Positions 1 to 64,000 of a DNA stretch of 64,000 nucleotides are shown in pieces. Numbering within the stretch: the stretch's first letter is position 1; each line of letters opens with the position of its first letter. Below the pieces are notes generated by a model. It did not search any database, had not been told where the DNA came from, and saw nothing but the letters and a program-made list of their open reading frames with translations. The position numbers were made by a program, and so were the translations under genes. Location: NCBI RefSeq assembly GCF_018127925.1, contig NZ_CP072348.1, positions 689,501-753,500 on the forward strand, in the 5' to 3' direction. The DNA is from Prevotella melaninogenica. GTDB lineage: Bacteria > Bacteroidota > Bacteroidia > Bacteroidales > Bacteroidaceae.

Positions 1-440
1 TCATCGATACCACGCATCACATGATAACTATCCTTGAATGGACCACCAGAGATAGCACAACCACCAACAGCAATTACATACTTAGGCTCAGCCATCTGGT
101 CATACAAACGCTTTAAAGCTGGAGCCATCTTGTTGGTGATAGTACCAGCACACATAATCAAGTCAGCCTGACGTGGAGAATTACGTGTCACCTCAAAACC
201 GAAACGTGAGAAGTCATAACGCGCACATCCAACAGACATAAACTCAATACCACAACATGATGTTGCAAAGGTAAGTGACCAAAGAGAGTTACTACGACCC
301 CAATTGATAAGTTGATCCAAGTTACCGAGAACGAGGTTAGTTCCACCATCGTTCAATTCGCTTGCCATTTTGCTAAGCGTGTCATTGTCTTTCCATTCAT
401 CGTATGGAAGAGACTTGATTTTTGGCTTTCTTATTTCCAT
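1..440 (-). CDS. nuoB: NADH-quinone oxidoreductase subunit B (partial, C-terminus off the window edge)
   Basis: Hydrophilic subunit of respiratory complex I that carries the terminal N2 [4Fe-4S] cluster next to the quinone site. About 146 codons are present, read leftwards from an ATG at 440. The adjacent cysteines at residues 62-63 and Cys128 (context [10 protein letters not shown]) match three of the four N2 ligands known for NuoB; the fourth would lie beyond the edge. The start overlaps the end of nuoA by 10 bp (431-440), typical of translational coupling in nuo operons. Membership of the family is clear; only the C-terminal end is unseen. Confidence 0.95.
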
Positions 441-781
441 TCAAGTGCTCCTTTCCGCCAAGCATACGCAAGACCAAATACTAATACCAACATAAAGAAA
501 CCAATCGTAGCAAGTGCGAGAGGTCCAAATGTTTTTACAACAACAGCCCAAGGATAAAGGAATACGGTTTCCACGTCAAACATCAAGAAAAGAATGGCAA
601 AGAGGTAGTAACCGATATGCACTGGCAACCAAGAGGTTCCGTAAGTCGGAATACCACACTCATAAGGCTCACCCTTCGCCGGATTATATGAACGCGGACC
701 AATCCATTTAGCAATAGCATAAGCTGCTACCACCAAGAATGCGGCCGTTATCAAAACGGTAACAAAAAGTGTGAAATACAT
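431..781 (-). CDS. nuoA: NADH-quinone oxidoreductase subunit A
   Basis: Small membrane subunit of complex I, 116 aa, the usual family length. Three hydrophobic helices are visible (about residues 2-25, 55-80 and 87-107), and the segment between the first two holds the conserved YECGIP region containing the loop cysteine known in NuoA/ND3. It is first in the operon: a Bacteroidota-type promoter sits 67-100 bp upstream and nuoB overlaps its stop. The start at 781 begins just before the first membrane helix. Confidence 0.95.
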
Positions 782-847
782 AAACTTTATATAGCTATAA
801 TTTAATTGTTCAATCTTGCTCTAAGAAAACATGTTTCAAAACGTGTG

Positions 848-881
848 CAAAGATACAAAAATATTTGAGAACGTGTGCAAA
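848..881 (-). promoter_or_regulatory. Putative nuo operon promoter with 12-bp direct repeats
   Basis: On the minus strand TATCTTTG (848-855) fits the Bacteroidota -7 box TAnnTTTG, with TTTG at 878-881 as -33 box (22-bp gap). The 12-mer AACGTGTGCAAA (plus strand) occurs at 840-851 and again at 870-881, exactly 30 bp apart and covering both promoter boxes, so it may be a paired operator or a chance duplication. Confidence 0.55.
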
Positions 882-1062
882 TTAAGCAGAAAAACATACC
901 ACTTTTTGCAAACTCCACTTTACAAACGATGTATTGGCAGATTTACAAGACGATAATATGAAGTCTATCAAATACGACATGTTTACTTCCTACGACAATT
1001 AGGTTACTAATGAAGTTGTCCATGAAAATATCTTATCGACAGCTTACATGAAAGAAAACAAA

Positions 1063-1953
1063 TTAAGAATAGTATTCTATCAATCCATCTATTGGTGAGG
1101 CTATCACCTTGCCAACTTGGAAATTAAACGTACTGGCACTCGCTCTTAACTGTTCTTCAAAAGCTGCTGCAATCCCCCCAACAGCAGAAATTGTACGGAC
1201 TGAGGTTGCTGTATACTTCAAGATATTTTTCTTAAAAAAGTTATCGAAGTTATATCTTACTAAAGATTCTAATTCAACGTATTGCAAGTTCTCTTTAATA
1301 AACTTTGAAATACCTCCTAAATAACGATTTGCAAGCGGTTGACGATAAACTTTATCAATGATTTCTGGATAGGTTAAACCACTCCACGCTAAATATAAAT
1401 CACGTATTTCTGTAGATAAATCACCCTTAAAAATACCATTGAGTAGCAACTTGCCAAGTACTGCTCCACTACCTTCATCTCCTAAGATATAACCCAAAGG
1501 GGGAATATTTGCCACAATATTATCACCATCATACTGACAGCTATTGGCACCCGTACCCAAAATACAAGCAATACCTGCCTCGTGTCCACAGACAGCATGA
1601 GCAGCCCCTAACAAGTCACTCTCCACCTTTATCGACGCTGAAGGAAATGAAACCGTAAGTGCTTCACTCACAACTGAAGAAAGATTCTTTGTACAGCCTG
1701 CTCCATAAAAAGCTATCTGTGAGACATATTCTGCTATATCTTTCTTTGGTAAAAAGCTATCATTTTGCTCTGCAGCCTTGTATAGTGCAGGCTTTAGCTC
1801 CTGCTCTAAGACTTTCAAAATAACATCCTTCGACTGATGAAAAGGATTTACTCCTTGTGTACGAACTTTCAGAACATACTTGCTTGTATCTGTGGGCAAG
1901 CCAATCAATGCCCAGTCAGTCTTAGATCCTCCGCTATCAGCAATTAATATCAT
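1063..1953 (-). CDS. BadF/BadG/BcrA/BcrD-type ATPase, N-acetylglucosamine kinase-like
   Basis: Actin-fold sugar kinase-like ATPase, 296 aa from the ATG at 1953. The N-terminus shows the phosphate-1 loop DSGGSKTDWAL (residues 5-15), and a glycine-rich phosphate-2 type motif ILGTGANSC lies mid-protein. In characterised relatives this fold phosphorylates N-acetylglucosamine; that substrate is an inference here. The reading frame stays open to 2076, but the added 41 residues are hydrophobic and basic, do not resemble the family, and would cross the divergent promoter region, so I use the internal ATG directly before the phosphate loop. It is divergent from the MscS gene with 185 bp between the starts. 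Confidence 0.8.
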   Translation of the reverse strand: MILIADSGGSKTDWALIGLPTDTSKYVLKVRTQGVNPFHQSKDVILKVLEQELKPALYKAAEQNDSFLPKKDIAEYVSQIAFYGAGCTKNLSSVVSEALTVSFPSASIKVESDLLGAAHAVCGHEAGIACILGTGANSCQYDGDNIVANIPPLGYILGDEGSGAVLGKLLLNGIFKGDLSTEIRDLYLAWSGLTYPEIIDKVYRQPLANRYLGGISKFIKENLQYVELESLVRYNFDNFFKKNILKYTATSVRTISAVGGIAAAFEEQLRASASTFNFQVGKVIASPIDGLIEYYS

Positions 1954-2084
1954 AGTATATTTTTTTCGTGCAAACTTACTATTTTTTATCCATTTATATG
2001 AATTATAACCCAAGAAAAGCACATACAAAGACATCTTTAGTATCATTTTACATTCCGATATAAGTCTAAATGACAAACTTTCCG

Positions 2085-2092
2085 TACCTTTG
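2085..2092 (+). promoter_or_regulatory. Putative promoter (-7 box) for the MscS gene
   Basis: TACCTTTG matches TAnnTTTG and lies 46 bp before the ATG at 2139. No good TTTG -33 box is seen at the right distance. Confidence 0.45.
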
Positions 2093-2138
2093 TAGACATT
2101 AAAACAATCATAAAAACTATTCTTTACAACAAATAGAT

Positions 2139-4502
2139 ATGCGCAAAAAGCTATTCTTTATCACCATATTGCTGTTCATCCTGACCCTTCCAGCAAATGC
2201 TGTACTGCAGGAGGACTCACTGAAAAACTCACTCCAAGTACTACGCCATGAATTGATTGCACAGCATCTTGAACAAACAAAACAGCTGAATAATTCAAGA
2301 TTCATAACTGAACAAGTGACAAATCAGTTAAAAGAAATTGGTGATAAGTCTGCTCAAGTATCATTGATGCTTTATTCACAGAAGACGGATAACATCTTTG
2401 ACCTTACCTATGCTTGCCAACAAGCAACTGAATTATGGAAAGACTTCCAAACAAAAACACGTCCTTTTCATGACCTTATCACGGAAAGTAACGAAGAAAT
2501 AGCGCGCTACGACTCCCTTGTCAATGTGCTTAGCACGATGTACACATTCGGTCTTACTCAGAAAATGAAGACTGACCGAAACGTATGTCTTACTCTTGCT
2601 GTAAGTATTCGAAGAATGTTAAAGGAGCGCAATGATTCTTATCAAGAATATATACAATACTACAATTACAGCCAGCATCAGTTGCAGGCACTTGATGCCT
2701 ATGCCCAAAAACGCTATGCCGAGATTCAGTCTGGCATCTTTACAAACACAGGAGATAGCTACTTCAAGGTTCTTAAATCGGTTCGTTTTCGTCTTAGTCA
2801 GATGAACACGACACTCTCTGAGAAATATACACCAAACACCGTAGTAGTATCTCAATGGGATGTAAAATGGATTATCACTCTCTTCAGTATGATTCTGATT
2901 TATGGTTTGATAGCCATTATCATTAATTATCTGAGTATTCGATTCCTTGTGACACGAGTCATGAAGACAAATCGTTTCGAGCAGAAGAATCAAAGTTTCC
3001 TTGCCAAGCGTACTTGTATTATTATGCTTGCTTCAGTCATTACATTCAGTATTGTACTTATCATTATCCGATTGTTCTCGCCTTCTAACTTCGTACACAT
3101 GGCTTGCAGCCTACTTTTGGAGTACACATGGATGCTATCCGTCATTTTTGCATCGTTGCTTCTGCGTGTAGAAGGTTCACAGACACATAATGCTTATCGT
3201 ATTTACTATCCACTGATTATGATTGGCTTCTTTGTCATCGCGTTTCGTATCGTGATGCTACCAAGCTCAGTCGTAACGCTTCTCTTCACACCTTTATTAT
3301 TCATAGACACATTGTGGCAGGCAAGAATGATACACAAATATCATAAGCTTGTACCTCATTACGACTTATACTTTGCGTATATTTCGCAATTTGTATTCAT
3401 CTTCTCACTTATAAGTGCATCGATTGGATACACAATGTTTGCCGTTCAGGTAATCATCTGGTGGTCAATGCAGTTGGCTTGTATTCTTACAATTGCTTTC
3501 TTCAAAGACTACCTCAACCAGTACAGGGAGAAACATCCAATAAAGAAACTATCACCAGCAAAGGTATGGCTTCTTCGTTTTGTTGACATTGTGCTCATTC
3601 CAACAACTTTAGTAATATCATTTATCCTTGCTATTTATTGGGCAACCGATGTCTTTAATCTTAGTGGATTGACATGGAACTTATTCCGCGCCAACTTTAT
3701 TGACTCTGATAAGATACAGATTAGTGTTTACTCAATAGCTGTGGTAACTATCCTATGGTTCATCTTTAACTATCTGAATCTAACGATTCGAGATGCTATC
3801 AAGTTATATCTCAAACGCAATGACCCATCTACAGCCGAAGCACGTGCTACGATGTATATCAACGTATTACAAGTAATCGTGTGGGGAGCTTGGCTATTGA
3901 TTACACTTGGTTTCTTTAAAGTCAGCAGCACATGGTTAGTTGTTGTAACAGGTGGCTTGTCAACGGGTATCGGTTTCGCCATGAAGGATATTCTTGAGAA
4001 CATTTATTATGGTATTTCTTTGATGGCTGGACGTATTAAGATTGGCGATTATATCATCTGTGATGGCATACGTGGTAAGGTAAGTTCCATAAACTATACC
4101 TCGACAGTGATTGATGCACTCGATGGTTCAACAATTGCCTTTCAGAACTCACAACTCTTCACTAAGAACTATAAAAACATGACTAAGAACGATGGTTATG
4201 AAGTGGGAATTATTGAAGTAGGCGTTGCATACGGTACGAATGTAAAAGAAGTAAGAGAGCTTCTTATAGATGCTATCGCTAAACTTGGTATCACTAATGA
4301 AAATAAGGATATTATTGTCAGACTTAAAAGCTTCGACGATAGCTGTATTACACTGAAAATTCTTGTTTGGCTAAATGTGTTAACACAGGGAAATGATATA
4401 TCAGTTGTTATGGAATGTATCTATGATACGCTGAACAATAACGGCATTGAAATCCCATTCCCACAGCGTGAGATTACAATTAAGCATCAACAAGAAAACT
4501 AA
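2139..4502 (+). CDS. Large MscS-family mechanosensitive ion channel
   Basis: Inner-membrane channel expected to release solutes on osmotic downshock. At 787 aa it is much longer than minimal MscS (about 286 aa). A signal peptide (residues 1-21, ending ANA) precedes a hydrophilic, helical, probably periplasmic domain (about 25-240), then a long run of transmembrane helices. The MscS core is at about 590-690: a Gly/Ala-rich pore helix (VVTGGLSTGIGFAMKD) followed by the beta domain with GDYI and GKV. This resembles the MscK/YbiO class. A strong terminator follows the stop, so it appears to be a single-gene unit. Confidence 0.88.
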   Translation: MRKKLFFITILLFILTLPANAVLQEDSLKNSLQVLRHELIAQHLEQTKQLNNSRFITEQVTNQLKEIGDKSAQVSLMLYSQKTDNIFDLTYACQQATELWKDFQTKTRPFHDLITESNEEIARYDSLVNVLSTMYTFGLTQKMKTDRNVCLTLAVSIRRMLKERNDSYQEYIQYYNYSQHQLQALDAYAQKRYAEIQSGIFTNTGDSYFKVLKSVRFRLSQMNTTLSEKYTPNTVVVSQWDVKWIITLFSMILIYGLIAIIINYLSIRFLVTRVMKTNRFEQKNQSFLAKRTCIIMLASVITFSIVLIIIRLFSPSNFVHMACSLLLEYTWMLSVIFASLLLRVEGSQTHNAYRIYYPLIMIGFFVIAFRIVMLPSSVVTLLFTPLLFIDTLWQARMIHKYHKLVPHYDLYFAYISQFVFIFSLISASIGYTMFAVQVIIWWSMQLACILTIAFFKDYLNQYREKHPIKKLSPAKVWLLRFVDIVLIPTTLVISFILAIYWATDVFNLSGLTWNLFRANFIDSDKIQISVYSIAVVTILWFIFNYLNLTIRDAIKLYLKRNDPSTAEARATMYINVLQVIVWGAWLLITLGFFKVSSTWLVVVTGGLSTGIGFAMKDILENIYYGISLMAGRIKIGDYIICDGIRGKVSSINYTSTVIDALDGSTIAFQNSQLFTKNYKNMTKNDGYEVGIIEVGVAYGTNVKEVRELLIDAIAKLGITNENKDIIVRLKSFDDSCITLKILVWLNVLTQGNDISVVMECIYDTLNNNGIEIPFPQREITIKHQQEN

Positions 4503-4573
4503 CACATTAGCCTATTTACTTAGATATAAGGACTATAGGTAGGTAAAACACACTCCATTTTGTTAGTCAGAAC

Positions 4574-4617
4574 AGGCTTACTTCGTCATATATATGATGA
4601 CGATTATAAGCCTTTTT
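4574..4617 (+). terminator. Rho-independent terminator after the MscS gene
   Basis: Arms AGGCTTA and TAAGCCT enclose an inner CGTCAT/ATGACG stem and are followed by TTTTT, about 70 bp after the MscS stop codon. Confidence 0.75.
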
Positions 4618-4646
4618 ACCCTCTCCTACGATTGTGTTGAGGCTTA

Positions 4647-4681
4647 GCACGTGTGGTGCGAAGGCTTAACACCAATGGTGC
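4647..4681. repeat. 22-bp-period palindrome array A (2 units)
   Basis: Two 13-bp units of form RCAC-N5-GTGY start at 4647 and 4669 (GCACGTGTGGTGC and ACACCAATGGTGC), exactly 22 bp apart; a half-unit GTGT falls at the same phase at 4634-4637. The site lies between convergent genes. Four more arrays of the same design occur in this window. The rest of 4503-5142 holds the MscS terminator, hairpin repeat copy 1 and the terminator of the next gene. Confidence 0.75.
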
Positions 4682-4919
4682 GAAGGGCAAACTCCAAGCT
4701 ATATATTATTGGAGAGAATACAACTCAACGTTTGGAACGATGAGTACCAGTATGTAATAAGAAATTTATTACTTGTTTTTTCTACATATATCAACAGCTA
4801 TTATGCTAAAAAAGTTATTACAGAATAACAACATAAACTTAATTAAAACAACTCAAGAATACGCTTTTCAAAGATACTTATAACTATCATAAAATCAATT
4901 GATTACATATTACAGAAGT

Positions 4920-4977
4920 AAAAGATGCTTGTTTAGCATTTAAAAAGCGTTAATAAGAGATCAAAAGGGCATCTTTT
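4920..4977. repeat. Dispersed hairpin repeat, copy 1
   Basis: Arms AAAAGATGC (4920-4928) and GCATCTTTT (4969-4977) flank an AT-rich interior with TTTAG and AAAAGG elements. Copies 2 (14483-14541) and 3 (60361-60397) share arms and interior wording. The arm pair here is A-T where copy 2 has G-C. Confidence 0.65.
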
Positions 4978-5080
4978 AAAAGCCAAGTAAGGCTTAATAA
5001 AGACACCGTTAAGCATTGATTAGACCTGACAAAGAAAAGAAATATTGACAAATATAAGACCAATGGTTAGTATTATAACA

Positions 5081-5111
5081 TAAAAAAGAGGGATGCAATA
5101 TGCACCCCTCT
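5081..5111 (-). terminator. Terminator of the outer-membrane barrel gene
   Basis: Arms AGAGGGATGCA and TGCACCCCTCT (one mismatch) with loop ATA; read on the minus strand the stem is followed by six T residues, about 30 bp after the stop of the neighbouring gene. Confidence 0.8.
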
Positions 5112-5142
5112 ATATAATTTAAACTTTGTTCAATTCAACTTA

Positions 5143-5676
5143 TTAGAAGTTATAGTAAACACCGAAAGTAATGTTGTTGCCATCGAGGCTTGCACCCCAA
5201 GTGTGAGCATCTACGCTTGAACCCTTCAGCTTAACAGACTTCCAACCAGCAAAACCGACGTGAGCTATGAAACTTACCTTTGGGCTAACGTTTACAGATA
5301 CACCTGGCTTCAAACCTACAGACCATGCGTTTATACCGCCTCTATAGTGCTGATAACCAAAACCACCATCAATGAAACCATTTACATATTTGCTGCGTGC
5401 GAAAGTGTAACGAACGTATGGCTCCAACTTAAAGTAGTTGTTAACTAAGTTCTCATTCGCAATGTTAACATTACTTTTACCCCAACCAACAACTGTACCG
5501 ATTGCCCAATTCTCGTCGAGATTAATACCAACCTCAGGGAGAACCTGATAAGTTGTTACATTCTCAGAATTACCATCTTTTGATGAAGCAATACCTACGC
5601 TACCACCAACATAACCCTGTGCGCTTGCTGCAAGTGATACACATGCTACAGCAAATGATAATAAAATCTTTTTCAT
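5143..5676 (-). CDS. Small outer-membrane beta-barrel protein
   Basis: 177 aa with a clear signal peptide (residues 1-19, cleavage after ASA) and alternating hydrophobic/aromatic strands ending in a C-terminal phenylalanine (FGVYYNF), the classic signature of an outer-membrane barrel recognised by the Bam machinery. The length suggests eight strands, as in OmpA/OmpX-like or PorT-like outer membrane proteins. The cargo or function cannot be deduced. The gene stands alone with its own terminator and is convergent with the MscS gene. Confidence 0.75.
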   Translation of the reverse strand: MKKILLSFAVACVSLAASAQGYVGGSVGIASSKDGNSENVTTYQVLPEVGINLDENWAIGTVVGWGKSNVNIANENLVNNYFKLEPYVRYTFARSKYVNGFIDGGFGYQHYRGGINAWSVGLKPGVSVNVSPKVSFIAHVGFAGWKSVKLKGSSVDAHTWGASLDGNNITFGVYYNF

Positions 5677-5847
5677 AATAGAAAACTTTTAAATTAATAC
5701 TGAATTAAATCTATTTACCTTATGCTACATACCACTCATAAAGAGGTAATAAGCGTTGTTTTCTGGGTGCAAAGTAAAAGGTTTTCTATTAAACAACCAA
5801 ATTTTATGCATAAGTTTTACTTTAAACATCTAAATGAACGTTAATCA

Positions 5848-5879
5848 TTTGTCTGTTCACCTTATTATATATAACTTTG
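5848..5879 (+). promoter_or_regulatory. Promoter of kdsA-kdsD
   Basis: TTTG (5848-5851), a 20-bp gap and TAACTTTG (5872-5879) fit the Bacteroidota consensus; the predicted start of transcription is about 55 nt before the kdsA ATG. Confidence 0.7.
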
Positions 5880-5944
5880 CAGTAACTCTTGGGAGAATAT
5901 ATCAATATTTTTGTAATAACAGGAGCATTATATACTATTGAATT

Positions 5945-6703
5945 ATGATGAATAAACCTACTTTCATTGCAGGTCCCTGCGTTATTGAAAGCCAAGAATT
6001 ACTCAACACGGTTGCTGAAGAGTTGGTTAGGCTTAATAAGAAATACGATATAGATATCATTTTTAAAGCAAGCTTTGATAAGGCTAATCGTACAAGCATA
6101 CACTCTTTCCGTGGTCCAGGACTTGACAAAGGACTTATGATGCTTCAAACAATCAAGGAGAAGTACGGATTACGATTGCTGACCGATATTCATGAAAGCT
6201 ATCAAGCTGAGGCTGTTGGAGAAGTTATTGACGTTATTCAGATTCCTGCTTTCCTTTGTCGTCAGACTGACTTATTAGTGGCTGCAGCAAAGACTGGTAA
6301 GATTGTAAACATCAAGAAAGCACAGTTTCTTAGTGGTAGAGATATGCGTTATCCTGTACAAAAGTGTCAGGAAAGTGGGGCTAAGGATGTGTGGTTGACA
6401 GAGCGTGGAAATAGTTTTGGGTATAACAACCTCGTTGTTGACTTCCGTAATATCCCTGATATGAAAGAAATCGTTCCGAATGTCATCATGGATTGTACGC
6501 ATAGTGTACAGCGTCCAAGTGCAGGAGATGGTAAGACGGTTGGCGATCGTAAGTTTGTTCCTTCAATGGCATTAGCGGCTAAAGCCTTTGGTGCTACAGG
6601 CTACTTCTTTGAAGTTCACCCTACTCCAGACGCAGGACTATCAGATGCAGCTAATATGTTGGAACTTGAAAAGTTAGATGAATTAATAGGAAAACTGGTA
6701 TGA
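5945..6703 (+). CDS. kdsA: 3-deoxy-8-phosphooctulonate synthase (Kdo8P synthase)
   Basis: Condenses phosphoenolpyruvate with D-arabinose 5-phosphate to make Kdo 8-phosphate for the LPS inner core. The N-terminal AGPCVIES, the KASFDKANR segment and the RGNSFGYNNLVVDFRN block are diagnostic for KdsA rather than for DAHP synthase. At 252 aa it is somewhat shorter than the E. coli enzyme (284 aa), as often in Bacteroidota. The start could be either of two tandem ATGs (5945 or 5948). Its stop overlaps the start of kdsD by 4 bp (ATGA), so the two consecutive Kdo-pathway enzymes are coupled. Confidence 0.95.
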   Translation: MMNKPTFIAGPCVIESQELLNTVAEELVRLNKKYDIDIIFKASFDKANRTSIHSFRGPGLDKGLMMLQTIKEKYGLRLLTDIHESYQAEAVGEVIDVIQIPAFLCRQTDLLVAAAKTGKIVNIKKAQFLSGRDMRYPVQKCQESGAKDVWLTERGNSFGYNNLVVDFRNIPDMKEIVPNVIMDCTHSVQRPSAGDGKTVGDRKFVPSMALAAKAFGATGYFFEVHPTPDAGLSDAANMLELEKLDELIGKLV

Positions 6704-7671
6704 ACGAAGCAGAACAAAGATTGACACAAGTCAGAGCGTATGCTACGCAATGTATCAGAGAAGAGGCTGAAGCTACACTTAATTTGATAAATCAGTTAGA
6801 TGAGAACTTTGATAAGGCTGTTAGCTTGATGTTCCATTGTACAGGTAAGGTTATCGTTACGGGTGTTGGCAAAAGTGGAAACATTGGTGCTAAGATTGCT
6901 GCAACCCTTTCTTCTACTGGTACACCTGCATTCTTTGTTAATCCTTTAGACGTCTATCATGGCGATTTGGGTGTAATGACAAAGGATGATGTTGTGTTGG
7001 CATTATCAAATTCTGGACAGACAGACGAGCTACTCCGCTTCATTCCAATGGTGCTTCACATGAATATTCCTATTATCGGAATGAGTGCCAATCCAAATTC
7101 GTTATTAGCAAAGTATTCTACAGCCCATTTGAAGGTGTGGGTTGAGAAAGAAGCGTGCCCTCTTAACCTTGCTCCAACCAGTTCAACAACGGCAGCTCTT
7201 GTCATGGGTGATGCCTTAGCGATTGCGCTTATGCGTGTACGCAACTTTAAGCCACAGGACTTTGCACAGTTCCACCCTGGTGGAGAGTTGGGAAAACGCT
7301 TGTTAACTACAGCACAAGATGTAATGCGTTCAGATGAACTTCCTATCATTCCAAAGGATATGCACTTAGGAGAAGCTATCATACATGTTAGTAAGGGCAA
7401 GCTTGGCTTGGGTGTATCGCTTGACAATGGGAAGGTGATAGGCTTGATAACAGATGGAGATATCCGTAGAGCTATGGAACGATGGCAGGCTGAGTTCTTT
7501 GACCATACAGTCAGTGATATTATGACAAGGGAACCGAAAATTGTCTTACCAACTACGAAGATTACAGAGATTCAACAGATTATGCAGCAGAATAAGGTAC
7601 ATACAGTGTTAGTATGCGATGAGGAAAGACACTTCTTAGGTGTTGTTGACCATTATAGTTGTATGCTGTAA
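6700..7671 (+). CDS. kdsD: D-arabinose-5-phosphate isomerase (KpsF/GutQ family)
   Basis: Supplies arabinose 5-phosphate to KdsA by isomerising ribulose 5-phosphate. 323 aa, the family length. An N-terminal SIS sugar-isomerase domain (about 35-180) shows GVGKSGNIGAKIAATLSSTG and the SNSGQTDEL phosphosugar-binding motif; two CBS domains follow (about 205-320). It is translationally coupled to kdsA. Assignment as the Kdo-pathway isomerase rests on this context as well as on the family. Confidence 0.93.
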   Translation: MNEAEQRLTQVRAYATQCIREEAEATLNLINQLDENFDKAVSLMFHCTGKVIVTGVGKSGNIGAKIAATLSSTGTPAFFVNPLDVYHGDLGVMTKDDVVLALSNSGQTDELLRFIPMVLHMNIPIIGMSANPNSLLAKYSTAHLKVWVEKEACPLNLAPTSSTTAALVMGDALAIALMRVRNFKPQDFAQFHPGGELGKRLLTTAQDVMRSDELPIIPKDMHLGEAIIHVSKGKLGLGVSLDNGKVIGLITDGDIRRAMERWQAEFFDHTVSDIMTREPKIVLPTTKITEIQQIMQQNKVHTVLVCDEERHFLGVVDHYSCML

Positions 7672-7758
7672 AGATAGTTTTTATTATCTTATCTACGATA
7701 TTTATATTGAGCAAAATAACCTTTGTTTGCCATAGGTTATTGTTTGCTATTGACGAAA

Positions 7759-9105
7759 ATGAGAGAAAGAAAAGTGAACTTTAATACAAAAAAAGCCATT
7801 ACATGCGTAATGGTATTATGTTACATACTATTTCCAACATATCTTTTAGCACAAACAGAGACACAAAACGCTGAATCTGGAGGGCATGAGATACTTACGA
7901 ATAGAGCCGATTCTATGATTGTGAATCAGCTGCGCAAAAAGAATGTACACTTCTCTCATAATAACTCAGTAACCTTACTTACAACAGGTAAAGATAAGTT
8001 TAATGATCTATTCAAGGCCATTGACCAAGCACGCTCAAGTATTCACTTGGAATACTTCAACTTCCGCAATGATTCTATCAATGACGAACTCATACAACAT
8101 TTAGCGGCAAAAGCGAAAGAAGGAGTTGAAGTTAGAGCAGTTTTTGATGGCTTTGGTAATGCAAGTAACAACCGTCCCATGAGGAAACGCCACCTGAAAG
8201 CGATTTGTGAAAAGGGCATTGAGATATATGAGTTTAAGCCAATGGAGTTCCCTTGGCTACACGATATATTCAACCGTGACCACCGTAAGATAGTTGTTAT
8301 TGACGGAAAGGTTGCATATACGGGTGGAATGAATGTGGCTGACTATTATATTAATGGTACAGAAGTTGTCGGATCATGGCATGATATGCATTGTAGAATC
8401 GAGGGAGACGAGGTAAATACATTGCAGAATATCTTTCTTAATATGTGGTTTTTAGCATCTAAGCAGAGAATACATGGTGCTAAATATTATCGTGGAATCT
8501 CTAACGCTGATTATATAAAAGGCTTGAAACCTGATACTTGTGGATGTTCAGGAAGTAAAATGGTGGGTATTATTAACCGTGAACCACACATTTCAAAGGA
8601 TATTATCCGTTATTTCTATGTGAATGCTATCAATGATGCAAAGGACAGTATAAAACTTATCAACCCATATTTTACACTGAGCAGAGCCTTGAAAAAAGCA
8701 TTAAGAAATGCCGTAAAGCGAGGCGTAAAAGTAGAAATCCTACTGAGTGTAAAGAGTGATATCCCACTAACTCCTGATTGTGGATTCTATAATGCACATC
8801 AATTAATGAAGCAAGGTTGTACAATCTGGATGTATGAGAAAGGCTTTCATCACACGAAGATTATTACTGTAGACGGACAATTCTGTACCGTTGGTTCAGC
8901 CAATCTTAATGCAAGAAGCCTACGATGGGACCGTGAAGAAAATGCAGTAATAGTTGATGCTTGTACAACACATGAATTAGATGAACTCTTTGAAGCTCAA
9001 AAGAAAGATAGCTTTAAGCTTACAGAAGCAAAGTGGAAACAGTGGCGTACACCATGGCAACGTTTCCGCGGCTGGTTTGCTCATCTGTTATCTCCATTCC
9101 TATAA
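7759..9105 (+). CDS. Cardiolipin synthase-like phospholipase D family protein
   Basis: 448 aa with two HKD catalytic motifs, HRKIVVID at about residue 175 and HTKIITVD at about 365, each followed by the typical GG/GSANLN context. Such enzymes join two phosphatidylglycerols into cardiolipin; a phosphodiesterase role on other lipids is possible. A single N-terminal hydrophobic segment (about 12-31, ending LLAQ) looks like a signal peptide or anchor, whereas classical ClsA has two membrane helices. The frame extends upstream to a TTG at 7723, but the ATG at 7759 gives a normal signal sequence. Confidence 0.85.
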   Translation: MRERKVNFNTKKAITCVMVLCYILFPTYLLAQTETQNAESGGHEILTNRADSMIVNQLRKKNVHFSHNNSVTLLTTGKDKFNDLFKAIDQARSSIHLEYFNFRNDSINDELIQHLAAKAKEGVEVRAVFDGFGNASNNRPMRKRHLKAICEKGIEIYEFKPMEFPWLHDIFNRDHRKIVVIDGKVAYTGGMNVADYYINGTEVVGSWHDMHCRIEGDEVNTLQNIFLNMWFLASKQRIHGAKYYRGISNADYIKGLKPDTCGCSGSKMVGIINREPHISKDIIRYFYVNAINDAKDSIKLINPYFTLSRALKKALRNAVKRGVKVEILLSVKSDIPLTPDCGFYNAHQLMKQGCTIWMYEKGFHHTKIITVDGQFCTVGSANLNARSLRWDREENAVIVDACTTHELDELFEAQKKDSFKLTEAKWKQWRTPWQRFRGWFAHLLSPFL

Positions 9106-9132
9106 CGGATAGAAAACAGCAAATTAGCCGTA

Positions 9133-9747
9133 TTAAATCTTATTGATATCTATATAACCATTCATCACCGCATAGATGGTCAAGGCTGAAACACTCTTCA
9201 TTCCAAGCTTATCCATAATATTCTTGCGGTGAGTAATAACGGTTGTAAGACTGATATTCAACTTCTCAGCAATCTCTTTATTAATCAATCCTTGAACTAT
9301 CAAAGACAAAACCTCTATCTCACGATTGCTTAAAATCTTATTCTTTAATACTTGAGGGAGTTGCGGTAAGTTCTTACCACCTGAGTGACCATACTGCGCT
9401 ATCTTTAGAATAGCTTTAACAAGCTCATCCTCAGGAACATTAATACAAAAACTATGGAAACCAGAAAGTTGTGCATTTGGGTCCTTTGTAATAGTCAGAA
9501 CAATGGTCTTGTGGATACATTGAGAGAAGAATTGTCTATTTTCTAAGACAATTACTTGTGACACAAAATAATGATAATACGAATTTGGCTGTGCCTTTTC
9601 AAACTCTTGGAAGCTTGAAAAAGAATCAACAGTCATGATAGGCATAACATTCTGCAGTAGCTGTTTCAATCCTAACACAACAAGCGTGTTAGCATCAACG
9701 ATAGCAATCTTGGGACGTCCCATATTCATATTAACTGGATGCTCCAT
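9133..9747 (-). CDS. LuxR/NarL-type regulator with degenerate receiver domain
   Basis: About 204 aa from the first ATG (9747; a GTG at 9783 would add 12 residues). The N-terminus starts like a receiver domain (PKIAIVDANTLVVLGL), but the strand that should carry the phospho-acceptor Asp reads YFVSQVIVLEN, with no Asp, so it is probably not phosphorylated. The C-terminal 65 residues are a LuxR helix-turn-helix (LSNREIEVLSLIVQGLINKE, then TVITHRKNI). It follows the hemerythrin regulator by 54 bp on the same strand, and its HTH is clearly paralogous (both have NKEIA, TVITHR, LTIYA and VDI/IDI endings). The two are probably one regulatory unit. Confidence 0.85.
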   Translation of the reverse strand: MEHPVNMNMGRPKIAIVDANTLVVLGLKQLLQNVMPIMTVDSFSSFQEFEKAQPNSYYHYFVSQVIVLENRQFFSQCIHKTIVLTITKDPNAQLSGFHSFCINVPEDELVKAILKIAQYGHSGGKNLPQLPQVLKNKILSNREIEVLSLIVQGLINKEIAEKLNISLTTVITHRKNIMDKLGMKSVSALTIYAVMNGYIDINKI

Positions 9748-9801
9748 CGTTTTATTTATAGAGTAATAGGGTGACTCACCCACCCTATTAACTGATTTCT
9801 G

Positions 9802-10758
9802 TTAAAGTTTCACGCTACTGATATCCACAAGATTATTAACAATCGCATAGATTGTCAATCCTGCTGGTGAATGTATTTGCAACTTACGAGCAATATTACG
9901 ACGATGCGTAATCACCGTGTTAGTTGAAATACACAAATGGTCAGCTATTTCCTTGTTTGTCATTCCTTGTGCAACTGCCACAATTACATCCTTTTCGCGA
10001 TCACTAAGAACCTCATTTGACACAGGATTCTGCGTAATCATGTTCGAAATCTTTACACTTACATCATTTTGCTTACTCTTTTGTTCTAAGCGTCTGATTA
10101 CTGGAATAAAGATTTCTTCTTCTACCAAAGCATGCTGTTCAAGCCACGCTTCGCAATTATATATATCATATAATGTAGCAGTAAGACGGTTGTTATGATG
10201 CGCGTCGGAAGGCAGATACTTGATGATAATACTCTTCAATTCACGCAACTTCACGTCTGTTTGGCTATGATGCTTCGAATAAGTCTCTACATCATACTTA
10301 TCATTCGCCTCACCCTTCAGCAGGCTATCAACATATGGAAAGACATTCTTCTCCTCATATTGCATGTGATTATGGATAGAATGAGCATACTCATCATAGA
10401 GGCGGAGAATAAGACGGGCAAGATTATCCGTTTCATCCAAAGAAGCACACAACTCTTTGCGTATGAAAGGTAACTTATATTCAAGATAGTAAGTATGGCT
10501 TGCTCTAAGGTATTGCATAAGAGTTGGAATAGACAATCTGTCTACATCATCAAATCCCTTGTATCCATTTATCGAAAAATTGACTACAGCCAAGAATGTG
10601 TAAGTGTCTACATTCTGATCATCACACACTTCTCTCACGGTCTTATCGCCAAAGCCCAAGCTGATACCAAAGCTCCCTAAGCTCTGTAACAGGTCATAAT
10701 TATCTCTGATAAGATAAATCATCTTATCATCGGGCTCGTACATTTTCTGATTCTTCAT
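9802..10758 (-). CDS. Hemerythrin-domain regulator with C-terminal LuxR HTH
   Basis: 318 aa from the ATG at 10758 (the frame is open to a TTG at 10788). An N-terminal ScdA/RIC-like segment (about 25-75) precedes a hemerythrin-type four-helix bundle (about 85-235) with candidate di-iron ligands in HNHMQYEE, HHSQ and LEQHALVEEE. A LuxR helix-turn-helix (about 255-318, LSDREKDVIVAVAQGMTNKE) completes it. Hemerythrin/RIC domains bind a di-iron centre that reacts with oxygen or NO, so an O2/NO/redox-responsive transcription factor is the natural inference for this anaerobe. It is divergent from the rep gene across a 474-bp region containing array B. Confidence 0.85.
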   Translation of the reverse strand: MKNQKMYEPDDKMIYLIRDNYDLLQSLGSFGISLGFGDKTVREVCDDQNVDTYTFLAVVNFSINGYKGFDDVDRLSIPTLMQYLRASHTYYLEYKLPFIRKELCASLDETDNLARLILRLYDEYAHSIHNHMQYEEKNVFPYVDSLLKGEANDKYDVETYSKHHSQTDVKLRELKSIIIKYLPSDAHHNNRLTATLYDIYNCEAWLEQHALVEEEIFIPVIRRLEQKSKQNDVSVKISNMITQNPVSNEVLSDREKDVIVAVAQGMTNKEIADHLCISTNTVITHRRNIARKLQIHSPAGLTIYAIVNNLVDISSVKL

Positions 10759-10985
10759 CTTGTCACGTTGTAATGATATCGTATGCAAAATAACAAAAAA
10801 AAAGTCAATAATGCAATAGTTGTTGTCAAGTATTTAGTTTTTTATCATTAATTATCATCCTAAAAAATTACACTATAAAAGAGCTACTTAATCATCTAAT
10901 ATTCTTCTAACCCTATAATCTTACGATGTATTTATCTTGATATTGGCAACTTATTCTCCCCTTTTTATGAAGGTGTTTATGCCCC

Positions 10986-11042
10986 GCACATATCGTGCGA
11001 TAGCTTAGCACCAATGGTGTTGTTGGTTAGCACCAATGGTGT
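10986..11042. repeat. 22-bp-period palindrome array B (3 units), in front of rep
   Basis: Units start at 10986 (GCACATATCGTGC), 11008 (GCACCAATGGTGT) and 11030 (GCACCAATGGTGT), each 22 bp apart and separated by 9-bp spacers. The array lies between the hemerythrin regulator and the rep gene, 120 bp upstream of the rep promoter. Direct repeats of 17-22 bp next to a Rep_3 gene resemble plasmid iterons, but identical arrays elsewhere in the window speak against an exclusive origin role. Confidence 0.75.
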
Positions 11043-11157
11043 TGATAACTAAACACCTTACTATATGTTGTAAATAAAAGAACGACTTGCTACTAAAATC
11101 GTTTCGCATAATACACTATAAACGACAAAGAAAAAACTATTTTTGTTTATTTAGTGG

Positions 11158-11186
11158 TTTGTTCCAAATAAAAGCGGTATCTTTGT
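11158..11186 (+). promoter_or_regulatory. Promoter of the rep gene
   Basis: TTTG (11158-11161), a 17-bp gap and TATCTTTG (11179-11186) match the Bacteroidota consensus; the ATG follows about 46 bp later. Confidence 0.65.
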
Positions 11187-11232
11187 AACTTCTAAAGTGT
11201 TATAAAATACATGATAAGCTAAGACAACTGAT

Positions 11233-12381
11233 ATGACAACAGATAAAACAGCCATTAGAAAGGTTACTCGTAAACGTGGAGCAAAAGCACAGAAAGCACC
11301 GTTGAAAAGTCGTACTATCTCGAATGACCTTATCCCTATTGAAGAAGAAACATGGCTTCTTCAGCCTATTGCCGTGACGATGATGCGTCATGACTATTCA
11401 CTCATTCAAGTGAGGATTCTGGTGTCTATTGTTGAGAGTCTGCAATCAATCTTACATGGTATTTTAAATAACAAACGAGGATTTCAGCTCGACTTATTCC
11501 ACACTGATGAGTTGGATGAGGACGGACGTATGCCTATAAAACTGCCATTCAAGGAATTAGGTGTCGACCCAAATCACTATCCTCAGTTGAGAAATTCACT
11601 GAAGATGCTTGCTTCTATTCCTGTAGAAATACCTTATAAGACAGCTGAAGGAAGAAAGTACACCAAGGCAACCAACCTTTGTGACGTATATATTCCAGAG
11701 GATCGTTCTTATAACAAATATGCTATTCTGAAGCTTGATCATAGTGTTGCAGAGCGTCTTGTATCGTTAGACTTTGGTTATCACCGCTTAGGCAAACAGA
11801 TTGTCTTTGCATGTAAAAACCGCTACACCCAGCGTATCTATATGTTTATAGAGTCATGGGTGGACAAAGGTCGTACTGTCATTAAGACTTTGGAGTTCCG
11901 TAAGATGCTTCGTTTGGAGAACAACTATAAGAAGTTCTCAGACTTCTGTCGTCGTGTTCTTGACCCTGCCATGCAGGAATTAAAGGAGCTTGCAGAGAAA
12001 GGTTTCTGCGATTGTCACTTTGAGTATGAGAAGAAGTATGACCATGGTCAGCGTGGTGGTGAGCCAGATGAGCTTATCTTCATCATACACCGCACTAAGG
12101 ATAAGATGAATCTACAATTGCAGGAAATGACACAGAACCAGCGTCGACAGTTCCAGCAATACCTTGTACAATACTTCGATTTCACACCAGTAAATGCGCA
12201 AGCAATGGCTGATCGTATCACAGCCGAAACCTATCAGGAGGCTGTACAGAAGCTTATGAGCCTACGCGATCGTTTTGCAAAGACATTCGTTAAGGACAAA
12301 GCTGCCTATACTTTCAAGAGTCTTGATGAAATGTTGAAGTCGAAGGAAGTTCCCAACACCATAGTAGAGGAAGTGGAATAA
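11233..12381 (+). CDS. RepB/Rep_3-family replication initiator protein
   Basis: 382 aa. The segment LLQPIAVTMMRHDYSLIQVRILVSI (about 39-63) and the following paired winged-helix pattern, including GKQIVFACKNRYTQRIYMFI and FRKMLRLENNYKKFSDFCRR, are typical of Rep_3 initiators, which bind iterons and open plasmid or secondary-chromosome origins. The N-terminus (about 1-27) is strongly basic. No mob, par or other plasmid gene is nearby; flanks are ordinary chromosomal genes. Some oral Prevotella species have two chromosomes, so this could be the initiator of a secondary replicon, a domesticated plasmid gene or a conserved chromosomal gene of other function. I cannot decide among these. Confidence 0.82.
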   Translation: MTTDKTAIRKVTRKRGAKAQKAPLKSRTISNDLIPIEEETWLLQPIAVTMMRHDYSLIQVRILVSIVESLQSILHGILNNKRGFQLDLFHTDELDEDGRMPIKLPFKELGVDPNHYPQLRNSLKMLASIPVEIPYKTAEGRKYTKATNLCDVYIPEDRSYNKYAILKLDHSVAERLVSLDFGYHRLGKQIVFACKNRYTQRIYMFIESWVDKGRTVIKTLEFRKMLRLENNYKKFSDFCRRVLDPAMQELKELAEKGFCDCHFEYEKKYDHGQRGGEPDELIFIIHRTKDKMNLQLQEMTQNQRRQFQQYLVQYFDFTPVNAQAMADRITAETYQEAVQKLMSLRDRFAKTFVKDKAAYTFKSLDEMLKSKEVPNTIVEEVE

Positions 12382-12495
12382 CATATAGGAACTTTCCCTT
12401 ACGGAATAGGAATTTACCTATTGGATATTTGAAACCAAACGACTACTTTTGCAATAGAGATATAACATAAGTAGTCATTCTTAAAGGTTACAGAT

Positions 12496-13548
12496 ATGAA
12501 AAAGAATATTTTATATACATTCGCTTTAGGTTGTTTAAGCCTTTCACTATCTTCATGTGGTACATACCTCTCTGCAGGGGGTGGATATGGTGGTCCTGTT
12601 TCTGTATATGACGATGGATATAATGTTGGATACAGCAGTACATACGGCAGAATTGGATATGAAGAGGCGCGACGACAGGCACTCTTCTTATCAGACAAGA
12701 TGGCTTACGAACTTGGTTTGAGCGATGCACAGTATCAGGCTGTGTATGAGATAAATCTTGATTATCTCCTTAATATGCAGGGAGAACGCTCACTCTACGG
12801 AGACTATTGGGCACGTCGTAACAGCGATTTGTTCTATGTATTGAATACTCGCCAATATAATTATTACATAGGTGAAGATTACTTCTACCGTCCAGTTTAT
12901 TGGTACAATAATGATTATGCTTATAGGGTTTACAATCGTTACACCGACCGCAATTATTATTACCGCTCACGCCCAGCAGAATACTACACCTATCGCGGCG
13001 GACGAAACAGATACAATGACAGCTATTACGCTGGACGCTTCGGTGCACGACGTAATCCACCTACGGTAACCAACCGTACAAGAACGAGCCAAGAGGTTTA
13101 TCAGAATGGTGGCTCATGGAATTCTCCTCAGCAGAATAATGGCTATAGCAGCTTTGGTAATGCAAGGAGAGAGAATATGAACACAGCGCCAAGTAGGTCT
13201 TATAACGAGCAATTTGGGGGAGCAAGACCACAGTCTGAAAGACAGACTTATCAACCTCAACAGCAGCAGTATTCTGTTCCTCCACAGCCATCAGGTAGCA
13301 GGTCTTCATTTGGAAGTGCTTCTCGTTCATCAGCACCAAGTGCTCCAATGAATTCTAATCAGCCTTCATTTGGCAGTGCTTCTCGCTCATCAGCACCAAG
13401 TATTCCAATGAACTCTAATCAGTCTTCATTTGGAAATGCTTCTCGCTCATCAGTGCCAAGCGCTCCAATGAATTCGAATCAGTCATCATCGGGTTCAACC
13501 CGTTCAGATGCACCAACGAATAATAGTCGATTCGGTGGACATAGATAG
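12496..13548 (+). CDS. Tyrosine-rich lipoprotein with C-terminal tandem repeats
   Basis: 350 aa. A lipoprotein signal peptide ends LSLSSC, with Cys21 as the lipidated residue. The middle (about 70-170) is rich in Tyr, Asn and Arg (for example RNYYYRSRPAEYYTYR); the C-terminal third is a Ser/Gln/Asn/Pro-rich low-complexity tail. That tail includes three 20-residue repeats of the pattern SSFGSASRSSAPSAPMNSNQ encoded by three exact 60-bp units. It is probably exported and attached to the envelope; no known catalytic family is recognised. It follows the rep gene by 114 bp and precedes another unknown gene by 13 bp. Confidence 0.7.
   Translation: MKKNILYTFALGCLSLSLSSCGTYLSAGGGYGGPVSVYDDGYNVGYSSTYGRIGYEEARRQALFLSDKMAYELGLSDAQYQAVYEINLDYLLNMQGERSLYGDYWARRNSDLFYVLNTRQYNYYIGEDYFYRPVYWYNNDYAYRVYNRYTDRNYYYRSRPAEYYTYRGGRNRYNDSYYAGRFGARRNPPTVTNRTRTSQEVYQNGGSWNSPQQNNGYSSFGNARRENMNTAPSRSYNEQFGGARPQSERQTYQPQQQQYSVPPQPSGSRSSFGSASRSSAPSAPMNSNQPSFGSASRSSAPSIPMNSNQSSFGNASRSSVPSAPMNSNQSSSGSTRSDAPTNNSRFGGHR
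13303..13482 (+). repeat. Three 60-bp in-frame tandem repeats
   Basis: Units start at 13303, 13363 and 13423 and differ by a few substitutions (Ala/Ile, Ser/Asn, Ala/Val changes). Copy number could change by slippage without breaking the frame. Confidence 0.9.
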
Positions 13549-13561
13549 TAGAAAAATATAT

Positions 13562-14263
13562 ATGAGAATAACGGAAATAAACCGCTTAAGAGTAGCCTCT
13601 GTAATGGTCAGGGGCTACTTTCATGCTTTCTTCTCGGGACTGGCTGATGCCTTATATCCAGGGAAGAAAAGATTAGAACCAAAGGAATATAAGCAATTAT
13701 TGGTTAACAACTTTGATAACCTTTCAGGTCATTTCGTATCTGTACTCTTTCCTGTCCTTATCCGCCTGAACTACTCAGACCTTGAGACTGTGGCAGAAGA
13801 TATGAAGCGACGTCATTTCTCTGAGACAACTTCTGCAAAGATTTTATTGCGTTATGCCTGTGGGAGCAAGGAGTTATATGACCTTGTAACAGCCGAATAT
13901 CAAAAACAGATGTTTGCTCTGCTTGACGGACATTTACAGTCTGCTGAAGACTATTTTGCTGATTGCCCTACTTTAGTACATGAAAACAACGTACCTGTTT
14001 CACTCGCTATCCGCTCTATTGTTCGTGTACAAATGCAAGCCTATGCTGCAGGAATAACACAAGCAAAAACAGAGATTAACGGATTGCATCAGGCTACTGT
14101 ATATCGTTTGATGATTGCAGGAATGATGACACTTCTGCATGAAGAGCCTGTAAAGTTTGAAGAGGAGAACTTGGAAATGATGTTCAGAAAGGTATCATTA
14201 AACTCTGATAACTTTGAACATCTCATGAATGAAATGAATCAAGCCTACGAAGACTTGGTTTAA
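13562..14263 (+). CDS. Conserved protein of unknown function
   Basis: 233 aa from the ATG at 13562, 13 bp after the lipoprotein stop. The open frame reaches back to 13508, but the extra residues are only the shifted reading of the lipoprotein end. The protein is mainly helical, without signal peptide or membrane helices and with no motif I can name; Leu/Met-rich helical blocks such as LIRLNYSDLETVAEDMKRR are visible. Good codon use and clean boundaries make it a real gene. Spacing suggests co-expression with the lipoprotein. Confidence 0.7.
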   Translation: MRITEINRLRVASVMVRGYFHAFFSGLADALYPGKKRLEPKEYKQLLVNNFDNLSGHFVSVLFPVLIRLNYSDLETVAEDMKRRHFSETTSAKILLRYACGSKELYDLVTAEYQKQMFALLDGHLQSAEDYFADCPTLVHENNVPVSLAIRSIVRVQMQAYAAGITQAKTEINGLHQATVYRLMIAGMMTLLHEEPVKFEEENLEMMFRKVSLNSDNFEHLMNEMNQAYEDLV

Positions 14264-14482
14264 TACAAATATTTTTAAAACAAAGACTTTAGAAAGGTAG
14301 CACAGAAGCTCTCTTTTATCCGTCTCCATAAAGCAGTTATGCAACATCATTTTTTACGGCTTTTAAGATTAGAAATTATTTTACATTTTATTCTATAAAA
14401 GCTATTAGATGACGATATAATATGTCTTTCTTTAACGCATCTATAACCAATTGTAATTCAACATCTTACAATACAGCATAAG

Positions 14483-14541
14483 AAAAGGTGCTTAGTTGGC
14501 TTTGAAAAGGGCGTTAGTTAGACCTTAAAAGGGCACCTTTT
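14483..14541. repeat. Dispersed hairpin repeat, copy 2
   Basis: Arms AAAAGGTGC (14483-14491) and GCACCTTTT (14533-14541) pair perfectly and share interior wording (TTAGT, GGCTTT, AAAAGG) with copies 1 and 3. The preceding 14264-14482 is AT-rich and shows nothing recognisable. Confidence 0.65.
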
Positions 14542-14550
14542 ACAATACAA

Positions 14551-14592
14551 TTAGTGCTTAATTGGAATCCAATTAAGCACTAACTATTTTTA
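14551..14592 (+). terminator. Perfect 15-bp stem, likely terminator
   Basis: TTAGTGCTTAATTGG (14551-14565) and its exact reverse complement (14569-14583) leave a 3-nt loop and are followed by CTATTTTTATT. It lies just before the miniature IS and could end transcripts from the 13562 gene. Confidence 0.55.
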
Positions 14593-14608
14593 TTGCAAGA
14601 ATATTTTT

Positions 14609-15151
14609 TTCTGTGTTTTGATAAAAGTACTAACAAACCTTAAACACTTTCAAAGTATGCCTCATAGTCATCAGAGAGTGTATAGATGCTGTCCCTCTGC
14701 CCCATAATCTCTCGCAATTTCATCATCATCAACCATGCGGGAGAGTAATATTCGAGTTCAAGCTGATGCTGGATCTCCTTAGCCGACAGTACCTGCTTGA
14801 TGGATGTCATCATGTGCGCAGTAGAGAACCAATCATACAGCGGTAGTTTGCTATGTTCCATAACGGTACCCTTTGTCAACGAGATTCTGTTGCCACAGTT
14901 CTCACATTGAAAGGATTTCCTTCCAGGCAGCCATTTATACTTTGTAGCTCCACACTTAGGACACACAACACCTATTTCCTCTCGAACAGCTCTAAGGTAG
15001 TTCTCGCAGCTATCCTCATCAGGGAACATCTGGAAGAAGTCTTTCAATAACATAGGTCTCATATTTGTGACAAATATAATTGATTTTCAGATTTTTACAA
15101 TGGAGCTATATTGAAATTAACATACCTTAGTACTTTTATCAAAACACAGAA
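14609..15151 (-). mobile_element. Miniature IS1595-like element (543 bp) with 8-bp target duplication
   Basis: Inverted ends of about 25 bp: the left starts TTCTGTGTTTTGATAAAAGT and the right is its reverse complement ending at 15151. Both are flanked by the direct repeat ATATTTTT (14601-14608 and 15152-15159). Eight-bp duplications are known for IS1595. Full IS1595 members are about 1 kb, so this is a short derivative that still moved, or was deleted after moving. Confidence 0.85.
14640..15062 (-). CDS. Zinc-ribbon N-terminal part of an IS1595-type transposase
   Basis: 140 aa. The zinc ribbon CPKCGATKYKW...CENCGN and the block GTVMEHSKLPLYDWF...IKQVLSAKEIQHQL are the conserved N-terminal half of IS1595 transposases. 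The DDE catalytic domain that should follow the GQRDSIYTL segment is absent; the frame ends 31 bp inside the left terminal repeat. The ORF is otherwise undamaged, with start and stop within the element. A catalytically dead DNA-binding protein is expected; it could bind or titrate the ends of full-length relatives (inference). Confidence 0.75.
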   Translation of the reverse strand: MRPMLLKDFFQMFPDEDSCENYLRAVREEIGVVCPKCGATKYKWLPGRKSFQCENCGNRISLTKGTVMEHSKLPLYDWFSTAHMMTSIKQVLSAKEIQHQLELEYYSPAWLMMMKLREIMGQRDSIYTLSDDYEAYFESV

Positions 15152-15243
15152 ATATTTTTTTACATTATCTATAAAATCTAAAGATACAATACACTATCTT
15201 TTTGACTTATAGTAAAGTGATTTTTCCACAGATTCTCATAATC

Positions 15244-15786
15244 TTAGTAGATACATTCATCTACCTTTATATCTGTCTCTTCAGTTGGTATGTTTGGAAG
15301 GAACTGAAAAGGAAAACAGATACCAACCTTATATGCATTTGTGAGCAAAGGAAGAAAACGATCATAATAACCTTTTCCACGTCCAAGACGATTCCGTTCC
15401 TTATCAAAAGCCATACCTGGAATGAGCGCAAATTCTATAGAAGAGAAATCCGTAAAAGCTTCACCTATAGGCTCAAGTATTCCATAACTACTCGTTTCAA
15501 AGGAATTTGGATTACGATAGAGTCGAAGTTCCATTTCGGTATCACTGATGACAACAGGAAGAAGAATAGTCCTTCCTTCATTATGAAGTTGCTTGATGAG
15601 GTCATGTGTATATACCTCATCAGGCAGCGAATTATACAGAAGAACTGTCTTAGCACTTTGAAGACGTGGGTGATTGAGTACTCGCTGGATAAGTGGACAT
15701 GACTCCTTTATCAATTCTTCTGTAGAAAACTGCTTCTTACGTGCCCTCACTTCTTTCCGTAAGGACTTTTTATCAAGATGTATCAT
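15244..15786 (-). CDS. 5-formyltetrahydrofolate cyclo-ligase
   Basis: 180 aa, the family length. Converts 5-formyl-THF to 5,10-methenyl-THF with ATP. The diagnostic C-terminal motif PGMAFDKERNRLGRGKGYYD is present, and the N-terminal KKSLRKEVRARKK is typical. It overlaps the S41 protease gene by 4 bp (start inside the preceding stop), so it is the last gene of an operon read leftwards. Confidence 0.93.
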   Translation of the reverse strand: MIHLDKKSLRKEVRARKKQFSTEELIKESCPLIQRVLNHPRLQSAKTVLLYNSLPDEVYTHDLIKQLHNEGRTILLPVVISDTEMELRLYRNPNSFETSSYGILEPIGEAFTDFSSIEFALIPGMAFDKERNRLGRGKGYYDRFLPLLTNAYKVGICFPFQFLPNIPTEETDIKVDECIY

Positions 15787-17462
15787 CGCCGTAGAGGGAT
15801 TATTTTACGTAGAGAATCAGAATGCTTCAGAGCCTTCTGCTTTGGTTTAAGCAAAAGTAGAGAAGGCATATGGAACACTCTGATAGCCTCTTTTACAGTT
15901 GCATCGTCACGGTTTACATACTCTATCCAAGCCTGCTCATCAAGTATATTATAAATGATACGGCTGTTAAGATAATCCTGCAGAAGTGAGTGTGAACGCA
16001 TAATCATCAAATTACGTCTGCGCAATCCATTCTTTTCTGCAAAGTTAACGAAGTCACCTACAAGATTCTGATGTTCCAAGTAGTTTGCCAAAGGTTTCAT
16101 TTCCCCAAAACTACTGAGTTTTTTTCTGTTGCTATCAGTATAATTGAAAGCATACTGAAGGATAAGTCCACTCATCACAGCTTCCTTATAATAAGAAGTT
16201 ACCTTTGATGTATCCTCTGGTACAAAGATGTCTGGCGTAATACCACCGCCACCATATACAGTACGTCCGTTTACTGTATGATAAGCTGGTCCCTCATGTT
16301 TGATGCTATCCTGAGAGAAGAACTCACCATGCTGATAACGTGTGAGAATATCATTCTCATAGTCAGCATTATCACCAGGCTTGAATGGCTTTTGAATACA
16401 ACGTCCTGAAGGAGTATAATAACGTGCTATTGTCAATCGAATCAAACTACCATCATTAAACTGAATTTGCTGCTGTACCAATCCCTTACCAAAGGAACGA
16501 CGACCAACAATCGTGGCACGATCGTTATCTTGCATAGCACCAGCGAAGATCTCTGCAGCAGAAGCTGAACCTTCATTGATAAGTACAACCATAGGAATAT
16601 GCTGATAACTTCCCTTACCATCACTACGATAATTAACACGTGGACTCTTTCTACCTTGTGTATAAACAATCAGACGATTCTTTGGAAGGAACTCATTAGC
16701 CATCTGTACAGCAGACTCTAAGATACCACCTCCATTATCACGAAGATCAATAACCAAGTGATCTGCACCCCGAATATTGAGAGTTTGCAAAGCTGCTAAC
16801 ATCTCTGCATAGGTTCTTTCGCCAAAACTCTTAATACGAATATAGCCTGTTGTATCATTAAGCATATATGCAGCAGAGACACTCTTCACAGCAATGTCAC
16901 CACGTGTTACTGTGAACATCTTTACTCCCTTTTCACCATATCGCTTAACACCAATCTTTACCTTCGAATCCTTTGGACCCTTAAGGCGGTGCATAGCTTC
17001 CTCATTTGTAACGTCTTTACCAACAAACGATTTACCATTGATACTAACAACCTTGTCACCTGCTAACAAACCAGCCTTATCTGCGGGTCCATCCTTGATA
17101 ACATTCTGTATACGCAATGTATCTTGACGAATAGTAAATTCAATTCCAACACCTGAGAAAGAGCCCTTCAAGTCATCCGTAGCCAACTGCACATCCTTTG
17201 CACTGATATAGACAGAATGTGGGTCAAGCTCTGACAGAATCTCGGGAATAGCCTTATCAACAAGTTCATCGATATTAACAGAATCAACATACTGATCATC
17301 GATGATATGCAACAGATTACTAAGTCGACTACTACCACTATTAATGATATTTAGACGATTACCTGAGAAATGATTGGCATAGAAAGTACCAATAAGAATA
17401 CCGACGACAACACATAGTGCCATCAGTAACGGCATGAAATGATTGTTTTTACTCTGATTCAT
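15783..17462 (-). CDS. S41-family C-terminal processing protease (CtpA/Prc-like)
   Basis: 559 aa. An N-terminal membrane anchor (about 10-29) is followed by a PDZ domain (about 90-180) and the S41 catalytic domain. The Ser is in NEGSASAAEIFAGA and the Lys in GRRSFGKGLVQ, the serine-lysine dyad of the family. A C-terminal extension of about 150 residues follows. It acts in the periplasm, cleaving C-termini of envelope proteins (family knowledge). It is coupled to the folate enzyme downstream. Confidence 0.9.
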   Translation of the reverse strand: MNQSKNNHFMPLLMALCVVVGILIGTFYANHFSGNRLNIINSGSSRLSNLLHIIDDQYVDSVNIDELVDKAIPEILSELDPHSVYISAKDVQLATDDLKGSFSGVGIEFTIRQDTLRIQNVIKDGPADKAGLLAGDKVVSINGKSFVGKDVTNEEAMHRLKGPKDSKVKIGVKRYGEKGVKMFTVTRGDIAVKSVSAAYMLNDTTGYIRIKSFGERTYAEMLAALQTLNIRGADHLVIDLRDNGGGILESAVQMANEFLPKNRLIVYTQGRKSPRVNYRSDGKGSYQHIPMVVLINEGSASAAEIFAGAMQDNDRATIVGRRSFGKGLVQQQIQFNDGSLIRLTIARYYTPSGRCIQKPFKPGDNADYENDILTRYQHGEFFSQDSIKHEGPAYHTVNGRTVYGGGGITPDIFVPEDTSKVTSYYKEAVMSGLILQYAFNYTDSNRKKLSSFGEMKPLANYLEHQNLVGDFVNFAEKNGLRRRNLMIMRSHSLLQDYLNSRIIYNILDEQAWIEYVNRDDATVKEAIRVFHMPSLLLLKPKQKALKHSDSLRKIIPLRR

Positions 17463-17621
17463 AAAAGCCTAACCCCCACTCTTCCAGATAAGATGAAAGC
17501 ACCAAGAGGGATTCGATAAATACTTGTTATACTTTGTTTTATTAACAGTGGGGATAAACTATATTAGGTATGAGACCTATTTGATTATACTCCAACAGTT
17601 TACTCAAATTCTTATTCTTGT

Positions 17622-18122
17622 TTATAAAGACGCTGAAGAAGGACTACTGCCATCCTCAAGACTTTTATACTCTACTTCAACTCCAGCTCTTGTCAGTAGG
17701 TCTATACCATCTGTAAGACGATACTTCTCTGCATAAACAACTCGTCGAATACCTGCCTGAATAATGAGCTTTGCACATTCAATACAAGGAGAAGCTGTTA
17801 CGTAAAGCGTTGAACCTTCACTATTGTTACCGCTTCGAGCGAGTTTCGTGATAGCATTGGCTTCAGCGTGGAGGACGTATGGCTTTGTTACGCCAGATTC
17901 ATCCTCACATATATTTTCAAAACCACTCGGTGTACCGTTATAGCCATCGCTAATAATCATCTTATCCTTCACAACCAAGGCACCTACCTGACGTCGTTTA
18001 CAATAAGAGTTCTCAGCCCAAATACGTGCCATACGAAGGTAGCGATAGTCAACAGCAGCCTTACCTCTTCTCTCTACAGAAGAAGATGTTGATGAGTGTT
18101 CTGATATATGTTCGTTATTCAT
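17622..18122 (-). CDS. Deoxycytidylate (dCMP) deaminase
   Basis: 166 aa from the ATG at 18122 (the frame continues to 18158, but those residues look like a leader readout). Zinc ligands appear in HAEANAI and PCIECAKLI, the HAE...PCxxC signature of cytidine/deoxycytidylate deaminases. It makes dUMP for thymidylate synthesis. It lies between the M3 peptidase and the S41 protease, an order I recall from other Bacteroidota. A short Ser-rich N-terminus precedes the domain. Confidence 0.88.
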   Translation of the reverse strand: MNNEHISEHSSTSSSVERRGKAAVDYRYLRMARIWAENSYCKRRQVGALVVKDKMIISDGYNGTPSGFENICEDESGVTKPYVLHAEANAITKLARSGNNSEGSTLYVTASPCIECAKLIIQAGIRRVVYAEKYRLTDGIDLLTRAGVEVEYKSLEDGSSPSSASL

Positions 18123-18207
18123 TGTCTTGATAGTTTTTATAAATAAACATAGAAACAAACAGCAAAATAGCTATTATCCTTTATCTATTATCCGATTTTC
18201 AAAACTA

Positions 18208-20295
18208 TTACTGCCCTTTCGTAAGTCCATCTCTCGCTTTCAACGCATCAATAGTTGGCTCTTGTCCACGGAAACGTTTGTAGAGAGTCATAGGATGTTC
18301 TGTACCACCACGTGAGAGAATATTATCTCGGAAACGCTGTGCAGTAGCTTGATTAAAAATTCCTTCTTTCTTAAATACACTGAAAGCATCAGCATCAAGG
18401 ACCTCAGCCCACTTATAGCTGTAATAGCCAGCAGCATAACCTCCTGCCATAATATGAGAAAACTGTACTGTCATACATGTATCCATACGCTGCTCATCGA
18501 TAATTGCTGGTGCCCATGCTTTCTTTTCAAAGGAAATGATATCCTCAGTGAACTCTTCTTTCTGAGTGTAATAAGCCATATCTAAGAGTCCGAAACTTAC
18601 CTGTCTCAAACATGCTGTCGCAGCTCCATAATTACGGCTGGCTATTACCTTTTCTATCAACTTATCAGGCATTGGTTCACCTGTCTGATAATGGAAAGCA
18701 AAGGTACGGAGGAATTCTTTTTCTACAGCAAAGTTCTCCATAAACTGAGAAGGAAGTTCTACAAAGTCCCACCAAACATTGGTTCCTGATAGACTCTCGA
18801 AACGCGTGTTAGCAAATATACCGTGAAGCGAATGACCAAACTCATGCAAGAAGGTCTCAACCTCACCTAATCTTAACAATGCAGGCTTATCCTCTGTAGG
18901 CTTAGAGAAGTTCATAACAAGAGAGGCATGTGGGCGTACATTTGTACCATCACGCTCAATCCACTGACCTTGGAACTCTGTCATCCATGCTCCATCACGC
19001 TTTCCTTTACGTGGGTGGAAGTCAACATAGAGTACAGCCAAATAACTACCGTCCTTGTCGTAAACCTCATAAGGTTTTACATCTGGATGATAAACAGGTA
19101 TATCCTTATTCTCTTTGAAGGTAATACCATAAAGACGTGTAGCCAAGCCAAAGACTCCCTTGATTACATTGCCTAACTCCAAGTAAGGGCGAAGCATCTC
19201 GGGATCAAGGTCGTATTTCTTCTTCTTCAGTAACTGACTATAATAAGCTAAGTCCCAAGGCTCCATCTTAAAGGCTGCGCCCTTTTCTTCCTTAGCTAAA
19301 GCTTCTACTTCCTCACGCTCCTCAATAGCCTTTGGTTTATAAGCCTCAATAAGGTCATTAAGAAGTTTATACACATTCTCAACCTTCGTAGCCATGCGAT
19401 GTTTCATCACATAGTCAGCAAAGGTATCATAACCAAGAAGTTGAGCCATCTCTCTACGAAGATTTATCAGACGCTTACAAAGTTCAAGGTTGTTTGTGTC
19501 GTTGTCTTTTATACAGAGCGTGTTGCGAGCCATATAGAGGTCTTTACGCAGTTCACGCTGAGTACTATACATCATAAAAGGACCATAACTTGGAGCATCC
19601 AAGGTAAATACCCAGCCATCTAATCCATGCTCTTTTGCAGCTTCATGTGCCGCTTCACGTGCTGTATTAGGAAGTCCATCAAGCTGTTGTTCATCAGTAA
19701 TGTGCAGAGTATATGCTTTATTCTCCTTCAAAACATTCTGTGAGAACTGCAGTGATAGCATAGAGGCTTCCTCAGTAAGCTTGCGCAAACGGTCCTTTCC
19801 AGCTTCATCCAATAAGGCACCACTACGCACGAAACCTTCATAACTTTTCTCCAACAGACAGTTTTCCTCTGGTGTCAACTCCCCATGATGTTCATAGACA
19901 TACTTGACACGTTCGAAAATCTTAGGATTTAAACTAACATCATTACCATGCTTAGTGAGAATAGGACTCATCTTCTGTGCCAAAGCGTCCATTTCATCAT
20001 TTGTTTCAGCACTGAGCATATTAAAGAATACACTCTCCACACGACTCAGAAGATCATAGTAATGCTTACGTCCTTTAACCTCATCCTCTGGTATAATCGT
20101 ATTCTCAAAGGTTGGTTCATCGGGGTTATTAATAATCTTCTCAATCTGCTCGTCCTCACGGCGAATACCTTCCATCATTGCCTCTTCATAATCAGCAAGA
20201 GTAATACGGTTGAAAGGTACCGTATAATGCGGTGTATCATAAGGTAGGAAGAAAGGATTTATACGCTCTTTCTCCTCTGTTATATTATCTATCAT
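18208..20295 (-). CDS. M3-family metallopeptidase (dipeptidyl carboxypeptidase-like)
   Basis: 695 aa, the usual size for Dcp/oligopeptidase A. The zinc motif FLHEFGHSLHG is at about residue 480, with downstream elements such as SGTNVWWDFVELPSQFMENF. No signal peptide from the start used, so it should be cytoplasmic and degrade oligopeptides. The start ATG at 20295 is 32 bp from a good -7 box. Confidence 0.93.
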   Translation of the reverse strand: MIDNITEEKERINPFFLPYDTPHYTVPFNRITLADYEEAMMEGIRREDEQIEKIINNPDEPTFENTIIPEDEVKGRKHYYDLLSRVESVFFNMLSAETNDEMDALAQKMSPILTKHGNDVSLNPKIFERVKYVYEHHGELTPEENCLLEKSYEGFVRSGALLDEAGKDRLRKLTEEASMLSLQFSQNVLKENKAYTLHITDEQQLDGLPNTAREAAHEAAKEHGLDGWVFTLDAPSYGPFMMYSTQRELRKDLYMARNTLCIKDNDTNNLELCKRLINLRREMAQLLGYDTFADYVMKHRMATKVENVYKLLNDLIEAYKPKAIEEREEVEALAKEEKGAAFKMEPWDLAYYSQLLKKKKYDLDPEMLRPYLELGNVIKGVFGLATRLYGITFKENKDIPVYHPDVKPYEVYDKDGSYLAVLYVDFHPRKGKRDGAWMTEFQGQWIERDGTNVRPHASLVMNFSKPTEDKPALLRLGEVETFLHEFGHSLHGIFANTRFESLSGTNVWWDFVELPSQFMENFAVEKEFLRTFAFHYQTGEPMPDKLIEKVIASRNYGAATACLRQVSFGLLDMAYYTQKEEFTEDIISFEKKAWAPAIIDEQRMDTCMTVQFSHIMAGGYAAGYYSYKWAEVLDADAFSVFKKEGIFNQATAQRFRDNILSRGGTEHPMTLYKRFRGQEPTIDALKARDGLTKGQ

Positions 20296-20326
20296 TTCTT
20301 TTTCTGCTTTCTCTTAATTTAGGTCA

Positions 20327-20334
20327 CAAAGGTA
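20327..20334 (-). promoter_or_regulatory. Putative promoter (-7 box) of the M3 peptidase gene
   Basis: Minus-strand TACCTTTG, 32 bp before the ATG; no convincing -33 box. Confidence 0.45.
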
Positions 20335-20448
20335 ACTTAAAAAAAGGAGAAAGGTCATATAAAGAGATAGAATTTAACGCAATTTTATTTCTACATAACA
20401 AGTAAGGCCCATAAGTCTCTACCGCTTGAACTAAATATTTGTGGGTTT

Positions 20449-20817
20449 TCAGCAATTTGGAGTGATTCCTTTTGAGATTAGAACTTTGAAGAAAGGTCAC
20501 ACAGAGCAAAGGAGAACACAGAGGTTTTATATAGCAGAAATCGTTAGGCACAGAGGCACCGTTGGTGCGTAGAGGAACAGAGGATATTTGCGAGTTTAAT
20601 TAATGATTTTGTCTACATCATTACAAAGCAGTGGTTTGCAAGATTTCTTAAAACGTTTTTACCAAAGCTATCAGCAACCCGTACACTACGGCTCTGTCGC
20701 TCTTTGTGCCTTCGGCACCTCCGTGAGATAGTCTGCTTTCATCTCCGTGTTCTCTCCCTCTCTGTGTGAGGTTTCTTCAAAGTTCCAATCTCAAAAGGTA
20801 TCACTCCAAATTGCTGA
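20449..20817. repeat. 369-bp imperfect palindromic intergenic element
   Basis: The left arm from 20449 (TCAGCAATTTGGAGTGAT...) and the right arm ending at 20817 are reverse complements over about 80 bp with scattered mismatches, continuing through TTTTGAGATT, GAACTTTGAAGAAA and TCACACAGAG. Each arm also carries a small inner hairpin (GGCACC/GGTGC at 20555-20568; GTGCC/GGCAC at 20706-20718). No ORF inside is convincing. It resembles a MITE or non-autonomous element. 20335-20448 shows nothing recognisable. Confidence 0.75.
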
Positions 20818-20823
20818 AGATCC

Positions 20824-20865
20824 AAAAAACTTGCCCCTCAACACCAAGAGTGGTGACAGGGGCAA
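20824..20865 (-). terminator. Terminator, probably of the HU-like gene
   Basis: Arms TTGCCCCT and AGGGGCAA plus an inner CACC/GGTG stem; on the minus strand the stem is followed by GTTTTTTGG. It lies 174 bp after the HU-like stop with no gene between. Confidence 0.7.
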
Positions 20866-21038
20866 GAAAACGAAAATTAAATTAATAAATTAAAAAGTAT
20901 TGCTATTGATATCACATCAAGGGCATATCTCAAAAACATGAAAAAAAAATCATTAATTCAGAATCTTTCAAAACCAAGTTTGTTTTCAATTCTGTTCTTT
21001 TCAATTAGGCGTATAAATACTTTCGCGTTCAGTGAGGG

Positions 21039-21482
21039 TTAGACGGTGTCTGGTACTGGTCCATTTTCTTCTTTTTTCTTTTTCTTCTTGTCTTTCCCTG
21101 CCTCTTCTGTCTTTCTCACCGATTCGTAAGAGTTTACAGACAGTTCACTCTTCAATTCTCTTCCAGGCGTAAAGACCACGCGCGGCTTAATCGTCTCGGT
21201 CTTAAAGGCCTTTTCCGTTGCAGCTCCCTCGCTTGAAAGTGTCAAGCGCATCGTGCCAAACTCTCCTAACTGCACGCTAAAGCCGTCACGAAGATAATGA
21301 GGCAGACAGTCCATGAAGTTTGCCAGTACGTTCTCTATATCACCACGTGTGAGCGAAGAACGCCCCGCAATGTCGCGCGCAACATCCCGCAAGGTTTTCT
21401 TCCCAAGATTTACAGGATTAGCATAGTACTTTTCTTCTGTCCGCTTCTGCGGATTCTTTTTCTTTTGGAGTTTAATCTTCAT
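21039..21482 (-). CDS. HU-like DNA-binding protein with basic C-terminal tail
   Basis: 147 aa. The core (about 25-115) shows the HU/IHF pattern of the Bacteroidota subgroup: helices with TLRDVARDIAGRSSLTRGDI, then VQLGEFGTMRL and RVVFTPGRELK. A lysine-rich tail (about 128-140, KDKKKKKKEE) follows. Such proteins bind and bend DNA; several divergent copies per genome are usual in this phylum. It is preceded by repetitive AT-rich DNA. Confidence 0.88.
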   Translation of the reverse strand: MKIKLQKKKNPQKRTEEKYYANPVNLGKKTLRDVARDIAGRSSLTRGDIENVLANFMDCLPHYLRDGFSVQLGEFGTMRLTLSSEGAATEKAFKTETIKPRVVFTPGRELKSELSVNSYESVRKTEEAGKDKKKKKKEENGPVPDTV

Positions 21483-21579
21483 AATTGTTTTGTTTTTGAA
21501 AGTAAATATTTAAGTTTTTACAGCATTTCCATTCCTCGGAAATTCTCCTTCCCCCTCATCTATTTTCACTGTCAAAGGT

Positions 21580-21760
21580 AAGCCTTAAAATTACCTACGG
21601 TCAGAAGAAAATTTTCCTTTGTGAAAAATTTCTTTCCAACCATAGGTACGTAAATTTCTCACCGTAGAGAAATTTTCTTCCGACCCGTTAGAAATTTCTC
21701 GTTAACCCGTTTCCCATAAATTTCTAACACGTTAGAAATTTTCTTCAAACGGTTTGCTTA
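21580..21760. repeat. Direct and inverted repeats of a GTTAGAAATTT-type motif
   Basis: The words AAATTTCT, GTTAGAAATTT and AATTTTCTTC recur at least six times in both orientations, sometimes joined by CCCGTT. The same vocabulary reappears at 63850-64000 (AATTTTCTTCTAACACGTT). No gene is present. A dispersed intergenic repeat family is the simplest reading. Confidence 0.6.
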
Positions 21761-21827
21761 TTTACTTTTTTTACCCCGTTAGGCACTCCCTCCCCTTTGG
21801 GGAGAGGGTCGGGGTGGGGTTTTAGGA

Positions 21828-23420
21828 CTACTTGAACCCGCCGACTCTGTACCCGTTGCTGCGGTCGCCGTAGTTGTTCACGCTGACGTAACCACTGGCG
21901 AAGTACAGGTGGTACGCGTAGTTGCTGTGCCCTGGGTGAGCACTTGACGACCAATAGAAGCCGCCGTCGCCAACGCTGTACAGCTGACCAGAGCTGTAGT
22001 AACCCAAGACGGGCAGGTAGAAGTAATTACCTGCGTCGGCAGCGGAAGGGACACCTGAGTTGATACTACTGTTGGTGTTATTGTAAAACTTCCATGTTGT
22101 ACGTAGGTCGGTTGTACCGTCGGCAGAAAACTCGGTGTTGTAATGGCCCTCACCTTGGAGCACGGACTTCTTCTTAAACCACATGCCGCCTTTATATAAA
22201 TGACCCATTGTTGTCCATAATTCATCATCATCCCAACGTGGATCGCCGTACATTGCATACCAAGACAGCTCGTTAGCGTTGGGAAGAGTTGCAAAACTCT
22301 GGGTAGCGTCGAAGCGACCTGAACCGCCGCCCTCGTGGTACCAACGATTGTTAGCGTCGCTACTGCTCTGGGCGTAGTTTGATGAACTGTTACCATTAAG
22401 GGTTGGCTGACCTGTGTTTCCTGACAAGTGCTTTGTCCATTCGTAACCGTACCAATATTGATTCTGGGCATCCCACATGTAATATTTGTCGCCCTCGTAG
22501 TTCTTTACGTCAAGTTGTGCGGTCATATCGTAGTAGGTGTTCGAAGCGTATGCTGTGGATGTATATGTCTTTGTTATGGTGCCCTCCACATTTCTTGCCA
22601 CGTCCTTTACCCAATAACGTACCCTTAAAGTATGAGTTCCTGGCTTAATCACCATGTAAGCTCCGTTAGTAGTTACGCTGGCGCTGTTGTTGGTCAGTGG
22701 GAAACCGTTTGGGTTGCTGCTACCGCCACTTGTGGTTAAGACTATCTTATTGCCGTCTGTTACTGTGGAAGCGTCTAATGCACCTGTAGTTGAGTTGACG
22801 GTGTATTTCACCGCGATATCGTCGTCTGAGGTTACTTCTACCTTTGTTAAGTAACAGTTCTGTAGAATTGTGTTACTTGTGTAAGGCTGGAAAACTAAGT
22901 AAGCTGGCTGATGCTCCAATTCGAACGCAAACTGATTTTTGCCTGTCACCTTATTTGCAGTAGCTGTACCGTAATCGCCTGCTGTGCCGAAGTGCGCGGT
23001 ATTGTCTGGAGCTGTCTGGCTTTGGGCGGTTGAGATACTTACTGAGTTGCCGCTACTGTTTTTGCCCAAGTAATAAACCTTATAACTGCTACTTGCGGTA
23101 AACTTGCCTGGAACCATATACTTAAAAGCAGCCACCTTGCTCGTTGGAGCGTTCGTGCTCTTTCTCAATACGCCGTCGTCGTCCTTTACGTAGATATAAT
23201 CGTCTTTCTCCCAATAGAAGTCACCGCTATTATAATTCAGTGACGTACGCGTCTTGTTCTCGCCACCAGCCACGAAGGTGGTCAAGTTCTTATTCTCTTC
23301 CTCGTTTGGCTTTGCTGGGTTCTGAGCCACGTCGTCCTTTGCGCAAGATGCAAAGGTCAGGGCAATGCCACACAGAGCGGCAAAAGATAATAGGCGCGTC
23401 TTTAACAAATGCTTTTTCAT
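21828..23420 (-). CDS. Large surface lipoprotein with C-terminal lectin-like (FISUMP-type) domain
   Basis: 530 aa from the ATG at 23420; the frame stays open to 23489 but the added residues precede a standard lipoprotein signal (Cys at about residue 26, FASCAKDD). The N-terminal half looks fimbrillin/Mfa-like (GENKTRTSLNY, FYWEKDDYIYV), a pattern of Bacteroidota surface adhesins. The C-terminus (YFYLPVLGYY, GGFYWSSS, YAYHLYFASG, SNGYRVGGF) matches the domain family often called the Fibrobacter major paralogous domain, which I take to be C-type-lectin-like. Surface adhesion or glycan binding is inferred. It is preceded by a small peptide gene on the same strand. Confidence 0.72.
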   Translation of the reverse strand: MKKHLLKTRLLSFAALCGIALTFASCAKDDVAQNPAKPNEEENKNLTTFVAGGENKTRTSLNYNSGDFYWEKDDYIYVKDDDGVLRKSTNAPTSKVAAFKYMVPGKFTASSSYKVYYLGKNSSGNSVSISTAQSQTAPDNTAHFGTAGDYGTATANKVTGKNQFAFELEHQPAYLVFQPYTSNTILQNCYLTKVEVTSDDDIAVKYTVNSTTGALDASTVTDGNKIVLTTSGGSSNPNGFPLTNNSASVTTNGAYMVIKPGTHTLRVRYWVKDVARNVEGTITKTYTSTAYASNTYYDMTAQLDVKNYEGDKYYMWDAQNQYWYGYEWTKHLSGNTGQPTLNGNSSSNYAQSSSDANNRWYHEGGGSGRFDATQSFATLPNANELSWYAMYGDPRWDDDELWTTMGHLYKGGMWFKKKSVLQGEGHYNTEFSADGTTDLRTTWKFYNNTNSSINSGVPSAADAGNYFYLPVLGYYSSGQLYSVGDGGFYWSSSAHPGHSNYAYHLYFASGYVSVNNYGDRSNGYRVGGFK

Positions 23421-23476
23421 TGTCTCTTCTTTCTTTGTAATTGTAATCTTTAATCTGTTCATAACTCTCTCTAAAC

Positions 23477-23698
23477 TTAGTCGTCCCATGAAGAAGTACT
23501 CTCCTCATTGTTCCCTTCCTCAAAGTGCTCATCATTCCATAAGCCGAAGGACTTCGCTGAAGCTGAAGGACCGCTGGCGTGGGTTGCCTTCCTGTGCTGA
23601 CTCGGGAAGGACGTATCCATAAGATAAGTCGTTTCACTCACTTGGATTATCATGCAACATGGTGCAGAATAAACCTTCTTTTCTTGTTTCTTTCTCAT
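23477..23698 (-). CDS. Small peptide gene upstream of the surface lipoprotein
   Basis: 73 aa, Ser/Glu/Asp-rich, beginning MRKKQEKKVYSAPCCMIIQV. Short proteins with a basic start, a YxxP-like motif and a hydrophobic strand are common in Bacteroides/Prevotella directly before surface proteins; their function is unknown. It ends 56 bp before the lipoprotein start, so the two are probably co-transcribed. No signal peptide. Confidence 0.55.
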   Translation of the reverse strand: MRKKQEKKVYSAPCCMIIQVSETTYLMDTSFPSQHRKATHASGPSASAKSFGLWNDEHFEEGNNEESTSSWDD

Positions 23699-23835
23699 TG
23701 CTTTCTTAATTTTAATGGTTCATAAAATAAATCTAATGAATTAATGATTTCTGAATATTTGTAAGTCGCTTTTTTTGCTTATCTTGATGTTGCTTGTGAT
23801 CCTCCTTTTCTTCCTTGTCTTACCTCTCTTCCTCT

Positions 23836-23867
23836 AAAAGGCAGGCAGCATATCACTGCTGCCTGCC
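23836..23867 (-). terminator. Strong GC-rich hairpin upstream of the small peptide/lipoprotein operon
   Basis: GGCAGGCAGCA (23840-23850) and TGCTGCCTGCC (23857-23867) form a perfect 11-bp stem with a 6-nt loop; on the minus strand it is followed by TTTT. It lies 138 bp before the small ORF in the direction of transcription, so it could end read-through from upstream or act as an attenuator. The rest of 23699-24370 contains the (TG)n tract and a 9-bp stem AACAAAGGA/TCCTTTGTT (23993-24022). Confidence 0.6.
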
Positions 23868-24093
23868 CGAACAATCAACGAGATAAAACAAACTATTATC
23901 AGAGAATTACAATTATTTGTTACGGTAATTTCAGTGCTTAAAACGTCCTTATTTTGCTTTTTTGACAGCTCGCAAACGGGCACAAAAAAGCGAACAAAGG
24001 AAACTCCGTGAAGTCCTTTGTTTACAACGGTTACGCCACGCTTCGCGCGCGCGTAGGATAAAACAAAAAATGTTGGCTTAGACGTTAGTAGCG

Positions 24094-24152
<59 letters not shown>

Positions 24153-24370
24153 GCAAAATATCTGAGACTACCAAATATAAAGCACTAAAAAAGGCAAAGA
24201 AATCAAAGTTTCTTTGCTGCGCTATAGTCGTCGGATATGTCGTTAATAATCTCATCACGACCGCAAAGGTATAACATCTTTTTAGAACTGACAAGAAAAT
24301 CTAAAAGAAATATGGTAAATATTTATCGAACAATATTAATACATTAGTAAGATGGTAGAAGAAAACGCTT

Positions 24371-25036
24371 TTATCCTCTTAAATCTTCCAACTGTGCGAC
24401 AGTAATAATTCCTCTACTCATAGTCAATAACCCCTCACTTTGCAAGGTGTTGAGCATACGAGAGACATTTAGACGACTTTGATGTAACTCTTGCGCAAGG
24501 TCTTCCATCGTTATCCTTAACACTTTACGACCTGCTTGTGTAAGACAGCGAAGACGTAAAAAATTAACAAACTGCTGGCGAATGTCACTGGGCTGTTGCC
24601 TCCATGGGATATGACTCATTCGCTGTGCTTGCATAGAAATACTATTGAGAAGATTAAGGCGGAAAATAAGATAATTATCAAGTAGACGTAACACCTCAGA
24701 CTTATCCAACGAAAGCAGGCTACAATCTGTCTGCGCTATAAAATCCTTTGTATAGCGTTGCATAAGTCCGAAGAAGTGTTCGGGCTGAATAACTGCTGGT
24801 GCCGACAATTCTTCCTCTATACGATAACGATGGTTGTCAGCATGACTTATCACACGAAGTGTACCATTCATTAGAAAGAATAGCTGTGTACATTTATCAT
24901 CCATGCTTACAAGCGGTTTGTCTGCAATAAGTTTATGAAAGCCAAACTTTGTTTGCCCTACGATATCTGACAATTCATCCGTACTAATACCGATGAAAAG
25001 TGGCAGTTCGAGAAGTTTATCGTAGAGTTGGAGCAT
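24371..25036 (-). CDS. Crp/Fnr-family transcriptional regulator
   Basis: 221 aa from the ATG at 25036 (the open frame reaches 25069, but that N-terminus does not fit the family). An N-terminal cyclic-nucleotide-binding-type beta barrel (about 15-130) precedes a C-terminal winged helix (about 145-215) with MEDLAQELHQSRLNVSRMLN as the recognition region. No N-terminal Cys cluster as in Fnr, so an oxygen-sensing Fe-S centre is not indicated. The ligand is unknown. It lies 53 bp after apbE on the same strand. Confidence 0.85.
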   Translation of the reverse strand: MLQLYDKLLELPLFIGISTDELSDIVGQTKFGFHKLIADKPLVSMDDKCTQLFFLMNGTLRVISHADNHRYRIEEELSAPAVIQPEHFFGLMQRYTKDFIAQTDCSLLSLDKSEVLRLLDNYLIFRLNLLNSISMQAQRMSHIPWRQQPSDIRQQFVNFLRLRCLTQAGRKVLRITMEDLAQELHQSRLNVSRMLNTLQSEGLLTMSRGIITVAQLEDLRG

Positions 25037-25089
25037 AGTAATAAAAAACATATATAGCCACCTTCTCAAGAGAAAAAGCGGCTATCTTT

Positions 25090-26106
25090 TTATTTAACAA
25101 TTTTTCCTTTCATTGAAGGGCTATACCATACTTGCAAATTACCTTTCGCATCAGAATAGATGAAGTAAGCCATCAACTCTGGATGACGTTCGAGTAATTT
25201 ACGTGCTTTCTCGATACCCATCACCATAAACGAAGTAGCATAAGCATCAGCTGTAGCACAGTTTTTAGCTAAGACAGTTGCAGAAAGAAGTGAATGCTGT
25301 ACAGGATATCCAGTCTTTGGATCAATGGTATGAGCATATTTCTTTCCACCTTTATAATAGAAATTACGGTAGTTACCACTCGTTGCCATAGCCTTATCCG
25401 TAACATTCAATACCGTCTGTATCTCTTGATTAACCTTCACGCTATCATCTGTTGGCTTTGTAACACCAATCTTCCAAGGCAGACGCTGTTCACTATTACC
25501 CATCGTAACAATCTCACCACCAATCTCCACCATAAAGTTTTTAATACCATTACGAAGTAAGAAACGAGCAACAATATCAGAGCCATAGCCCTTAGCGATT
25601 GCAGAACAATCAAGCATAACACGCTTATCTGTCTTCTGAATTGTGTTACCAACAAGCTTCACCTTATGATATCCTACAACCTGATGCAAGCTATCTATAG
25701 CCTGCTTAGAAGGATGCTGACCAGTCTTAAAACCAAAGCCCCACATATTTACCATTGGAGCAACTGTGATATCAAAAGCGCCATCAGTTTCTTTAGAAAT
25801 AGACTCAGCGAGTGTAAACACCTCACGAAACATCTCATTCACCTTCACAGGTTTGTTTTGATTAATCTGTGAAATCAACGAATTAGCTTCAAAAGTAGAG
25901 AAGGTCTGATTTACCTTCTTTAATTCTGCTTCTATCTGCGGCTGAAGATCTTCATTGCTTTGATAGGTAATATTATAAACTGTACCAAAGATAAATCCCT
26001 TGTTATGCTGATATGGCATTGAACGCTGACAACGAACAATAGCTATGGAACCGATTATCAACACAAGAAGAAAAGGAATTTGCCAATATAGTTTTTTCTT
26101 ATTCAT
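25090..26106 (-). CDS. apbE: FAD:protein FMN transferase (ApbE family)
   Basis: 338 aa. An N-terminal membrane or lipoprotein segment (about 7-26, IVRCQ) precedes the ApbE domain: FGTVYNITY, ETDGAFDITVAPMVNMWGFG, KGYGSD, GGEIVTMG and HTIDPKTGYPV are family hallmarks. These enzymes attach FMN covalently to Thr in envelope redox proteins such as NqrC and RnfG. No nqr or rnf gene lies in this window, so the partner is elsewhere. It is followed by the Crp-like regulator. Confidence 0.92.
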   Translation of the reverse strand: MNKKKLYWQIPFLLVLIIGSIAIVRCQRSMPYQHNKGFIFGTVYNITYQSNEDLQPQIEAELKKVNQTFSTFEANSLISQINQNKPVKVNEMFREVFTLAESISKETDGAFDITVAPMVNMWGFGFKTGQHPSKQAIDSLHQVVGYHKVKLVGNTIQKTDKRVMLDCSAIAKGYGSDIVARFLLRNGIKNFMVEIGGEIVTMGNSEQRLPWKIGVTKPTDDSVKVNQEIQTVLNVTDKAMATSGNYRNFYYKGGKKYAHTIDPKTGYPVQHSLLSATVLAKNCATADAYATSFMVMGIEKARKLLERHPELMAYFIYSDAKGNLQVWYSPSMKGKIVK

Positions 26107-26256
26107 ATAATGTTTTTATTTATTAAGAGTTAAGAGAAAGTTAGACTTAGAAGGGAATAACTTTTACAGTTAGGACGCACAAGCAGTACGTCCATTAGTA
26201 AAAACTATTAGAGAAACTAACAACAATTTCTCTCTGACTTCTAAATAACTATCTCA

Positions 26257-26949
26257 TTATAGTTCAAAAAGTACATTAAAGGTAGCACCAAGCTGTGATG
26301 ACCCACCACGACCATAACCAGGAACATACCAAGCTTCACCTATTTCTCCCATCTTATGAGCTACACGGAGTTTATAACGAACACTCCAACCCATACGAAT
26401 AGGGCCTAAAATCTTTGCATCAACACTACCAACGAGTTCTGCCCAAAGTTGACTTCCCTTATTGCCAAGAGCACCATAAGAGGATTGTGTTCCCCAAATA
26501 GGGTCAGCAAGTCCTGGACTAAGAACATCATACTTAAACGAAGTGTAGCCTACTCTACCACCCACCATGAAGCGATAATCGTCATGCTTATTCTTAAGCA
26601 TATTAAAGTCGCAACCCACTCGTCCATAAGGTGCACTCGTCTTAAAGTTCGTTCCTGTTGTTTCATCGGTCTTATCAGCTTGTCCTACACCTACTTCAAC
26701 TACAGGGAAATATCTATCCTTGAGATTTACACGTAGCAAAGCTTCATACTGACCATATGATGCAAGCCAACGCATAGCAGGTCCAACGAGATCTACACCC
26801 ACTGCTGCTCCCCTAAAGAAAGGAATACTATCCTCCTTTACCTTTGGCAAAGATGGTCGACGTTGCGCATTAGCTGTAGCTGAGCACAACAGAAATAATA
26901 CATTAAGGATTAGTAAAAGTGATAAGTATATGTTCTTTCGTACCATCAT
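26257..26949 (-). CDS. DUF6048-type outer-membrane barrel protein
   Basis: About 231 aa. A signal peptide (ending ATANAQ) is followed by RPSLPKVKEDSIPFFRG and barrel-like strands with a C-terminal FNVLFEL. I associate this with DUF6048, usually paired with DUF6452. The start is one of two tandem ATGs (26949 or 26946); an earlier ATG at 26976 gives an unlikely leader. It overlaps the preceding lipoprotein gene by 47 bp, so coupled translation is likely. Function unknown. Confidence 0.7.
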   Translation of the reverse strand: MMVRKNIYLSLLLILNVLFLLCSATANAQRRPSLPKVKEDSIPFFRGAAVGVDLVGPAMRWLASYGQYEALLRVNLKDRYFPVVEVGVGQADKTDETTGTNFKTSAPYGRVGCDFNMLKNKHDDYRFMVGGRVGYTSFKYDVLSPGLADPIWGTQSSYGALGNKGSQLWAELVGSVDAKILGPIRMGWSVRYKLRVAHKMGEIGEAWYVPGYGRGGSSQLGATFNVLFEL

Positions 26950-27406
26950 AATCAATATTAGGATTACTGATTTCAACCTGACTCACACGTGTACCCTTTG
27001 CTGATACGGCAGTAAGGGTATGAAAGAATGCTGGCGGACAGTCAACACTCTCAAAATGACTTATATTTGTCTTTGACACCGTAACAGTATCAACAGTTGT
27101 TACCCCAGCCTTACTTATGAACACAAAGCGTAACTTGTCACTATCGCCACTATAGCTCATAGGCAAACTGAATTTTGTCGTGTTAACCTGTTTATTCAAC
27201 AAAATCGTATCTGTTTTGTTCTCACGTATTACCGAGATAGTAAGTGTATCGTGCAAAGTATCGCCCTGTACAACATAATTAGCCCATACACCATTGGTTA
27301 CAGGACAATCAATATCAGAACAAGAACTCATCCAGATTATTCCTCCAAAGAGAAGAGTAATCAAGAAAGCTTTACTTACTATATGCTTAATCTTGCTATA
27401 GTTCAT
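26903..27406 (-). CDS. DUF6452-type lipoprotein
   Basis: 167 aa. A lipoprotein signal peptide ends MSSC (Cys at about residue 29), followed by the SDIDCPVTNGVW region and a beta-rich domain. It resembles DUF6452 lipoproteins that precede DUF6048 genes in Bacteroidota; together they may form an envelope complex (inference from pairing). The end of this gene overlaps the start of the barrel gene. Confidence 0.68.
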   Translation of the reverse strand: MNYSKIKHIVSKAFLITLLFGGIIWMSSCSDIDCPVTNGVWANYVVQGDTLHDTLTISVIRENKTDTILLNKQVNTTKFSLPMSYSGDSDKLRFVFISKAGVTTVDTVTVSKTNISHFESVDCPPAFFHTLTAVSAKGTRVSQVEISNPNIDYDGTKEHILITFTNP

Positions 27407-27548
27407 TTCCTATTGAATTATATAAATAAGTAACATCAGTTGATAAGAGTTTTCAAACTTATTCTCACAGCTCTCCATTAAGTATGGCATATAAAAAGAG
27501 ACTGTTGCTGTAATCATCTATCAAAAACTACAGAAAGGGGGACTTCTC

Positions 27549-28502
27549 CTACATTTCTTTCTCTATCTGATAGTCATTTCTGCGTGGATTACTGCGACTG
27601 ATAAGGTCGCCAATAAAGCCGGCAAGGAAAAGCTGTGTACCCAATACCATCGCAACAAGAGCGATAAAGAAGGAAGCATGATCAGAAAGTAGGTCGCCAT
27701 ATACACCATTAACAAGCATAAAAACCTTTTCTACAATCAGCCAAAGGAATGCTATAAAGCCAATGAAGAACATAAACGAGCCCATCAAACCAAAGACATG
27801 CATTGGCTTCTTACCAAAGTTGGTGAGAAACCAGAGTGTCAATAGGTCAAGATAACCATTGAAGAAACGATTAATTCCAAACTTTGATTTACCATACTTA
27901 CGTGCTTGATGCTGTACAACCTTCTCACCTATACGAACAAAGCCTGCTTCTTTTGCAAGATAAGGGATATAACGGTGCATCTCACCATATACTTCAATAT
28001 TCTTCACTACATCACGACGATAGGCTTTCAAGCCGCAATTAAAGTCATGCAAATTATGTACACCACTAATCTTACGAGCCGTAGCATTAAAAAGTTTTGT
28101 TGGTATAGTCTTTGTCAATGGGTCATAACGTTTCTGCTTATAACCACTGACAAGGTCATACTTCTCCTCCATTATCATACGATAAAGTTCTGGTATCTCG
28201 TCAGGAGAATCCTGCAAGTCAGCATCCATCGTAATAACAACATCACCTTGAGCAGCATTAAAGCCACAGTAGAGCGCAGGGCTCTTACCATAGTTACGAC
28301 GGAACTTTATAGCATGAACATGTTCCGCATCTTTATGATGTAAATCCTCAATGACATCCCAACTCCTATCTTTAGAGCCGTCATTGATAAATATTATTTC
28401 ATACGTAAAGCCATTAGCGTTCATCACGCGCTGAATCCACGCGTGTAATTCTGGTAAACTTTCTTCCTCATTGTAAAGAGGAATAATTACTGATATATCC
28501 AT
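27549..28502 (-). CDS. Family 2 glycosyltransferase (polyprenyl-phosphate sugar transferase type)
   Basis: 317 aa. The GT-A domain shows VIIPLYNEEESLPEL (about 5-19), INDGSKDRSW and the metal-binding DADLQD motif. Two C-terminal membrane helices (about 230-260 and 268-300) are typical of the DPM1/GtrB class that moves a sugar from a nucleotide to polyprenyl phosphate. It follows a DUF4199 gene by 52 bp, an arrangement familiar in Bacteroides. Confidence 0.9.
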   Translation of the reverse strand: MDISVIIPLYNEEESLPELHAWIQRVMNANGFTYEIIFINDGSKDRSWDVIEDLHHKDAEHVHAIKFRRNYGKSPALYCGFNAAQGDVVITMDADLQDSPDEIPELYRMIMEEKYDLVSGYKQKRYDPLTKTIPTKLFNATARKISGVHNLHDFNCGLKAYRRDVVKNIEVYGEMHRYIPYLAKEAGFVRIGEKVVQHQARKYGKSKFGINRFFNGYLDLLTLWFLTNFGKKPMHVFGLMGSFMFFIGFIAFLWLIVEKVFMLVNGVYGDLLSDHASFFIALVAMVLGTQLFLAGFIGDLISRSNPRRNDYQIEKEM

Positions 28503-28554
28503 ATTCTATATTAGGAGTTTTCTATTAGAAATGAGGAGTTTATTAAGTTTAAAT

Positions 28555-29094
28555 TTAAGATATCTGTCTCTTGCCTTTCTTAGACATAATAGCTGCAATA
28601 AATAGAGAGCATAAGCCACCTAACATTACGGCAGTAACAAAAGTGCTTGAGGCTAACGAGTAGGGTTGAAAAGCCTCTGGCAACGCTGCTATAAACTGGT
28701 CATATGGAACACCTATAGCTGCGAGAGTGCTTTTTCCCTCATTACTGGAATAGAGATTAGTAACCATCATGAGTAATTTCCCATTATCAAGATAATGCAT
28801 ATAAAGCCATTGCAGCAAGCTAAAGATAATTGCAGCATTAAAGAAAACACGTACACAATAAAAAAGACTACAACGAAAAGATATAACTCCATTACGTCCC
28901 TCCTCACGAAAAATCTTCAATCGATAAGCAACAAAGAAAGGAGTTGAAATAGAGAGTAAAAAACTAAATTGTGCCAAAACTGGCAGAATGGTTATACCCA
29001 ACAAGCATGCGAAACTTGCTGCCCAAATGATAGCAAGATAAATACCATCATATCGAGTATAAGCTGTCAGTTGTTTAAAATCTTCATAAATCAT
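28555..29094 (-). CDS. DUF4199 membrane protein
   Basis: 179 aa with four hydrophobic helices (about 20-38, 42-58, 80-100 and 150-170), which fits DUF4199. Unknown function; the tight spacing to the GT2 gene suggests a shared role in lipid-linked sugar handling. A minus-strand box TACTTTTG (29099-29106) lies so close to the ATG that the transcript could be leaderless. Confidence 0.75.
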   Translation of the reverse strand: MIYEDFKQLTAYTRYDGIYLAIIWAASFACLLGITILPVLAQFSFLLSISTPFFVAYRLKIFREEGRNGVISFRCSLFYCVRVFFNAAIIFSLLQWLYMHYLDNGKLLMMVTNLYSSNEGKSTLAAIGVPYDQFIAALPEAFQPYSLASSTFVTAVMLGGLCSLFIAAIMSKKGKRQIS

Positions 29095-29186
29095 GATACA
29101 AAAGTACGGAATATTTATTATAAATAATGTAGTACACTGCCAAATTTATGTTTTTTTGTTAAAAACAGAAAAAGTTTTGATTTCTC

Positions 29187-29218
29187 TTTGCCAGAAATAA
29201 ATAATTTATATATCTTTG
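29187..29218 (+). promoter_or_regulatory. Promoter of the SRP RNA / tRNA-Thr unit
   Basis: TTTG (29187-29190), a 20-bp gap and TATCTTTG (29211-29218): a near-perfect Bacteroidota promoter. Transcription should begin near 29224, at a perfect 8-bp hairpin GCTTTACC/GGTAAAGC (29224-29245). Confidence 0.75.
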
Positions 29219-29249
29219 CACCCGCTTTACCAGCAATGGTAAAGCATTA

Positions 29250-29352
29250 GACGGGCAAGTCTCTTACGACCAGCTCCCTTTGAATCCCCCAGGACGGGAA
29301 CGTAGCAAGGGCAGAAGGTTGTAGCGGTGCGATAGGAATCGCTTGTCCACCC
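29250..29352 (+). ncRNA. ffs: Signal recognition particle RNA (4.5S, bacterial small type)
   Basis: The apical domain of bacterial SRP RNA is readable: CCCCCAGGACGGGAACGTAG followed by CAAGGGCAGA, matching the conserved CAGG..CGGAA..AGCA pattern that binds Ffh. Terminal arms GGGCAAG and CTTGTCC (one G-U pair) close the molecule at about 103 nt. It guides membrane-protein ribosomes to FtsY. The gene ends 1-2 nt before a tRNA, so processing must separate them. Confidence 0.9.
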
Positions 29353-29353
29353 C

Positions 29354-29427
29354 GCCTCTTTAGCTCAGTTGGCCAGAGCACGTGATTTGTAATCTCGGGG
29401 TCGTTGGTTCGAATCCGACAAGAGGCT
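29354..29427 (+). tRNA. tRNA-Thr (anticodon TGT)
   Basis: Acceptor arms GCCTCTT and AAGAGGC, the D-arm AGCTCAGTTGGCCAGAGC, anticodon loop TTTGTAA and the T-arm GGTTCGAATCC are all present. CCA is not encoded (TCAA follows). One T-T mismatch sits in the anticodon stem. It directly follows the SRP RNA. Confidence 0.93.
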
Positions 29428-29460
29428 CAAATTAATAGAATGACTAAGAACACAGAAGAA

Positions 29461-29486
29461 GGTATGTCGTGAGGCATACCTTTTTT
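29461..29486 (+). terminator. Terminator of the SRP RNA / tRNA-Thr transcript
   Basis: GGTATG and CATACC arms followed by TTTTTT, 34 bp after the tRNA. Confidence 0.8.
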
Positions 29487-29621
29487 GCATTATATGGCAT
29501 CAGAAAAGTTTCTGATAACCTAATTGGAAGATCTAAAAAAAATAAGACGTCCCACAGAAACCCTAAATTATCAGGACTATATTTTATATTGGAATTACAT
29601 TGTCAAGCAGGAGAAAGCCCC

Positions 29622-29822
29622 CTACTCCCAAATCTTCGCAGCGAGTTTGACAAATTCGACCTTACCATCAATGTAATCTGCAAAATATTCTGCTGCTGGT
29701 ACACCATCAGGAAGATTACATGAGCCACAACCGCCACACGAAGGTGCCTTACAATGGAAACGTTCTTGAATAAACTCAATTCGCTCTTCTCGGTCTGAAT
29801 ATTCTATTTGTGGTGCTAACAT
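29622..29822 (-). CDS. Small cysteine-rich protein of unknown function
   Basis: 66 aa with a cluster CKAPSCGGCGSCNLP (about 24-38), five residues from four to five closely spaced cysteines that could bind a metal or Fe-S centre, followed by an amphipathic C-terminal part. No signal peptide. A minus-strand box TAAGTTTG (29876-29883) lies upstream. Its coding look and conserved-type Cys motif argue that it is real. Confidence 0.6.
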   Translation of the reverse strand: MLAPQIEYSDREERIEFIQERFHCKAPSCGGCGSCNLPDGVPAAEYFADYIDGKVEFVKLAAKIWE

Positions 29823-29947
29823 CTAATTAACTATTTGTTTAAAAAGTATTTTATCTCCTTATAATAATCGATTTGCAAACTTACACAAAATATTCGATAT
29901 ATAATGAAATAATTACAAAAGTTTCAGCAAGTAAAAACAAAACAAGT

Positions 29948-30637
29948 TTACAAAACTTGCTTCAACTGTGTAAAATACTCCAACTTTAACAAATGAGGGT
30001 GTTCATACTCCTCTACAACTTCATGCTGCCATGTTGTATGAAAAGGAATATGAGCTGCCCAACCACCGAGTTTTAATACAGGTTCTATATCCGAACGAAA
30101 AGAATTACCCACCATCAATAACTGCTCAACATTAATAGAAAACCTCTCACACAATTGGTAATAAGATGCCTCTGTCTTATCTGAGACAACTATAATATCA
30201 TCAAAATATGGCTTTAAGCCTGAACGATGAAACTTATTTTCTTGATCAAGCAGTTCACCTTTTGTAAAGACAACTAAATGGTATTCTCCTCTCTCATGTA
30301 AAACCTTCAAAGTTTCTTCAACTCCATCCATTGGCTTGCCTGGTAATTGGAGAAGTTCTTTCCCTAATTTTATAATCTTCTCAACCTCATCTGCTTTTAA
30401 CCTTCCCCCACTTACCTCTATTGCATTCTCCAATAAAGATAATAAGAAAGCCTTACTCCCATAACCTAAAAGTGGCATATTTGCTGTTTCAACAGCAAAA
30501 AGAGCTTTAGAAATTTCATCGGCTGAGGCGTATGACTTTAATAGCTCACAATACTCTTTCTCTACCGCCTCAAAATAAGTTTGACACTCCCACAGAGTAT
30601 CATCTGCATCAAAGGCTATTAATGATATATCTTTCAT
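29948..30637 (-). CDS. HAD-superfamily phosphatase
   Basis: 229 aa. The nucleophile motif FDADDTLW (residues 9-16), KGELLDQENK in the third motif region and the GNSFRSDIEP acidic motif near the C-terminus define a HAD hydrolase with a helical cap, similar to the YjjG/Gph class. The substrate is unknown. A minus-strand TAATTTTG box (30658-30665) lies 21 bp upstream. Confidence 0.85.
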   Translation of the reverse strand: MKDISLIAFDADDTLWECQTYFEAVEKEYCELLKSYASADEISKALFAVETANMPLLGYGSKAFLLSLLENAIEVSGGRLKADEVEKIIKLGKELLQLPGKPMDGVEETLKVLHERGEYHLVVFTKGELLDQENKFHRSGLKPYFDDIIVVSDKTEASYYQLCERFSINVEQLLMVGNSFRSDIEPVLKLGGWAAHIPFHTTWQHEVVEEYEHPHLLKLEYFTQLKQVL

Positions 30638-31134
30638 AACTTTATTGTTTCCACCTGCAAAATTACATTATTTATATATGTAACACAAATAACAGCCACA
30701 AAATAATCTCTATATTTAACTAACTACCTTAATGATGTAAGCGTCATTCTAAAAAGATCATTATAGACTTAACTTAAATAGGTTCTCCATAAAATTCAAA
30801 TAATTATTTTCTTAGACTTTAGGATACATCCTTCAAAAAAAATCTTAGAAATGAAATAAACATCAATCCCTTTTGCCACCAAGAGTCCAAGCAAAAAAGT
30901 ACAGGAAATTAGTAATTTATCCAATATTTTTTAGCCCAAATAATTTTTGCAGAATGAATAGTTTTATATAAATTTGCAACAGAAAGTTTATCAAAATGGA
31001 AAACTTTTGAAGAAGAAAAAATAGAAAAGTTATCCAAAACAGACAACTTTCACAAGAAAACAGTGTATAAAAATTACACCTTCTGATAGACAGTAATAAC
31101 AGAGTTATAAACACCTAAAAAGATAAAATGAGCA
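30638..31134. other. Intergenic region upstream of nrdD
   Basis: AT-rich, divergent between the HAD gene and nrdD. Apart from promoters for both I see no ORF and no riboswitch. I looked for an NrdR-type box and found none convincing. Confidence 0.5.
30946..30976 (+). promoter_or_regulatory. Putative nrdD promoter
   Basis: TTTG (30946-30949), a 19-bp gap and TAAATTTG (30969-30976); this leaves an untranslated leader of about 150 nt. Confidence 0.55.
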
Positions 31135-33294
31135 ATGGAAATGAAGAACTTTACAATCACAAAACGTGATGGGTCAAAGGATCGGTTCTCCCTCGACAAA
31201 ATTATGAATGCTATTCTCAAGGCATTCGAAAGTGTCAACGAACCTACTGATTTGGGTACTTTATCAAAAATCATCGCTAACTTGAATATTCAAAACGACA
31301 TCAAGGTAGAAGACATCCAGAATCAGGTTGAGTTGGCACTTATGAAAGAAGGCTATTATCAGGTAGCAAAAAGTTTCATCGTTTATCGTCAACAACATAC
31401 TGAAGACCGTGAAACTCTTGAAAAGATGAAGTTTCTTTCTGACTATTGTGTTGCGTCAAATGCAGCTACAGGTTCAAAATTTGATGCCAATGCAAATGTT
31501 GAACATAAGAACATCGCAACACTTATTGGCGAACTTCCTAAACAGGGATTCATTCGTCTCAACCGCAGACTACTTGTTGATCGTATTAAGAAGATGTATG
31601 GTAAGGACTTGGCTGATGAGTATATTGACCTTCTAAACCACCATTTTATATATAAGAATGACGAGACAAACCTCGCCAACTATTGTGCATCCATCACTAT
31701 GTACCCTTGGCTTATTGGAGGTACAAATTCAATTGGTGGAAATTCGACTGCGCCAACAAATCTGAAAAGTTTCTGTGGTGGCTTTATTAATATGGTATTC
31801 ATGGTGTCATCTATGCTTGCTGGAGCTTGCGCTACGCCAGAATTCTTGATGTACATGAACTACTTTATCCAAAAGGAATATGGTAAAGACTACTGGGAGC
31901 GTGCTGATGAAGTTGTTGATCTTAGCCTAAGAAAGCGTACCATTGACAAGGTGATTACTGATTACTTTGAGCAGATAGTTTATTCACTGAACCAGCCTAC
32001 AGGTGCCCGCAACTATCAAGCGATATTCTGGAACATTTCTTATTATGACCGCCCATACTTCGAGTCACTCTTCGGAAACTTCTATTTCCCAGATGGCTCA
32101 CAGCCTGACTGGGAGAGCCTTTCATGGTTACAAAAACGCTTTATGACTTGGTTCAACCAAGAGCGTCTAAAGACTGTTCTCACCTTCCCTGTTGAAACAA
32201 TGGCTTTGTTAGCAGAGAATGGTGATTGCAAGGATAAGGAATGGGGTGACTTTGCCGCTAAGATGTATTCTGAGGGACATAGTTTCTTCACATACATGAG
32301 CGATAATGCCGACTCACTCAGTTCATGCTGTCGTCTGCGTAATGAGATTCAAGATAACGGCTTCTCTTATACGCTCGGTGCTGGTGGCGTCTCAACTGGA
32401 TCAAAGAGTGTATTGACAATCAACCTCAATCGCTGTATTCAGTATGCAGTCAATAACAACCTTGATTACAAGGAGTATCTGACGCATATTATCGAGTTGT
32501 GCCATAAGGTACAATTAGCATACAATGAAAACCTCAAAGAGTTACTACGTAATCACATGCTCCCACTCTTTGATGCTGGATACATCAACATTGATCGCCA
32601 GTATCTGACTATTGGTATCAATGGTCTCGTAGAGGCTGCAGAATTCATGGGACTTGACATCACACCGAATGAGGACTATAAGAAGTTCGTACAGACTGTA
32701 CTTGGATTGATAGAAACACAGAATAAGGCTTTCCGTACAAAGGAAGCTATGTTCAACTGCGAGATGATTCCTGCAGAAAATGTGGGAGTAAAGCATGCTA
32801 AATGGGATTCAGAAGATGGGTATTTTGTTCCACGCAATTGCTACAACAGCTATTTCTATCGCGTTGAGGACAACTCGTTGACGATTCTTGACAAGTTCAA
32901 ACTGCACGGAGCACCTTATATAGAACATCTAACTGGTGGTTCTGCACTTCACATGAACCTCGAAGAGCACCTCTCTGAGCCTCAGTATCGTCAGTTGTTG
33001 CGTGTCGCTGCACAGGAAGGTTGCAACTACTTCACATTCAACATTCCAAATACCGTCTGCAACGACTGCGGTCACATAGACAAACGTTATATGCACGAAT
33101 GTCCACATTGTCATTCTCAGAATGTTGATTATCTCACTCGCATTATTGGTTACATGAAACGTGTTAGCAACTTCTCTGTACCTCGCCAGGAGGAAGCACA
33201 CCGCCGTTTCTACGCAGGAGAAGATAAATATACAGTTAATACAACAAATGAGAAGTTATGTGAAGAAACGGTTACTGAAACCAAGAAAGCATAA
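31135..33294 (+). CDS. nrdD: Anaerobic ribonucleoside-triphosphate reductase (class III)
   Basis: 719 aa. An N-terminal ATP-cone (about 3-90; ITKRDGSKDRFSLDKI) is followed by the glycyl-radical enzyme body. At the C-terminus, the zinc site CNDCGH...CPHC precedes the glycyl-radical loop region RIIGYMKRVSNFS. It reduces NTPs to dNTPs under anaerobiosis and is the expected main enzyme in a strict anaerobe. It needs the radical-SAM activase NrdG, commonly encoded next to it, but a terminator and IS remnants follow here instead. Confidence 0.95.
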   Translation: MEMKNFTITKRDGSKDRFSLDKIMNAILKAFESVNEPTDLGTLSKIIANLNIQNDIKVEDIQNQVELALMKEGYYQVAKSFIVYRQQHTEDRETLEKMKFLSDYCVASNAATGSKFDANANVEHKNIATLIGELPKQGFIRLNRRLLVDRIKKMYGKDLADEYIDLLNHHFIYKNDETNLANYCASITMYPWLIGGTNSIGGNSTAPTNLKSFCGGFINMVFMVSSMLAGACATPEFLMYMNYFIQKEYGKDYWERADEVVDLSLRKRTIDKVITDYFEQIVYSLNQPTGARNYQAIFWNISYYDRPYFESLFGNFYFPDGSQPDWESLSWLQKRFMTWFNQERLKTVLTFPVETMALLAENGDCKDKEWGDFAAKMYSEGHSFFTYMSDNADSLSSCCRLRNEIQDNGFSYTLGAGGVSTGSKSVLTINLNRCIQYAVNNNLDYKEYLTHIIELCHKVQLAYNENLKELLRNHMLPLFDAGYINIDRQYLTIGINGLVEAAEFMGLDITPNEDYKKFVQTVLGLIETQNKAFRTKEAMFNCEMIPAENVGVKHAKWDSEDGYFVPRNCYNSYFYRVEDNSLTILDKFKLHGAPYIEHLTGGSALHMNLEEHLSEPQYRQLLRVAAQEGCNYFTFNIPNTVCNDCGHIDKRYMHECPHCHSQNVDYLTRIIGYMKRVSNFSVPRQEEAHRRFYAGEDKYTVNTTNEKLCEETVTETKKA

Positions 33295-33370
33295 CAGACA
33301 TTATTGTAACAACGCTTTAACTTACTAATAGGGCTGACAGACTTCACGTCTAATACACCTAAAATCATTT

Positions 33371-33401
33371 ACGGACACACGCTTATGTGTGTCCGTATTT
33401 G
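33371..33401 (+). terminator. Terminator after nrdD
   Basis: ACGGACACAC and GTGTGTCCGT form a perfect 10-bp stem with loop GCTTAT, followed by ATTTGTTT. Confidence 0.8.
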
Positions 33402-33501
33402 TTTATATTCCTCTTCATAGAAAAAAGGAAACTAAGTAGTAGCTCGGATTAGGTGATTTTAAAGGTTGCTACTTTAATGGTCAGATAGCCGACGCAACGC
33501 T

Positions 33502-33885
33502 GTGTTACCTAACATATATAGACATGCCTTTGGAAAAATAATCACAAAACATCAAACCATGGGCGAACTCTTTTCGGATATGGAGGACGACCTCATGGCA
33601 CTCATGTTATGGAAGAGAGTTCTTGCTTGTCTCGAGCGCATTCTTCGCGTTTTAGGAGAAACGCTTGGGGTGACACCCCCAACACCTTATGGCTACAATC
33701 AGCGGTAATAACAAAGCGATGTGCAAAATCCTCGTAATGGCTGAAGTATTGGAAAATGGGATAAGGTATATGGACACACTGCATAACCTCAGTTAGTCAT
33801 GTGTTAAAAGTCAATGGATATAGGGGAACGACAGGCAAAGGGGAATGAGAAAAGACAATGTTTTAAGGGGGGTGGGAAACTTTAG
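33502..33885 (+). mobile_element. IS4-like element remnant, right end (copy 1)
   Basis: The right terminal repeat GGGTGGGAAACTTTAG is at 33870-33885. The stretch 33655-33885 is nearly identical to 34691-34919. A short frame at 33502-33708 (68 aa; GELFSDMEDD, LACLERILRVLGETLG) is probably the C-terminal piece of the transposase. The left limit is not clear. Confidence 0.65.
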
Positions 33886-34002
33886 TTATTTTGATAATTC
33901 CCATTTTAGAGCATTATCTCTGAAATTGAGCATATTAAAATACTCCTCAATGAGCCCACTTAATCTGGAATCAGTAACCTCTTTTGCAGTTATTAAATTC
34001 AC
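33886..34002 (-). pseudogene. 38-codon ORF cut off at the IS end
   Basis: A GTG-started frame (VNLITAKEVTDSRLSGLIEE...) runs leftwards and meets its stop exactly in the bases joining the IS terminal repeat (TAACTAAAG). It looks like the front of a longer gene truncated by the IS, or a chance frame. It lies 23 bp after the immunity-like gene on the same strand. Confidence 0.35.
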
Positions 34003-34025
34003 TATTTACTCTTTAGTATAACCAC

Positions 34026-34400
34026 TTATATTTTTATATACGCCCATCTTGCCTCAAATTTAATTTTATCACAATTCGCTTTATTCGTAAGAATAATGAT
34101 ATGTTCATTTCCTCGTAATCTCTCTATTCTAAAACAATAATTACTTCCATTATCTATATTAAAATTTATAATCCTCACCCCTATAAAATCAAATTCAATT
34201 TGAACTGTATTTACCTTGCAGTCTAACCATTTTAAAGGTAATTTATCAGGAAGTTCTGATGTATCTAATGTTAGTATAAGTTCGAGGTCTTCGCCTGGAA
34301 CTACGATAATGTTTATTATTTCAACATCTTGGAGTTGAGGTATGTTTTTATATAGTGCTGTTAGACTACGTACATTTTCAAATAGTGTTATGTCCATCAT
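34026..34400 (-). CDS. Orphan immunity-type protein (Imm50-like, tentative)
   Basis: 124 aa, beta-rich, no signal peptide. The middle, LPDKLPLKWLDCKVNTVQIE, resembles Imm50-type immunity proteins of polymorphic toxin systems; this is recognition by eye only. It sits between two copies of the same IS remnant with a SUKH gene and a nuclease toxin tip nearby, a context that supports an immunity role. No cognate toxin adjoins it directly. Confidence 0.5.
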   Translation of the reverse strand: MMDITLFENVRSLTALYKNIPQLQDVEIINIIVVPGEDLELILTLDTSELPDKLPLKWLDCKVNTVQIEFDFIGVRIINFNIDNGSNYCFRIERLRGNEHIIILTNKANCDKIKFEARWAYIKI

Positions 34401-34454
34401 TTATTTTATGAGATAATGTTTACTTATTTTGGGATTTCAATGTTATATAACTAA

Positions 34455-34919
34455 CTAAAGTTTCCCACCCTAATAAATAGAGAAATAACAGTTTGTCGAA
34501 TTTTCTTTGTAAATTAGTAATCGCTAAACAACTGATTTTAAAGACAAGACAACACAACAGTTATGGAAGCAAAAATAGAGAAAAAAAGCGAGTCATCCAA
34601 ACTTTTGAGTATTAAAACTCGAATGAGTGATGATTTATTTTATCTTTTTGGTAAGTCTGGCTTTGGTCACTTGTTATCCCGCCTGTCATTGGAGAAACGC
34701 TTGGGGTGACGCCCCCAACACCTTATGGCTACAATCAGCGGTAATAACAAAGCGATGTGCAAAATCTTTGTAATGGCAGAAGCATTGGAAAATGGGATAA
34801 GGTATATGGACACACTGCATAACTTCAGTTAGTCATGTGTTAAAAGTCAATGGATATAGGGGAACGACAGGCAAAGGGAAATGAGAAAAACCTGTGTTTT
34901 AAGGGGTGGGAAACTTTAG
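34455..34919 (+). mobile_element. Internally deleted IS4-like element (copy A, 465 bp)
   Basis: Both ends are present: CTAAAGTTTCCCACCC at 34455-34470 and its reverse complement at 34904-34919. The left 236 bp match copy B and the right 229 bp match copy 1, fused at about 34690. A 48-codon ORF from 34563 begins like the transposase (MEAKIEKKSESSK, then MSDDLFYLFGKSGFGHLLSR) and stops shortly after the join. I see no clear target duplication. Confidence 0.75.
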
Positions 34920-34997
34920 ATTATTATTTATTGTTTTTTTTATGTTATATACTCTAATAACGTTTCCGATTCGGATTTATTGTATACCCGTTGTTAG

Positions 34998-35060
34998 TAC
35001 CCTTATAAGAGTGTTCGTCAATACCCTTGTATGGGTGTTCACTGATACCCTTATATGACT
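34998..35060. repeat. 24-bp-period tandem repeat downstream of the SUKH gene
   Basis: TACCCTT recurs at 34998, 35022 and 35046 (exactly 24 bp apart), the first two followed by A/G-rich partial complements and GTGTTC; a partial unit starts at 34985. It lies immediately after the SUKH gene stop in its transcription direction. Confidence 0.65.
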
Positions 35061-35079
35061 AATATCACGAGGCTTTATA

Positions 35080-35667
35080 TTACCTTTTAATTGGGGTGGT
35101 ATAAAGGTCTTCATCTATTTTTCTTCCCCTCTCATCAAACAGTGAGTATATCCTCTTTAACTCTGATATAAGCATTTGCTCGAACGTTTCCCATTGGAAT
35201 AGGGAGGTTGCATCGTCTCTATCACAATAGTGCACGGTGCTTGTTCTTTTATCTATATAAAGATAAGAACCGTCCCAGTCATAACCGCCTATAAAGAAAT
35301 GGTCGTCTGTGGCATTTCGAGGTCTTTCCCGAATGTTTGCCGTAATAATCGAAAACGGTTGGCGGCTTTCATCAGTGCTTCTTTTATAGTTTCTTCTTAA
35401 ACCGTCTAAACAAAAGGTTCCAACCAATATGTCCAAGCCATTGCTTACATCTAACAAGAATTTTTTATAATCGATGGGAATTTCCATGCCCAATTCTTTC
35501 TCCAATGCTTGGACATCGTTCTTACTTAGCGGAGGATACAGGGTGTTTAGCCAAGCCTCGGGGGCTATATGGGGCGCTTTTTCTATAAGGATTGCACCAG
35601 TGGATTGGGATTCTTCAATACCCTGGTTCTGAAATCTATAAATTAAATCCCTATATGTTTTATTCAT
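35080..35667 (-). CDS. SUKH (SMI1/KNR4) family immunity protein
   Basis: 195 aa. The SUKH core is visible: PLSKNDVQALEKELGMEIPI (about 45-64), DYKKFLLDVSNG, then GGYDWDGSYLYIDK and WETFEQMLISEL. SUKH proteins neutralise diverse nuclease toxins in contact-dependent and Rhs systems. Its stop is 79 bp upstream of nothing but repeats, while its start is 78 bp downstream of the GHH toxin tip on the same strand, the normal toxin-then-immunity order, so it is probably the cognate antidote. Confidence 0.82.
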   Translation of the reverse strand: MNKTYRDLIYRFQNQGIEESQSTGAILIEKAPHIAPEAWLNTLYPPLSKNDVQALEKELGMEIPIDYKKFLLDVSNGLDILVGTFCLDGLRRNYKRSTDESRQPFSIITANIRERPRNATDDHFFIGGYDWDGSYLYIDKRTSTVHYCDRDDATSLFQWETFEQMLISELKRIYSLFDERGRKIDEDLYTTPIKR

Positions 35668-35745
35668 ATTCTATTCTTCTATATACGCTATACTATTTAT
35701 GGTAAAGGCTCATCATTAAAAATGAAGAATTTGACAATAGTTGAT

Positions 35746-36042
35746 TTAATCTCTATTGATTTTCTTCCCACTTGATGGATTCCTGTAATTACCATTATGC
35801 CTACTAAGATGTTCTCCACCTTTCTTCACAAATTCAATATTTGACGGATCACCAGCATCTTCTGGATGTCCTTTTACACTATTAATGTGATGTCCTTCGT
35901 AACCCTTTACTTTTCCTGTTTCTTTTAATTCCTTTAATTCTTTCTTTGTCCATCTTCTGGAACCGCACCCTATCCTTTCCACCAATCTTTTCTCTGCTTT
36001 CCATGCATCTTTAACAGCTTTTTGTCTTAAATATTTAACTAA
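35746..36042 (-). pseudogene. Truncated polymorphic toxin: GHH-type HNH nuclease tip
   Basis: A frame of at least 80 codons ends at 35746. Its C-terminus, KGYEGHHINSVKGHPEDAGD then NIEFVKKGGEHLSRHNGNY, carries the GHH signature and downstream His/Asn pattern of HNH/EndoVII nuclease tips from Rhs-like toxins. Upstream residues (LRQKAVKDAWKAEKRLVE) fit the linker before such tips, and the frame stays open with no ATG until it runs into the IS left end at about 36039. The delivery part of the toxin is missing. A TTG at 35985 could start a 79-aa free-standing product, but disruption by the IS is more likely. Confidence 0.72.
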
Positions 36043-36451
36043 AGTTACCCACCCTAATAAATAGATAGAGAAATAACAGTTTGTCGAATTTTCTTTGTAA
36101 ATTAGTAATTGCTAAACAACTGATTTTAAAGACAAGACAACACAACTATTATGGAAGCGAAAATAAAGAAAATAAGTGAGTTATCCAAACTCTTGAGTGT
36201 TAAAACTCGGATGAGTGATGATTTATTTCATCTTTTTGGTAAGTTTGGCATCAGTCACTTGTTATCTCGCTTTTCATTATAGATGATACCATGCTTGGGA
36301 AGAATGGCGTGAGAATGCAGGGTATTAGTCGTGTTTTCAATCATGTAAGAGGCAGATGTGTATTGGGCTATAAACTGCTACTTCGTGCATCCTTTGACAG
36401 CAAGACAACCATACCCTTTGTTTTTTTTCATCACTCCAGTCCAATTTGACA
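36039..36451 (+). mobile_element. IS4-like element remnant, left end and DDE fragment (copy B)
   Basis: The left end CTAAAGTTACCCACCC is at 36039-36054. The transposase start at 36151 (MSDDLFHLFGKFGISHLLSR inside) is followed by an in-frame TAG and a jump to IDDTMLGKNGVRMQGISRVF (36279-), which is the DDE-domain region of IS4-type transposases. The frame ends near 36451. Internal and right-hand parts are missing. Confidence 0.7.
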
Positions 36452-36477
36452 ATATACAGCTAAGTGAAAAGTACTCC

Positions 36478-36534
36478 ATCCCAATGGTGTTAGTACTTCG
36501 CACCAATGGTGCTTATCAACAGCACAATATGTGC
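36478..36534. repeat. 22-bp-period palindrome array C (3 units)
   Basis: Units start at 36478 (ATCCCAATGGTGT, degenerate left arm), 36500 (GCACCAATGGTGC) and 36522 (GCACAATATGTGC), each 22 bp apart. The array lies right after the IS remnant and about 600 bp before the DUF2723 gene. The rest of 36535-37042 is AT-rich with one 84-bp inverted-end element and no convincing ORF. Confidence 0.75.
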
Positions 36535-36755
36535 TAAGCAACACTACAAGTATTTTAAAGTTTCTATATGCAAACTTATATCAAGATGTAAAAAAATGAA
36601 TACTCATCTCAAACATTTGAATAGTTTAATCATCATTCTTAAACACAATCATTTGCGATTCCCTAAAACTTATTGGTATATCCATAATAACCAAATGGAC
36701 TTTAATGCACCCATCCTCAGTATTCAGAGAACAAAGTATTTCTCTAAAAATAATT

Positions 36756-36839
36756 TTGCTGTCACTACTGTCATTCAAAATCATCATATAACTTGTTAGT
36801 TTACAGTAGTATTACATGAAATGTTAAAAGTGACAGCAA
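36756..36839. repeat. 84-bp element with TTGCTGTCACT inverted ends, copy 1
   Basis: TTGCTGTCACT (36756-36766) and AGTGACAGCAA (36829-36839) bound an interior containing CTGTCATTCAA and TTAGTTTACAGTA. A second copy of the same length lies in opposite orientation at 42478-42561; similarity extends somewhat outside the ends. Confidence 0.75.
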
Positions 36840-37042
36840 CTTAAAATAAAAAATACTCTTGTAAGATGAGTAATATAATCCTTCTATTCGAGTATAGAAC
36901 TTCAAAAAAACACATTTGCATAATCTTACCTTTATGCTTTAAACCAAGCAAATAAAGTCAATTCCAAACGTTAGTCATGTTCTTTTCATCACATTTTATT
37001 ATAATTTCTCCACTCTCTTTATGTTGTTTTGATTAATATTAT

Positions 37043-37050
37043 TATCTTTG
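37043..37050 (+). promoter_or_regulatory. Putative promoter (-7 box) of the DUF2723 gene
   Basis: TATCTTTG, 74 bp before the ATG; no properly spaced -33 box. Confidence 0.4.
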
Positions 37051-37123
37051 CAGTGATTATTTCGAAATAAATATCTCTGTTTATCCGAGAAAGATGAGCA
37101 GACAGTAAATTCTAATCGTATAA

Positions 37124-40100
37124 ATGAAACAATTCAGACTGGTGGACAACATCGTCGGATGGCTTGCATTCTTTGTTGCAGCTTTCGTCTACTGTTCCAC
37201 AATTGAACCGACAGCCAGTTTCTGGGACTGTCCCGAATTCATTACAACAGGCTATAAACTGGAGATTGGACACCCTCCTGGGGCACCATTCTTTATGCTT
37301 ACAGCCAATCTCTTCTCACATTTTGCAAGCGACCCAACAGAGGTAGCACGTATGGTTAACACCATGAGCGCATTGCTTTCGGCAACGTGTATCATGTTCC
37401 TTTTCTGGACCATTACCCACCTCTCACGTCGACTGATTGTGCGTGATGGTGAAGTTCCTTCACTTGCAAAAACTATCGCCATCGAAGGTGCAGGCCTTGT
37501 TGGTGCACTGATTTATACTTTCAGTGACACTTTCTGGTTTTCAGCAGTTGAAGGCGAGGTATATGCCTATTCATCAGCATTTACAGCTGTTGTATTCTGG
37601 CTTATATTGAAATGGGAAGATAATGCAGACAAACCTCATTCTGACCGTTGGTTGGTACTGATTACCTATATGACTGGTCTGTCTATTGGTGTGCACCTAC
37701 TCAACCTCCTTTGTATTCCAGCCATTGCACTGGTTTACTATTATAAGAAGGTGCCAGATGCAAACTTGAAAGGTTCACTCTTTGCCTTGCTCCTTTCAGT
37801 AGTCCTCGTTGCAGCCGTTCTGTATGGTGTTGTTCCAGGTATTATCACAGTAGGTGGATGGTTTGAGTTGTTCTTCACGAATACACTTGGCATGCCATTC
37901 AACACGGGTACCATTATTTATATAGCCTTACTTATTGCTTCCTTCATTTGGGGCATTTATGAGACATATCAGGATAAGAACCCACGCCGTCAAAATATAG
38001 CATTCTTGGCAGCACTGGGACTGATTGGTATTCCATTCTATGGCTATGGATGGACAGCATTCTTTACAGGACTTGTTGTTCTTGCACTCGTTTACGTACT
38101 GCTTCAGTGGCAACGTCCATTTAACAAGGATGGCAAAAAGCAGCGTGTTGCACTTGTTTCTTCACGCATAAAGAATACAGCTTTGCTTTGTATGCTGATG
38201 TTGTTTATCGGCTACTCTTCATATGCTGTAATCGTTATACGCTCAACAGCCAATCCACCAATGGATCAGAACTCACCAGAGGATATCTTTACTTTGGGTA
38301 GTTATCTGAGTCGTGACCAATATGGTGACCGTCCATTACTTTACGGACAGGCATACTCAAGTCAACCTGCTGTGGCAGAAGATGGTATGCACTATAAGTT
38401 TGATGAGGGTGCACCAGTTTATGAGCGTAAGGAGAAGGCGTCTAAAGACGAGAAAGACTCTTACTTCATTGTCCGTCATAAAGCAACACAGGTATTCGAA
38501 CAGAATATGTTATTCCCACGTATGTACAACCCTGGTTCTGCAGGTCTATACGAACAGTGGATGGGTGGTATTACTGGACATGATGTTGATGGCGTAAAGA
38601 TGCCTACACAATGGGAAAACTTAAAGTTCTTCCTTTCTTATCAGTGTAATTTCATGTACTGGCGTTACTTCATGTGGAACTTTGCAGGACGACAGAACGA
38701 TATTCAAGGTAACGGTGAACCAGAACATGGTAACTGGATTACAGGTATATCATTCATTGACAATTCGCTTTATGGTGACCAAAACTTATTACCAGATGAG
38801 TTGAAAGCAAACAAGGGACACAACGTCTTCTATTGTCTACCATTATTGCTCGGATTAATCGGTCTTTTCTGGCAGGCATGGCGTGGAAAACGTGGTATAC
38901 AACAGTTCTGGGTCGTATTCTTCTTGTTCTTTATGACTGGTCTTGCCATTGTTATCTACCTGAATCAGACACCAAGTCAGCCACGTGAACGTGACTATGC
39001 TTATGCTGCATCATTCTATGCATACGCTATCTGGTGTGGATTAGGAGTATTGGCACTCTACGACTGGGCACGTAAACTCAAGGTTGCACCAGTATTATCA
39101 GCCTCTGTCATCTCACTTGTTTGTCTGCTTGTTCCTATCCAGATGGCATCTCAGACATGGGATGACCACGATCGTTCAGGTCGATATACTTGCCGTGACT
39201 TTGGTCAGAACTATCTTAATTCATTACAGCAGAAGGGTAATCCTATCATCTTTACGAATGGTGACAACGATACCTTCCCACTTTGGTATAACCAAGAGGT
39301 TGAGGGAGTGCGTACAGATACACGTGTTTGTAACCTTTCTTATTTGCAGACAGACTGGTACATCGATCAAATGCGCCGTCCAGCATACAACTCACCAAGT
39401 GTACCTATCTCATGGCCACGCCTTGATTATGTAAGCGGAACAAATGAGTATGTACAGATTCAACCAGAATTCAAGGAACAAATACGAGAGTTCTATAAGC
39501 AGGATCCTGTTTCAGCAAAGGCACAATTTGGTGACGACCCATTTGAATTAAAGAATATTCTCAAGTATTGGGTACGTTCAAAGAATGCTGACAGCCATGT
39601 TATCCCTACTGATACCATCTACATGACTATCGATAAGGAGGCTGTTCGTCGCAGTGGTATGATGCGTCCAGGTGATTCTATTCCAGATCGAATGGTTATC
39701 TCATTGGCAGGAAAACAAGCTTTATACAAGAATGATTTGATGATGCTTGAGATGATTGCTAACTGTAACTGGACACGTCCTCTCTATGTAGCTGTAACCG
39801 TTGGAGCTGAGAACTTTATGAACTTAGGTGAAAACTTCATTCAAGAAGGTCTCGTAAATCGTATTACTCCATTCTCTACAATGGACAATGCAAATTCTAC
39901 AGGCATCAATATGCGTAACTTCGATACAGAGAAGACTTATGATGTCATGATGAATCGCTTCAAATGGGGTGGTCTTAGCAAGCCAGGACTTTACATCGAT
40001 GAAACTGTAGCTCGTATGTGCTATACACATCGTCGTGAGATGGCTGACCTTGCACTTCACCTCATTGCAAAGGGTGAGAAGGCTAAAGCGTTGAAAGTAT

Positions 40101-40444
40101 TACAGAAAGCTGAGAAGGAAATACCAAGCTATAACGTGCCAATCAGCTACATGAGTGGTTCATCAGATATGGCACGTGCATACGCATTACTTGGTCAGAA
40201 AGTAAAGGCACGCCAGCTGTATGATGATTTGTGGAAGATTTCACTTCAGTATGTAAACTACTATTTGAGTCTTGATCCTCGTCTCTTCAATATGTCTCAG
40301 AGTTCATGTAAGATGAATTTCCAGATTATGATGAATCTTGTTAACGAGAATGAGCAAGCTGATCGTGAATGGGCAAACAAACATGCAGCCCAGCTTAACA
40401 ATCTTTTTGTAAGATTCAAAAATAGAGGTGGTGCATTGATGTAG
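37124..40444 (+). CDS. DUF2723 polytopic membrane protein (GT-C glycosyltransferase-like)
   Basis: 1106 aa. The N-terminal half has about a dozen membrane helices; residues 15-45 hold the family start (AAFVYCSTIEPTASFWDCPE, then GHPPGAPFF), with acidic residues in the first external loop as in GT-C enzymes. The C-terminal half is soluble with helical TPR-like repeats (about 960-1060). DUF2723 includes animal TMEM260, reported to be a protein O-mannosyltransferase, so a role in the general O-glycosylation of envelope proteins is plausible (inference). It ends with its own terminator. Confidence 0.88.
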   Translation: MKQFRLVDNIVGWLAFFVAAFVYCSTIEPTASFWDCPEFITTGYKLEIGHPPGAPFFMLTANLFSHFASDPTEVARMVNTMSALLSATCIMFLFWTITHLSRRLIVRDGEVPSLAKTIAIEGAGLVGALIYTFSDTFWFSAVEGEVYAYSSAFTAVVFWLILKWEDNADKPHSDRWLVLITYMTGLSIGVHLLNLLCIPAIALVYYYKKVPDANLKGSLFALLLSVVLVAAVLYGVVPGIITVGGWFELFFTNTLGMPFNTGTIIYIALLIASFIWGIYETYQDKNPRRQNIAFLAALGLIGIPFYGYGWTAFFTGLVVLALVYVLLQWQRPFNKDGKKQRVALVSSRIKNTALLCMLMLFIGYSSYAVIVIRSTANPPMDQNSPEDIFTLGSYLSRDQYGDRPLLYGQAYSSQPAVAEDGMHYKFDEGAPVYERKEKASKDEKDSYFIVRHKATQVFEQNMLFPRMYNPGSAGLYEQWMGGITGHDVDGVKMPTQWENLKFFLSYQCNFMYWRYFMWNFAGRQNDIQGNGEPEHGNWITGISFIDNSLYGDQNLLPDELKANKGHNVFYCLPLLLGLIGLFWQAWRGKRGIQQFWVVFFLFFMTGLAIVIYLNQTPSQPRERDYAYAASFYAYAIWCGLGVLALYDWARKLKVAPVLSASVISLVCLLVPIQMASQTWDDHDRSGRYTCRDFGQNYLNSLQQKGNPIIFTNGDNDTFPLWYNQEVEGVRTDTRVCNLSYLQTDWYIDQMRRPAYNSPSVPISWPRLDYVSGTNEYVQIQPEFKEQIREFYKQDPVSAKAQFGDDPFELKNILKYWVRSKNADSHVIPTDTIYMTIDKEAVRRSGMMRPGDSIPDRMVISLAGKQALYKNDLMMLEMIANCNWTRPLYVAVTVGAENFMNLGENFIQEGLVNRITPFSTMDNANSTGINMRNFDTEKTYDVMMNRFKWGGLSKPGLYIDETVARMCYTHRREMADLALHLIAKGEKAKALKVLQKAEKEIPSYNVPISYMSGSSDMARAYALLGQKVKARQLYDDLWKISLQYVNYYLSLDPRLFNMSQSSCKMNFQIMMNLVNENEQADREWANKHAAQLNNLFVRFKNRGGALM

Positions 40445-40479
40445 GATTACTATAATCCTATTAAAGAGATTCAAAACTA

Positions 40480-40527
40480 AAAGCCAGAATCTGGTTGTCC
40501 TTAAAGACAGCCAAACTCTGGCTTTTT
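40480..40527 (+). terminator. Terminator after the DUF2723 gene
   Basis: AAAGCCAGA (40480-40488) pairs with TCTGGCTTT, followed by further T residues. This stem makes the upstream TTG start (40495) of the next frame improbable. Confidence 0.75.
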
Positions 40528-40650
40528 GCTTTACACTATCCGTTCTTAGCTTTACACAAACAGAATCTTAGTCGAATAGACGATAATAATATTAAAGTAC
40601 AAATTCTTTCTCAGTCATTGAGAAAAGAGTTTAGGGATGTATTGAATAAT

Positions 40651-41283
40651 ATGCTAATAGAACAACCTGCACGTTGGCTACGTATCTTTTATCCACACGC
40701 TCTTTGGCGTATGGACAAGAACGATCACTCCATTTATCTCACATTTGATGATGGACCAATACCCGAAGCAACACCATTTATTCTCGACATACTTGACCAA
40801 TTCAATGCAAAGGCAATGTTCTTCATGGTTGCTGACAATGTAAGAAAACATCCAGAAATCTATGAGGAAGTAATACGTCGTGGACATAAAGTGGGAAATC
40901 ACACTTATCATCATCTTGGTTCTTTCAAACACTGGACACTAACCTATGCTGTAGATGTTACTAAGGCAGATGCACTTCTCAACACTCCTTATTTCCGTCC
41001 ACCACACGGATGGTTACGCCATACAGTATATTGGTGGGTAAAACAAAATTATCGTGTTGTTATGTGGGACCTTGTAACACGTGATTATTCTAAATGGTTA
41101 TCAGCTGCAGATGTTGTAAACAATGTAAAGCGATATGCTCGTAATGGGTCTATCATCACATTTCATGACTCTCTCAAAAGTATTGATAAACTTCGTACAG
41201 CACTCCCTGAATCATTGCAATGGCTTAAAAACCAAGGTTATGAGTTTAAAGTCTTCCCTGATGACCCTGCCGAAACATTTTAA
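40651..41283 (+). CDS. Polysaccharide deacetylase family protein (NodB-like)
   Basis: 210 aa from the ATG at 40651; the frame is open back to 40495, but that stretch crosses a terminator. The NodB motif LTFDDGPIP (about 29-37) and NHTYHHLGSF with the metal-binding His pair are present, then RPPHGW. Relatives deacetylate peptidoglycan, chitin oligomers or exopolysaccharide; the substrate is unknown. No signal peptide from this start. Confidence 0.82.
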   Translation: MLIEQPARWLRIFYPHALWRMDKNDHSIYLTFDDGPIPEATPFILDILDQFNAKAMFFMVADNVRKHPEIYEEVIRRGHKVGNHTYHHLGSFKHWTLTYAVDVTKADALLNTPYFRPPHGWLRHTVYWWVKQNYRVVMWDLVTRDYSKWLSAADVVNNVKRYARNGSIITFHDSLKSIDKLRTALPESLQWLKNQGYEFKVFPDDPAETF

Positions 41284-41399
41284 TCACACATTCCTCTATG
41301 GTATAAAAAATAAAAATATTGTGGTAGTAGTTTATGTTTCTCATTTAACTATCATCTAATTACACCCTTTCTTTCTATAAGGAAATTTAAACTCATTAT

Positions 41400-42392
41400 A
41401 TGTCATCAATAGATGCTTTATGCCCTAACATAAATAAGGAAGATTCAATTGTCGTCCAATCATCAACAATAAAATCTTTAGCACACTCTATGGGATTCTT
41501 TGCTTGTGGCATAGCAAAGGCAGCACCTGTTGATGAAGCTGTAGCACAGAAATATCGTAAATGGCTGGAGAATGGTGAAGAGGCTTCAATGGCATATATG
41601 ACAAATTACTTAGAGAAACGACTTGACCCACGACTTCTCGTTCCTGGTGTACGGAGTATCGTTTCACTTGCTCTCAACTATGCTCCAGCTCAACAGCTAC
41701 CTAAAGGCGAGTATCAAATAGCAGCATATGCACTTGGTTTAGATTATCATGACCTAATGAAGCAAAAGATGAGGGAATTAGCGATAAAGATAACAGAACG
41801 GTGGCAACTCCCCAAACAAGAAGAAGGCGAAGAACCCTCAGTACGTTGCTTCTGTGATACTGCTCCTGTCCTTGAACGTTATTGGGCACAGAAGGCAGGA
41901 CTTGGATGGGTAGGACGCAATCATCAGCTCATCATTCCTCATGCAGGTTCTATGTTCTTTTTGGGTGAGATTTTCTTACCTTTTGATGTTGATGTATACG
42001 ATGAAGCGATATCAAACCGATGTGGAAGTTGCCATCGTTGTATTGATGCCTGCCCTACTCGCGCAATCATCCCTGATGAAGATTTCCATGCAGAACGATG
42101 TCTTTCATATCAACTGATTGAAAATCGTGGAGAACTATCTGACGAAGCAAAAAGCCATATGGGTGATACAATATATGGCTGTGATCGATGCCAAACAGCA
42201 TGTCCTTGGAATCGCTTTGCTACACCTAATACAGAACCAGCTCTCCAACCGAAGCCTGAGCTTCTCAGTATGAGCAAAGAGAAGTGGCACAATCTAACAG
42301 TTGAAGATTATCAACGGTTATTTAAAGGATCTGCAGTTAAACGAGTTAAATTCGAGGGTCTGAAAAGAAATATAACCGTAAAGAAAAAATAA
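41400..42392 (+). CDS. queG: tRNA epoxyqueuosine(34) reductase
   Basis: 330 aa, with the cobalamin-binding N-terminal part (WVGRNHQLI, GSMFFLGEI) and two [4Fe-4S] motifs, CGSCHRCIDACP and CDRCQTACPW. It performs the last step of queuosine synthesis on tRNA wobble positions and needs cobalamin. The C-terminal HEAT extension of some members is lacking, as in other Bacteroidota. Start ATG at 41400; an alternative start a little downstream is possible. Confidence 0.92.
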   Translation: MSSIDALCPNINKEDSIVVQSSTIKSLAHSMGFFACGIAKAAPVDEAVAQKYRKWLENGEEASMAYMTNYLEKRLDPRLLVPGVRSIVSLALNYAPAQQLPKGEYQIAAYALGLDYHDLMKQKMRELAIKITERWQLPKQEEGEEPSVRCFCDTAPVLERYWAQKAGLGWVGRNHQLIIPHAGSMFFLGEIFLPFDVDVYDEAISNRCGSCHRCIDACPTRAIIPDEDFHAERCLSYQLIENRGELSDEAKSHMGDTIYGCDRCQTACPWNRFATPNTEPALQPKPELLSMSKEKWHNLTVEDYQRLFKGSAVKRVKFEGLKRNITVKKK

Positions 42393-42477
42393 GTCTTTCC
42401 TTAGATATATGTAGTAATAAAACCTCTTTAACAAGAGAGATTACTATACTTCCTACAAGAATAAGTTTATTTTATAT

Positions 42478-42561
42478 TTGCTGTCACTTTTAACACTTTC
42501 TGTAACTATACTGTAAACTAAGTCTTTAGCCAAAGACCTTGAATGACAGAAGTGACAGCAA
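42478..42561. repeat. 84-bp element with TTGCTGTCACT inverted ends, copy 2
   Basis: TTGCTGTCACT (42478-42488) and AGTGACAGCAA (42551-42561); the interior is the reverse complement of copy 1 with moderate divergence. The rest of 42393-42858 is AT-rich intergenic DNA with no gene. Confidence 0.75.
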
Positions 42562-42858
42562 AATTAATTTTAAGGAAAAACATCTTATTATCAGTACTCA
42601 GTAGTAAAGTGCATCATCTATCTCAGTACTTTTAAAATTCTTTAGAAAAAGGAGTCAAACACAATTAAGAATCTTATCAATACCCCATTCAAAAAATGAG
42701 ATGGACCAAATAAGTTACCATTATATCTACCTACAACGCACCATAAACAACTTTAATAGTAACATTTGTTCCCACTTTCTAATTTGGCACCAACTTTGTT
42801 GCATTTAATATAGAGAAATAAAACAAAATATTATAAATCAAATAAAGAAGATACAAAC

Positions 42859-43182
42859 ATGGCTAAAGTAGAAAAAGGAATTGTTTTCACTTCAAACAGT
42901 GTGATTGATTATGCAGAAGGTGGCGTAGTAAGTAAAGAATTGGTACACAGCAATGCTGGTAGTGTTACTTTGTTCAGTTTCGATGCTGGCCAAGGACTTT
43001 CAGAGCATACCGCACCATTCGATGCTTTCATTCAGGTTGTTGATGGAAAAATGGAATTGACCGTTGAAAACATAAAGCACGTGATTAGTGCTGGCGAAAG
43101 TTTCATCATTCCAAGTGGTGCACCTCACTCTGTGAATGCACCTGAGCGATTCAAGATGATTATAACAATGATTAGAGGGTAG
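42859..43182 (+). CDS. Cupin-domain protein
   Basis: 107 aa single-domain cupin: strand motifs EHTAPFDAFIQVVDG (first motif with His/Glu metal ligands) and GESFIIPSGAPHSVNA (second motif). It probably binds a metal; no enzyme function can be assigned. It stands alone between repeat-rich intergenic stretches. Confidence 0.85.
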   Translation: MAKVEKGIVFTSNSVIDYAEGGVVSKELVHSNAGSVTLFSFDAGQGLSEHTAPFDAFIQVVDGKMELTVENIKHVISAGESFIIPSGAPHSVNAPERFKMIITMIRG

Positions 43183-43189
43183 GTTCGAT

Positions 43190-43440
43190 TAGTTGACAAG
43201 TTAACGAGTAAACAAGGTGCTTGATAGAATATAGGCAATGAGTTAACGGGTTGACAAGTTAACAAGTAAACAAGTTACTTAATAATAAGATTTATAATAA
43301 CTTATTAGTTGGTTAATAAAACGAGTTGGCAAGTTGAAATGATTAAAAGGGATTGAATCCTTCTTATCAAACAACTTGTCAACTCGTTTACTTGTCCACT
43401 CGTTTACCTGTCCACTCGTTAACTTATCAAATTGTCAACT
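43190..43440. repeat. Interspersed direct and inverted repeats (GTTGACAAGTTAAC / CTTGTCAACTCG type)
   Basis: The words GTTGACAAGTTAAC and AGTAAACAAG occur at 43191-43215 and 43240-43279; their complements CTTGTCAACTCGTTTACTTG and TCCACTCGTTTAC recur at 43371-43439. The whole region could fold as one long imperfect hairpin between convergent genes. Confidence 0.75.
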
Positions 43441-43445
43441 ATCTT

Positions 43446-43826
43446 CTACTTCACAATAGCTTGATAATCCTTTTCAAATGAACGAGGATGGCGACCTATC
43501 AAAACAGTATTCAATAAACAGTTAGCAACCAATTCTTCATTTGTAAGGTCAACCTTAGGTTCTTTCTTAACTTCCTTACCAAGAAGAACTTCCCACGGAC
43601 CATTAAAGTCATGGTCATCTGCTCCATAGAACATCTCGTTAGTATCTGGATCTTCCATTAACTGATAACGAATCTGCTTCTTTGACGCAACTGGGTTAAG
43701 CGTTAACAATAAATTGTATGCATTACCAAACTGCACACGCAAATGGCGACCTTTAGGAAACATAAGTCCTATCTGTGGATAAATTTCATCAAACTCGTAA
43801 GCTTGGAATAACTCTTTTAGCTTCAT
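43446..43826 (-). CDS. Conserved protein of unknown function (possibly DUF6557)
   Basis: 126 aa, soluble, beginning MKLKELFQAYEFDEIYPQIG; a small alpha/beta protein with a NGPWEVLLGKEV core. I associate it loosely with DUF6557 of Bacteroidota. A minus-strand box TAACTTTG (43904-43911) lies upstream. Function unknown; divergent from glyA. Confidence 0.65.
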   Translation of the reverse strand: MKLKELFQAYEFDEIYPQIGLMFPKGRHLRVQFGNAYNLLLTLNPVASKKQIRYQLMEDPDTNEMFYGADDHDFNGPWEVLLGKEVKKEPKVDLTNEELVANCLLNTVLIGRHPRSFEKDYQAIVK

Positions 43827-43952
43827 AGATAATGTTGTAATATATTATCAATTAATACTTTCGACACACCATTGTAATGATGCAGACGAACCATTATAAA
43901 TGCAAAGTTACATTATTTTTTTGATACACTTGCAAGTTAGAACATTAATTCG

Positions 43953-43960
43953 TATATTTG
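43953..43960 (+). promoter_or_regulatory. Putative glyA promoter (-7 box)
   Basis: TATATTTG, about 63 bp before the chosen ATG. Confidence 0.45.
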
Positions 43961-44022
43961 CAACGTATCACTAACCAGGGGTTCATTTACTGAAAATGAT
44001 TCCCCATAAACATTCAATACAC

Positions 44023-45303
44023 ATGAGAAGAGACCAAGAAATTTTTGACCTTATTGAGATGGAACACAAACGCCAGCTCAAAGGTATGGAGCTGATTGCA
44101 TCAGAGAATTTCGTCAGTGACGAAGTTATGCAAGCCATGGGATCTTACCTAACAAACAAGTATGCTGAAGGTTATCCAGGCAAACGCTATTATGGTGGTT
44201 GTCAAGTGGTTGACCAAGTTGAAACACTTGCCATTGAGCGCGTAAAGCAACTCTTTGGTGCTGAATATGCCAATGTGCAGCCTCACTCTGGTGCGCAGGC
44301 TAACCAGGCTGTGTTGCTTGCCGTGCTGAAACCAGGCGACACATTCATGGGACTTGATCTTGACCAAGGCGGTCATCTATCTCATGGTAGTGAGGTGAAT
44401 ACATCTGGTATCCTCTATAACCATGTTGGCTATACATTGAACCGTGAGACTGGTCGTGTTGACTATGACGAGATGGAGCGTCTCGCACGTGAGCACAAGC
44501 CAAAGCTTATCATCGGTGGTGGTTCTGCTTACAGCCGTGAGTGGGATTATAAGCAGATGCGCAAGATTGCTGATGAGGTAGGTGCATTATTAATGGTTGA
44601 CATGGCTCATCCTGCTGGTCTTATTGCTGCAGGTCTGCTCGATAACCCTGTAAAATATGCTCATATTGTTACCACAACAACTCACAAGACACTCCGTGGT
44701 CCTCGTGGCGGTATTATCCTTATGGGTAAGGACTTCGATAATCCTTGGGGTTTAACAACCAAGAAGGGTGATTTGAAGCCTATGTCTATGCTCTTTAATT
44801 CTGCTGTATTCCCTGGTAACCAGGGTGGTCCATTGGAACATATTATTGCAGCTAAGGCTGTTGGCTTTGGTGAGAACCTCCTACCAAGCTGGAAGGAATA
44901 TGCAACACAGGTGAAGAAGAATGCTTCTGTTCTTGCTCAAGCACTTGTTGAGAAAGGCTTCAGCATTGTTAGCGGTGGCACAGACAACCATTCTATGCTG
45001 CTCGACCTACGTCAGAAGTATCCAGACCTTACTGGTAAGGTTGCTGAGAATGCACTTGTTGCTGCTGACATAACAGCTAATAAGAATAAGGTGCCATACG
45101 ATGAGCGTTCTGCGTTCCAGACCAGCGGTTTGCGACTTGGAACAGCTGCTATGACAACACGTGGCTGTAAGGAAGATATGATGTTACTCTGTGCTGACCT
45201 TATTGATGAGGTATTGTCAGACCCAGAGAACGAGCAGGTTATCAAGCGTGTACGTGAGAAAGTGAATGTGACGATGAAGGACTATCCTCTCTTCGCTTAC
45301 TAA
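44023..45303 (+). CDS. glyA: Serine hydroxymethyltransferase
   Basis: 426 aa from ATG 44023 ([18 protein letters not shown] fits the family start; an in-frame ATG at 43996 adds nine unlikely residues). [10 protein letters not shown], the [10 protein letters not shown] block and the PLP-lysine region [13 protein letters not shown] are diagnostic. It interconverts serine and glycine while loading one-carbon units on tetrahydrofolate, linking to the folate cyclo-ligase elsewhere in the window. It ends in a strong terminator. Confidence 0.97.
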
Positions 45304-45333
45304 ACACAAGATTTATAAAAGATATTATACAAT

Positions 45334-45366
45334 AGAGGTGTACCAAATGATTGGTACACCTCTATT
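45334..45366 (+). terminator. Terminator after glyA
   Basis: A 13-bp perfect stem AGAGGTGTACCAA/TTGGTACACCTCT with a 4-nt loop, 31 bp after the stop codon. Confidence 0.75.
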
Positions 45367-45496
45367 CGTAAAATTACCATATAACAAAATTAGCGTTTTC
45401 CAATACCCCACATTATCCATTAGCAATTTACAATATTCAATAAAACGGGTATAATATCTCCTAAATTCTCATCTTCAATCATTGTAATACAGCTCC

Positions 45497-45553
45497 GCAC
45501 ACATCGTGTTGATGCCCAGCACATGTCGTGCGGTGGGTAAACCCCAATGGTGC
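45497..45553. repeat. 22-bp-period palindrome array D (3 units)
   Basis: Units start at 45497 (GCACACATCGTGT), 45519 (GCACATGTCGTGC) and 45541 (ACCCCAATGGTGC), each 22 bp apart. It lies between convergent glyA and M64 peptidase genes, between two terminator hairpins. Confidence 0.75.
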
Positions 45554-45598
45554 TAAGCACTAAACACAATACACGATGTAAGCAACTTCTTACATACC

Positions 45599-45651
45599 AA
45601 ACGGCTTATGTATTCTCAGAACAATACTAAAGTAATACATAAGCCGTTTTT
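45599..45651 (+). terminator. Hairpin terminator between glyA and the M64 gene
   Basis: AAACGGCTTATGTATT and AATACATAAGCCGTTTTT pair over about 16 bp. The plus-strand T-run is longer, but it may also serve the M64 gene, whose stop is 55 bp away. Confidence 0.65.
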
Positions 45652-45706
45652 ATGAGTTCATTAATACAATCCAATTCAATGGAATGTAAACTAAACTAAC
45701 ATTCCC

Positions 45707-47008
45707 CTACTCTCCCGTATAGAACTTAATAAGTTTTGTAAGTCCTAAATTGCAAGCAGGACAGAATTCAGGGTGCATATTTGTACGCATACGGCAGTCT
45801 GGATATGCGCGATAAACACCATGCTGAGAATAGCCTGCAGGTTCATAAACACCCACCTTCCACTTATCATAACGTGCATTAGGTTTATCAAGATCAGCTG
45901 GCTGAGGAGTTGGAACTGGTGTCTTCTTGTTAATAAGATTCTCCCATTTTCCATGGAAGTCAACTAAAGTTGTAAGGTTTGGCTCCCAAGGTTCTACATC
46001 AGTTGGATACATATTAATCTGCTCCTTTTCGTATGCATATTCATCACCCAGACCAGCAAAGGAATGTCCAAATTCATGTACAACAACAGGCTTGAAATAA
46101 GGATTACGCACCATTGAAAGGTTATAAGAGTTCAGAATACCACCGCCGCCATACTTCTCTGTATTTACAAGTACGATGATATGCTCATAAGGTGTACCAG
46201 CCAACCAGTCATGTAAATCCTTTAGATGCAATGTTGTCAGATAACGGTCACTGTAGAATGTATCAAAATGTGAGTGAAGTGCCGTGTTTTTCCAAATACC
46301 CTTTGATGGTTCAGACGTACCACTCTCCATAGATGGTGACTTAACAGCTACAACATTAAAGCGTTGACGCAGTGACTTAAATGGCTCATGCGCAAAAAGA
46401 GCTTCATTAGCAGTGCGACAATCTTCTATAAAGTTTGCCATCTCCGCCTCTGTATATCCCTCTGCAACATAAGCAATGTGAATACAACGTGTCGTGTCTG
46501 CAGCCTTTTGCAATGTTTCGTAAGGTGTTACAGAACGTTCACCAATGTGACGAATGAGAATATCCTTTGGATTAACAGTATGACTCATAGATACTGTTAC
46601 CTCACGACGGTTGTTCCTTAGTTCTACTGTTATATCTACAGAATCCTTTGGGAAAGGAACGAGAAAGACATTTTCAAATGCTTTACCAGAAGGTTTCTTT
46701 GCCTCATCATACGTCAACCATTCCTGAAAAAGTGTTGAGAATGAATTTCGATAAATAACCTTTTGTGTACGATGGTCACGAACAATAACTTGACCATTTC
46801 CCTCGACAGGCACCTCAGCCAATCGTTCATGCTTACCATACCATCGTGGTATGCGTGACAACTCGTCTACAGCAATGGCCTGATGCTTAGCATTACCTGA
46901 AAAAATGTAATCAAGACGAAGCGTTGCATCCTCAAAGTAATGATTAAAATCCTGTGCTGCGGCAGTTAGTGTGACAACCAAGAACAAGAGCGTGATATTT
47001 TTTTTCAT
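45707..47008 (-). CDS. M64-family metallopeptidase (IgA peptidase-type)
   Basis: 433 aa with a signal peptide (residues 1-18, TAAAQD). The zinc motif VVHEFGHSFAGLGDEYAY and YTEAEMANFIEDCRTANEALF are typical of peptidase family M64, whose founder cleaves IgA. In Bacteroidota many members are simply exported peptidases, so IgA cleavage is not proven here. It lies alone, with a minus-strand box TAACTTTG (47128-47135) about 120 bp upstream. Confidence 0.88.
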   Translation of the reverse strand: MKKNITLLFLVVTLTAAAQDFNHYFEDATLRLDYIFSGNAKHQAIAVDELSRIPRWYGKHERLAEVPVEGNGQVIVRDHRTQKVIYRNSFSTLFQEWLTYDEAKKPSGKAFENVFLVPFPKDSVDITVELRNNRREVTVSMSHTVNPKDILIRHIGERSVTPYETLQKAADTTRCIHIAYVAEGYTEAEMANFIEDCRTANEALFAHEPFKSLRQRFNVVAVKSPSMESGTSEPSKGIWKNTALHSHFDTFYSDRYLTTLHLKDLHDWLAGTPYEHIIVLVNTEKYGGGGILNSYNLSMVRNPYFKPVVVHEFGHSFAGLGDEYAYEKEQINMYPTDVEPWEPNLTTLVDFHGKWENLINKKTPVPTPQPADLDKPNARYDKWKVGVYEPAGYSQHGVYRAYPDCRMRTNMHPEFCPACNLGLTKLIKFYTGE

Positions 47009-47532
47009 AAGGTTATAATGAATTAGGTTTCTACATTATGATCTATTACATCAATCATGAACAGGCATTTGTATAGCTTTACGCCTATTCTCAATTAGAT
47101 AAATATCATACCATATATTATCGAATACAAAGTTATCAATAATAATGAAAAAGTCAAAACGAAATACCATAAATCACAACTGAAAAACACATAAATTATA
47201 AAACAATAAACAACAAAGAACTGTCTCAGCCAGAGTAAAGTCTATACTAACCCAAAATCGTTCATTAAAATACACTATAGATAGTTTGTTACTATGGCAT
47301 TGTCTCCTAACATCTTTAATTTCTTATTCTTTGTAACTCAACATAGCTTACTTGACGTAGCCTGCTCGCCTGCACCCAAAAGACAAACACTCTGATCAAC
47401 AATAAAACAAAAAGTGTGCAGGCTATAATGTGCAATTTAGATTTAAGAAACCAACAATATAATTTACCTTCCTTATAACTAAAATATATATCGCTTAACT
47501 ACAAAACTAATAACAAAAACATAAATCAAAAA
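47009..47532. other. AT-rich intergenic region
   Basis: Apart from the M64 promoter box I see no ORF, RNA or repeat here. Confidence 0.5.
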
Positions 47533-47564
47533 TTTGGCTGTTTGTTTTTTTTAATGTAACTTTG
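47533..47564 (+). promoter_or_regulatory. Promoter of the tRNA-Thr/tRNA-Gly unit
   Basis: TTTG (47533-47536), a 20-bp gap and TAACTTTG (47557-47564), 12 bp before the first tRNA. Confidence 0.65.
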
Positions 47565-47576
47565 CAACGCAATACC

Positions 47577-47652
<76 letters not shown>

Positions 47653-47655
47653 TTT

Positions 47656-47726
47656 GCGGAATTAGCACATCGGTAGTGCACGGGCTTCCCAAGCCTGGGA
47701 GGCGGGTTCGATTCCCGTATTCCGCT
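47656..47726 (+). tRNA. tRNA-Gly (anticodon CCC)
   Basis: Acceptor arms GCGGAAT/ATTCCGC, anticodon stem CGGGC/GCCTG (one G-T pair) with loop TTCCCAA and the T-arm GGTTCGATTCC. CCA is not encoded. It lies 3 bp after the tRNA-Thr. Confidence 0.93.
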
Positions 47727-47745
47727 CACTGATTATTAGATATAA

Positions 47746-47783
47746 AAATAAGGACAACTTAAGAAAGTTATCCTTATTTATTA
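47746..47783 (+). terminator. Terminator of the tRNA unit
   Basis: AAATAAGGA..AACTT and AAGTT.TCCTTATTT pair, followed by ATTATT; 20 bp after tRNA-Gly. Confidence 0.6.
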
Positions 47784-47834
47784 TTACAAGATTCAGTAGC
47801 ATCTAAACAGTATCTTTTGGGGGGCAGTAGATAT

Positions 47835-48827
47835 TTAGTGGGGAAAGGCATATAGTTTGGCAAGTCTAAAAAGAAAGAAACTTTTATCTACAACTCCTCT
47901 TAAGTTAGCCCTAAATAGTTTTATTTTTGCATTGAAGGATTCCGCAGCAGCGTTTGTAGATCTGTTAATATAAAAGTTAAGTATGTCTTCGTAATGTTCG
48001 TAGAAAGTTGCAGCAATGACATTAAAGGAATGAAAGCCAGCTTCTGCGACGTTATTATACCATTTTGCCAATGATAGTCTGGCTGCATCTTTGATAGTAT
48101 TCTTAGCAAAAATCATTCTTAGCGAATGTGATAAACCGTAAGCCTTTTTAATGTCAGGATATTCTCTGAACAGTATTTTGGCTCTTAGCTTCTGTTCATC
48201 AGTCCATTTCTCTGATGATTTGAACAACAGGTACCTACTTCTTACCAGCAGTTCACTACGTGTATCTCCATTTTCAAAAGTCAGTGGTTGATACGCTATC
48301 TTTTCTAACTTCGCATTCTCTTTCTCGTCATTTGCTTGCTGTAAAGCTGCCCAGCGATACTCTATTCTCATCTGTTGCACGGCATCACTTGCAAGTTTCT
48401 GTATATGAAAGCGATCAATCACTCGTTTAGCTTTTGGAAAACAATGCCTTACAATCTTACGCATACTATCGGACAAGTCCAAGGTGACCTCTTCTACAGC
48501 TTCCCGTTTCTTCTCATCTATCTTATCCAATACCTTGCAGACATCCAAGGATTTGGTTCCAGCAACAATGGCTACAAGACATCCTTGCTTGCCGTGTTTG
48601 TCCCTATTAGTGATAATCGTATAGAGTTCACCATTGGACAAGGATGTCTCGTCTATTGCTATGTTCTTACCAATATTATCCTCAAAGAGAAGCCACTTCT
48701 GAGCATGAGACAACTGATCCCAGGACCTGTAACCGCTTAATGTTTCCTTGTATTGTTTCTCAAAACTACGTCCATTGATATGATAGAATTCCTCAAGCGT
48801 ACGGCAGGTCACTGGGGATGTCTCCAT
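47835..48827 (-). CDS. ISAon1-family transposase (catalytic ORF)
   Basis: 330 aa with a DDE_Tnp_ISL3-type pattern: IAIDETSLSNGELYTIITN (first Asp), VTLDLSDSMRKIV and KRVIDRFHIQKL (second Asp region), and INRSTNAAAESFNAKIK with the final Glu. It overlaps the upstream N-terminal ORF by 35 bp in another frame; in this group the products may be joined by frameshifting or act separately. Confidence 0.88.
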   Translation of the reverse strand: METSPVTCRTLEEFYHINGRSFEKQYKETLSGYRSWDQLSHAQKWLLFEDNIGKNIAIDETSLSNGELYTIITNRDKHGKQGCLVAIVAGTKSLDVCKVLDKIDEKKREAVEEVTLDLSDSMRKIVRHCFPKAKRVIDRFHIQKLASDAVQQMRIEYRWAALQQANDEKENAKLEKIAYQPLTFENGDTRSELLVRSRYLLFKSSEKWTDEQKLRAKILFREYPDIKKAYGLSHSLRMIFAKNTIKDAARLSLAKWYNNVAEAGFHSFNVIAATFYEHYEDILNFYINRSTNAAAESFNAKIKLFRANLRGVVDKSFFLFRLAKLYAFPH

Positions 48828-49179
48828 ACGTTTCTTTTAAAAAAGCTCCGAACTCTTTGGAATAACGAGTGCCGGAGGCTGTAATATCTATCTGCAAGGG
48901 AAGAGAGAAACTCTTACCTGTACGAATATCTATCCAGCGACGTCGACGAAGAACCAAAATAACCTTATGGTCACGAATCGGAAAGTCCGTCACCTCGACA
49001 GCTTCCATAAAGCCTTTTGATTCAAAATGAAGATCATCGGAAAGTTCTTTCTCCATCTTCTCATCAAGATAAATACGTAACAATGAAGTATCAGACTCTA
49101 TCTTAACAATAGAGAAATAATGTAATACATCACTGGGTAAAACGAATTCGGCTAAATGATATAGATATTTTTCTTCCAT
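48793..49179 (-). CDS. ISAon1-family transposase N-terminal region protein
   Basis: 128 aa, first ORF of the IS. The central VLRRRRWIDIRTGKSFSLPL and the ending TASGTRYSKEFGAFLKE are characteristic of the N-terminal protein of this IS group. It probably supplies DNA binding for the catalytic ORF that overlaps its end. Confidence 0.82.
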   Translation of the reverse strand: MEEKYLYHLAEFVLPSDVLHYFSIVKIESDTSLLRIYLDEKMEKELSDDLHFESKGFMEAVEVTDFPIRDHKVILVLRRRRWIDIRTGKSFSLPLQIDITASGTRYSKEFGAFLKETYGDIPSDLPYA

Positions 49180-49281
49180 GATACAAAGGAAAGAAAAATA
49201 TATTAATTAAGAAAATTTCCCCACCTTTTTTCTACTGAGCCTCTTTTGGTTAAGACATGCTGCTTCCATTAGACACTACTA

Positions 49282-49740
49282 CTAATCCCAACCTTTAATT
49301 TCTACAATATTATAATCAACATATTTCTTATCAACGACGATAATGAAAAATGGTTGTGTAAAGTAGGTTTGTGCCTTTCCTTGTTCTAACTTGTATTGCA
49401 ATTCAAGACGCTTCTTCTTTAAAGTCAATGAAAGAGGTGCCAAGTCTGTCTTCCGATTTGTTTGCGGGAGAATATAAGCAATTGCAAAGTTCTTATTAAA
49501 ATCAATCTTGGTTGGTTCACCGCCCTTACCCATAAAAGCTGCCTCACCAAACTCTTTTGCAAGAGTTTCCTGTGAAGTAATCTTCTTTATTATCGGTTTG
49601 GTCTCATTACCAATATGAAAATAATTACGAGCTTCTGTATAACTTACAATATTAGATTTCTCTACCCCCATTTTAGAAGTGCCACATGAAGATAACAACA
49701 ACATTGTAGCTGCAAAAGCAAGCAAAAGTTTCTTCATCAT
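49282..49740 (-). CDS. Putative lipoprotein of unknown function
   Basis: 152 aa. The lipoprotein signal LLAFAATMLLLSSC puts Cys at about residue 18; the mature part is a small alpha/beta domain with FNKNFAIAYILPQTNRKTDL and a C-terminal YVDYNIVEIKGW. It reminds me faintly of PrcB-like protease-complex proteins, not enough to name. The start is one of two tandem ATGs; the frame extends to 49773 without improving the signal peptide. Confidence 0.65.
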   Translation of the reverse strand: MMKKLLLAFAATMLLLSSCGTSKMGVEKSNIVSYTEARNYFHIGNETKPIIKKITSQETLAKEFGEAAFMGKGGEPTKIDFNKNFAIAYILPQTNRKTDLAPLSLTLKKKRLELQYKLEQGKAQTYFTQPFFIIVVDKKYVDYNIVEIKGWD

Positions 49741-50006
49741 AATATAATTACTATCAAATATTTTTATAAACACTATACTTCTCTAAGTGAATATGAAAGA
49801 GTCACTTAAGTAGTTTTTACATCAAATGTGACTGACATTTTACCAATAATATCTGTCAGCAAAGACAAAAGTAATTAAATTATGTCATATTATCACTTTT
49901 AAGCAATTAAAATTAGTTAATTTAACACATGGCACATCTTTTGCTTATATAAGATTGTACAAAGAATGATTCAATGCACGAATTTATTAACAAAATAGAA
50001 TAAAAT

Positions 50007-50237
50007 ATGGCACATGGACATGATGTACTCCATATGATGGAGGGTAATAGTTATGAAACAAAAGAAGATTTAGTAAAGGCAATTATAGAGCACTTCGGTG
50101 AAGAGGAGCGTTTTCATACTTGTTCTATAGACGGAATGAACGCTGAGGAATTAGTAGATTTCTTGACAGAACGTGGTAAGTTTATGCCTGCTAAAGGGGG
50201 ATTCACTGTTGATACAACTAAGATTTGTAATCACTAA
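50007..50237 (+). CDS. YecH-like small metal-binding protein
   Basis: 76 aa with HGHDVLHMM at the start and HTCS and CNH later; the His/Cys pattern and length fit the YecH (DUF2492) family, thought to bind metal. It precedes a glutaredoxin-like gene by 64 bp and is probably in one operon with it. Confidence 0.78.
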   Translation: MAHGHDVLHMMEGNSYETKEDLVKAIIEHFGEEERFHTCSIDGMNAEELVDFLTERGKFMPAKGGFTVDTTKICNH

Positions 50238-50301
50238 GATAGTGAAAAATTGAGGTAAAAAATATAATAAACTTTAGAGTTGAATCTAAAAACATTTGAT
50301 T

Positions 50302-50598
50302 ATGATTAAAATATATGGAATGAATACTTGTCCTGACTGTATTGCAGTTGATAAGCGCGTAGAAGGTGACAACCGTTACGAGGTAATTGATATTGGCTCA
50401 CATATAAAGTATCTTAAAGAATTCCTCCGTCTTCGCGATAACAATGCAGTGTTTGATGAAGCTAAGAAGCACGGATATGCTGGAGTTCCTTGCTTTGTCC
50501 TTGAGGATGGTACTGTGACACTGTCACCTGAAGAAGCAGGTATCAACCTTAATGAGGCACCAGCAGCATCTTGTCGCCTTGATGGTTCTGGCTGCTAA
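50302..50598 (+). CDS. Glutaredoxin-like protein
   Basis: 98 aa with a thioredoxin-fold start MIKIYGMNTCPDCIAVDKRV (CPDC redox site at about 10-13) and the GVPCFV cis-proline region. A C-terminal extension carries two more Cys (ASCRLDGSGC). It is likely a small thiol-redox protein. The true ATG is 50302; a TTG two codons earlier is also in frame. Confidence 0.8.
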   Translation: MIKIYGMNTCPDCIAVDKRVEGDNRYEVIDIGSHIKYLKEFLRLRDNNAVFDEAKKHGYAGVPCFVLEDGTVTLSPEEAGINLNEAPAASCRLDGSGC

Positions 50599-50619
50599 TA
50601 GAGTAGATAAAAATAGAAT

Positions 50620-50676
50620 AAAAGCCCTCGACAATCCGTGGAAATAACTCCATGCATTGCGAGGGCTTTTGTTTTT
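50620..50676 (+). terminator. Terminator of the YecH-like/glutaredoxin-like unit
   Basis: AAAGCCCTCG and CGAGGGCTTTT arms followed by GTTTTT. Confidence 0.75.
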
Positions 50677-50708
50677 CATATAAATTACTTCAAATTATGA
50701 ATAGTAAA

Positions 50709-50738
50709 ACAAAAAAGCACTCCATATTGGAGTGCTTT
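50709..50738 (-). terminator. Terminator of rny
   Basis: AAAGCACTCCA/TGGAGTGCTTT hairpin; on the minus strand it continues into TTTTTTG. It lies 28 bp after the rny stop. Confidence 0.8.
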
Positions 50739-50765
50739 CTATAATAAATCAAATTACTTCAAACT

Positions 50766-52307
50766 TTACTTTGCATAAGCAACAGAACGAATCTCACGAA
50801 TAACCGTAATCTTAACCTGTCCTGGATAGGTCATTTCATTCTGTATCTTCTCTGCAATCTCAGAACTGAGCTTCTCGCTTTCTGCATCATCCATCTTGTC
50901 AGCACCAACGATTACACGGAGTTCGCGACCAGCCTGAATAGCATAAGTCTTTGTTACACCTGGATAACTCATTGCAATCGCTTCAAGATCATTCAGACGC
51001 TTGATATAAGCTTCCACAATCTCACGACGAGCACCTGGACGAGCACCAGAGATAGCATCACATACCTGAACGATAGGTGCAAGAAGTGTAGTCATCTCAA
51101 CCTCATCGTGGTGAGCTGCAATGGCATTGCAAATATCTGGTTTCTCCTTATATTTCTCAGCAATCTTACCTCCATAAAGAGCATGTGGTAAATCAGTCTC
51201 TTCGTCTGGTACCTTACCGATATCATGCAATAAGCCTGCACGCTTTGCCTTCTTTGGATTCAAACCTAACTCACTTGCCATAACAGCACAAAGATTTGCT
51301 GTTTCACGGGCATGCTGTAAAAGGTTCTGACCATATGAAGAACGATATTTCATCTTACCAACAATACGAATCAACTCTGGATGGAGACCATGAATTCCAA
51401 GGTCAATAGCTGTACGCTTACCTGTTTCAATGATTTCATTATCAAGTTGTTTCTTAACCTTAGCAACAACTTCTTCGATACGTGCTGGGTGAATTCGTCC
51501 ATCAGCAACAAGCTGATGAAGTGCCAAACGACAAATCTCACGGCGAACAGGATCAAAAGCTGAAATAACAATAGCTTCTGGAGTATCATCAACTACAATC
51601 TCAACACCTGTTGCAGCCTCCAAAGCGCGGATATTACGACCTTCACGACCAATAATACGTCCCTTCACCTCATCGCTATCTATATGGAAAACGCTTACTG
51701 AATTCTCAATAGCTGTTTCGGTTGCAACACGCTGGATGGTCTGGATGACTATTTTCTTAGCCTGCTGATTAGCATTTAGTTTTGCTTCATCAACAATCTC
51801 ATTAATATATGAAGCTGCGTCAAGCTTTGCTTGATCCTTCAAACTTTCAATCAAACGCTTCTTAGCTTCTTCAGAACTAAGACCAGAGAGTTCCTCGAGT
51901 TTCATTCGCTCCAGCTCCTGCATCTTCTCAAGATCCTGCTGCTTAATCTGCAGCAGCTTCTTCTCATTATCAACACGCTGCTGCTGCTGATCAACATCCT
52001 GCTTACGACGATTAATCTCTTCTTGACGTTGATTCAATGCAACCTCACGCTGCTTCAAGCGATTTTCACCCTGCTGAATCTTCAATGTGCGCTGTTGAAC
52101 CTCTTTCTCGAGTTCACTTTTCTTATTAAGAAACTTCTCCTTAACTTCAAGAAGTTTCTTTTCTTTAATTACCTCTGCAGCTTTCTCTGCTTTATCCATT
52201 GTATCTTTGTATTTTCCAGTTAAGATATAACGGAAAATAGCAAATCCACCAGCACATCCTGCTGAAAGGCATACCACAGCTATTATAACTGTTACTATTG
52301 GACTCAT
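50766..52307 (-). CDS. rny: Ribonuclease Y
   Basis: 513 aa: an N-terminal membrane anchor (about 4-26), a long charged coiled coil (about 35-190), a KH domain (about 205-265, with [19 protein letters not shown]) and an HD domain (about 335-425, [12 protein letters not shown] and AAHHDE). It is a membrane-bound endoribonuclease that starts mRNA decay. It lies downstream of zapA with a 37-bp gap. Confidence 0.96.
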
Positions 52308-52344
52308 TGATTCTTTTTATGATTTAAATTAAATATTCTCACTA

Positions 52345-52635
52345 TTACTTCAGTGCATCTTCAATTTCTGAAGTGAGTTTACTGAGAATATCATTGAATG
52401 GAGCAGTATCATTACGTACACCTTCTTTCTTATATCGCAATGCAATATCCAACATTGCCATATATATAATATCCTTATCCCCCTTCTTACCCTTAAAAAG
52501 AGTTGAATAAGTATTAATTGTGTCGGTAATAAGCTTGGCTGCCGAACGATAATACTCCTCATCCTCTCGTGGAACGTTTACGGAGAGTTCTGCATCATAG
52601 ACATGCAATCTTATATGTAACTTATCGTCTGCCAT
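52345..52635 (-). CDS. zapA: Cell division protein ZapA
   Basis: 96 aa with a short N-terminal beta hairpin (HIRLHVYDAELSVNVPREDE) and a C-terminal coiled coil, the ZapA fold that bundles FtsZ. It sits between a ZapB-like coiled-coil gene and rny, a conserved Bacteroidota order. Confidence 0.85.
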   Translation of the reverse strand: MADDKLHIRLHVYDAELSVNVPREDEEYYRSAAKLITDTINTYSTLFKGKKGDKDIIYMAMLDIALRYKKEGVRNDTAPFNDILSKLTSEIEDALK

Positions 52636-52646
52636 TATATTCTGTT

Positions 52647-52940
52647 TTATTTCTCACTTAGAAGTGTGATACACTTATTTACATCTCGGATAAGTTTGGC
52701 CACACGCTTTTGCGCAGTTTCCATATCACCATCCGTAACTTCAAGCATTTTAGCCATCTTCAACGAGTTATAATCAGCTTCTGCTTGAGATAACTCACCC
52801 TGCAGTTGCTTTATCTCCTGGTCACGTTGGTCGACAAGCGCATATAACTCGTCATTTTCCTTCTTCAGTGCTTCGTACTGAAGAATCATCTGACGAACAC
52901 GCGTCGCAAACGTATTCAGAATCTTCTCATTTGCATTCAT
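52647..52940 (-). CDS. Small coiled-coil protein (ZapB-like position)
   Basis: 97 aa, nearly all heptad-patterned helix (VRQMILQYEALKKENDELYA). It precedes zapA by 11 bp. By position and fold it may be the partner of ZapA, but sequence alone does not prove ZapB. Confidence 0.65.
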   Translation of the reverse strand: MNANEKILNTFATRVRQMILQYEALKKENDELYALVDQRDQEIKQLQGELSQAEADYNSLKMAKMLEVTDGDMETAQKRVAKLIRDVNKCITLLSEK

Positions 52941-52963
52941 AGCTAATCTATTCGTTTTGGCTA

Positions 52964-52971
52964 CAAAATTA
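52964..52971 (-). promoter_or_regulatory. Putative promoter of the zapB-like/zapA/rny operon
   Basis: Minus-strand TAATTTTG, 24 bp before the first start codon. Confidence 0.45.
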
Positions 52972-53006
52972 CATTAAAGTTTCTATTTAAGCAAATATAT
53001 GCTTAA

Positions 53007-53639
53007 TTATTTTGACTCTGCCTCTTCAGCAGGTTTAGGTTCCTTCTTAGCAAGTGAAACTACTTGATAAACGAAGTCTGTGGTCCATTTACGACTAAAT
53101 CCAAGACGCTGATTATATTGGCGAACTGACATAACAGCCTTAATAACACCTGGATCAGAGAAACTATTCTTTTCGTATATGTCATTTACAGTCTTCTCCG
53201 TCATCGTATAGATAGCTTTCTTGAAAAAGCCAGGAACACGCAACTTAAACTTCATCAAATTACCCACAAGCATCATCAAATCTTGTGTGAAACCTTGGAA
53301 TTGATAAAGATAAGGCTGAATATCCTGCATCTTCTTACAATTCTTTTTGATACTTGCATCTATCTCATCAAAGAAGTTATCATCAACATTATAAATATTT
53401 TTCATAGTCTTTCGTACGCTTGCTTTTTCGCCAGGTCCCAACTTATTATTCAACGTAGGGACACGGAAAGTCTGCTTGTAGGTACGTAAATCTGGAAGCA
53501 TTGCTAAATTATTGATACCCAAACGAGTTGCAAGCACTGCTTGAAAATAAACTCGAACAAGTGTCATATAGTCCTCCATACCACCAGTCTTTGACTGTGT
53601 AGCATCATTCTTCCCAAAGAGTTTTGATAAGAATCCCAT
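53007..53639 (-). CDS. Conserved protein of unknown function
   Basis: 210 aa, cytoplasmic, helical and basic, beginning MGFLSKLFGKNDATQSK. The repeated aromatic/Lys-rich helices (LPDLRTYKQTFRVP, KFKLRVPGFFKKAIY) match nothing I can name. Its own minus-strand box TAACTTTG lies at 53697-53704. It sits next to the division/RNA-decay operon but is separated by a promoter. Confidence 0.7.
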   Translation of the reverse strand: MGFLSKLFGKNDATQSKTGGMEDYMTLVRVYFQAVLATRLGINNLAMLPDLRTYKQTFRVPTLNNKLGPGEKASVRKTMKNIYNVDDNFFDEIDASIKKNCKKMQDIQPYLYQFQGFTQDLMMLVGNLMKFKLRVPGFFKKAIYTMTEKTVNDIYEKNSFSDPGVIKAVMSVRQYNQRLGFSRKWTTDFVYQVVSLAKKEPKPAEEAESK

Positions 53640-53778
53640 ATCTTTTGTTTAAAGTTTTAAAGTTATTAAGATGCACTTTTAATTTTTACTCGATTGCAAA
53701 GTTAATAAAAAAACATGAAATTCACCTATTCAGTAAATGATTTCTCATTTTCACAGCTTTTAATTAAATTAAATTTAT

Positions 53779-53786
53779 TACCTTTG
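53779..53786 (+). promoter_or_regulatory. Putative promoter (-7 box) of the rfbA exopolysaccharide operon
   Basis: TACCTTTG, with the predicted start of transcription just before the short ORF at 53810. Confidence 0.45.
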
Positions 53787-53809
53787 CAATCAAGATAGCA
53801 ATATTGCAA

Positions 53810-53980
53810 ATGAAAGCATGTAACAACAAATACTTAACGAAAGGATTGGTTGTCCTCAATGACTTGCTCATATTGAGTACAACCCTATTACCACCCATAT
53901 TTACACTTAAAGCACATATGGTAGGATACGACTATAGGTATTTAGCGTTAAAGCATATAAAGGTAAACAATAACTACTAA
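53810..53980 (+). CDS. Possible short membrane peptide upstream of rfbA
   Basis: 56 codons, ATG to TAA, between the promoter box and rfbA (29-bp gap). It has one hydrophobic stretch ([20 protein letters not shown], about 12-31). That segment resembles the first membrane helix of polyprenyl-phosphate sugar transferases (WcaJ type), so it may be a remnant or a leader peptide. No clear ribosome binding site. Low confidence. Confidence 0.35.
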
Positions 53981-54009
53981 TTAAAAAACAGATATCAAAC
54001 CACACTATT

Positions 54010-54900
54010 ATGAAAGGAATAGTTCTCGCTGGCGGTTCAGGCACACGCCTCTACCCTATCACAAAAGGAATAAGCAAGCAGCTTATACCAATTTACGATA
54101 AACCAATGATTTACTATCCGGTATCAGTTTTGATGCTGGCTGGAATTAAAGAGATCCTAATCATCTCTACCCCATTTGACTTACCAGGCTTTAAACGTCT
54201 TTTAGGAGATGGAAGTAGTTTTGGAGTACGCTTTGAATACGCAGAACAACCTTCACCAGATGGTCTTGCGCAAGCATTTATCATAGGCGAGAAGTTTATT
54301 GGGAATGATTCTGTTTGCTTGGTCTTGGGAGATAATATTTTCTATGGAGCAGGCTTCAGTTCATTATTACAAAATAGCGTACAAATGGCTGAAAAAGAGA
54401 ACAAAGCTACAGTATTTGGCTATTATGTAAATGATCCTGAGAGATATGGTGTTGCTGAATTTGATAAGACTGGAAAATGTCTTAGCATAGAAGAAAAGCC
54501 CGAACATCCAAAGAGTAACTACGCTGTTGTAGGACTTTACTTCTACCCTAATAGTGTTGTTGAGATTGCGAAGAATATTAAACCATCACCACGAGGAGAG
54601 TTAGAGATTACAACTGTCAATCAGTGTTATCTTAAAGAAGATAAATTAATGGTACAGACTCTACAACGTGGTTTTGCATGGCTTGACACTGGCACACATG
54701 ACAGTTTGTCGGAGGCAAGTACTTTTATAGAATGTATTGAGAAACGACAAGGACTTAAGGTTGCATGCTTGGAAGAAATAGCATACAAAAAAGGGTGGAT
54801 AACCACAGAGAAGCTTCGAGAAGAAGCACAACCAATGATTAAGAATAACTATGGTAAATATCTCCTTCAGCTTGCTGAGGAGAAGAGTAATCCAAAATAA
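54010..54900 (+). CDS. rfbA: Glucose-1-phosphate thymidylyltransferase
   Basis: 296 aa, the RmlA length. [20 protein letters not shown] at the N-terminus is the nucleotide-binding signature; GDNIFYG and [14 protein letters not shown] are typical later motifs. It makes dTDP-glucose, the first step toward dTDP-rhamnose. It is 33 bp before the tyrosine kinase gene, probably in one operon; rfbB/C/D are not in the window. Confidence 0.95.
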
Positions 54901-54933
54901 ATTCCTTACTGAATGATAAGAAAAGTAATAAAT

Positions 54934-57447
54934 ATGGAAGAAACAACTAAATTAGAGCAAGGGAAGGAACTTGAAGTTAATGAAAGTAACTCCTCCTTTG
55001 ATTTTGCCACCTTGTATCGAACCATTGTACTCAACTGGTACTGGTTCGTACTGTCATTAATTATTTTCGGTAGTTTAGGAGCAATCTATCTTAGATATGC
55101 CACACCAATGTATCAGTCTACTGCAAAGTTGCTGATCAAGGACGAAAGTAATAGCAATAGACGTGGTTCCTCTTTACAGAACATGTCAAATCTTGGTATT
55201 ATCTCAAATTCAACTGGTATTGATAACGAGATGGAGATTCTGACATCACACTCTATTGCAGAAGATGCTATTAGAGACTTGAAGTTATATGTTAACTACA
55301 CAACAAAGGGAAGAGTTAAGGATATTATTCTTTATCGCAATCAGCCTCTTAACGTTGATGTAGATCAGACTCATCTTGAAAGATTGAATGCTCCTATTAA
55401 CTTGAGCATCACAAGAGACAGTTTAACTTACACTGTTACTGGAACTTACTATGTACCAACTAACGACAATTCAAATGAAGGTCCATATTCTATTAATAGA
55501 AAGTTCACCAGCCTTCCTGCAACAATAGCGACTCGTGCGGGTATTATTACGATTAGTCCTAATTACGTACATTCATTAAAGAATGCAGATGTTCTTAATG
55601 TAAGTATTCTCTCACCAAGAATGGCATCTAATAAGTATGTCAACGAACTTCAAGTTGCACAGACAGCAAAGTCAACCTCTATTGCGCAGCTACAGCTTAC
55701 AGACGAAGTACCACAGCGTTCTCTTGATTACTTGAAGCAGTTAGCAATTGTATATAACCGTCAAGCAAATGAGGACAAGAATACCATTGCACTTCGTACA
55801 GATAAGTTCATCAATGATCGTTTGGGTAAGATTAATGCCGAACTGGGCAAGACTGAAGGTCAGTTGCAGAACTATAAACAGCAAAATGGTATTGTAGAGT
55901 TGAAGATGAACGCAGGTAACTCTGTAGCAAATCAGAATAGCTCTGAATTAAAGCTTGCAGAGGTTGAGACACAGATTGAATTGTTCAATACAATTGCAAG
56001 AGAGGTTGAAAGTTCATCTCGTAATCTTTCTCAAGTAATTCCTTCTAATGTAGGTTTGGATGACCAAAGTTCTACATCTCTGATTAACAAATATAACGAG
56101 TTAGTACTTGAGCGTAATCGATTACTCCGCAGTGCTTCAGAAAGTTCTCCTGTTGTAGAGCCACTTACAGCACAAATTCGTGAGCTAAATGGTAACATTC
56201 GTCGTGCGATTGGTGCTGCACGTCAGAACCTACAGATTCAGCGTGATGCAGTTTTGTCACAAGTTAATAAGTTTAATGAACAGGTTGCTGAGACTCCACA
56301 GCAGGAACGAATGCTGACACAGATTGACCGTCAGCAGGAAGTAAAGTCTGGTTTGTACTTGATGTTACTCCAAAAGCGTGAGGAAAACAACATTTCTTTG
56401 GCAGCAACAGCCGATAAAGGTAAACTTATTGATGACCCACAGTTGTTAGGTAAGATTAGTCCAAAGTCAACATCAATTATGCTTGTTGCTTTACTAATTG
56501 GCTTAGTACTTCCAGTATTGGTAATCCTTATCTTACAATTCTTCCGTTATAAGATTGAGGGCCATGACGATGTTGCTCGCCTTACCAAGTTACCAATCAT
56601 TGCAGACGTTGCTATTGCAAGTAATAAGGCGAAGGGTAAAGCAGATATCGTTGTACATGAAAACCAGAACAACCAGATGGAAGAAATCTTCCGTTCAATG
56701 CGTACCAACCTTCAGTTTATGCTTAAGGAAGGACAGAAGGTTGTACTCTTCACTTCATCTACTTCTGGTGAGGGTAAGACCTTTAACGCAGCAAACCTTT
56801 CTGTTAGTTTCGGTCTCTTAGGCAAGAAAGTTATCTTGGTTGGTCTTGATATTCGTCGTCCACGTTTGGCAGAGTTGTTCGGTATCAACGATCACAAGCA
56901 TGGTATTACAAACCTTCTTGTAAAGGATAATCCAACGATAGAAGATATATATGAGCAGATTTTGCCTTCAGGAGTTAATAAGAATCTTGATCTCCTCATG
57001 GCAGGTCCAATTCCTCCAAACCCAGCAGAGCTTATTGCACGTAATTCATTAGATATTATCATTAATCTCTTGAAGGAGAAATATGATTATATCATGATTG
57101 ATACCGCACCAGTCGGTCTTGTTACAGATACTCTTCAGATTGCGCGCGTTGCAAATGCTTCTATCTATATGTGTCGTGCAGACTATACTCCAAAGTCAAG
57201 CTTCAACTTGATTAATGCACTTGCAAACGAGAAGAAGTTCCCTAACATGGCTATTGTTCTCAATGGTATTGACATGTCTAAGAGAAAATATAGCTATTAC
57301 TATGGCTATGGCGGTTATGGCAAGTATGGTAGGTATGGTAGAGCAAGCTACGGTACAAGCTATGGACAGTATGGAAACTATGGCAATTATGGTAACTATG
57401 CTAACAGCCACTATGGCAATAAGCACGATGACTCTATAAAGCGATAA
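54934..57447 (+). CDS. Wzc-type polysaccharide co-polymerase / tyrosine autokinase
   Basis: About 837 aa from ATG 54934 (an ATG seven codons earlier is possible). An N-terminal Wzz-like domain with two membrane helices (near 35-55 and 515-535) flanks a long periplasmic coiled coil; the cytoplasmic BY-kinase follows with Walker A FTSSTSGEGKT and a Walker A'/B pair (LVGLDIRRPR, YIMIDTAPVG). The last 50 residues are a Tyr/Gly-rich cluster (KYSYYYGYGGYGKYGRYGR), the autophosphorylation site. It controls chain length and export of capsule or exopolysaccharide. Confidence 0.93.
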   Translation: MEETTKLEQGKELEVNESNSSFDFATLYRTIVLNWYWFVLSLIIFGSLGAIYLRYATPMYQSTAKLLIKDESNSNRRGSSLQNMSNLGIISNSTGIDNEMEILTSHSIAEDAIRDLKLYVNYTTKGRVKDIILYRNQPLNVDVDQTHLERLNAPINLSITRDSLTYTVTGTYYVPTNDNSNEGPYSINRKFTSLPATIATRAGIITISPNYVHSLKNADVLNVSILSPRMASNKYVNELQVAQTAKSTSIAQLQLTDEVPQRSLDYLKQLAIVYNRQANEDKNTIALRTDKFINDRLGKINAELGKTEGQLQNYKQQNGIVELKMNAGNSVANQNSSELKLAEVETQIELFNTIAREVESSSRNLSQVIPSNVGLDDQSSTSLINKYNELVLERNRLLRSASESSPVVEPLTAQIRELNGNIRRAIGAARQNLQIQRDAVLSQVNKFNEQVAETPQQERMLTQIDRQQEVKSGLYLMLLQKREENNISLAATADKGKLIDDPQLLGKISPKSTSIMLVALLIGLVLPVLVILILQFFRYKIEGHDDVARLTKLPIIADVAIASNKAKGKADIVVHENQNNQMEEIFRSMRTNLQFMLKEGQKVVLFTSSTSGEGKTFNAANLSVSFGLLGKKVILVGLDIRRPRLAELFGINDHKHGITNLLVKDNPTIEDIYEQILPSGVNKNLDLLMAGPIPPNPAELIARNSLDIIINLLKEKYDYIMIDTAPVGLVTDTLQIARVANASIYMCRADYTPKSSFNLINALANEKKFPNMAIVLNGIDMSKRKYSYYYGYGGYGKYGRYGRASYGTSYGQYGNYGNYGNYANSHYGNKHDDSIKR

Positions 57448-57458
57448 ACTAACAGACA

Positions 57459-57884
57459 ATGATTATTGCAGTTGACTTCGATGGAACCATCGTAGAACAT
57501 AAATATCCTAAAATCGGTAGCGAAATCCCTTTCGCTACCGATACGCTTAAAATGCTAATTAAAGATGGTCACCAACTTATCTTATGGAGCGTCAGAGAAG
57601 GCGAACTACTCCAAGAGGCTGTTGATTGGTGCCATGAACGTGGGGTAGACTTTTGGGCTGTAAACAAGGATTATCCTGAAGAAGAAAAAGAGAAGAACAA
57701 TCATTTTTCAAGAAAGTTAAAGGTAGAAATGTTTATCGATGACCGTAATCTTGGTGGATTACCAGACTGGGGAACTATCTATCAAATGATTACCAATAAC
57801 GAAACATGGGAAAGCCGTAACTTTGCGCATCATTCGTTTGAAGATCATAAACCACCTAAGAAAAAGCACTGGTGGAATTTCTAA
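57459..57884 (+). CDS. Small HAD-superfamily hydrolase (BT0820-like)
   Basis: 141 aa minimal HAD without a large cap: AVDFDGTIVEHKYP (nucleophile motif, residues 4-17), LILWSVREGE and FIDDRNLGG. Similar small HAD proteins are common in Bacteroides; the substrate is unknown. It lies 11 bp after the tyrosine kinase, so it is in the same operon. Confidence 0.85.
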   Translation: MIIAVDFDGTIVEHKYPKIGSEIPFATDTLKMLIKDGHQLILWSVREGELLQEAVDWCHERGVDFWAVNKDYPEEEKEKNNHFSRKLKVEMFIDDRNLGGLPDWGTIYQMITNNETWESRNFAHHSFEDHKPPKKKHWWNF

Positions 57885-57890
57885 CAAATT

Positions 57891-57926
57891 AAATAGGATA
57901 CTCTACAAGGGTATCCTATTTTATTT
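57891..57926 (+). terminator. Terminator of the exopolysaccharide operon
   Basis: AAATAGGATAC and GTATCCTATTT arms with a 9-nt loop followed by TATTTG, just after the HAD stop. Confidence 0.75.
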
Positions 57927-57945
57927 GTACTATAACTTACCAACA

Positions 57946-58002
57946 ACACTACGTGTGCGGAGCATCAGCACCATATGTGCGGAGCATAAACACAATATGT
58001 GC
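57946..58002. repeat. 22-bp-period palindrome array E (3 units)
   Basis: Units start at 57946 (ACACTACGTGTGC), 57968 (GCACCATATGTGC) and 57990 (ACACAATATGTGC), exactly 22 bp apart, with GGAGCATCA and GGAGCATAA as spacers. It lies just after the operon terminator. The remaining intergenic DNA to 58249 shows nothing else. Confidence 0.75.
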
Positions 58003-58249
58003 TAACTTACAACACATGCATAAAGAACGAATAGTGAGAGGCGTTATAGCGAAAGAATATATTGGAAAACATAAACACTAAGCCTATATAAAAAGAACTT
58101 GCCAAACAAAAATAAGTTTCAATAAAAAAGATGTATCAAATATATTCATAAAATAGAATTACGATATATTTGATACATCCCCTATCTAACCCAAGTTTAA
58201 CACCCACCTTCGCCTAATTGTTACTGTCACCATACTTTCCTCGTTTTTC

Positions 58250-60130
58250 TTATGGGCTCTGTGTCCTACAAATTTTATTCTTTTTGAATGGTGAGTGTTT
58301 TAAGTTCAACTTATCGTATATCTGTTTTGCTTGCTTCGAAGGACTACTGCACTGGCGCATCTCGATGGTTTCACCTAATGGATTCTTCCCTTTTGTGGTG
58401 ACGAGCTTTTGGATGCTCATACGTCGTACAATCTCAGTCCAGTAACTGGATTCTCCTTCTCGTTTTAATTGACAACGGATAGTGTTTACCACCCAGTAGG
58501 CTAATAAACCGAAGAAAAGGTGTGCGTCGCTTCGCTCATCTTTCTGATGATAGATAGGACGGAGGTTGAGATCATTCTTTAGTTGTCTGTTCGTACATTC
58601 TATCTCACGAATGAGATTGTAGTATTCCCATGTTACACGTTCAGAAAGTGTCCTGACATTGCTGCGGAGGAAATAGACTCCATGACCAGATTCCATTGCC
58701 GAGAGGTCTTTTATCTCCCAGTCTACACGCAGCATCTGCTTGGGTTTCTTCTCATTTTTTATGTAGCTTATCTGGTAGAACTTCGCTATAGAAGGGTACT
58801 TCTGTATGGCACGTCCTGTACGTTCAACAACCTTTTCATAGGTTTTTGTTCCACCTTTCTTGGAGATTCCTTCGTTTATCCTCTGCAGTTCCATCTCAAA
58901 ACGCTCTCTCCAAACCCTGTTCATGGACGACTCTGTCATAGCTTTCGAAGGAGATGTTATTTCGAGATAATAATCCTTATCATCCTCTGTCTTAATCTCT
59001 TTCAGCGTTATCTTCTGCCGACGGGCATCCATTACCGTAACACTCTTGTTATCATCACTGAGCGTATAGTCCTTCATTTGCGTACGGGATACGCAGAGAT
59101 AATTGTAACCCTTTTTCTTTATTAACTCCAAGTTCTCTTCTGTGGCAACACCTGCATCCATGACAACAAGCGTATCTTTGGTTCTTGATGGATTCCTCTT
59201 TGCCAGCGTATCAATCATATTGGGTAGAGACTTGGAATCTGCTGTATTACCCTCCAAGATAGAAGAATAACGTATAAAACCTTCTTTATTGATACATAAT
59301 GCAAGTACAAGTAGCTTACAATCAGAGCGCTTTTCTTTTGAACGACCGAACTTGGCTTTATCGCTATTACGCTTGCTACCCTCGAAATAGAAGTTGGTTA
59401 AGTCGAAGAGCATCAACTTGTTGTCTATATTAAAGAGAACGTCAGTAATGCTGCACAGATGATGCTCTAACTGTTCCTTTAGTTCATATAATTTATCAGT
59501 GATTTTATACAGAGAATTGATTCCTGGTGTCCAGCCAGGAACTCCACTATAAAGTTCAGCGGCAGCCGAGTTATCGCGCAAATAATAATAAGATGAACGT
59601 TCAGAAACAGCATATACCGTGCGAACAATCAATGCTGACAAAGCCGTGTGTATTGCATTTTCCGTCCAGCCGTTTTTGCGCAGGAAACCCTCTAATTGCA
59701 GCTTGTCTATTGTCTGCTTGCAGAGCCACTCAGCACCAACATTCCTTGCGTCAGTATAGTTTGCCGTCTCAAGGTCTATGTAGTTCTCATATTTTCTCAG
59801 CGACCTCTGCTCTTCCTTATTAAACCGATCGATTCCACCTTCTTTCTCCATACGGCTCCACCATTCGTCAGCCTTTGCCTGTTCAATAGGAGTAAGACCG
59901 TCAAGGTATTCTTTGAAAAGCGAGGGTGTACTTCTGTTTTTGAAGCGTTCGGTAAGAGCGTATGCAATTTTTCGAACCTGTACAGCAGTAAGTGAAGGTT
60001 CGAACCCGATGTTCAAAAGAATTAGCGAATGTACATGACCCTGCACATCACGATATGACTCCTTGATGCGATAATAAGGAGCCATGTCCCCTGTGGCAGG
60101 GTTGAATCGTGTCTGTACATTTGCGTGCAT
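58250..60130 (-). CDS. IS1634-family (IS4 superfamily) transposase
   Basis: 626 aa. DDE_Tnp_1 pattern: LMLFDLTNFYFEG (first Asp), DTLVVMDAGVATEENLELI (second Asp) and YYNLIREIECTNRQLKNDLN (Glu region). The N-terminal leader TGDMAPYYRIKESYRDVQG is typical of this family. The frame is undamaged. A 15-bp direct repeat CTGTGTCCTACAAAT flanks the gene (58259-58273 and 60163-60177), the left copy inside its last codons. I could not find convincing inverted ends. Confidence 0.88.
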   Translation of the reverse strand: MHANVQTRFNPATGDMAPYYRIKESYRDVQGHVHSLILLNIGFEPSLTAVQVRKIAYALTERFKNRSTPSLFKEYLDGLTPIEQAKADEWWSRMEKEGGIDRFNKEEQRSLRKYENYIDLETANYTDARNVGAEWLCKQTIDKLQLEGFLRKNGWTENAIHTALSALIVRTVYAVSERSSYYYLRDNSAAAELYSGVPGWTPGINSLYKITDKLYELKEQLEHHLCSITDVLFNIDNKLMLFDLTNFYFEGSKRNSDKAKFGRSKEKRSDCKLLVLALCINKEGFIRYSSILEGNTADSKSLPNMIDTLAKRNPSRTKDTLVVMDAGVATEENLELIKKKGYNYLCVSRTQMKDYTLSDDNKSVTVMDARRQKITLKEIKTEDDKDYYLEITSPSKAMTESSMNRVWRERFEMELQRINEGISKKGGTKTYEKVVERTGRAIQKYPSIAKFYQISYIKNEKKPKQMLRVDWEIKDLSAMESGHGVYFLRSNVRTLSERVTWEYYNLIREIECTNRQLKNDLNLRPIYHQKDERSDAHLFFGLLAYWVVNTIRCQLKREGESSYWTEIVRRMSIQKLVTTKGKNPLGETIEMRQCSSPSKQAKQIYDKLNLKHSPFKKNKICRTQSP

Positions 60131-60959
60131 GAGTGCAAAGTAACAAAATAATTTTGATATGACTGTGTCCTACAAATCAGATTTTACTCCTCGTTACAAT
60201 ACCCTATACTTGATTATCAACCATTTATCAAATTGATACTACACAAAACATCCCGAAAATTTATGAAAAATAATTTTGCCGGTTAAAATTGGGCTAAAAG
60301 TGATTTGTTTTAGCACCCCTGTAAGTTTCTTACTATCAACAAGTTGCAAAAATAGATTTAAAAAGGTGCTTAGTAAGGCTTCAAAAGGGCATCTTTTGCA
60401 AGCCAATTGGGCGTTATTTGCAAGCCATTTTATGGTCTTTATAAAATCAATATACGAAAAATACGGACAAAAATGCGTCTTCAAAACTTGGAAATGATAA
60501 AGTTTACCTTTTGTATTTAGAATTATAAGAAATATCAAACAGAGCAACTTTAAGTTTCTTACTGCAAACTTAGAGTTGCTATAAGTGACTTATTATATAA
60601 TTGCTTTAGCTCGTCCCTTTATATATTGGATAAGTCTTATATCTTTTCTTATCTTTGGATGGAACAAACAGATATGCCTTACGAAAGGTTTTCTATATTC
60701 TTTGGGGCTTACTTATTTATATCTGTGCATTTATATGCTGTAAACACCAAGAGAACTGAACATTGAAGAGCACGTTCCCAACCTCCTCCCCCTCCCTTTT
60801 CTAAAATCGACTAACTGACAATTTGTCTAAAACAAACGACAATTTGACACAAAACACCTATAGGCACAAGGTTTGAGATATAGGCAATAGAAACAAAAAA
60901 TAAGAACAAGTTCCGAAACCTATTATAAAGGTGTAGGGCTATAGGAAGGAGATTTAAAT
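60131..60959. other. Intergenic region between the IS1634-type gene and clpB
   Basis: About 830 bp, AT-rich. It contains hairpin repeat copy 3 and no convincing ORF. clpB is preceded by GGAAGGAG, an unusually strong Shine-Dalgarno for Bacteroidota, 8 bp before its ATG. No CIRCE-type heat-shock operator seen. Confidence 0.5.
60361..60397. repeat. Dispersed hairpin repeat, copy 3
   Basis: Arms AAAAGGTGC (60361-60369) and GCATCTTTT (60389-60397), which pair with one G-U wobble if transcribed; a shorter interior than copies 1 and 2 but the same wording (TTAGT, GGCTTCAAAAGG). Confidence 0.6.
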
Positions 60960-63548
60960 ATGACATTTGAGAAATTTACAATCAAAGCACAAGAAGCTGT
61001 TCAGAGTGCGATAAACATTGCACAGCGAAATGGACAGCAGACCATTGAGCCAGTACACATATTAGCTGGTGTAATGGATAAAGGAAAGGACGTAATAAAT
61101 TACGTCTTCCAGAAAATTGGCGTCAATGCACAAGCTGTGGAGACTGCTATTCAGAATGAGATGAGCCACTTACCAAAAGTATCTGGTGGTGAACCTTACC
61201 TATCTTCTGAGACCAATCAGGTAATGCAGCGTACTATAGAGACCTCTCAGAAGATGGGTGATGAATTCGTTAGTATCGAACCGATGCTGCTCGCCCTACT
61301 TGCGGTGAACTCAACTGCAAGCCGTATTTTGAAAGATGCGGGTTGTACTGAGAAGGAGATGACAGCTGCTATCAATGATCTTAGACAAGGTCAGAAGGTA
61401 CAGTCACAAAGTGGTGATGAGAACTATCAGTCATTACAGAAATATGCACGCAACCTTATCGAGGATGCACGTGCAGGAAAACTCGACCCAGTGATTGGTC
61501 GTGATGAGGAGATTCGAAGAGTATTGCAGATTCTTTCTCGTCGTACAAAGAACAACCCTATCCTCATTGGTGAGCCAGGTACTGGTAAGACAGCTATCGT
61601 TGAGGGCTTAGCAGAGAGAATCGTTCGTGGTGATGTGCCAGAAAACCTAAAGGACAAGCAACTCTATTCATTGGATATGGGTGCGATGTTGGCTGGTGCT
61701 AAGTATAAAGGTGAGTTCGAGGAGCGTCTTAAGAGTGTTGTTAAGGAGGTGATGCAGGCTGATGGTAACATCATTCTCTTCATTGACGAGATTCACACAT
61801 TGGTTGGCGCAGGTGGTGGCGAAGGTGCCATGGATGCTGCTAACATCCTTAAACCAGCCTTAGCACGTGGCGAATTGAGAGCTATCGGTGCAACAACACT
61901 GAATGAATATCAGAAGTATTTTGAGAAAGATAAGGCTCTTGAGCGTCGTTTCCAGACCGTATTAGTAGATGAACCTGACGAGTTGGATGCTATCTCTATC
62001 CTTCGTGGATTGAAGGAACGTTATGAGAATCATCACAAGGTACGTATCCAAGATGATGCTTGTATCGCAGCTGTTAAGCTTTCTGAGCGTTATATCTCAG
62101 ACCGCTTCTTGCCTGATAAGGCTATCGACTTAATGGATGAGGCTGCAGCAAAACTACGTATGGAACGCGACTCTGTACCAGAGGAGTTGGATGAAATCAG
62201 TCGTAGATTGAAGCAGCTTGAGATTGAGCGTGAGGCTATTAAGCGTGAGAACGACACAGAGAAGATTGCACAACTCGACAAGGAAATCGCTGAACTCAAA
62301 GAGCAGGAACATGGATTCCGCGCTAAGTGGGAAGGCGAACGTGGACTGGTGAATAAGATTCAGCAGGACAAACAAGAGATTGAGCAGCTCAAGTATGAGG
62401 CTGACCGTGCCGAGCGTGAGGGTAATTACGAGCGTGTTGCCGAGATTAGATACTCACGACTAAAGCAATTAGAAGACGATATCAAGAACATCCAACAGCA
62501 GTTGCAAGCGACACAAGATGGGCAAGCTATGGTGCGCGAGGAGGTTACAGCAGATGATATTGCTGAGGTTGTGAGCCGTTGGACAGGTATTCCTGTCACA
62601 CGAATGTTACAGAGTGAGAAGGATAAACTGCTCCACTTGGAGGATGAACTACATAAACGTGTCATCGGACAAGATGAGGCTATCACAGCTGTAGCAGATG
62701 CGGTTCGTCGCTCACGTGCAGGATTGCAAGATCCGAAGAAGCCTATTGCATCCTTCATCTTCTTAGGTACAACGGGTACCGGTAAGACTGAGTTGGCAAA
62801 AGCATTGGCTGATTATCTTTTCAATGACGAGTCTATGATGACGCGAATTGATATGAGTGAGTATCAAGAGAAGTTCAGTGTAACTCGACTCATCGGTGCG
62901 CCTCCAGGATATGTAGGCTATGATGAGGGTGGTCAGTTGACTGAGGCTGTACGCCGCAAGCCTTACTCTGTCGTACTCTTTGATGAGATTGAGAAGGCAC
63001 ATCCTGACGTATTCAACATCCTTCTGCAGGTGTTGGACGATGGTCATCTGACAGACAATAAGGGACGAACAGTGAACTTCAAGAATACGATTATCATCAT
63101 GACGTCTAATCTTGGTTCACAATACATCCAGCAACAGTTTGAACATCTTAACGATACTAACCGTGAGGAGGTAATCGACAAGGCAAAAGTTGCGGTAATG
63201 GATATGTTGAAGAAGACGATACGTCCTGAGTTCCTCAACCGTATCGACGAGACTATCATGTTCTTGCCATTGACAAAAGAGCAGATTGGTGATGTTGTTC
63301 GTCTGCAGCTCGAAAGAGTTAAGGATATGTTAGAGCCACAGGGTATTGAACTTCAGTGGACTGACCCAGCCATCAACTATCTTTCAGATGTTGGCTACGA
63401 CCCAGAGTTCGGTGCGCGTCCTGTCAAGAGAGCTATCCAACGTTACGTATTGAACGACCTCAGTAAGTCATTGCTTGCAGGTACAGTCAACCGTGACAAG
63501 CCTGTTATCATCGACAGCTTTGGCGAGGGCTTAGTATTTAGAAACTAG
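60960..63548 (+). CDS. clpB: ATP-dependent chaperone ClpB
   Basis: 862 aa, full length. The N-domain (1-150) is followed by AAA1 with Walker A GEPGTGKT (about 205) and Walker B LFIDEIH, the long ClpB-specific coiled-coil middle domain (about 400-530, [20 protein letters not shown]), and AAA2 with [12 protein letters not shown] and [10 protein letters not shown]. It threads aggregated proteins with DnaK help. The middle domain and lack of a ClpP-binding loop separate it from ClpA/ClpC. Confidence 0.97.
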
Positions 63549-63569
63549 AAAGGATTGTATTTAGAACTG

Positions 63570-63600
63570 AAAAAAGGATGTGTCCAGGCACATCCTTTTT
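63570..63600 (+). terminator. Terminator of clpB
   Basis: AAAAAGGATGTG/CACATCCTTTTT perfect stem with a 6-nt loop, 22 bp after the stop codon. Confidence 0.85.
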
Positions 63601-63708
63601 AAATTTACATGTAATTTGCTTGGTTATAAACGATTCCTCAGATGCAATCCAACTTAATAAGGAGTGTCTAATAGCAGACATCAAACAAATTATTTTCAAT
63701 ATACTAAA

Positions 63709-63805
63709 AGTAGGGGCAGACGCTCCCGTCTGTTCGCTTAAATACATTTGTTAGTCAATGTGTTGTTGCTTACATAGCGGACAGACGAGGGAGTCTGTCC
63801 CTACT
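63709..63805. repeat. Inverted repeat with 30-bp arms
   Basis: Arms AGTAGGGGCAGACGCTCCCG... (63709-63738) and its near reverse complement (63776-63805) with about four mismatches, 37-bp loop. REP/MITE-like, non-coding. Confidence 0.8.
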
Positions 63806-63849
63806 GGTAATGCTAAAAGCTCAAAGGTCAGTGCTGAAATTATATACGG

Positions 63850-64000
63850 TTAGCCGAAAATTTTTATTTGATAAAAATATTTTTCTAACCGCTTCCCCGT
63901 AAATTTCTAACCGTATATAAATTTACGGGGAACAGTATATAAATTTTCTTCTAACACGTTCCCCGTAAATCGCAAACACGTTGGAAATTTACGGGGAACA
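63850..64000. repeat. Repeats of the TTCCCCGTAAATTT / GTATATAAATTT type, running off the edge
   Basis: CCCCGTAAAT occurs twice, its complement AAATTTACGGGGAAC twice, with GTATATAAATTT between; AATTTTCTTCTAACACGTT is shared with the region at 21580-21760. No gene is present. Confidence 0.65.

What the first reader, a model, noticed from the sequence alone, without database searches (positions are those of the whole stretch)
4647..58002. Five intergenic arrays of 13-bp palindromes with an exact 22-bp period
Arrays at 4647-4681, 10986-11042, 36478-36534, 45497-45553 and 57946-58002 are built from RCAC-N5-GTGY units separated by 9-bp spacers. Every successive start is exactly 22 bp from the last (nine of nine intervals). 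N5 varies (CAATG, AATAT, ATATC, CATAT, ATGTC and others) and so do the spacers, while arms and phase are kept. A 22-bp period is close to two helical turns, so this looks like cooperative binding of a dimeric protein on one DNA face, rather than simple tandem duplication. None is in a gene, and none fits CRISPR (units too short, no unique 30-bp spacers).
Basis: seen in the sequence. Interest (0 to 1): 0.75.

Follow-up and report, generated by a model that had tools for sequence, protein, structure and literature searches.

The report
Dispersed 22-bp palindrome arrays in Prevotella
A Prevotella bacterium carries many short, strictly spaced palindrome arrays between its genes; they look like old mobile-element copies whose key letters are still being preserved, probably because an unidentified protein binds them.

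Summary
The window's genome holds 235 exact RCAC-N5-GTGY-N9-RCAC-N5-GTGY pairs against 0 for the reversed control. In a 26% sample, 72 unit pairs lie 22 bp apart, 1 lies 23 bp apart, and none at any other distance up to 43 bp.

The arrays are the core of an asymmetric dispersed element of about 170 bp: 43 of 50 sampled arrays have one "A" and one "B" flank. In P. denticola such arrays sit inside MITE-like repeats with ends like those of an ISL3/ISAon1-type IS in this window; 2 of 11 copies with both ends show an exact 8-bp duplication. This link is not shown for this genome's own copies.

In a ~95%-identical sister species the array is present at 14 of 14 loci mapped on both flanks, of 20 tried. 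CAC/GTG letters changed at 3/213 sites, N5/N9 at 31/370, outer flanks at 682/6635. Ascertaining arrays in the sister instead is weaker: 5/149 against 28/269. This suggests selection for protein binding at fixed loci.

The binder is unknown; the neighbouring Rep3 gene is argued against. Closest known kind: the P. gingivalis BrickBuilt minisatellite-in-MITE.

The parts
4590..4739 (+). Array element 1: core 4647-4681 (2 exact units plus a degenerate unit from 4625), B flank on the left and A flank on the right; extent approximate
   Evidence: orthologous arrays in G191 and G205; read as decayed in P. jejuni (best pair there 4 of 16 mismatches)
10929..11100 (+). Array element 2: core 10986-11042 (3 exact units), upstream of a Rep3-type gene; extent approximate
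   Evidence: present in G191 and G205; decayed remnant in P. jejuni (best pair 3 of 16 mismatches)
36420..36591 (-). Array element 3: core 36478-36534 (first unit degenerate); extent approximate
45440..45611 (+). Array element 4: core 45497-45553 (third unit has one arm mismatch in this genome, not in G191 or G205); extent approximate
57888..58059 (-). Array element 5: core 57946-58002 (3 exact units); a terminator-like hairpin lies between the upstream gene and the array; extent approximate
20556..20568 (.). Lone unit GCACCGTTGGTGC. G191 and G205 have a whole array near this junction, where this genome has a 3.9-kb insert (20435-24343)
47821..49241 (-). ISL3/ISAon1-type insertion sequence whose ends (GGGGCAGTAGAT.. 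and GGCTCAGTAGA..) resemble those of the P. denticola array-bearing repeat; flanked on both sides by TCTTTTGG. Candidate type of mobilising IS, not part of the arrays

Best explanation
The arrays are the core of an old, dispersed, non-autonomous (MITE-like) intergenic element that spread in the group around P. melaninogenica, jejuni, histicola, multiformis and denticola; at least in P. denticola the array-bearing repeats have ends resembling an ISL3/ISAon1-type IS. In this species and its two close sisters (by recall the P. melaninogenica complex) the copies are fixed. Their core works as a row of 11-bp half-sites in alternating orientation (RCAC... / ...GTGY), two per 22 bp or about two helical turns, and is kept as a cooperative binding platform for a dimeric DNA-binding protein at roughly 190 sites (extrapolated from 50 in 26% of the genome) on both contigs. 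Shown: geometry, abundance, shared flanks, fixed positions in sister species, slower change of the arms. Inferred: descent of these copies from a MITE, protein binding, cooperativity, one binder for all sites, and its role (chromosome organisation or insulation, or local regulation).
For: Strict phase genome-wide. Two-dyad consensus RCAC-VWNWB-GTGY-KRASSSTYM over 56 units. Runs of perfect half-sites begin or end on either half-site (RR 17, LR 17, LL 11, RL 5 of 50; 4-8 half-sites long), so the 11-bp half-site looks like the building block. Two flank classes, 43 of 50 arrays with one of each, conservation reaching about 55-60 bp on both sides. Present at all 14 loci mapped on both flanks in G191 (20 tried, 2 mapped on one flank, 4 not mapped) and at 5 of 5 window loci in G205. 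CAC/GTG 3/213 changed against N5+N9 31/370 (p=0.0003) and outer flank 682/6635 (p=6e-7); 8 of 8 changes at R/Y positions stay R or Y. Reciprocal ascertainment 5/149 against 28/269 (p=0.013), R/Y 8 of 8 again (8 of its 9 loci are among the 14). No R/Y covariation and no shape common to the five window arrays when folded as RNA. P. denticola: 20 fetched copies, mean identity 82-88% over aligned pieces, ends GGGACAGTAGAT and ATCTACTGGTCC; exact 8-bp duplications at L185 and L190 (2 of 11 with both ends; 0 of 110 left-right pairs from different copies reach 6 of 8, offsets not re-optimised).
Against: No binder was identified and no binding was measured. The selection signal rests on 14 and 9 largely shared loci; both tests condition on a near-intact array in one species, and the second gives only p=0.01-0.02. 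Gap columns are not rarer in the core (34 beside 654 aligned, p=0.03 the other way). In P. jejuni only 4 of 9 mapped loci keep an intact array, and the two window loci tested there are not intact, so the constraint is not universal. Three of five window arrays fold as RNA clearly better than shuffles (z -2.8 to -4.9), as palindromes may. Flank homology between the P. denticola repeat and this genome's copies is at best suggestive: E 0.14-0.26 in one search direction, nothing below E 1 in the other, where a shuffled control ranked first for one arm. IS-type ends are not enriched at this genome's arrays (up to 1 mismatch: 3 of 100 sides against 1.0 random, maximum 4; up to 2: 11 against 14.5). 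In P. denticola 9 of 20 fetched loci lack a recognisable end on at least one side, and 9 of the 11 with both ends show no exact duplication.
Confidence: 0.55

Rival explanations
1. Neutral relics: a MITE with a palindromic minisatellite core spread earlier and now simply decays. The core looks conserved because copies were found by their intact arms.
For: Mobile-element features in P. denticola; array not intact at both window loci tested in P. jejuni and at 5 of 9 mapped loci overall; copies fall across intergenic space roughly in proportion to its length; arrays were ascertained by arm match.
Against: None of the 14 loci mapped in G191 lacked an array. Arms change less than N5/N9 also when ascertained in the sister, and changes at R/Y positions stay R or Y (8 of 8 in each test; the two sets overlap).
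Confidence: 0.27
2. Iterons: the Rep3-type initiator encoded next to array 2 binds the arrays, which serve replication control.
For: A Rep3_N/Rep3_C protein is encoded 190 bp from array 2. Plasmid iterons of this family can be 22 bp long (recalled). The protein is 100% identical in G191 and G205.
Against: G026 and G003 have 90%-identical Rep3 but only 2 exact array pairs each and no array-like match near rep (best pair 4 of 16 mismatches). P. jejuni Rep3 is identical at 375 of 383 translated positions (stop included) while the neighbouring array is decayed. G011, with variant arrays, has no Rep3 match. In sampled stretches rep lies near the + to - skew switch of its contig, not the - to + switch. 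Units are palindromic and dispersed.
Confidence: 0.06
3. RNA-level element: the palindromes act as hairpins in transcripts (terminators, stabilisers or processing sites).
For: GCAC-N5-GTGC can form hairpins; four of five window arrays fold below the mean of their shuffles, three of them clearly (z -1.2, -2.8, -3.4, -4.9; the fifth 0.0).
Against: No pairing covariation at the arm R/Y positions or in N9 (N5 positions do covary), no common fold, arrays in convergent, divergent and co-directional gaps, and only 5 of 50 arrays score as terminator-like themselves.
Confidence: 0.07

Closest known systems
BrickBuilt (P. gingivalis minisatellite within a MITE; PMC4596501: abstract, sections 5 and 9, and part 1 of 2 of section 7 read)
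   Same: Short tandem repeats of about two helical turns inside non-coding intergenic elements with distinct leader and tail; dispersed, non-identical copies; IS-type terminal repeats in some copies
   Different: 23-nt repeats, up to 22.8 copies per element, 19 loci, IS5-type ends. Here a 22-bp palindromic unit, mostly 2-4 units, about 190 loci by extrapolation, ISL3/ISAon1-type ends (seen in P. denticola only), and slower change of the arms
MITEs of ISL3/ISAon1-type insertion sequences
   Same: P. denticola copies have ends GGGACAGTAGAT / GGACCAGTAGAT like the window's IS (GGGGCAGTAGAT / GGCTCAGTAGA), and 2 of 11 have exact 8-bp duplications
   Different: An internal palindrome array whose arms change slowly; such ends are not enriched at this genome's arrays
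Plasmid iterons of Rep3 initiators (recalled)
   Same: Tandem repeats of about 22 bp; one array lies beside a Rep3 gene
   Different: Palindromic units, dispersed over both contigs, not tied to the rep gene in the relatives looked at
REP/BIME elements (recalled)
   Same: Short intergenic palindromes in hundreds of copies, spread without coding capacity
   Different: No phased 22-bp arrays known to me; the usual REP signature and its associated transposase were not tested here

Membership tests
BrickBuilt | 23-nt tandem repeat | tested here: not met
   Period is 22 bp (72 pairs at 22, 1 at 23)
BrickBuilt | Intergenic element with distinct leader and tail flanking the repeats | tested here: met
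   A and B flanks in 43 of 50 arrays
BrickBuilt | IS5-type ends (GAGACCTTTGCA-like) | tested here: not met
   P. denticola ends are GGGACAGTAGAT / GGACCAGTAGAT; this genome's copies have no recognised ends
MITE of ISL3/ISAon1-type IS | Terminal inverted repeats shared with an autonomous IS | tested here: inconclusive
   Met for P. denticola copies (11 of 20 with both ends) against the IS at window 47821-49241. Not met for this genome's arrays. Of six related transposases in P. denticola (54% identical) the three looked at lie in an IS with other ends
MITE of ISL3/ISAon1-type IS | 8-bp target duplication | tested here: inconclusive
   Exact in 2 of 11 P. denticola copies with both ends; 0 of 110 left-right pairs from different copies reach 6 of 8
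Rep3 iterons | Arrays tied to the rep gene across relatives | tested here: not met
   No array-like match near rep in G026 and G003; decayed in P. jejuni
CRISPR array | Near-identical repeats with unique spacers of about 30 bp, cas genes | tested here: not met
   9-bp spacers, degenerate units; cas genes were not searched for
REP/RAYT | REP signature and linked Y1 transposase | not tested
   Recalled features only
Structured RNA family | Match to an Rfam family at gathering score, or pairing covariation | tested here: not met
   No Rfam match at the five window arrays; no arm or N9 covariation

The most novel reading that the evidence does not exclude
A mobile element's palindromic minisatellite has been domesticated, in this species and its close sisters, into roughly 190 fixed nucleoprotein platforms on both contigs, bound by a so far unknown dimeric protein that alternates orientation every 11 bp. 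Other Prevotella run the same 22-bp geometry with different inner letters, as if site and protein had changed together.
Probability: 0.4. Interest if true: 0.8.

Novelty: new variant of a known kind. Interest (0 to 1): 0.6.

Why it matters
Roughly 190 phased, constrained palindrome arrays in one genome would be a large class of putative protein-binding sites with no known binder, and the sequences give a ready bait for a pull-down. They would show how a MITE can seed a genome-wide binding network. The sister species (arrays kept), P. jejuni (partly lost) and P. denticola (more uniform copies) form a natural series for testing gain and loss of function. I found no description in the papers searched (open-access PubMed Central only).

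Tried and rejected
Rep3 initiator as binder: weakened by genomes keeping Rep3 with few arrays and by P. jejuni. RNA hairpin reading: no arm covariation and no common fold, though three of five arrays fold better than shuffles. Terminator reading: 12 of 42 three-prime-facing gaps hold a terminator-like hairpin before the array, against 6 of 40 five-prime-facing controls; arrays themselves 5 of 50. Gene context: of 47 placed arrays 24 co-directional, 12 convergent, 11 divergent, close to intergenic length shares. Element orientation: of 41, in 16 the B side faces a gene start and the A side a gene end, in 7 the reverse, in 10 both face gene ends, in 8 both face gene starts; the 16-to-7 lean was not tested further. 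No visible tie of element orientation to skew (by eye). Clean empty sites: not found; the two window loci in P. jejuni align with what I read as decayed arrays. Flank homology of this genome's copies to the P. denticola repeat: not significant. IS-type ends at this genome's arrays: 34 matches with up to 1 mismatch in the array-bearing stretches, no excess at arrays. A ~110-bp module of the P. denticola repeat occurs 13 times in the 864-kb sample, 3 of 13 within 500 bp of an array, with 6% of positions that close. Loss of constraint throughout P. jejuni: first thought likely, but 4 of 9 mapped loci are intact, so not claimed.

Full report
What was checked. Two outer units are degenerate, so 7 of the 9 intervals join exact units. 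The window is G000:C2:689501-753500 of a 3.36-Mb genome in two contigs. The whole genome has 235 exact pairs of units 22 bp apart and 0 for the reversed control. In an 864-kb sample (the window plus 40 stretches of 20 kb over both contigs) the only start-to-start distances up to 60 bp are 22 (72 pairs), 23 (1), 44 (27) and 45 (1). CAC leads all 64 possible three-letter arms in this geometry, 75 against 34 for TTT and 6 for AGG. Fifty arrays in this sample extrapolate to about 190 in the genome.

Anatomy. The consensus over 56 units is RCAC-VWNWB-GTGY with spacer KRASSSTYM. Both the N5 and the N9 centre are dyads, so the array is a row of 11-bp half-sites in alternating orientation. Runs of perfect half-sites are 4-8 long (mostly 5-7) and may begin or end on either half-site (RR 17, LR 17, LL 11, RL 5 of 50). 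R and Y positions of one unit do not covary (68 Watson-Crick pairs against 66.7 +/- 4.3 shuffled), nor do the spacer pairs. N5 positions 4 and 8 do covary (51 against 37.0 +/- 4.2, p=0.0005) and positions 5 and 7 slightly (59 against 52.4 +/- 3.1, p=0.02); I put the first down largely to the common CAATG type of the last unit. Folded as RNA, the five window arrays share no shape; three fold clearly better than shuffles (z -2.8, -3.4, -4.9), one slightly (-1.2) and one not (0.0).

A dispersed element. Sorting the flanks into two classes by EM shows that 43 of 50 arrays carry one of each. Class B ends in ...CCTTTTTAYCGATGTGTTGATGCTCC before the first unit. Class A starts TGAGTACTAAACACMTTGCAATA after the last (consensus drawn by eye). 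Conservation fades about 55-60 bp out, slightly further on the A side. The array is therefore the core of an oriented element of about 170 bp. The first unit tends to be ATRTS and the last CAATG. By the crude caller (67% of DNA called coding) 24 arrays lie between co-directional, 12 between convergent and 11 between divergent genes, 2 lack a called gene on one side, and 1 overlaps a called ORF start.

Distribution. In a relatives sample of 149 genomes, counting this one, 4 have the exact pattern, all in this genus. In a genus sample of 398, counting this one, 31 have the half-shifted pattern with counts from 1 to 240, while the reversed control hits 6 genomes (counts 1, 1, 1, 2, 5, 6); forward counts of 1 or 2 may thus be chance. 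A phylum sample of 296 has the exact pattern only in this genome. Several of the 31 (for example G011, G322, G273, G439, G389) have the same 22-bp geometry with other inner letters. From memory, the G205 contig length fits P. melaninogenica ATCC 25845; this was not tested, and the name P. melaninogenica complex for this genome rests on it.

Fixed and constrained in sister species. G191 and G205 are about 95-96% identical to the window in aligned parts. Of 20 arrays tried, 14 could be mapped on both flanks in the G191 stretches and all 14 have an array there; 2 mapped on one flank and 4 not at all. In G205 5 of 5 window arrays are present. Over the 14 loci the CAC/GTG letters differ at 3/213 sites, R/Y at 8/71 (all R to R or Y to Y), N5 at 16/179, N9 at 15/191, element flank at 138/1669 and outer flank at 682/6635. 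Arms against outer flank p=6e-7, against N5+N9 p=0.0003. Gap columns are not rarer in the core (34 beside 654 aligned; p=0.03 the other way), perhaps because unit number differs at some loci. Because arrays were found by their arms, the test was repeated from G191 arrays: 9 of 34 mapped (8 of them among the 14), arms 5/149, N5+N9 28/269 (p=0.013), outer flank 362/4279 (p=0.023), R/Y 8/50 again all within class. The signal is consistent but modest.

Turnover. P. jejuni has 32 exact pairs against 235. At the two window loci that could be tested there I read decayed arrays in the alignments; the best pairs have 4 and 3 of 16 mismatches, and 4 is no better than at three other loci without an array (4, 4, 5). 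Of 9 distinct loci mapped by flanks into about 820 kb of P. jejuni, 4 are intact. Six of 19 fetched P. jejuni pieces with arrays match this genome at 93.8-96.2% over part or all of their length, and in three of these (L232, L236, L240) the match spans the array; the P. jejuni locus L156 matches at 77-84%. This suggests recent exchange at some places. The constraint is thus not the same in every species.

Mobile origin. P. denticola has 28 exact pairs, many nearly the same. Twenty fetched copies have mean identities of 82-88% over pieces reaching about 400 bp on one side and 70-80 bp on the other in the longer ones. Their ends read GGGACAGTAGATCTTTCGTGGGGG and, on the other strand, GGACCAGTAGATAATTAATGGGGA. 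Eleven of 20 have both ends within 3 mismatches, and 2 of these 11 (L185, L190) show an exact 8-bp duplication, while none of 110 left-right pairs taken from different copies reaches 6 of 8; the observed pairs had their offset and end chosen for best fit, the control pairs did not. A similar end, GGGGCAGTAGATATTTAGTGGGGA, belongs to an IS in this very window, 47821-49241, flanked by TCTTTTGG on both sides. Its transposase matches DDE_Tnp_ISL3 and the NCBI model ISAon1_downstr. P. denticola has six relatives of that transposase (54% identical); the three looked at lie in an IS with different ends, so the autonomous partner there was not found. For the copies of this genome the link is weaker: flank-to-flank homology is not significant, such ends are not enriched at the arrays, and only a 110-bp module of the P. 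denticola repeat recurs, 3 of 13 copies within 500 bp of an array.

Who binds? Array 2 lies 190 bp upstream of a Rep3-type gene, and iterons were an obvious idea. Against it: G026 and G003 with 90%-identical Rep3, 2 exact pairs each and no array-like match near rep; a P. jejuni Rep3 identical at 375 of 383 positions beside a decayed array; no Rep3 match in G011, which has variant arrays; and a place near the + to - skew switch in the sampled stretches. No other candidate was tested.

Comparison. The closest published thing found is BrickBuilt of P. gingivalis (PMC4596501; abstract, sections 5 and 9 and part 1 of 2 of section 7 read): a 23-nt minisatellite in a MITE, 19 loci, IS5-type ends. The present family works like it but fails its defining period and ends, so it is a parallel case and not a member. 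PMC5771137 was seen as passages only. Other papers were seen only in search listings.

Verdict. A real, genome-wide, strictly phased family, probably MITE-derived, with modest but consistent evidence that the arm letters are kept by selection at fixed loci. A dimeric DNA-binding protein is the best reading; it is not identified.

Noticed in passing
window 11233-12381: Chromosomal Rep3-type replication initiator gene whose product is 100% identical in two sister species and 375/383 in P. jejuni; 68 of 398 genus genomes have a match at E 0.001, weak ones included.
   Followed up: partly
window 58183-60297: A 2.1-kb IS (transposase matches the IS1634 family model) with further copies in the sampled stretches L034, L072, L073 and L075; the copies in the window and in L072 lie within 200 bp of an array.
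   Followed up: partly
window 20435-24343: A 3.9-kb insert (HU-HIG type protein and a 553-aa ORF without Pfam match) sits where both sister species have an array; one lone unit remains at 20556.
   Followed up: no
L222, L231, L232, L234, L236, L240 (P. jejuni): Six of 19 array-bearing P. jejuni pieces match this genome at 93.8-96.2% over part or all of their length (spanning the array in L232, L236, L240), well above the 77-84% seen at L156, as if recently exchanged.
   Followed up: no
G089, G450, G295: The reversed control pattern, 0 or 1 in the other genomes of the sample, gives 6, 5 and 2 hits in these genus genomes: possibly arrays of opposite polarity (GTG-N5-CAC).
   Followed up: no
L043, L049, L050, L054, L058 (G439, G185, G218, G376, G322): 22-bp arrays with other letters, some longer, such as GTGTAATCGGATTACAC-AACGT and GTGCAGA..TTGCAC-ACTTT, in other Prevotella.
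   Followed up: partly
window 36749-36861 and 12 other places in the sample: A ~110-bp module (CTGTCACTTTTAAC...GTGACAGGAAA) of the P. denticola repeat recurs 13 times in the 864-kb sample and may be a separate small repeat.
   Followed up: partly
window 29246-29427: Bacteroidales small SRP RNA directly followed by a tRNA gene.
   Followed up: no
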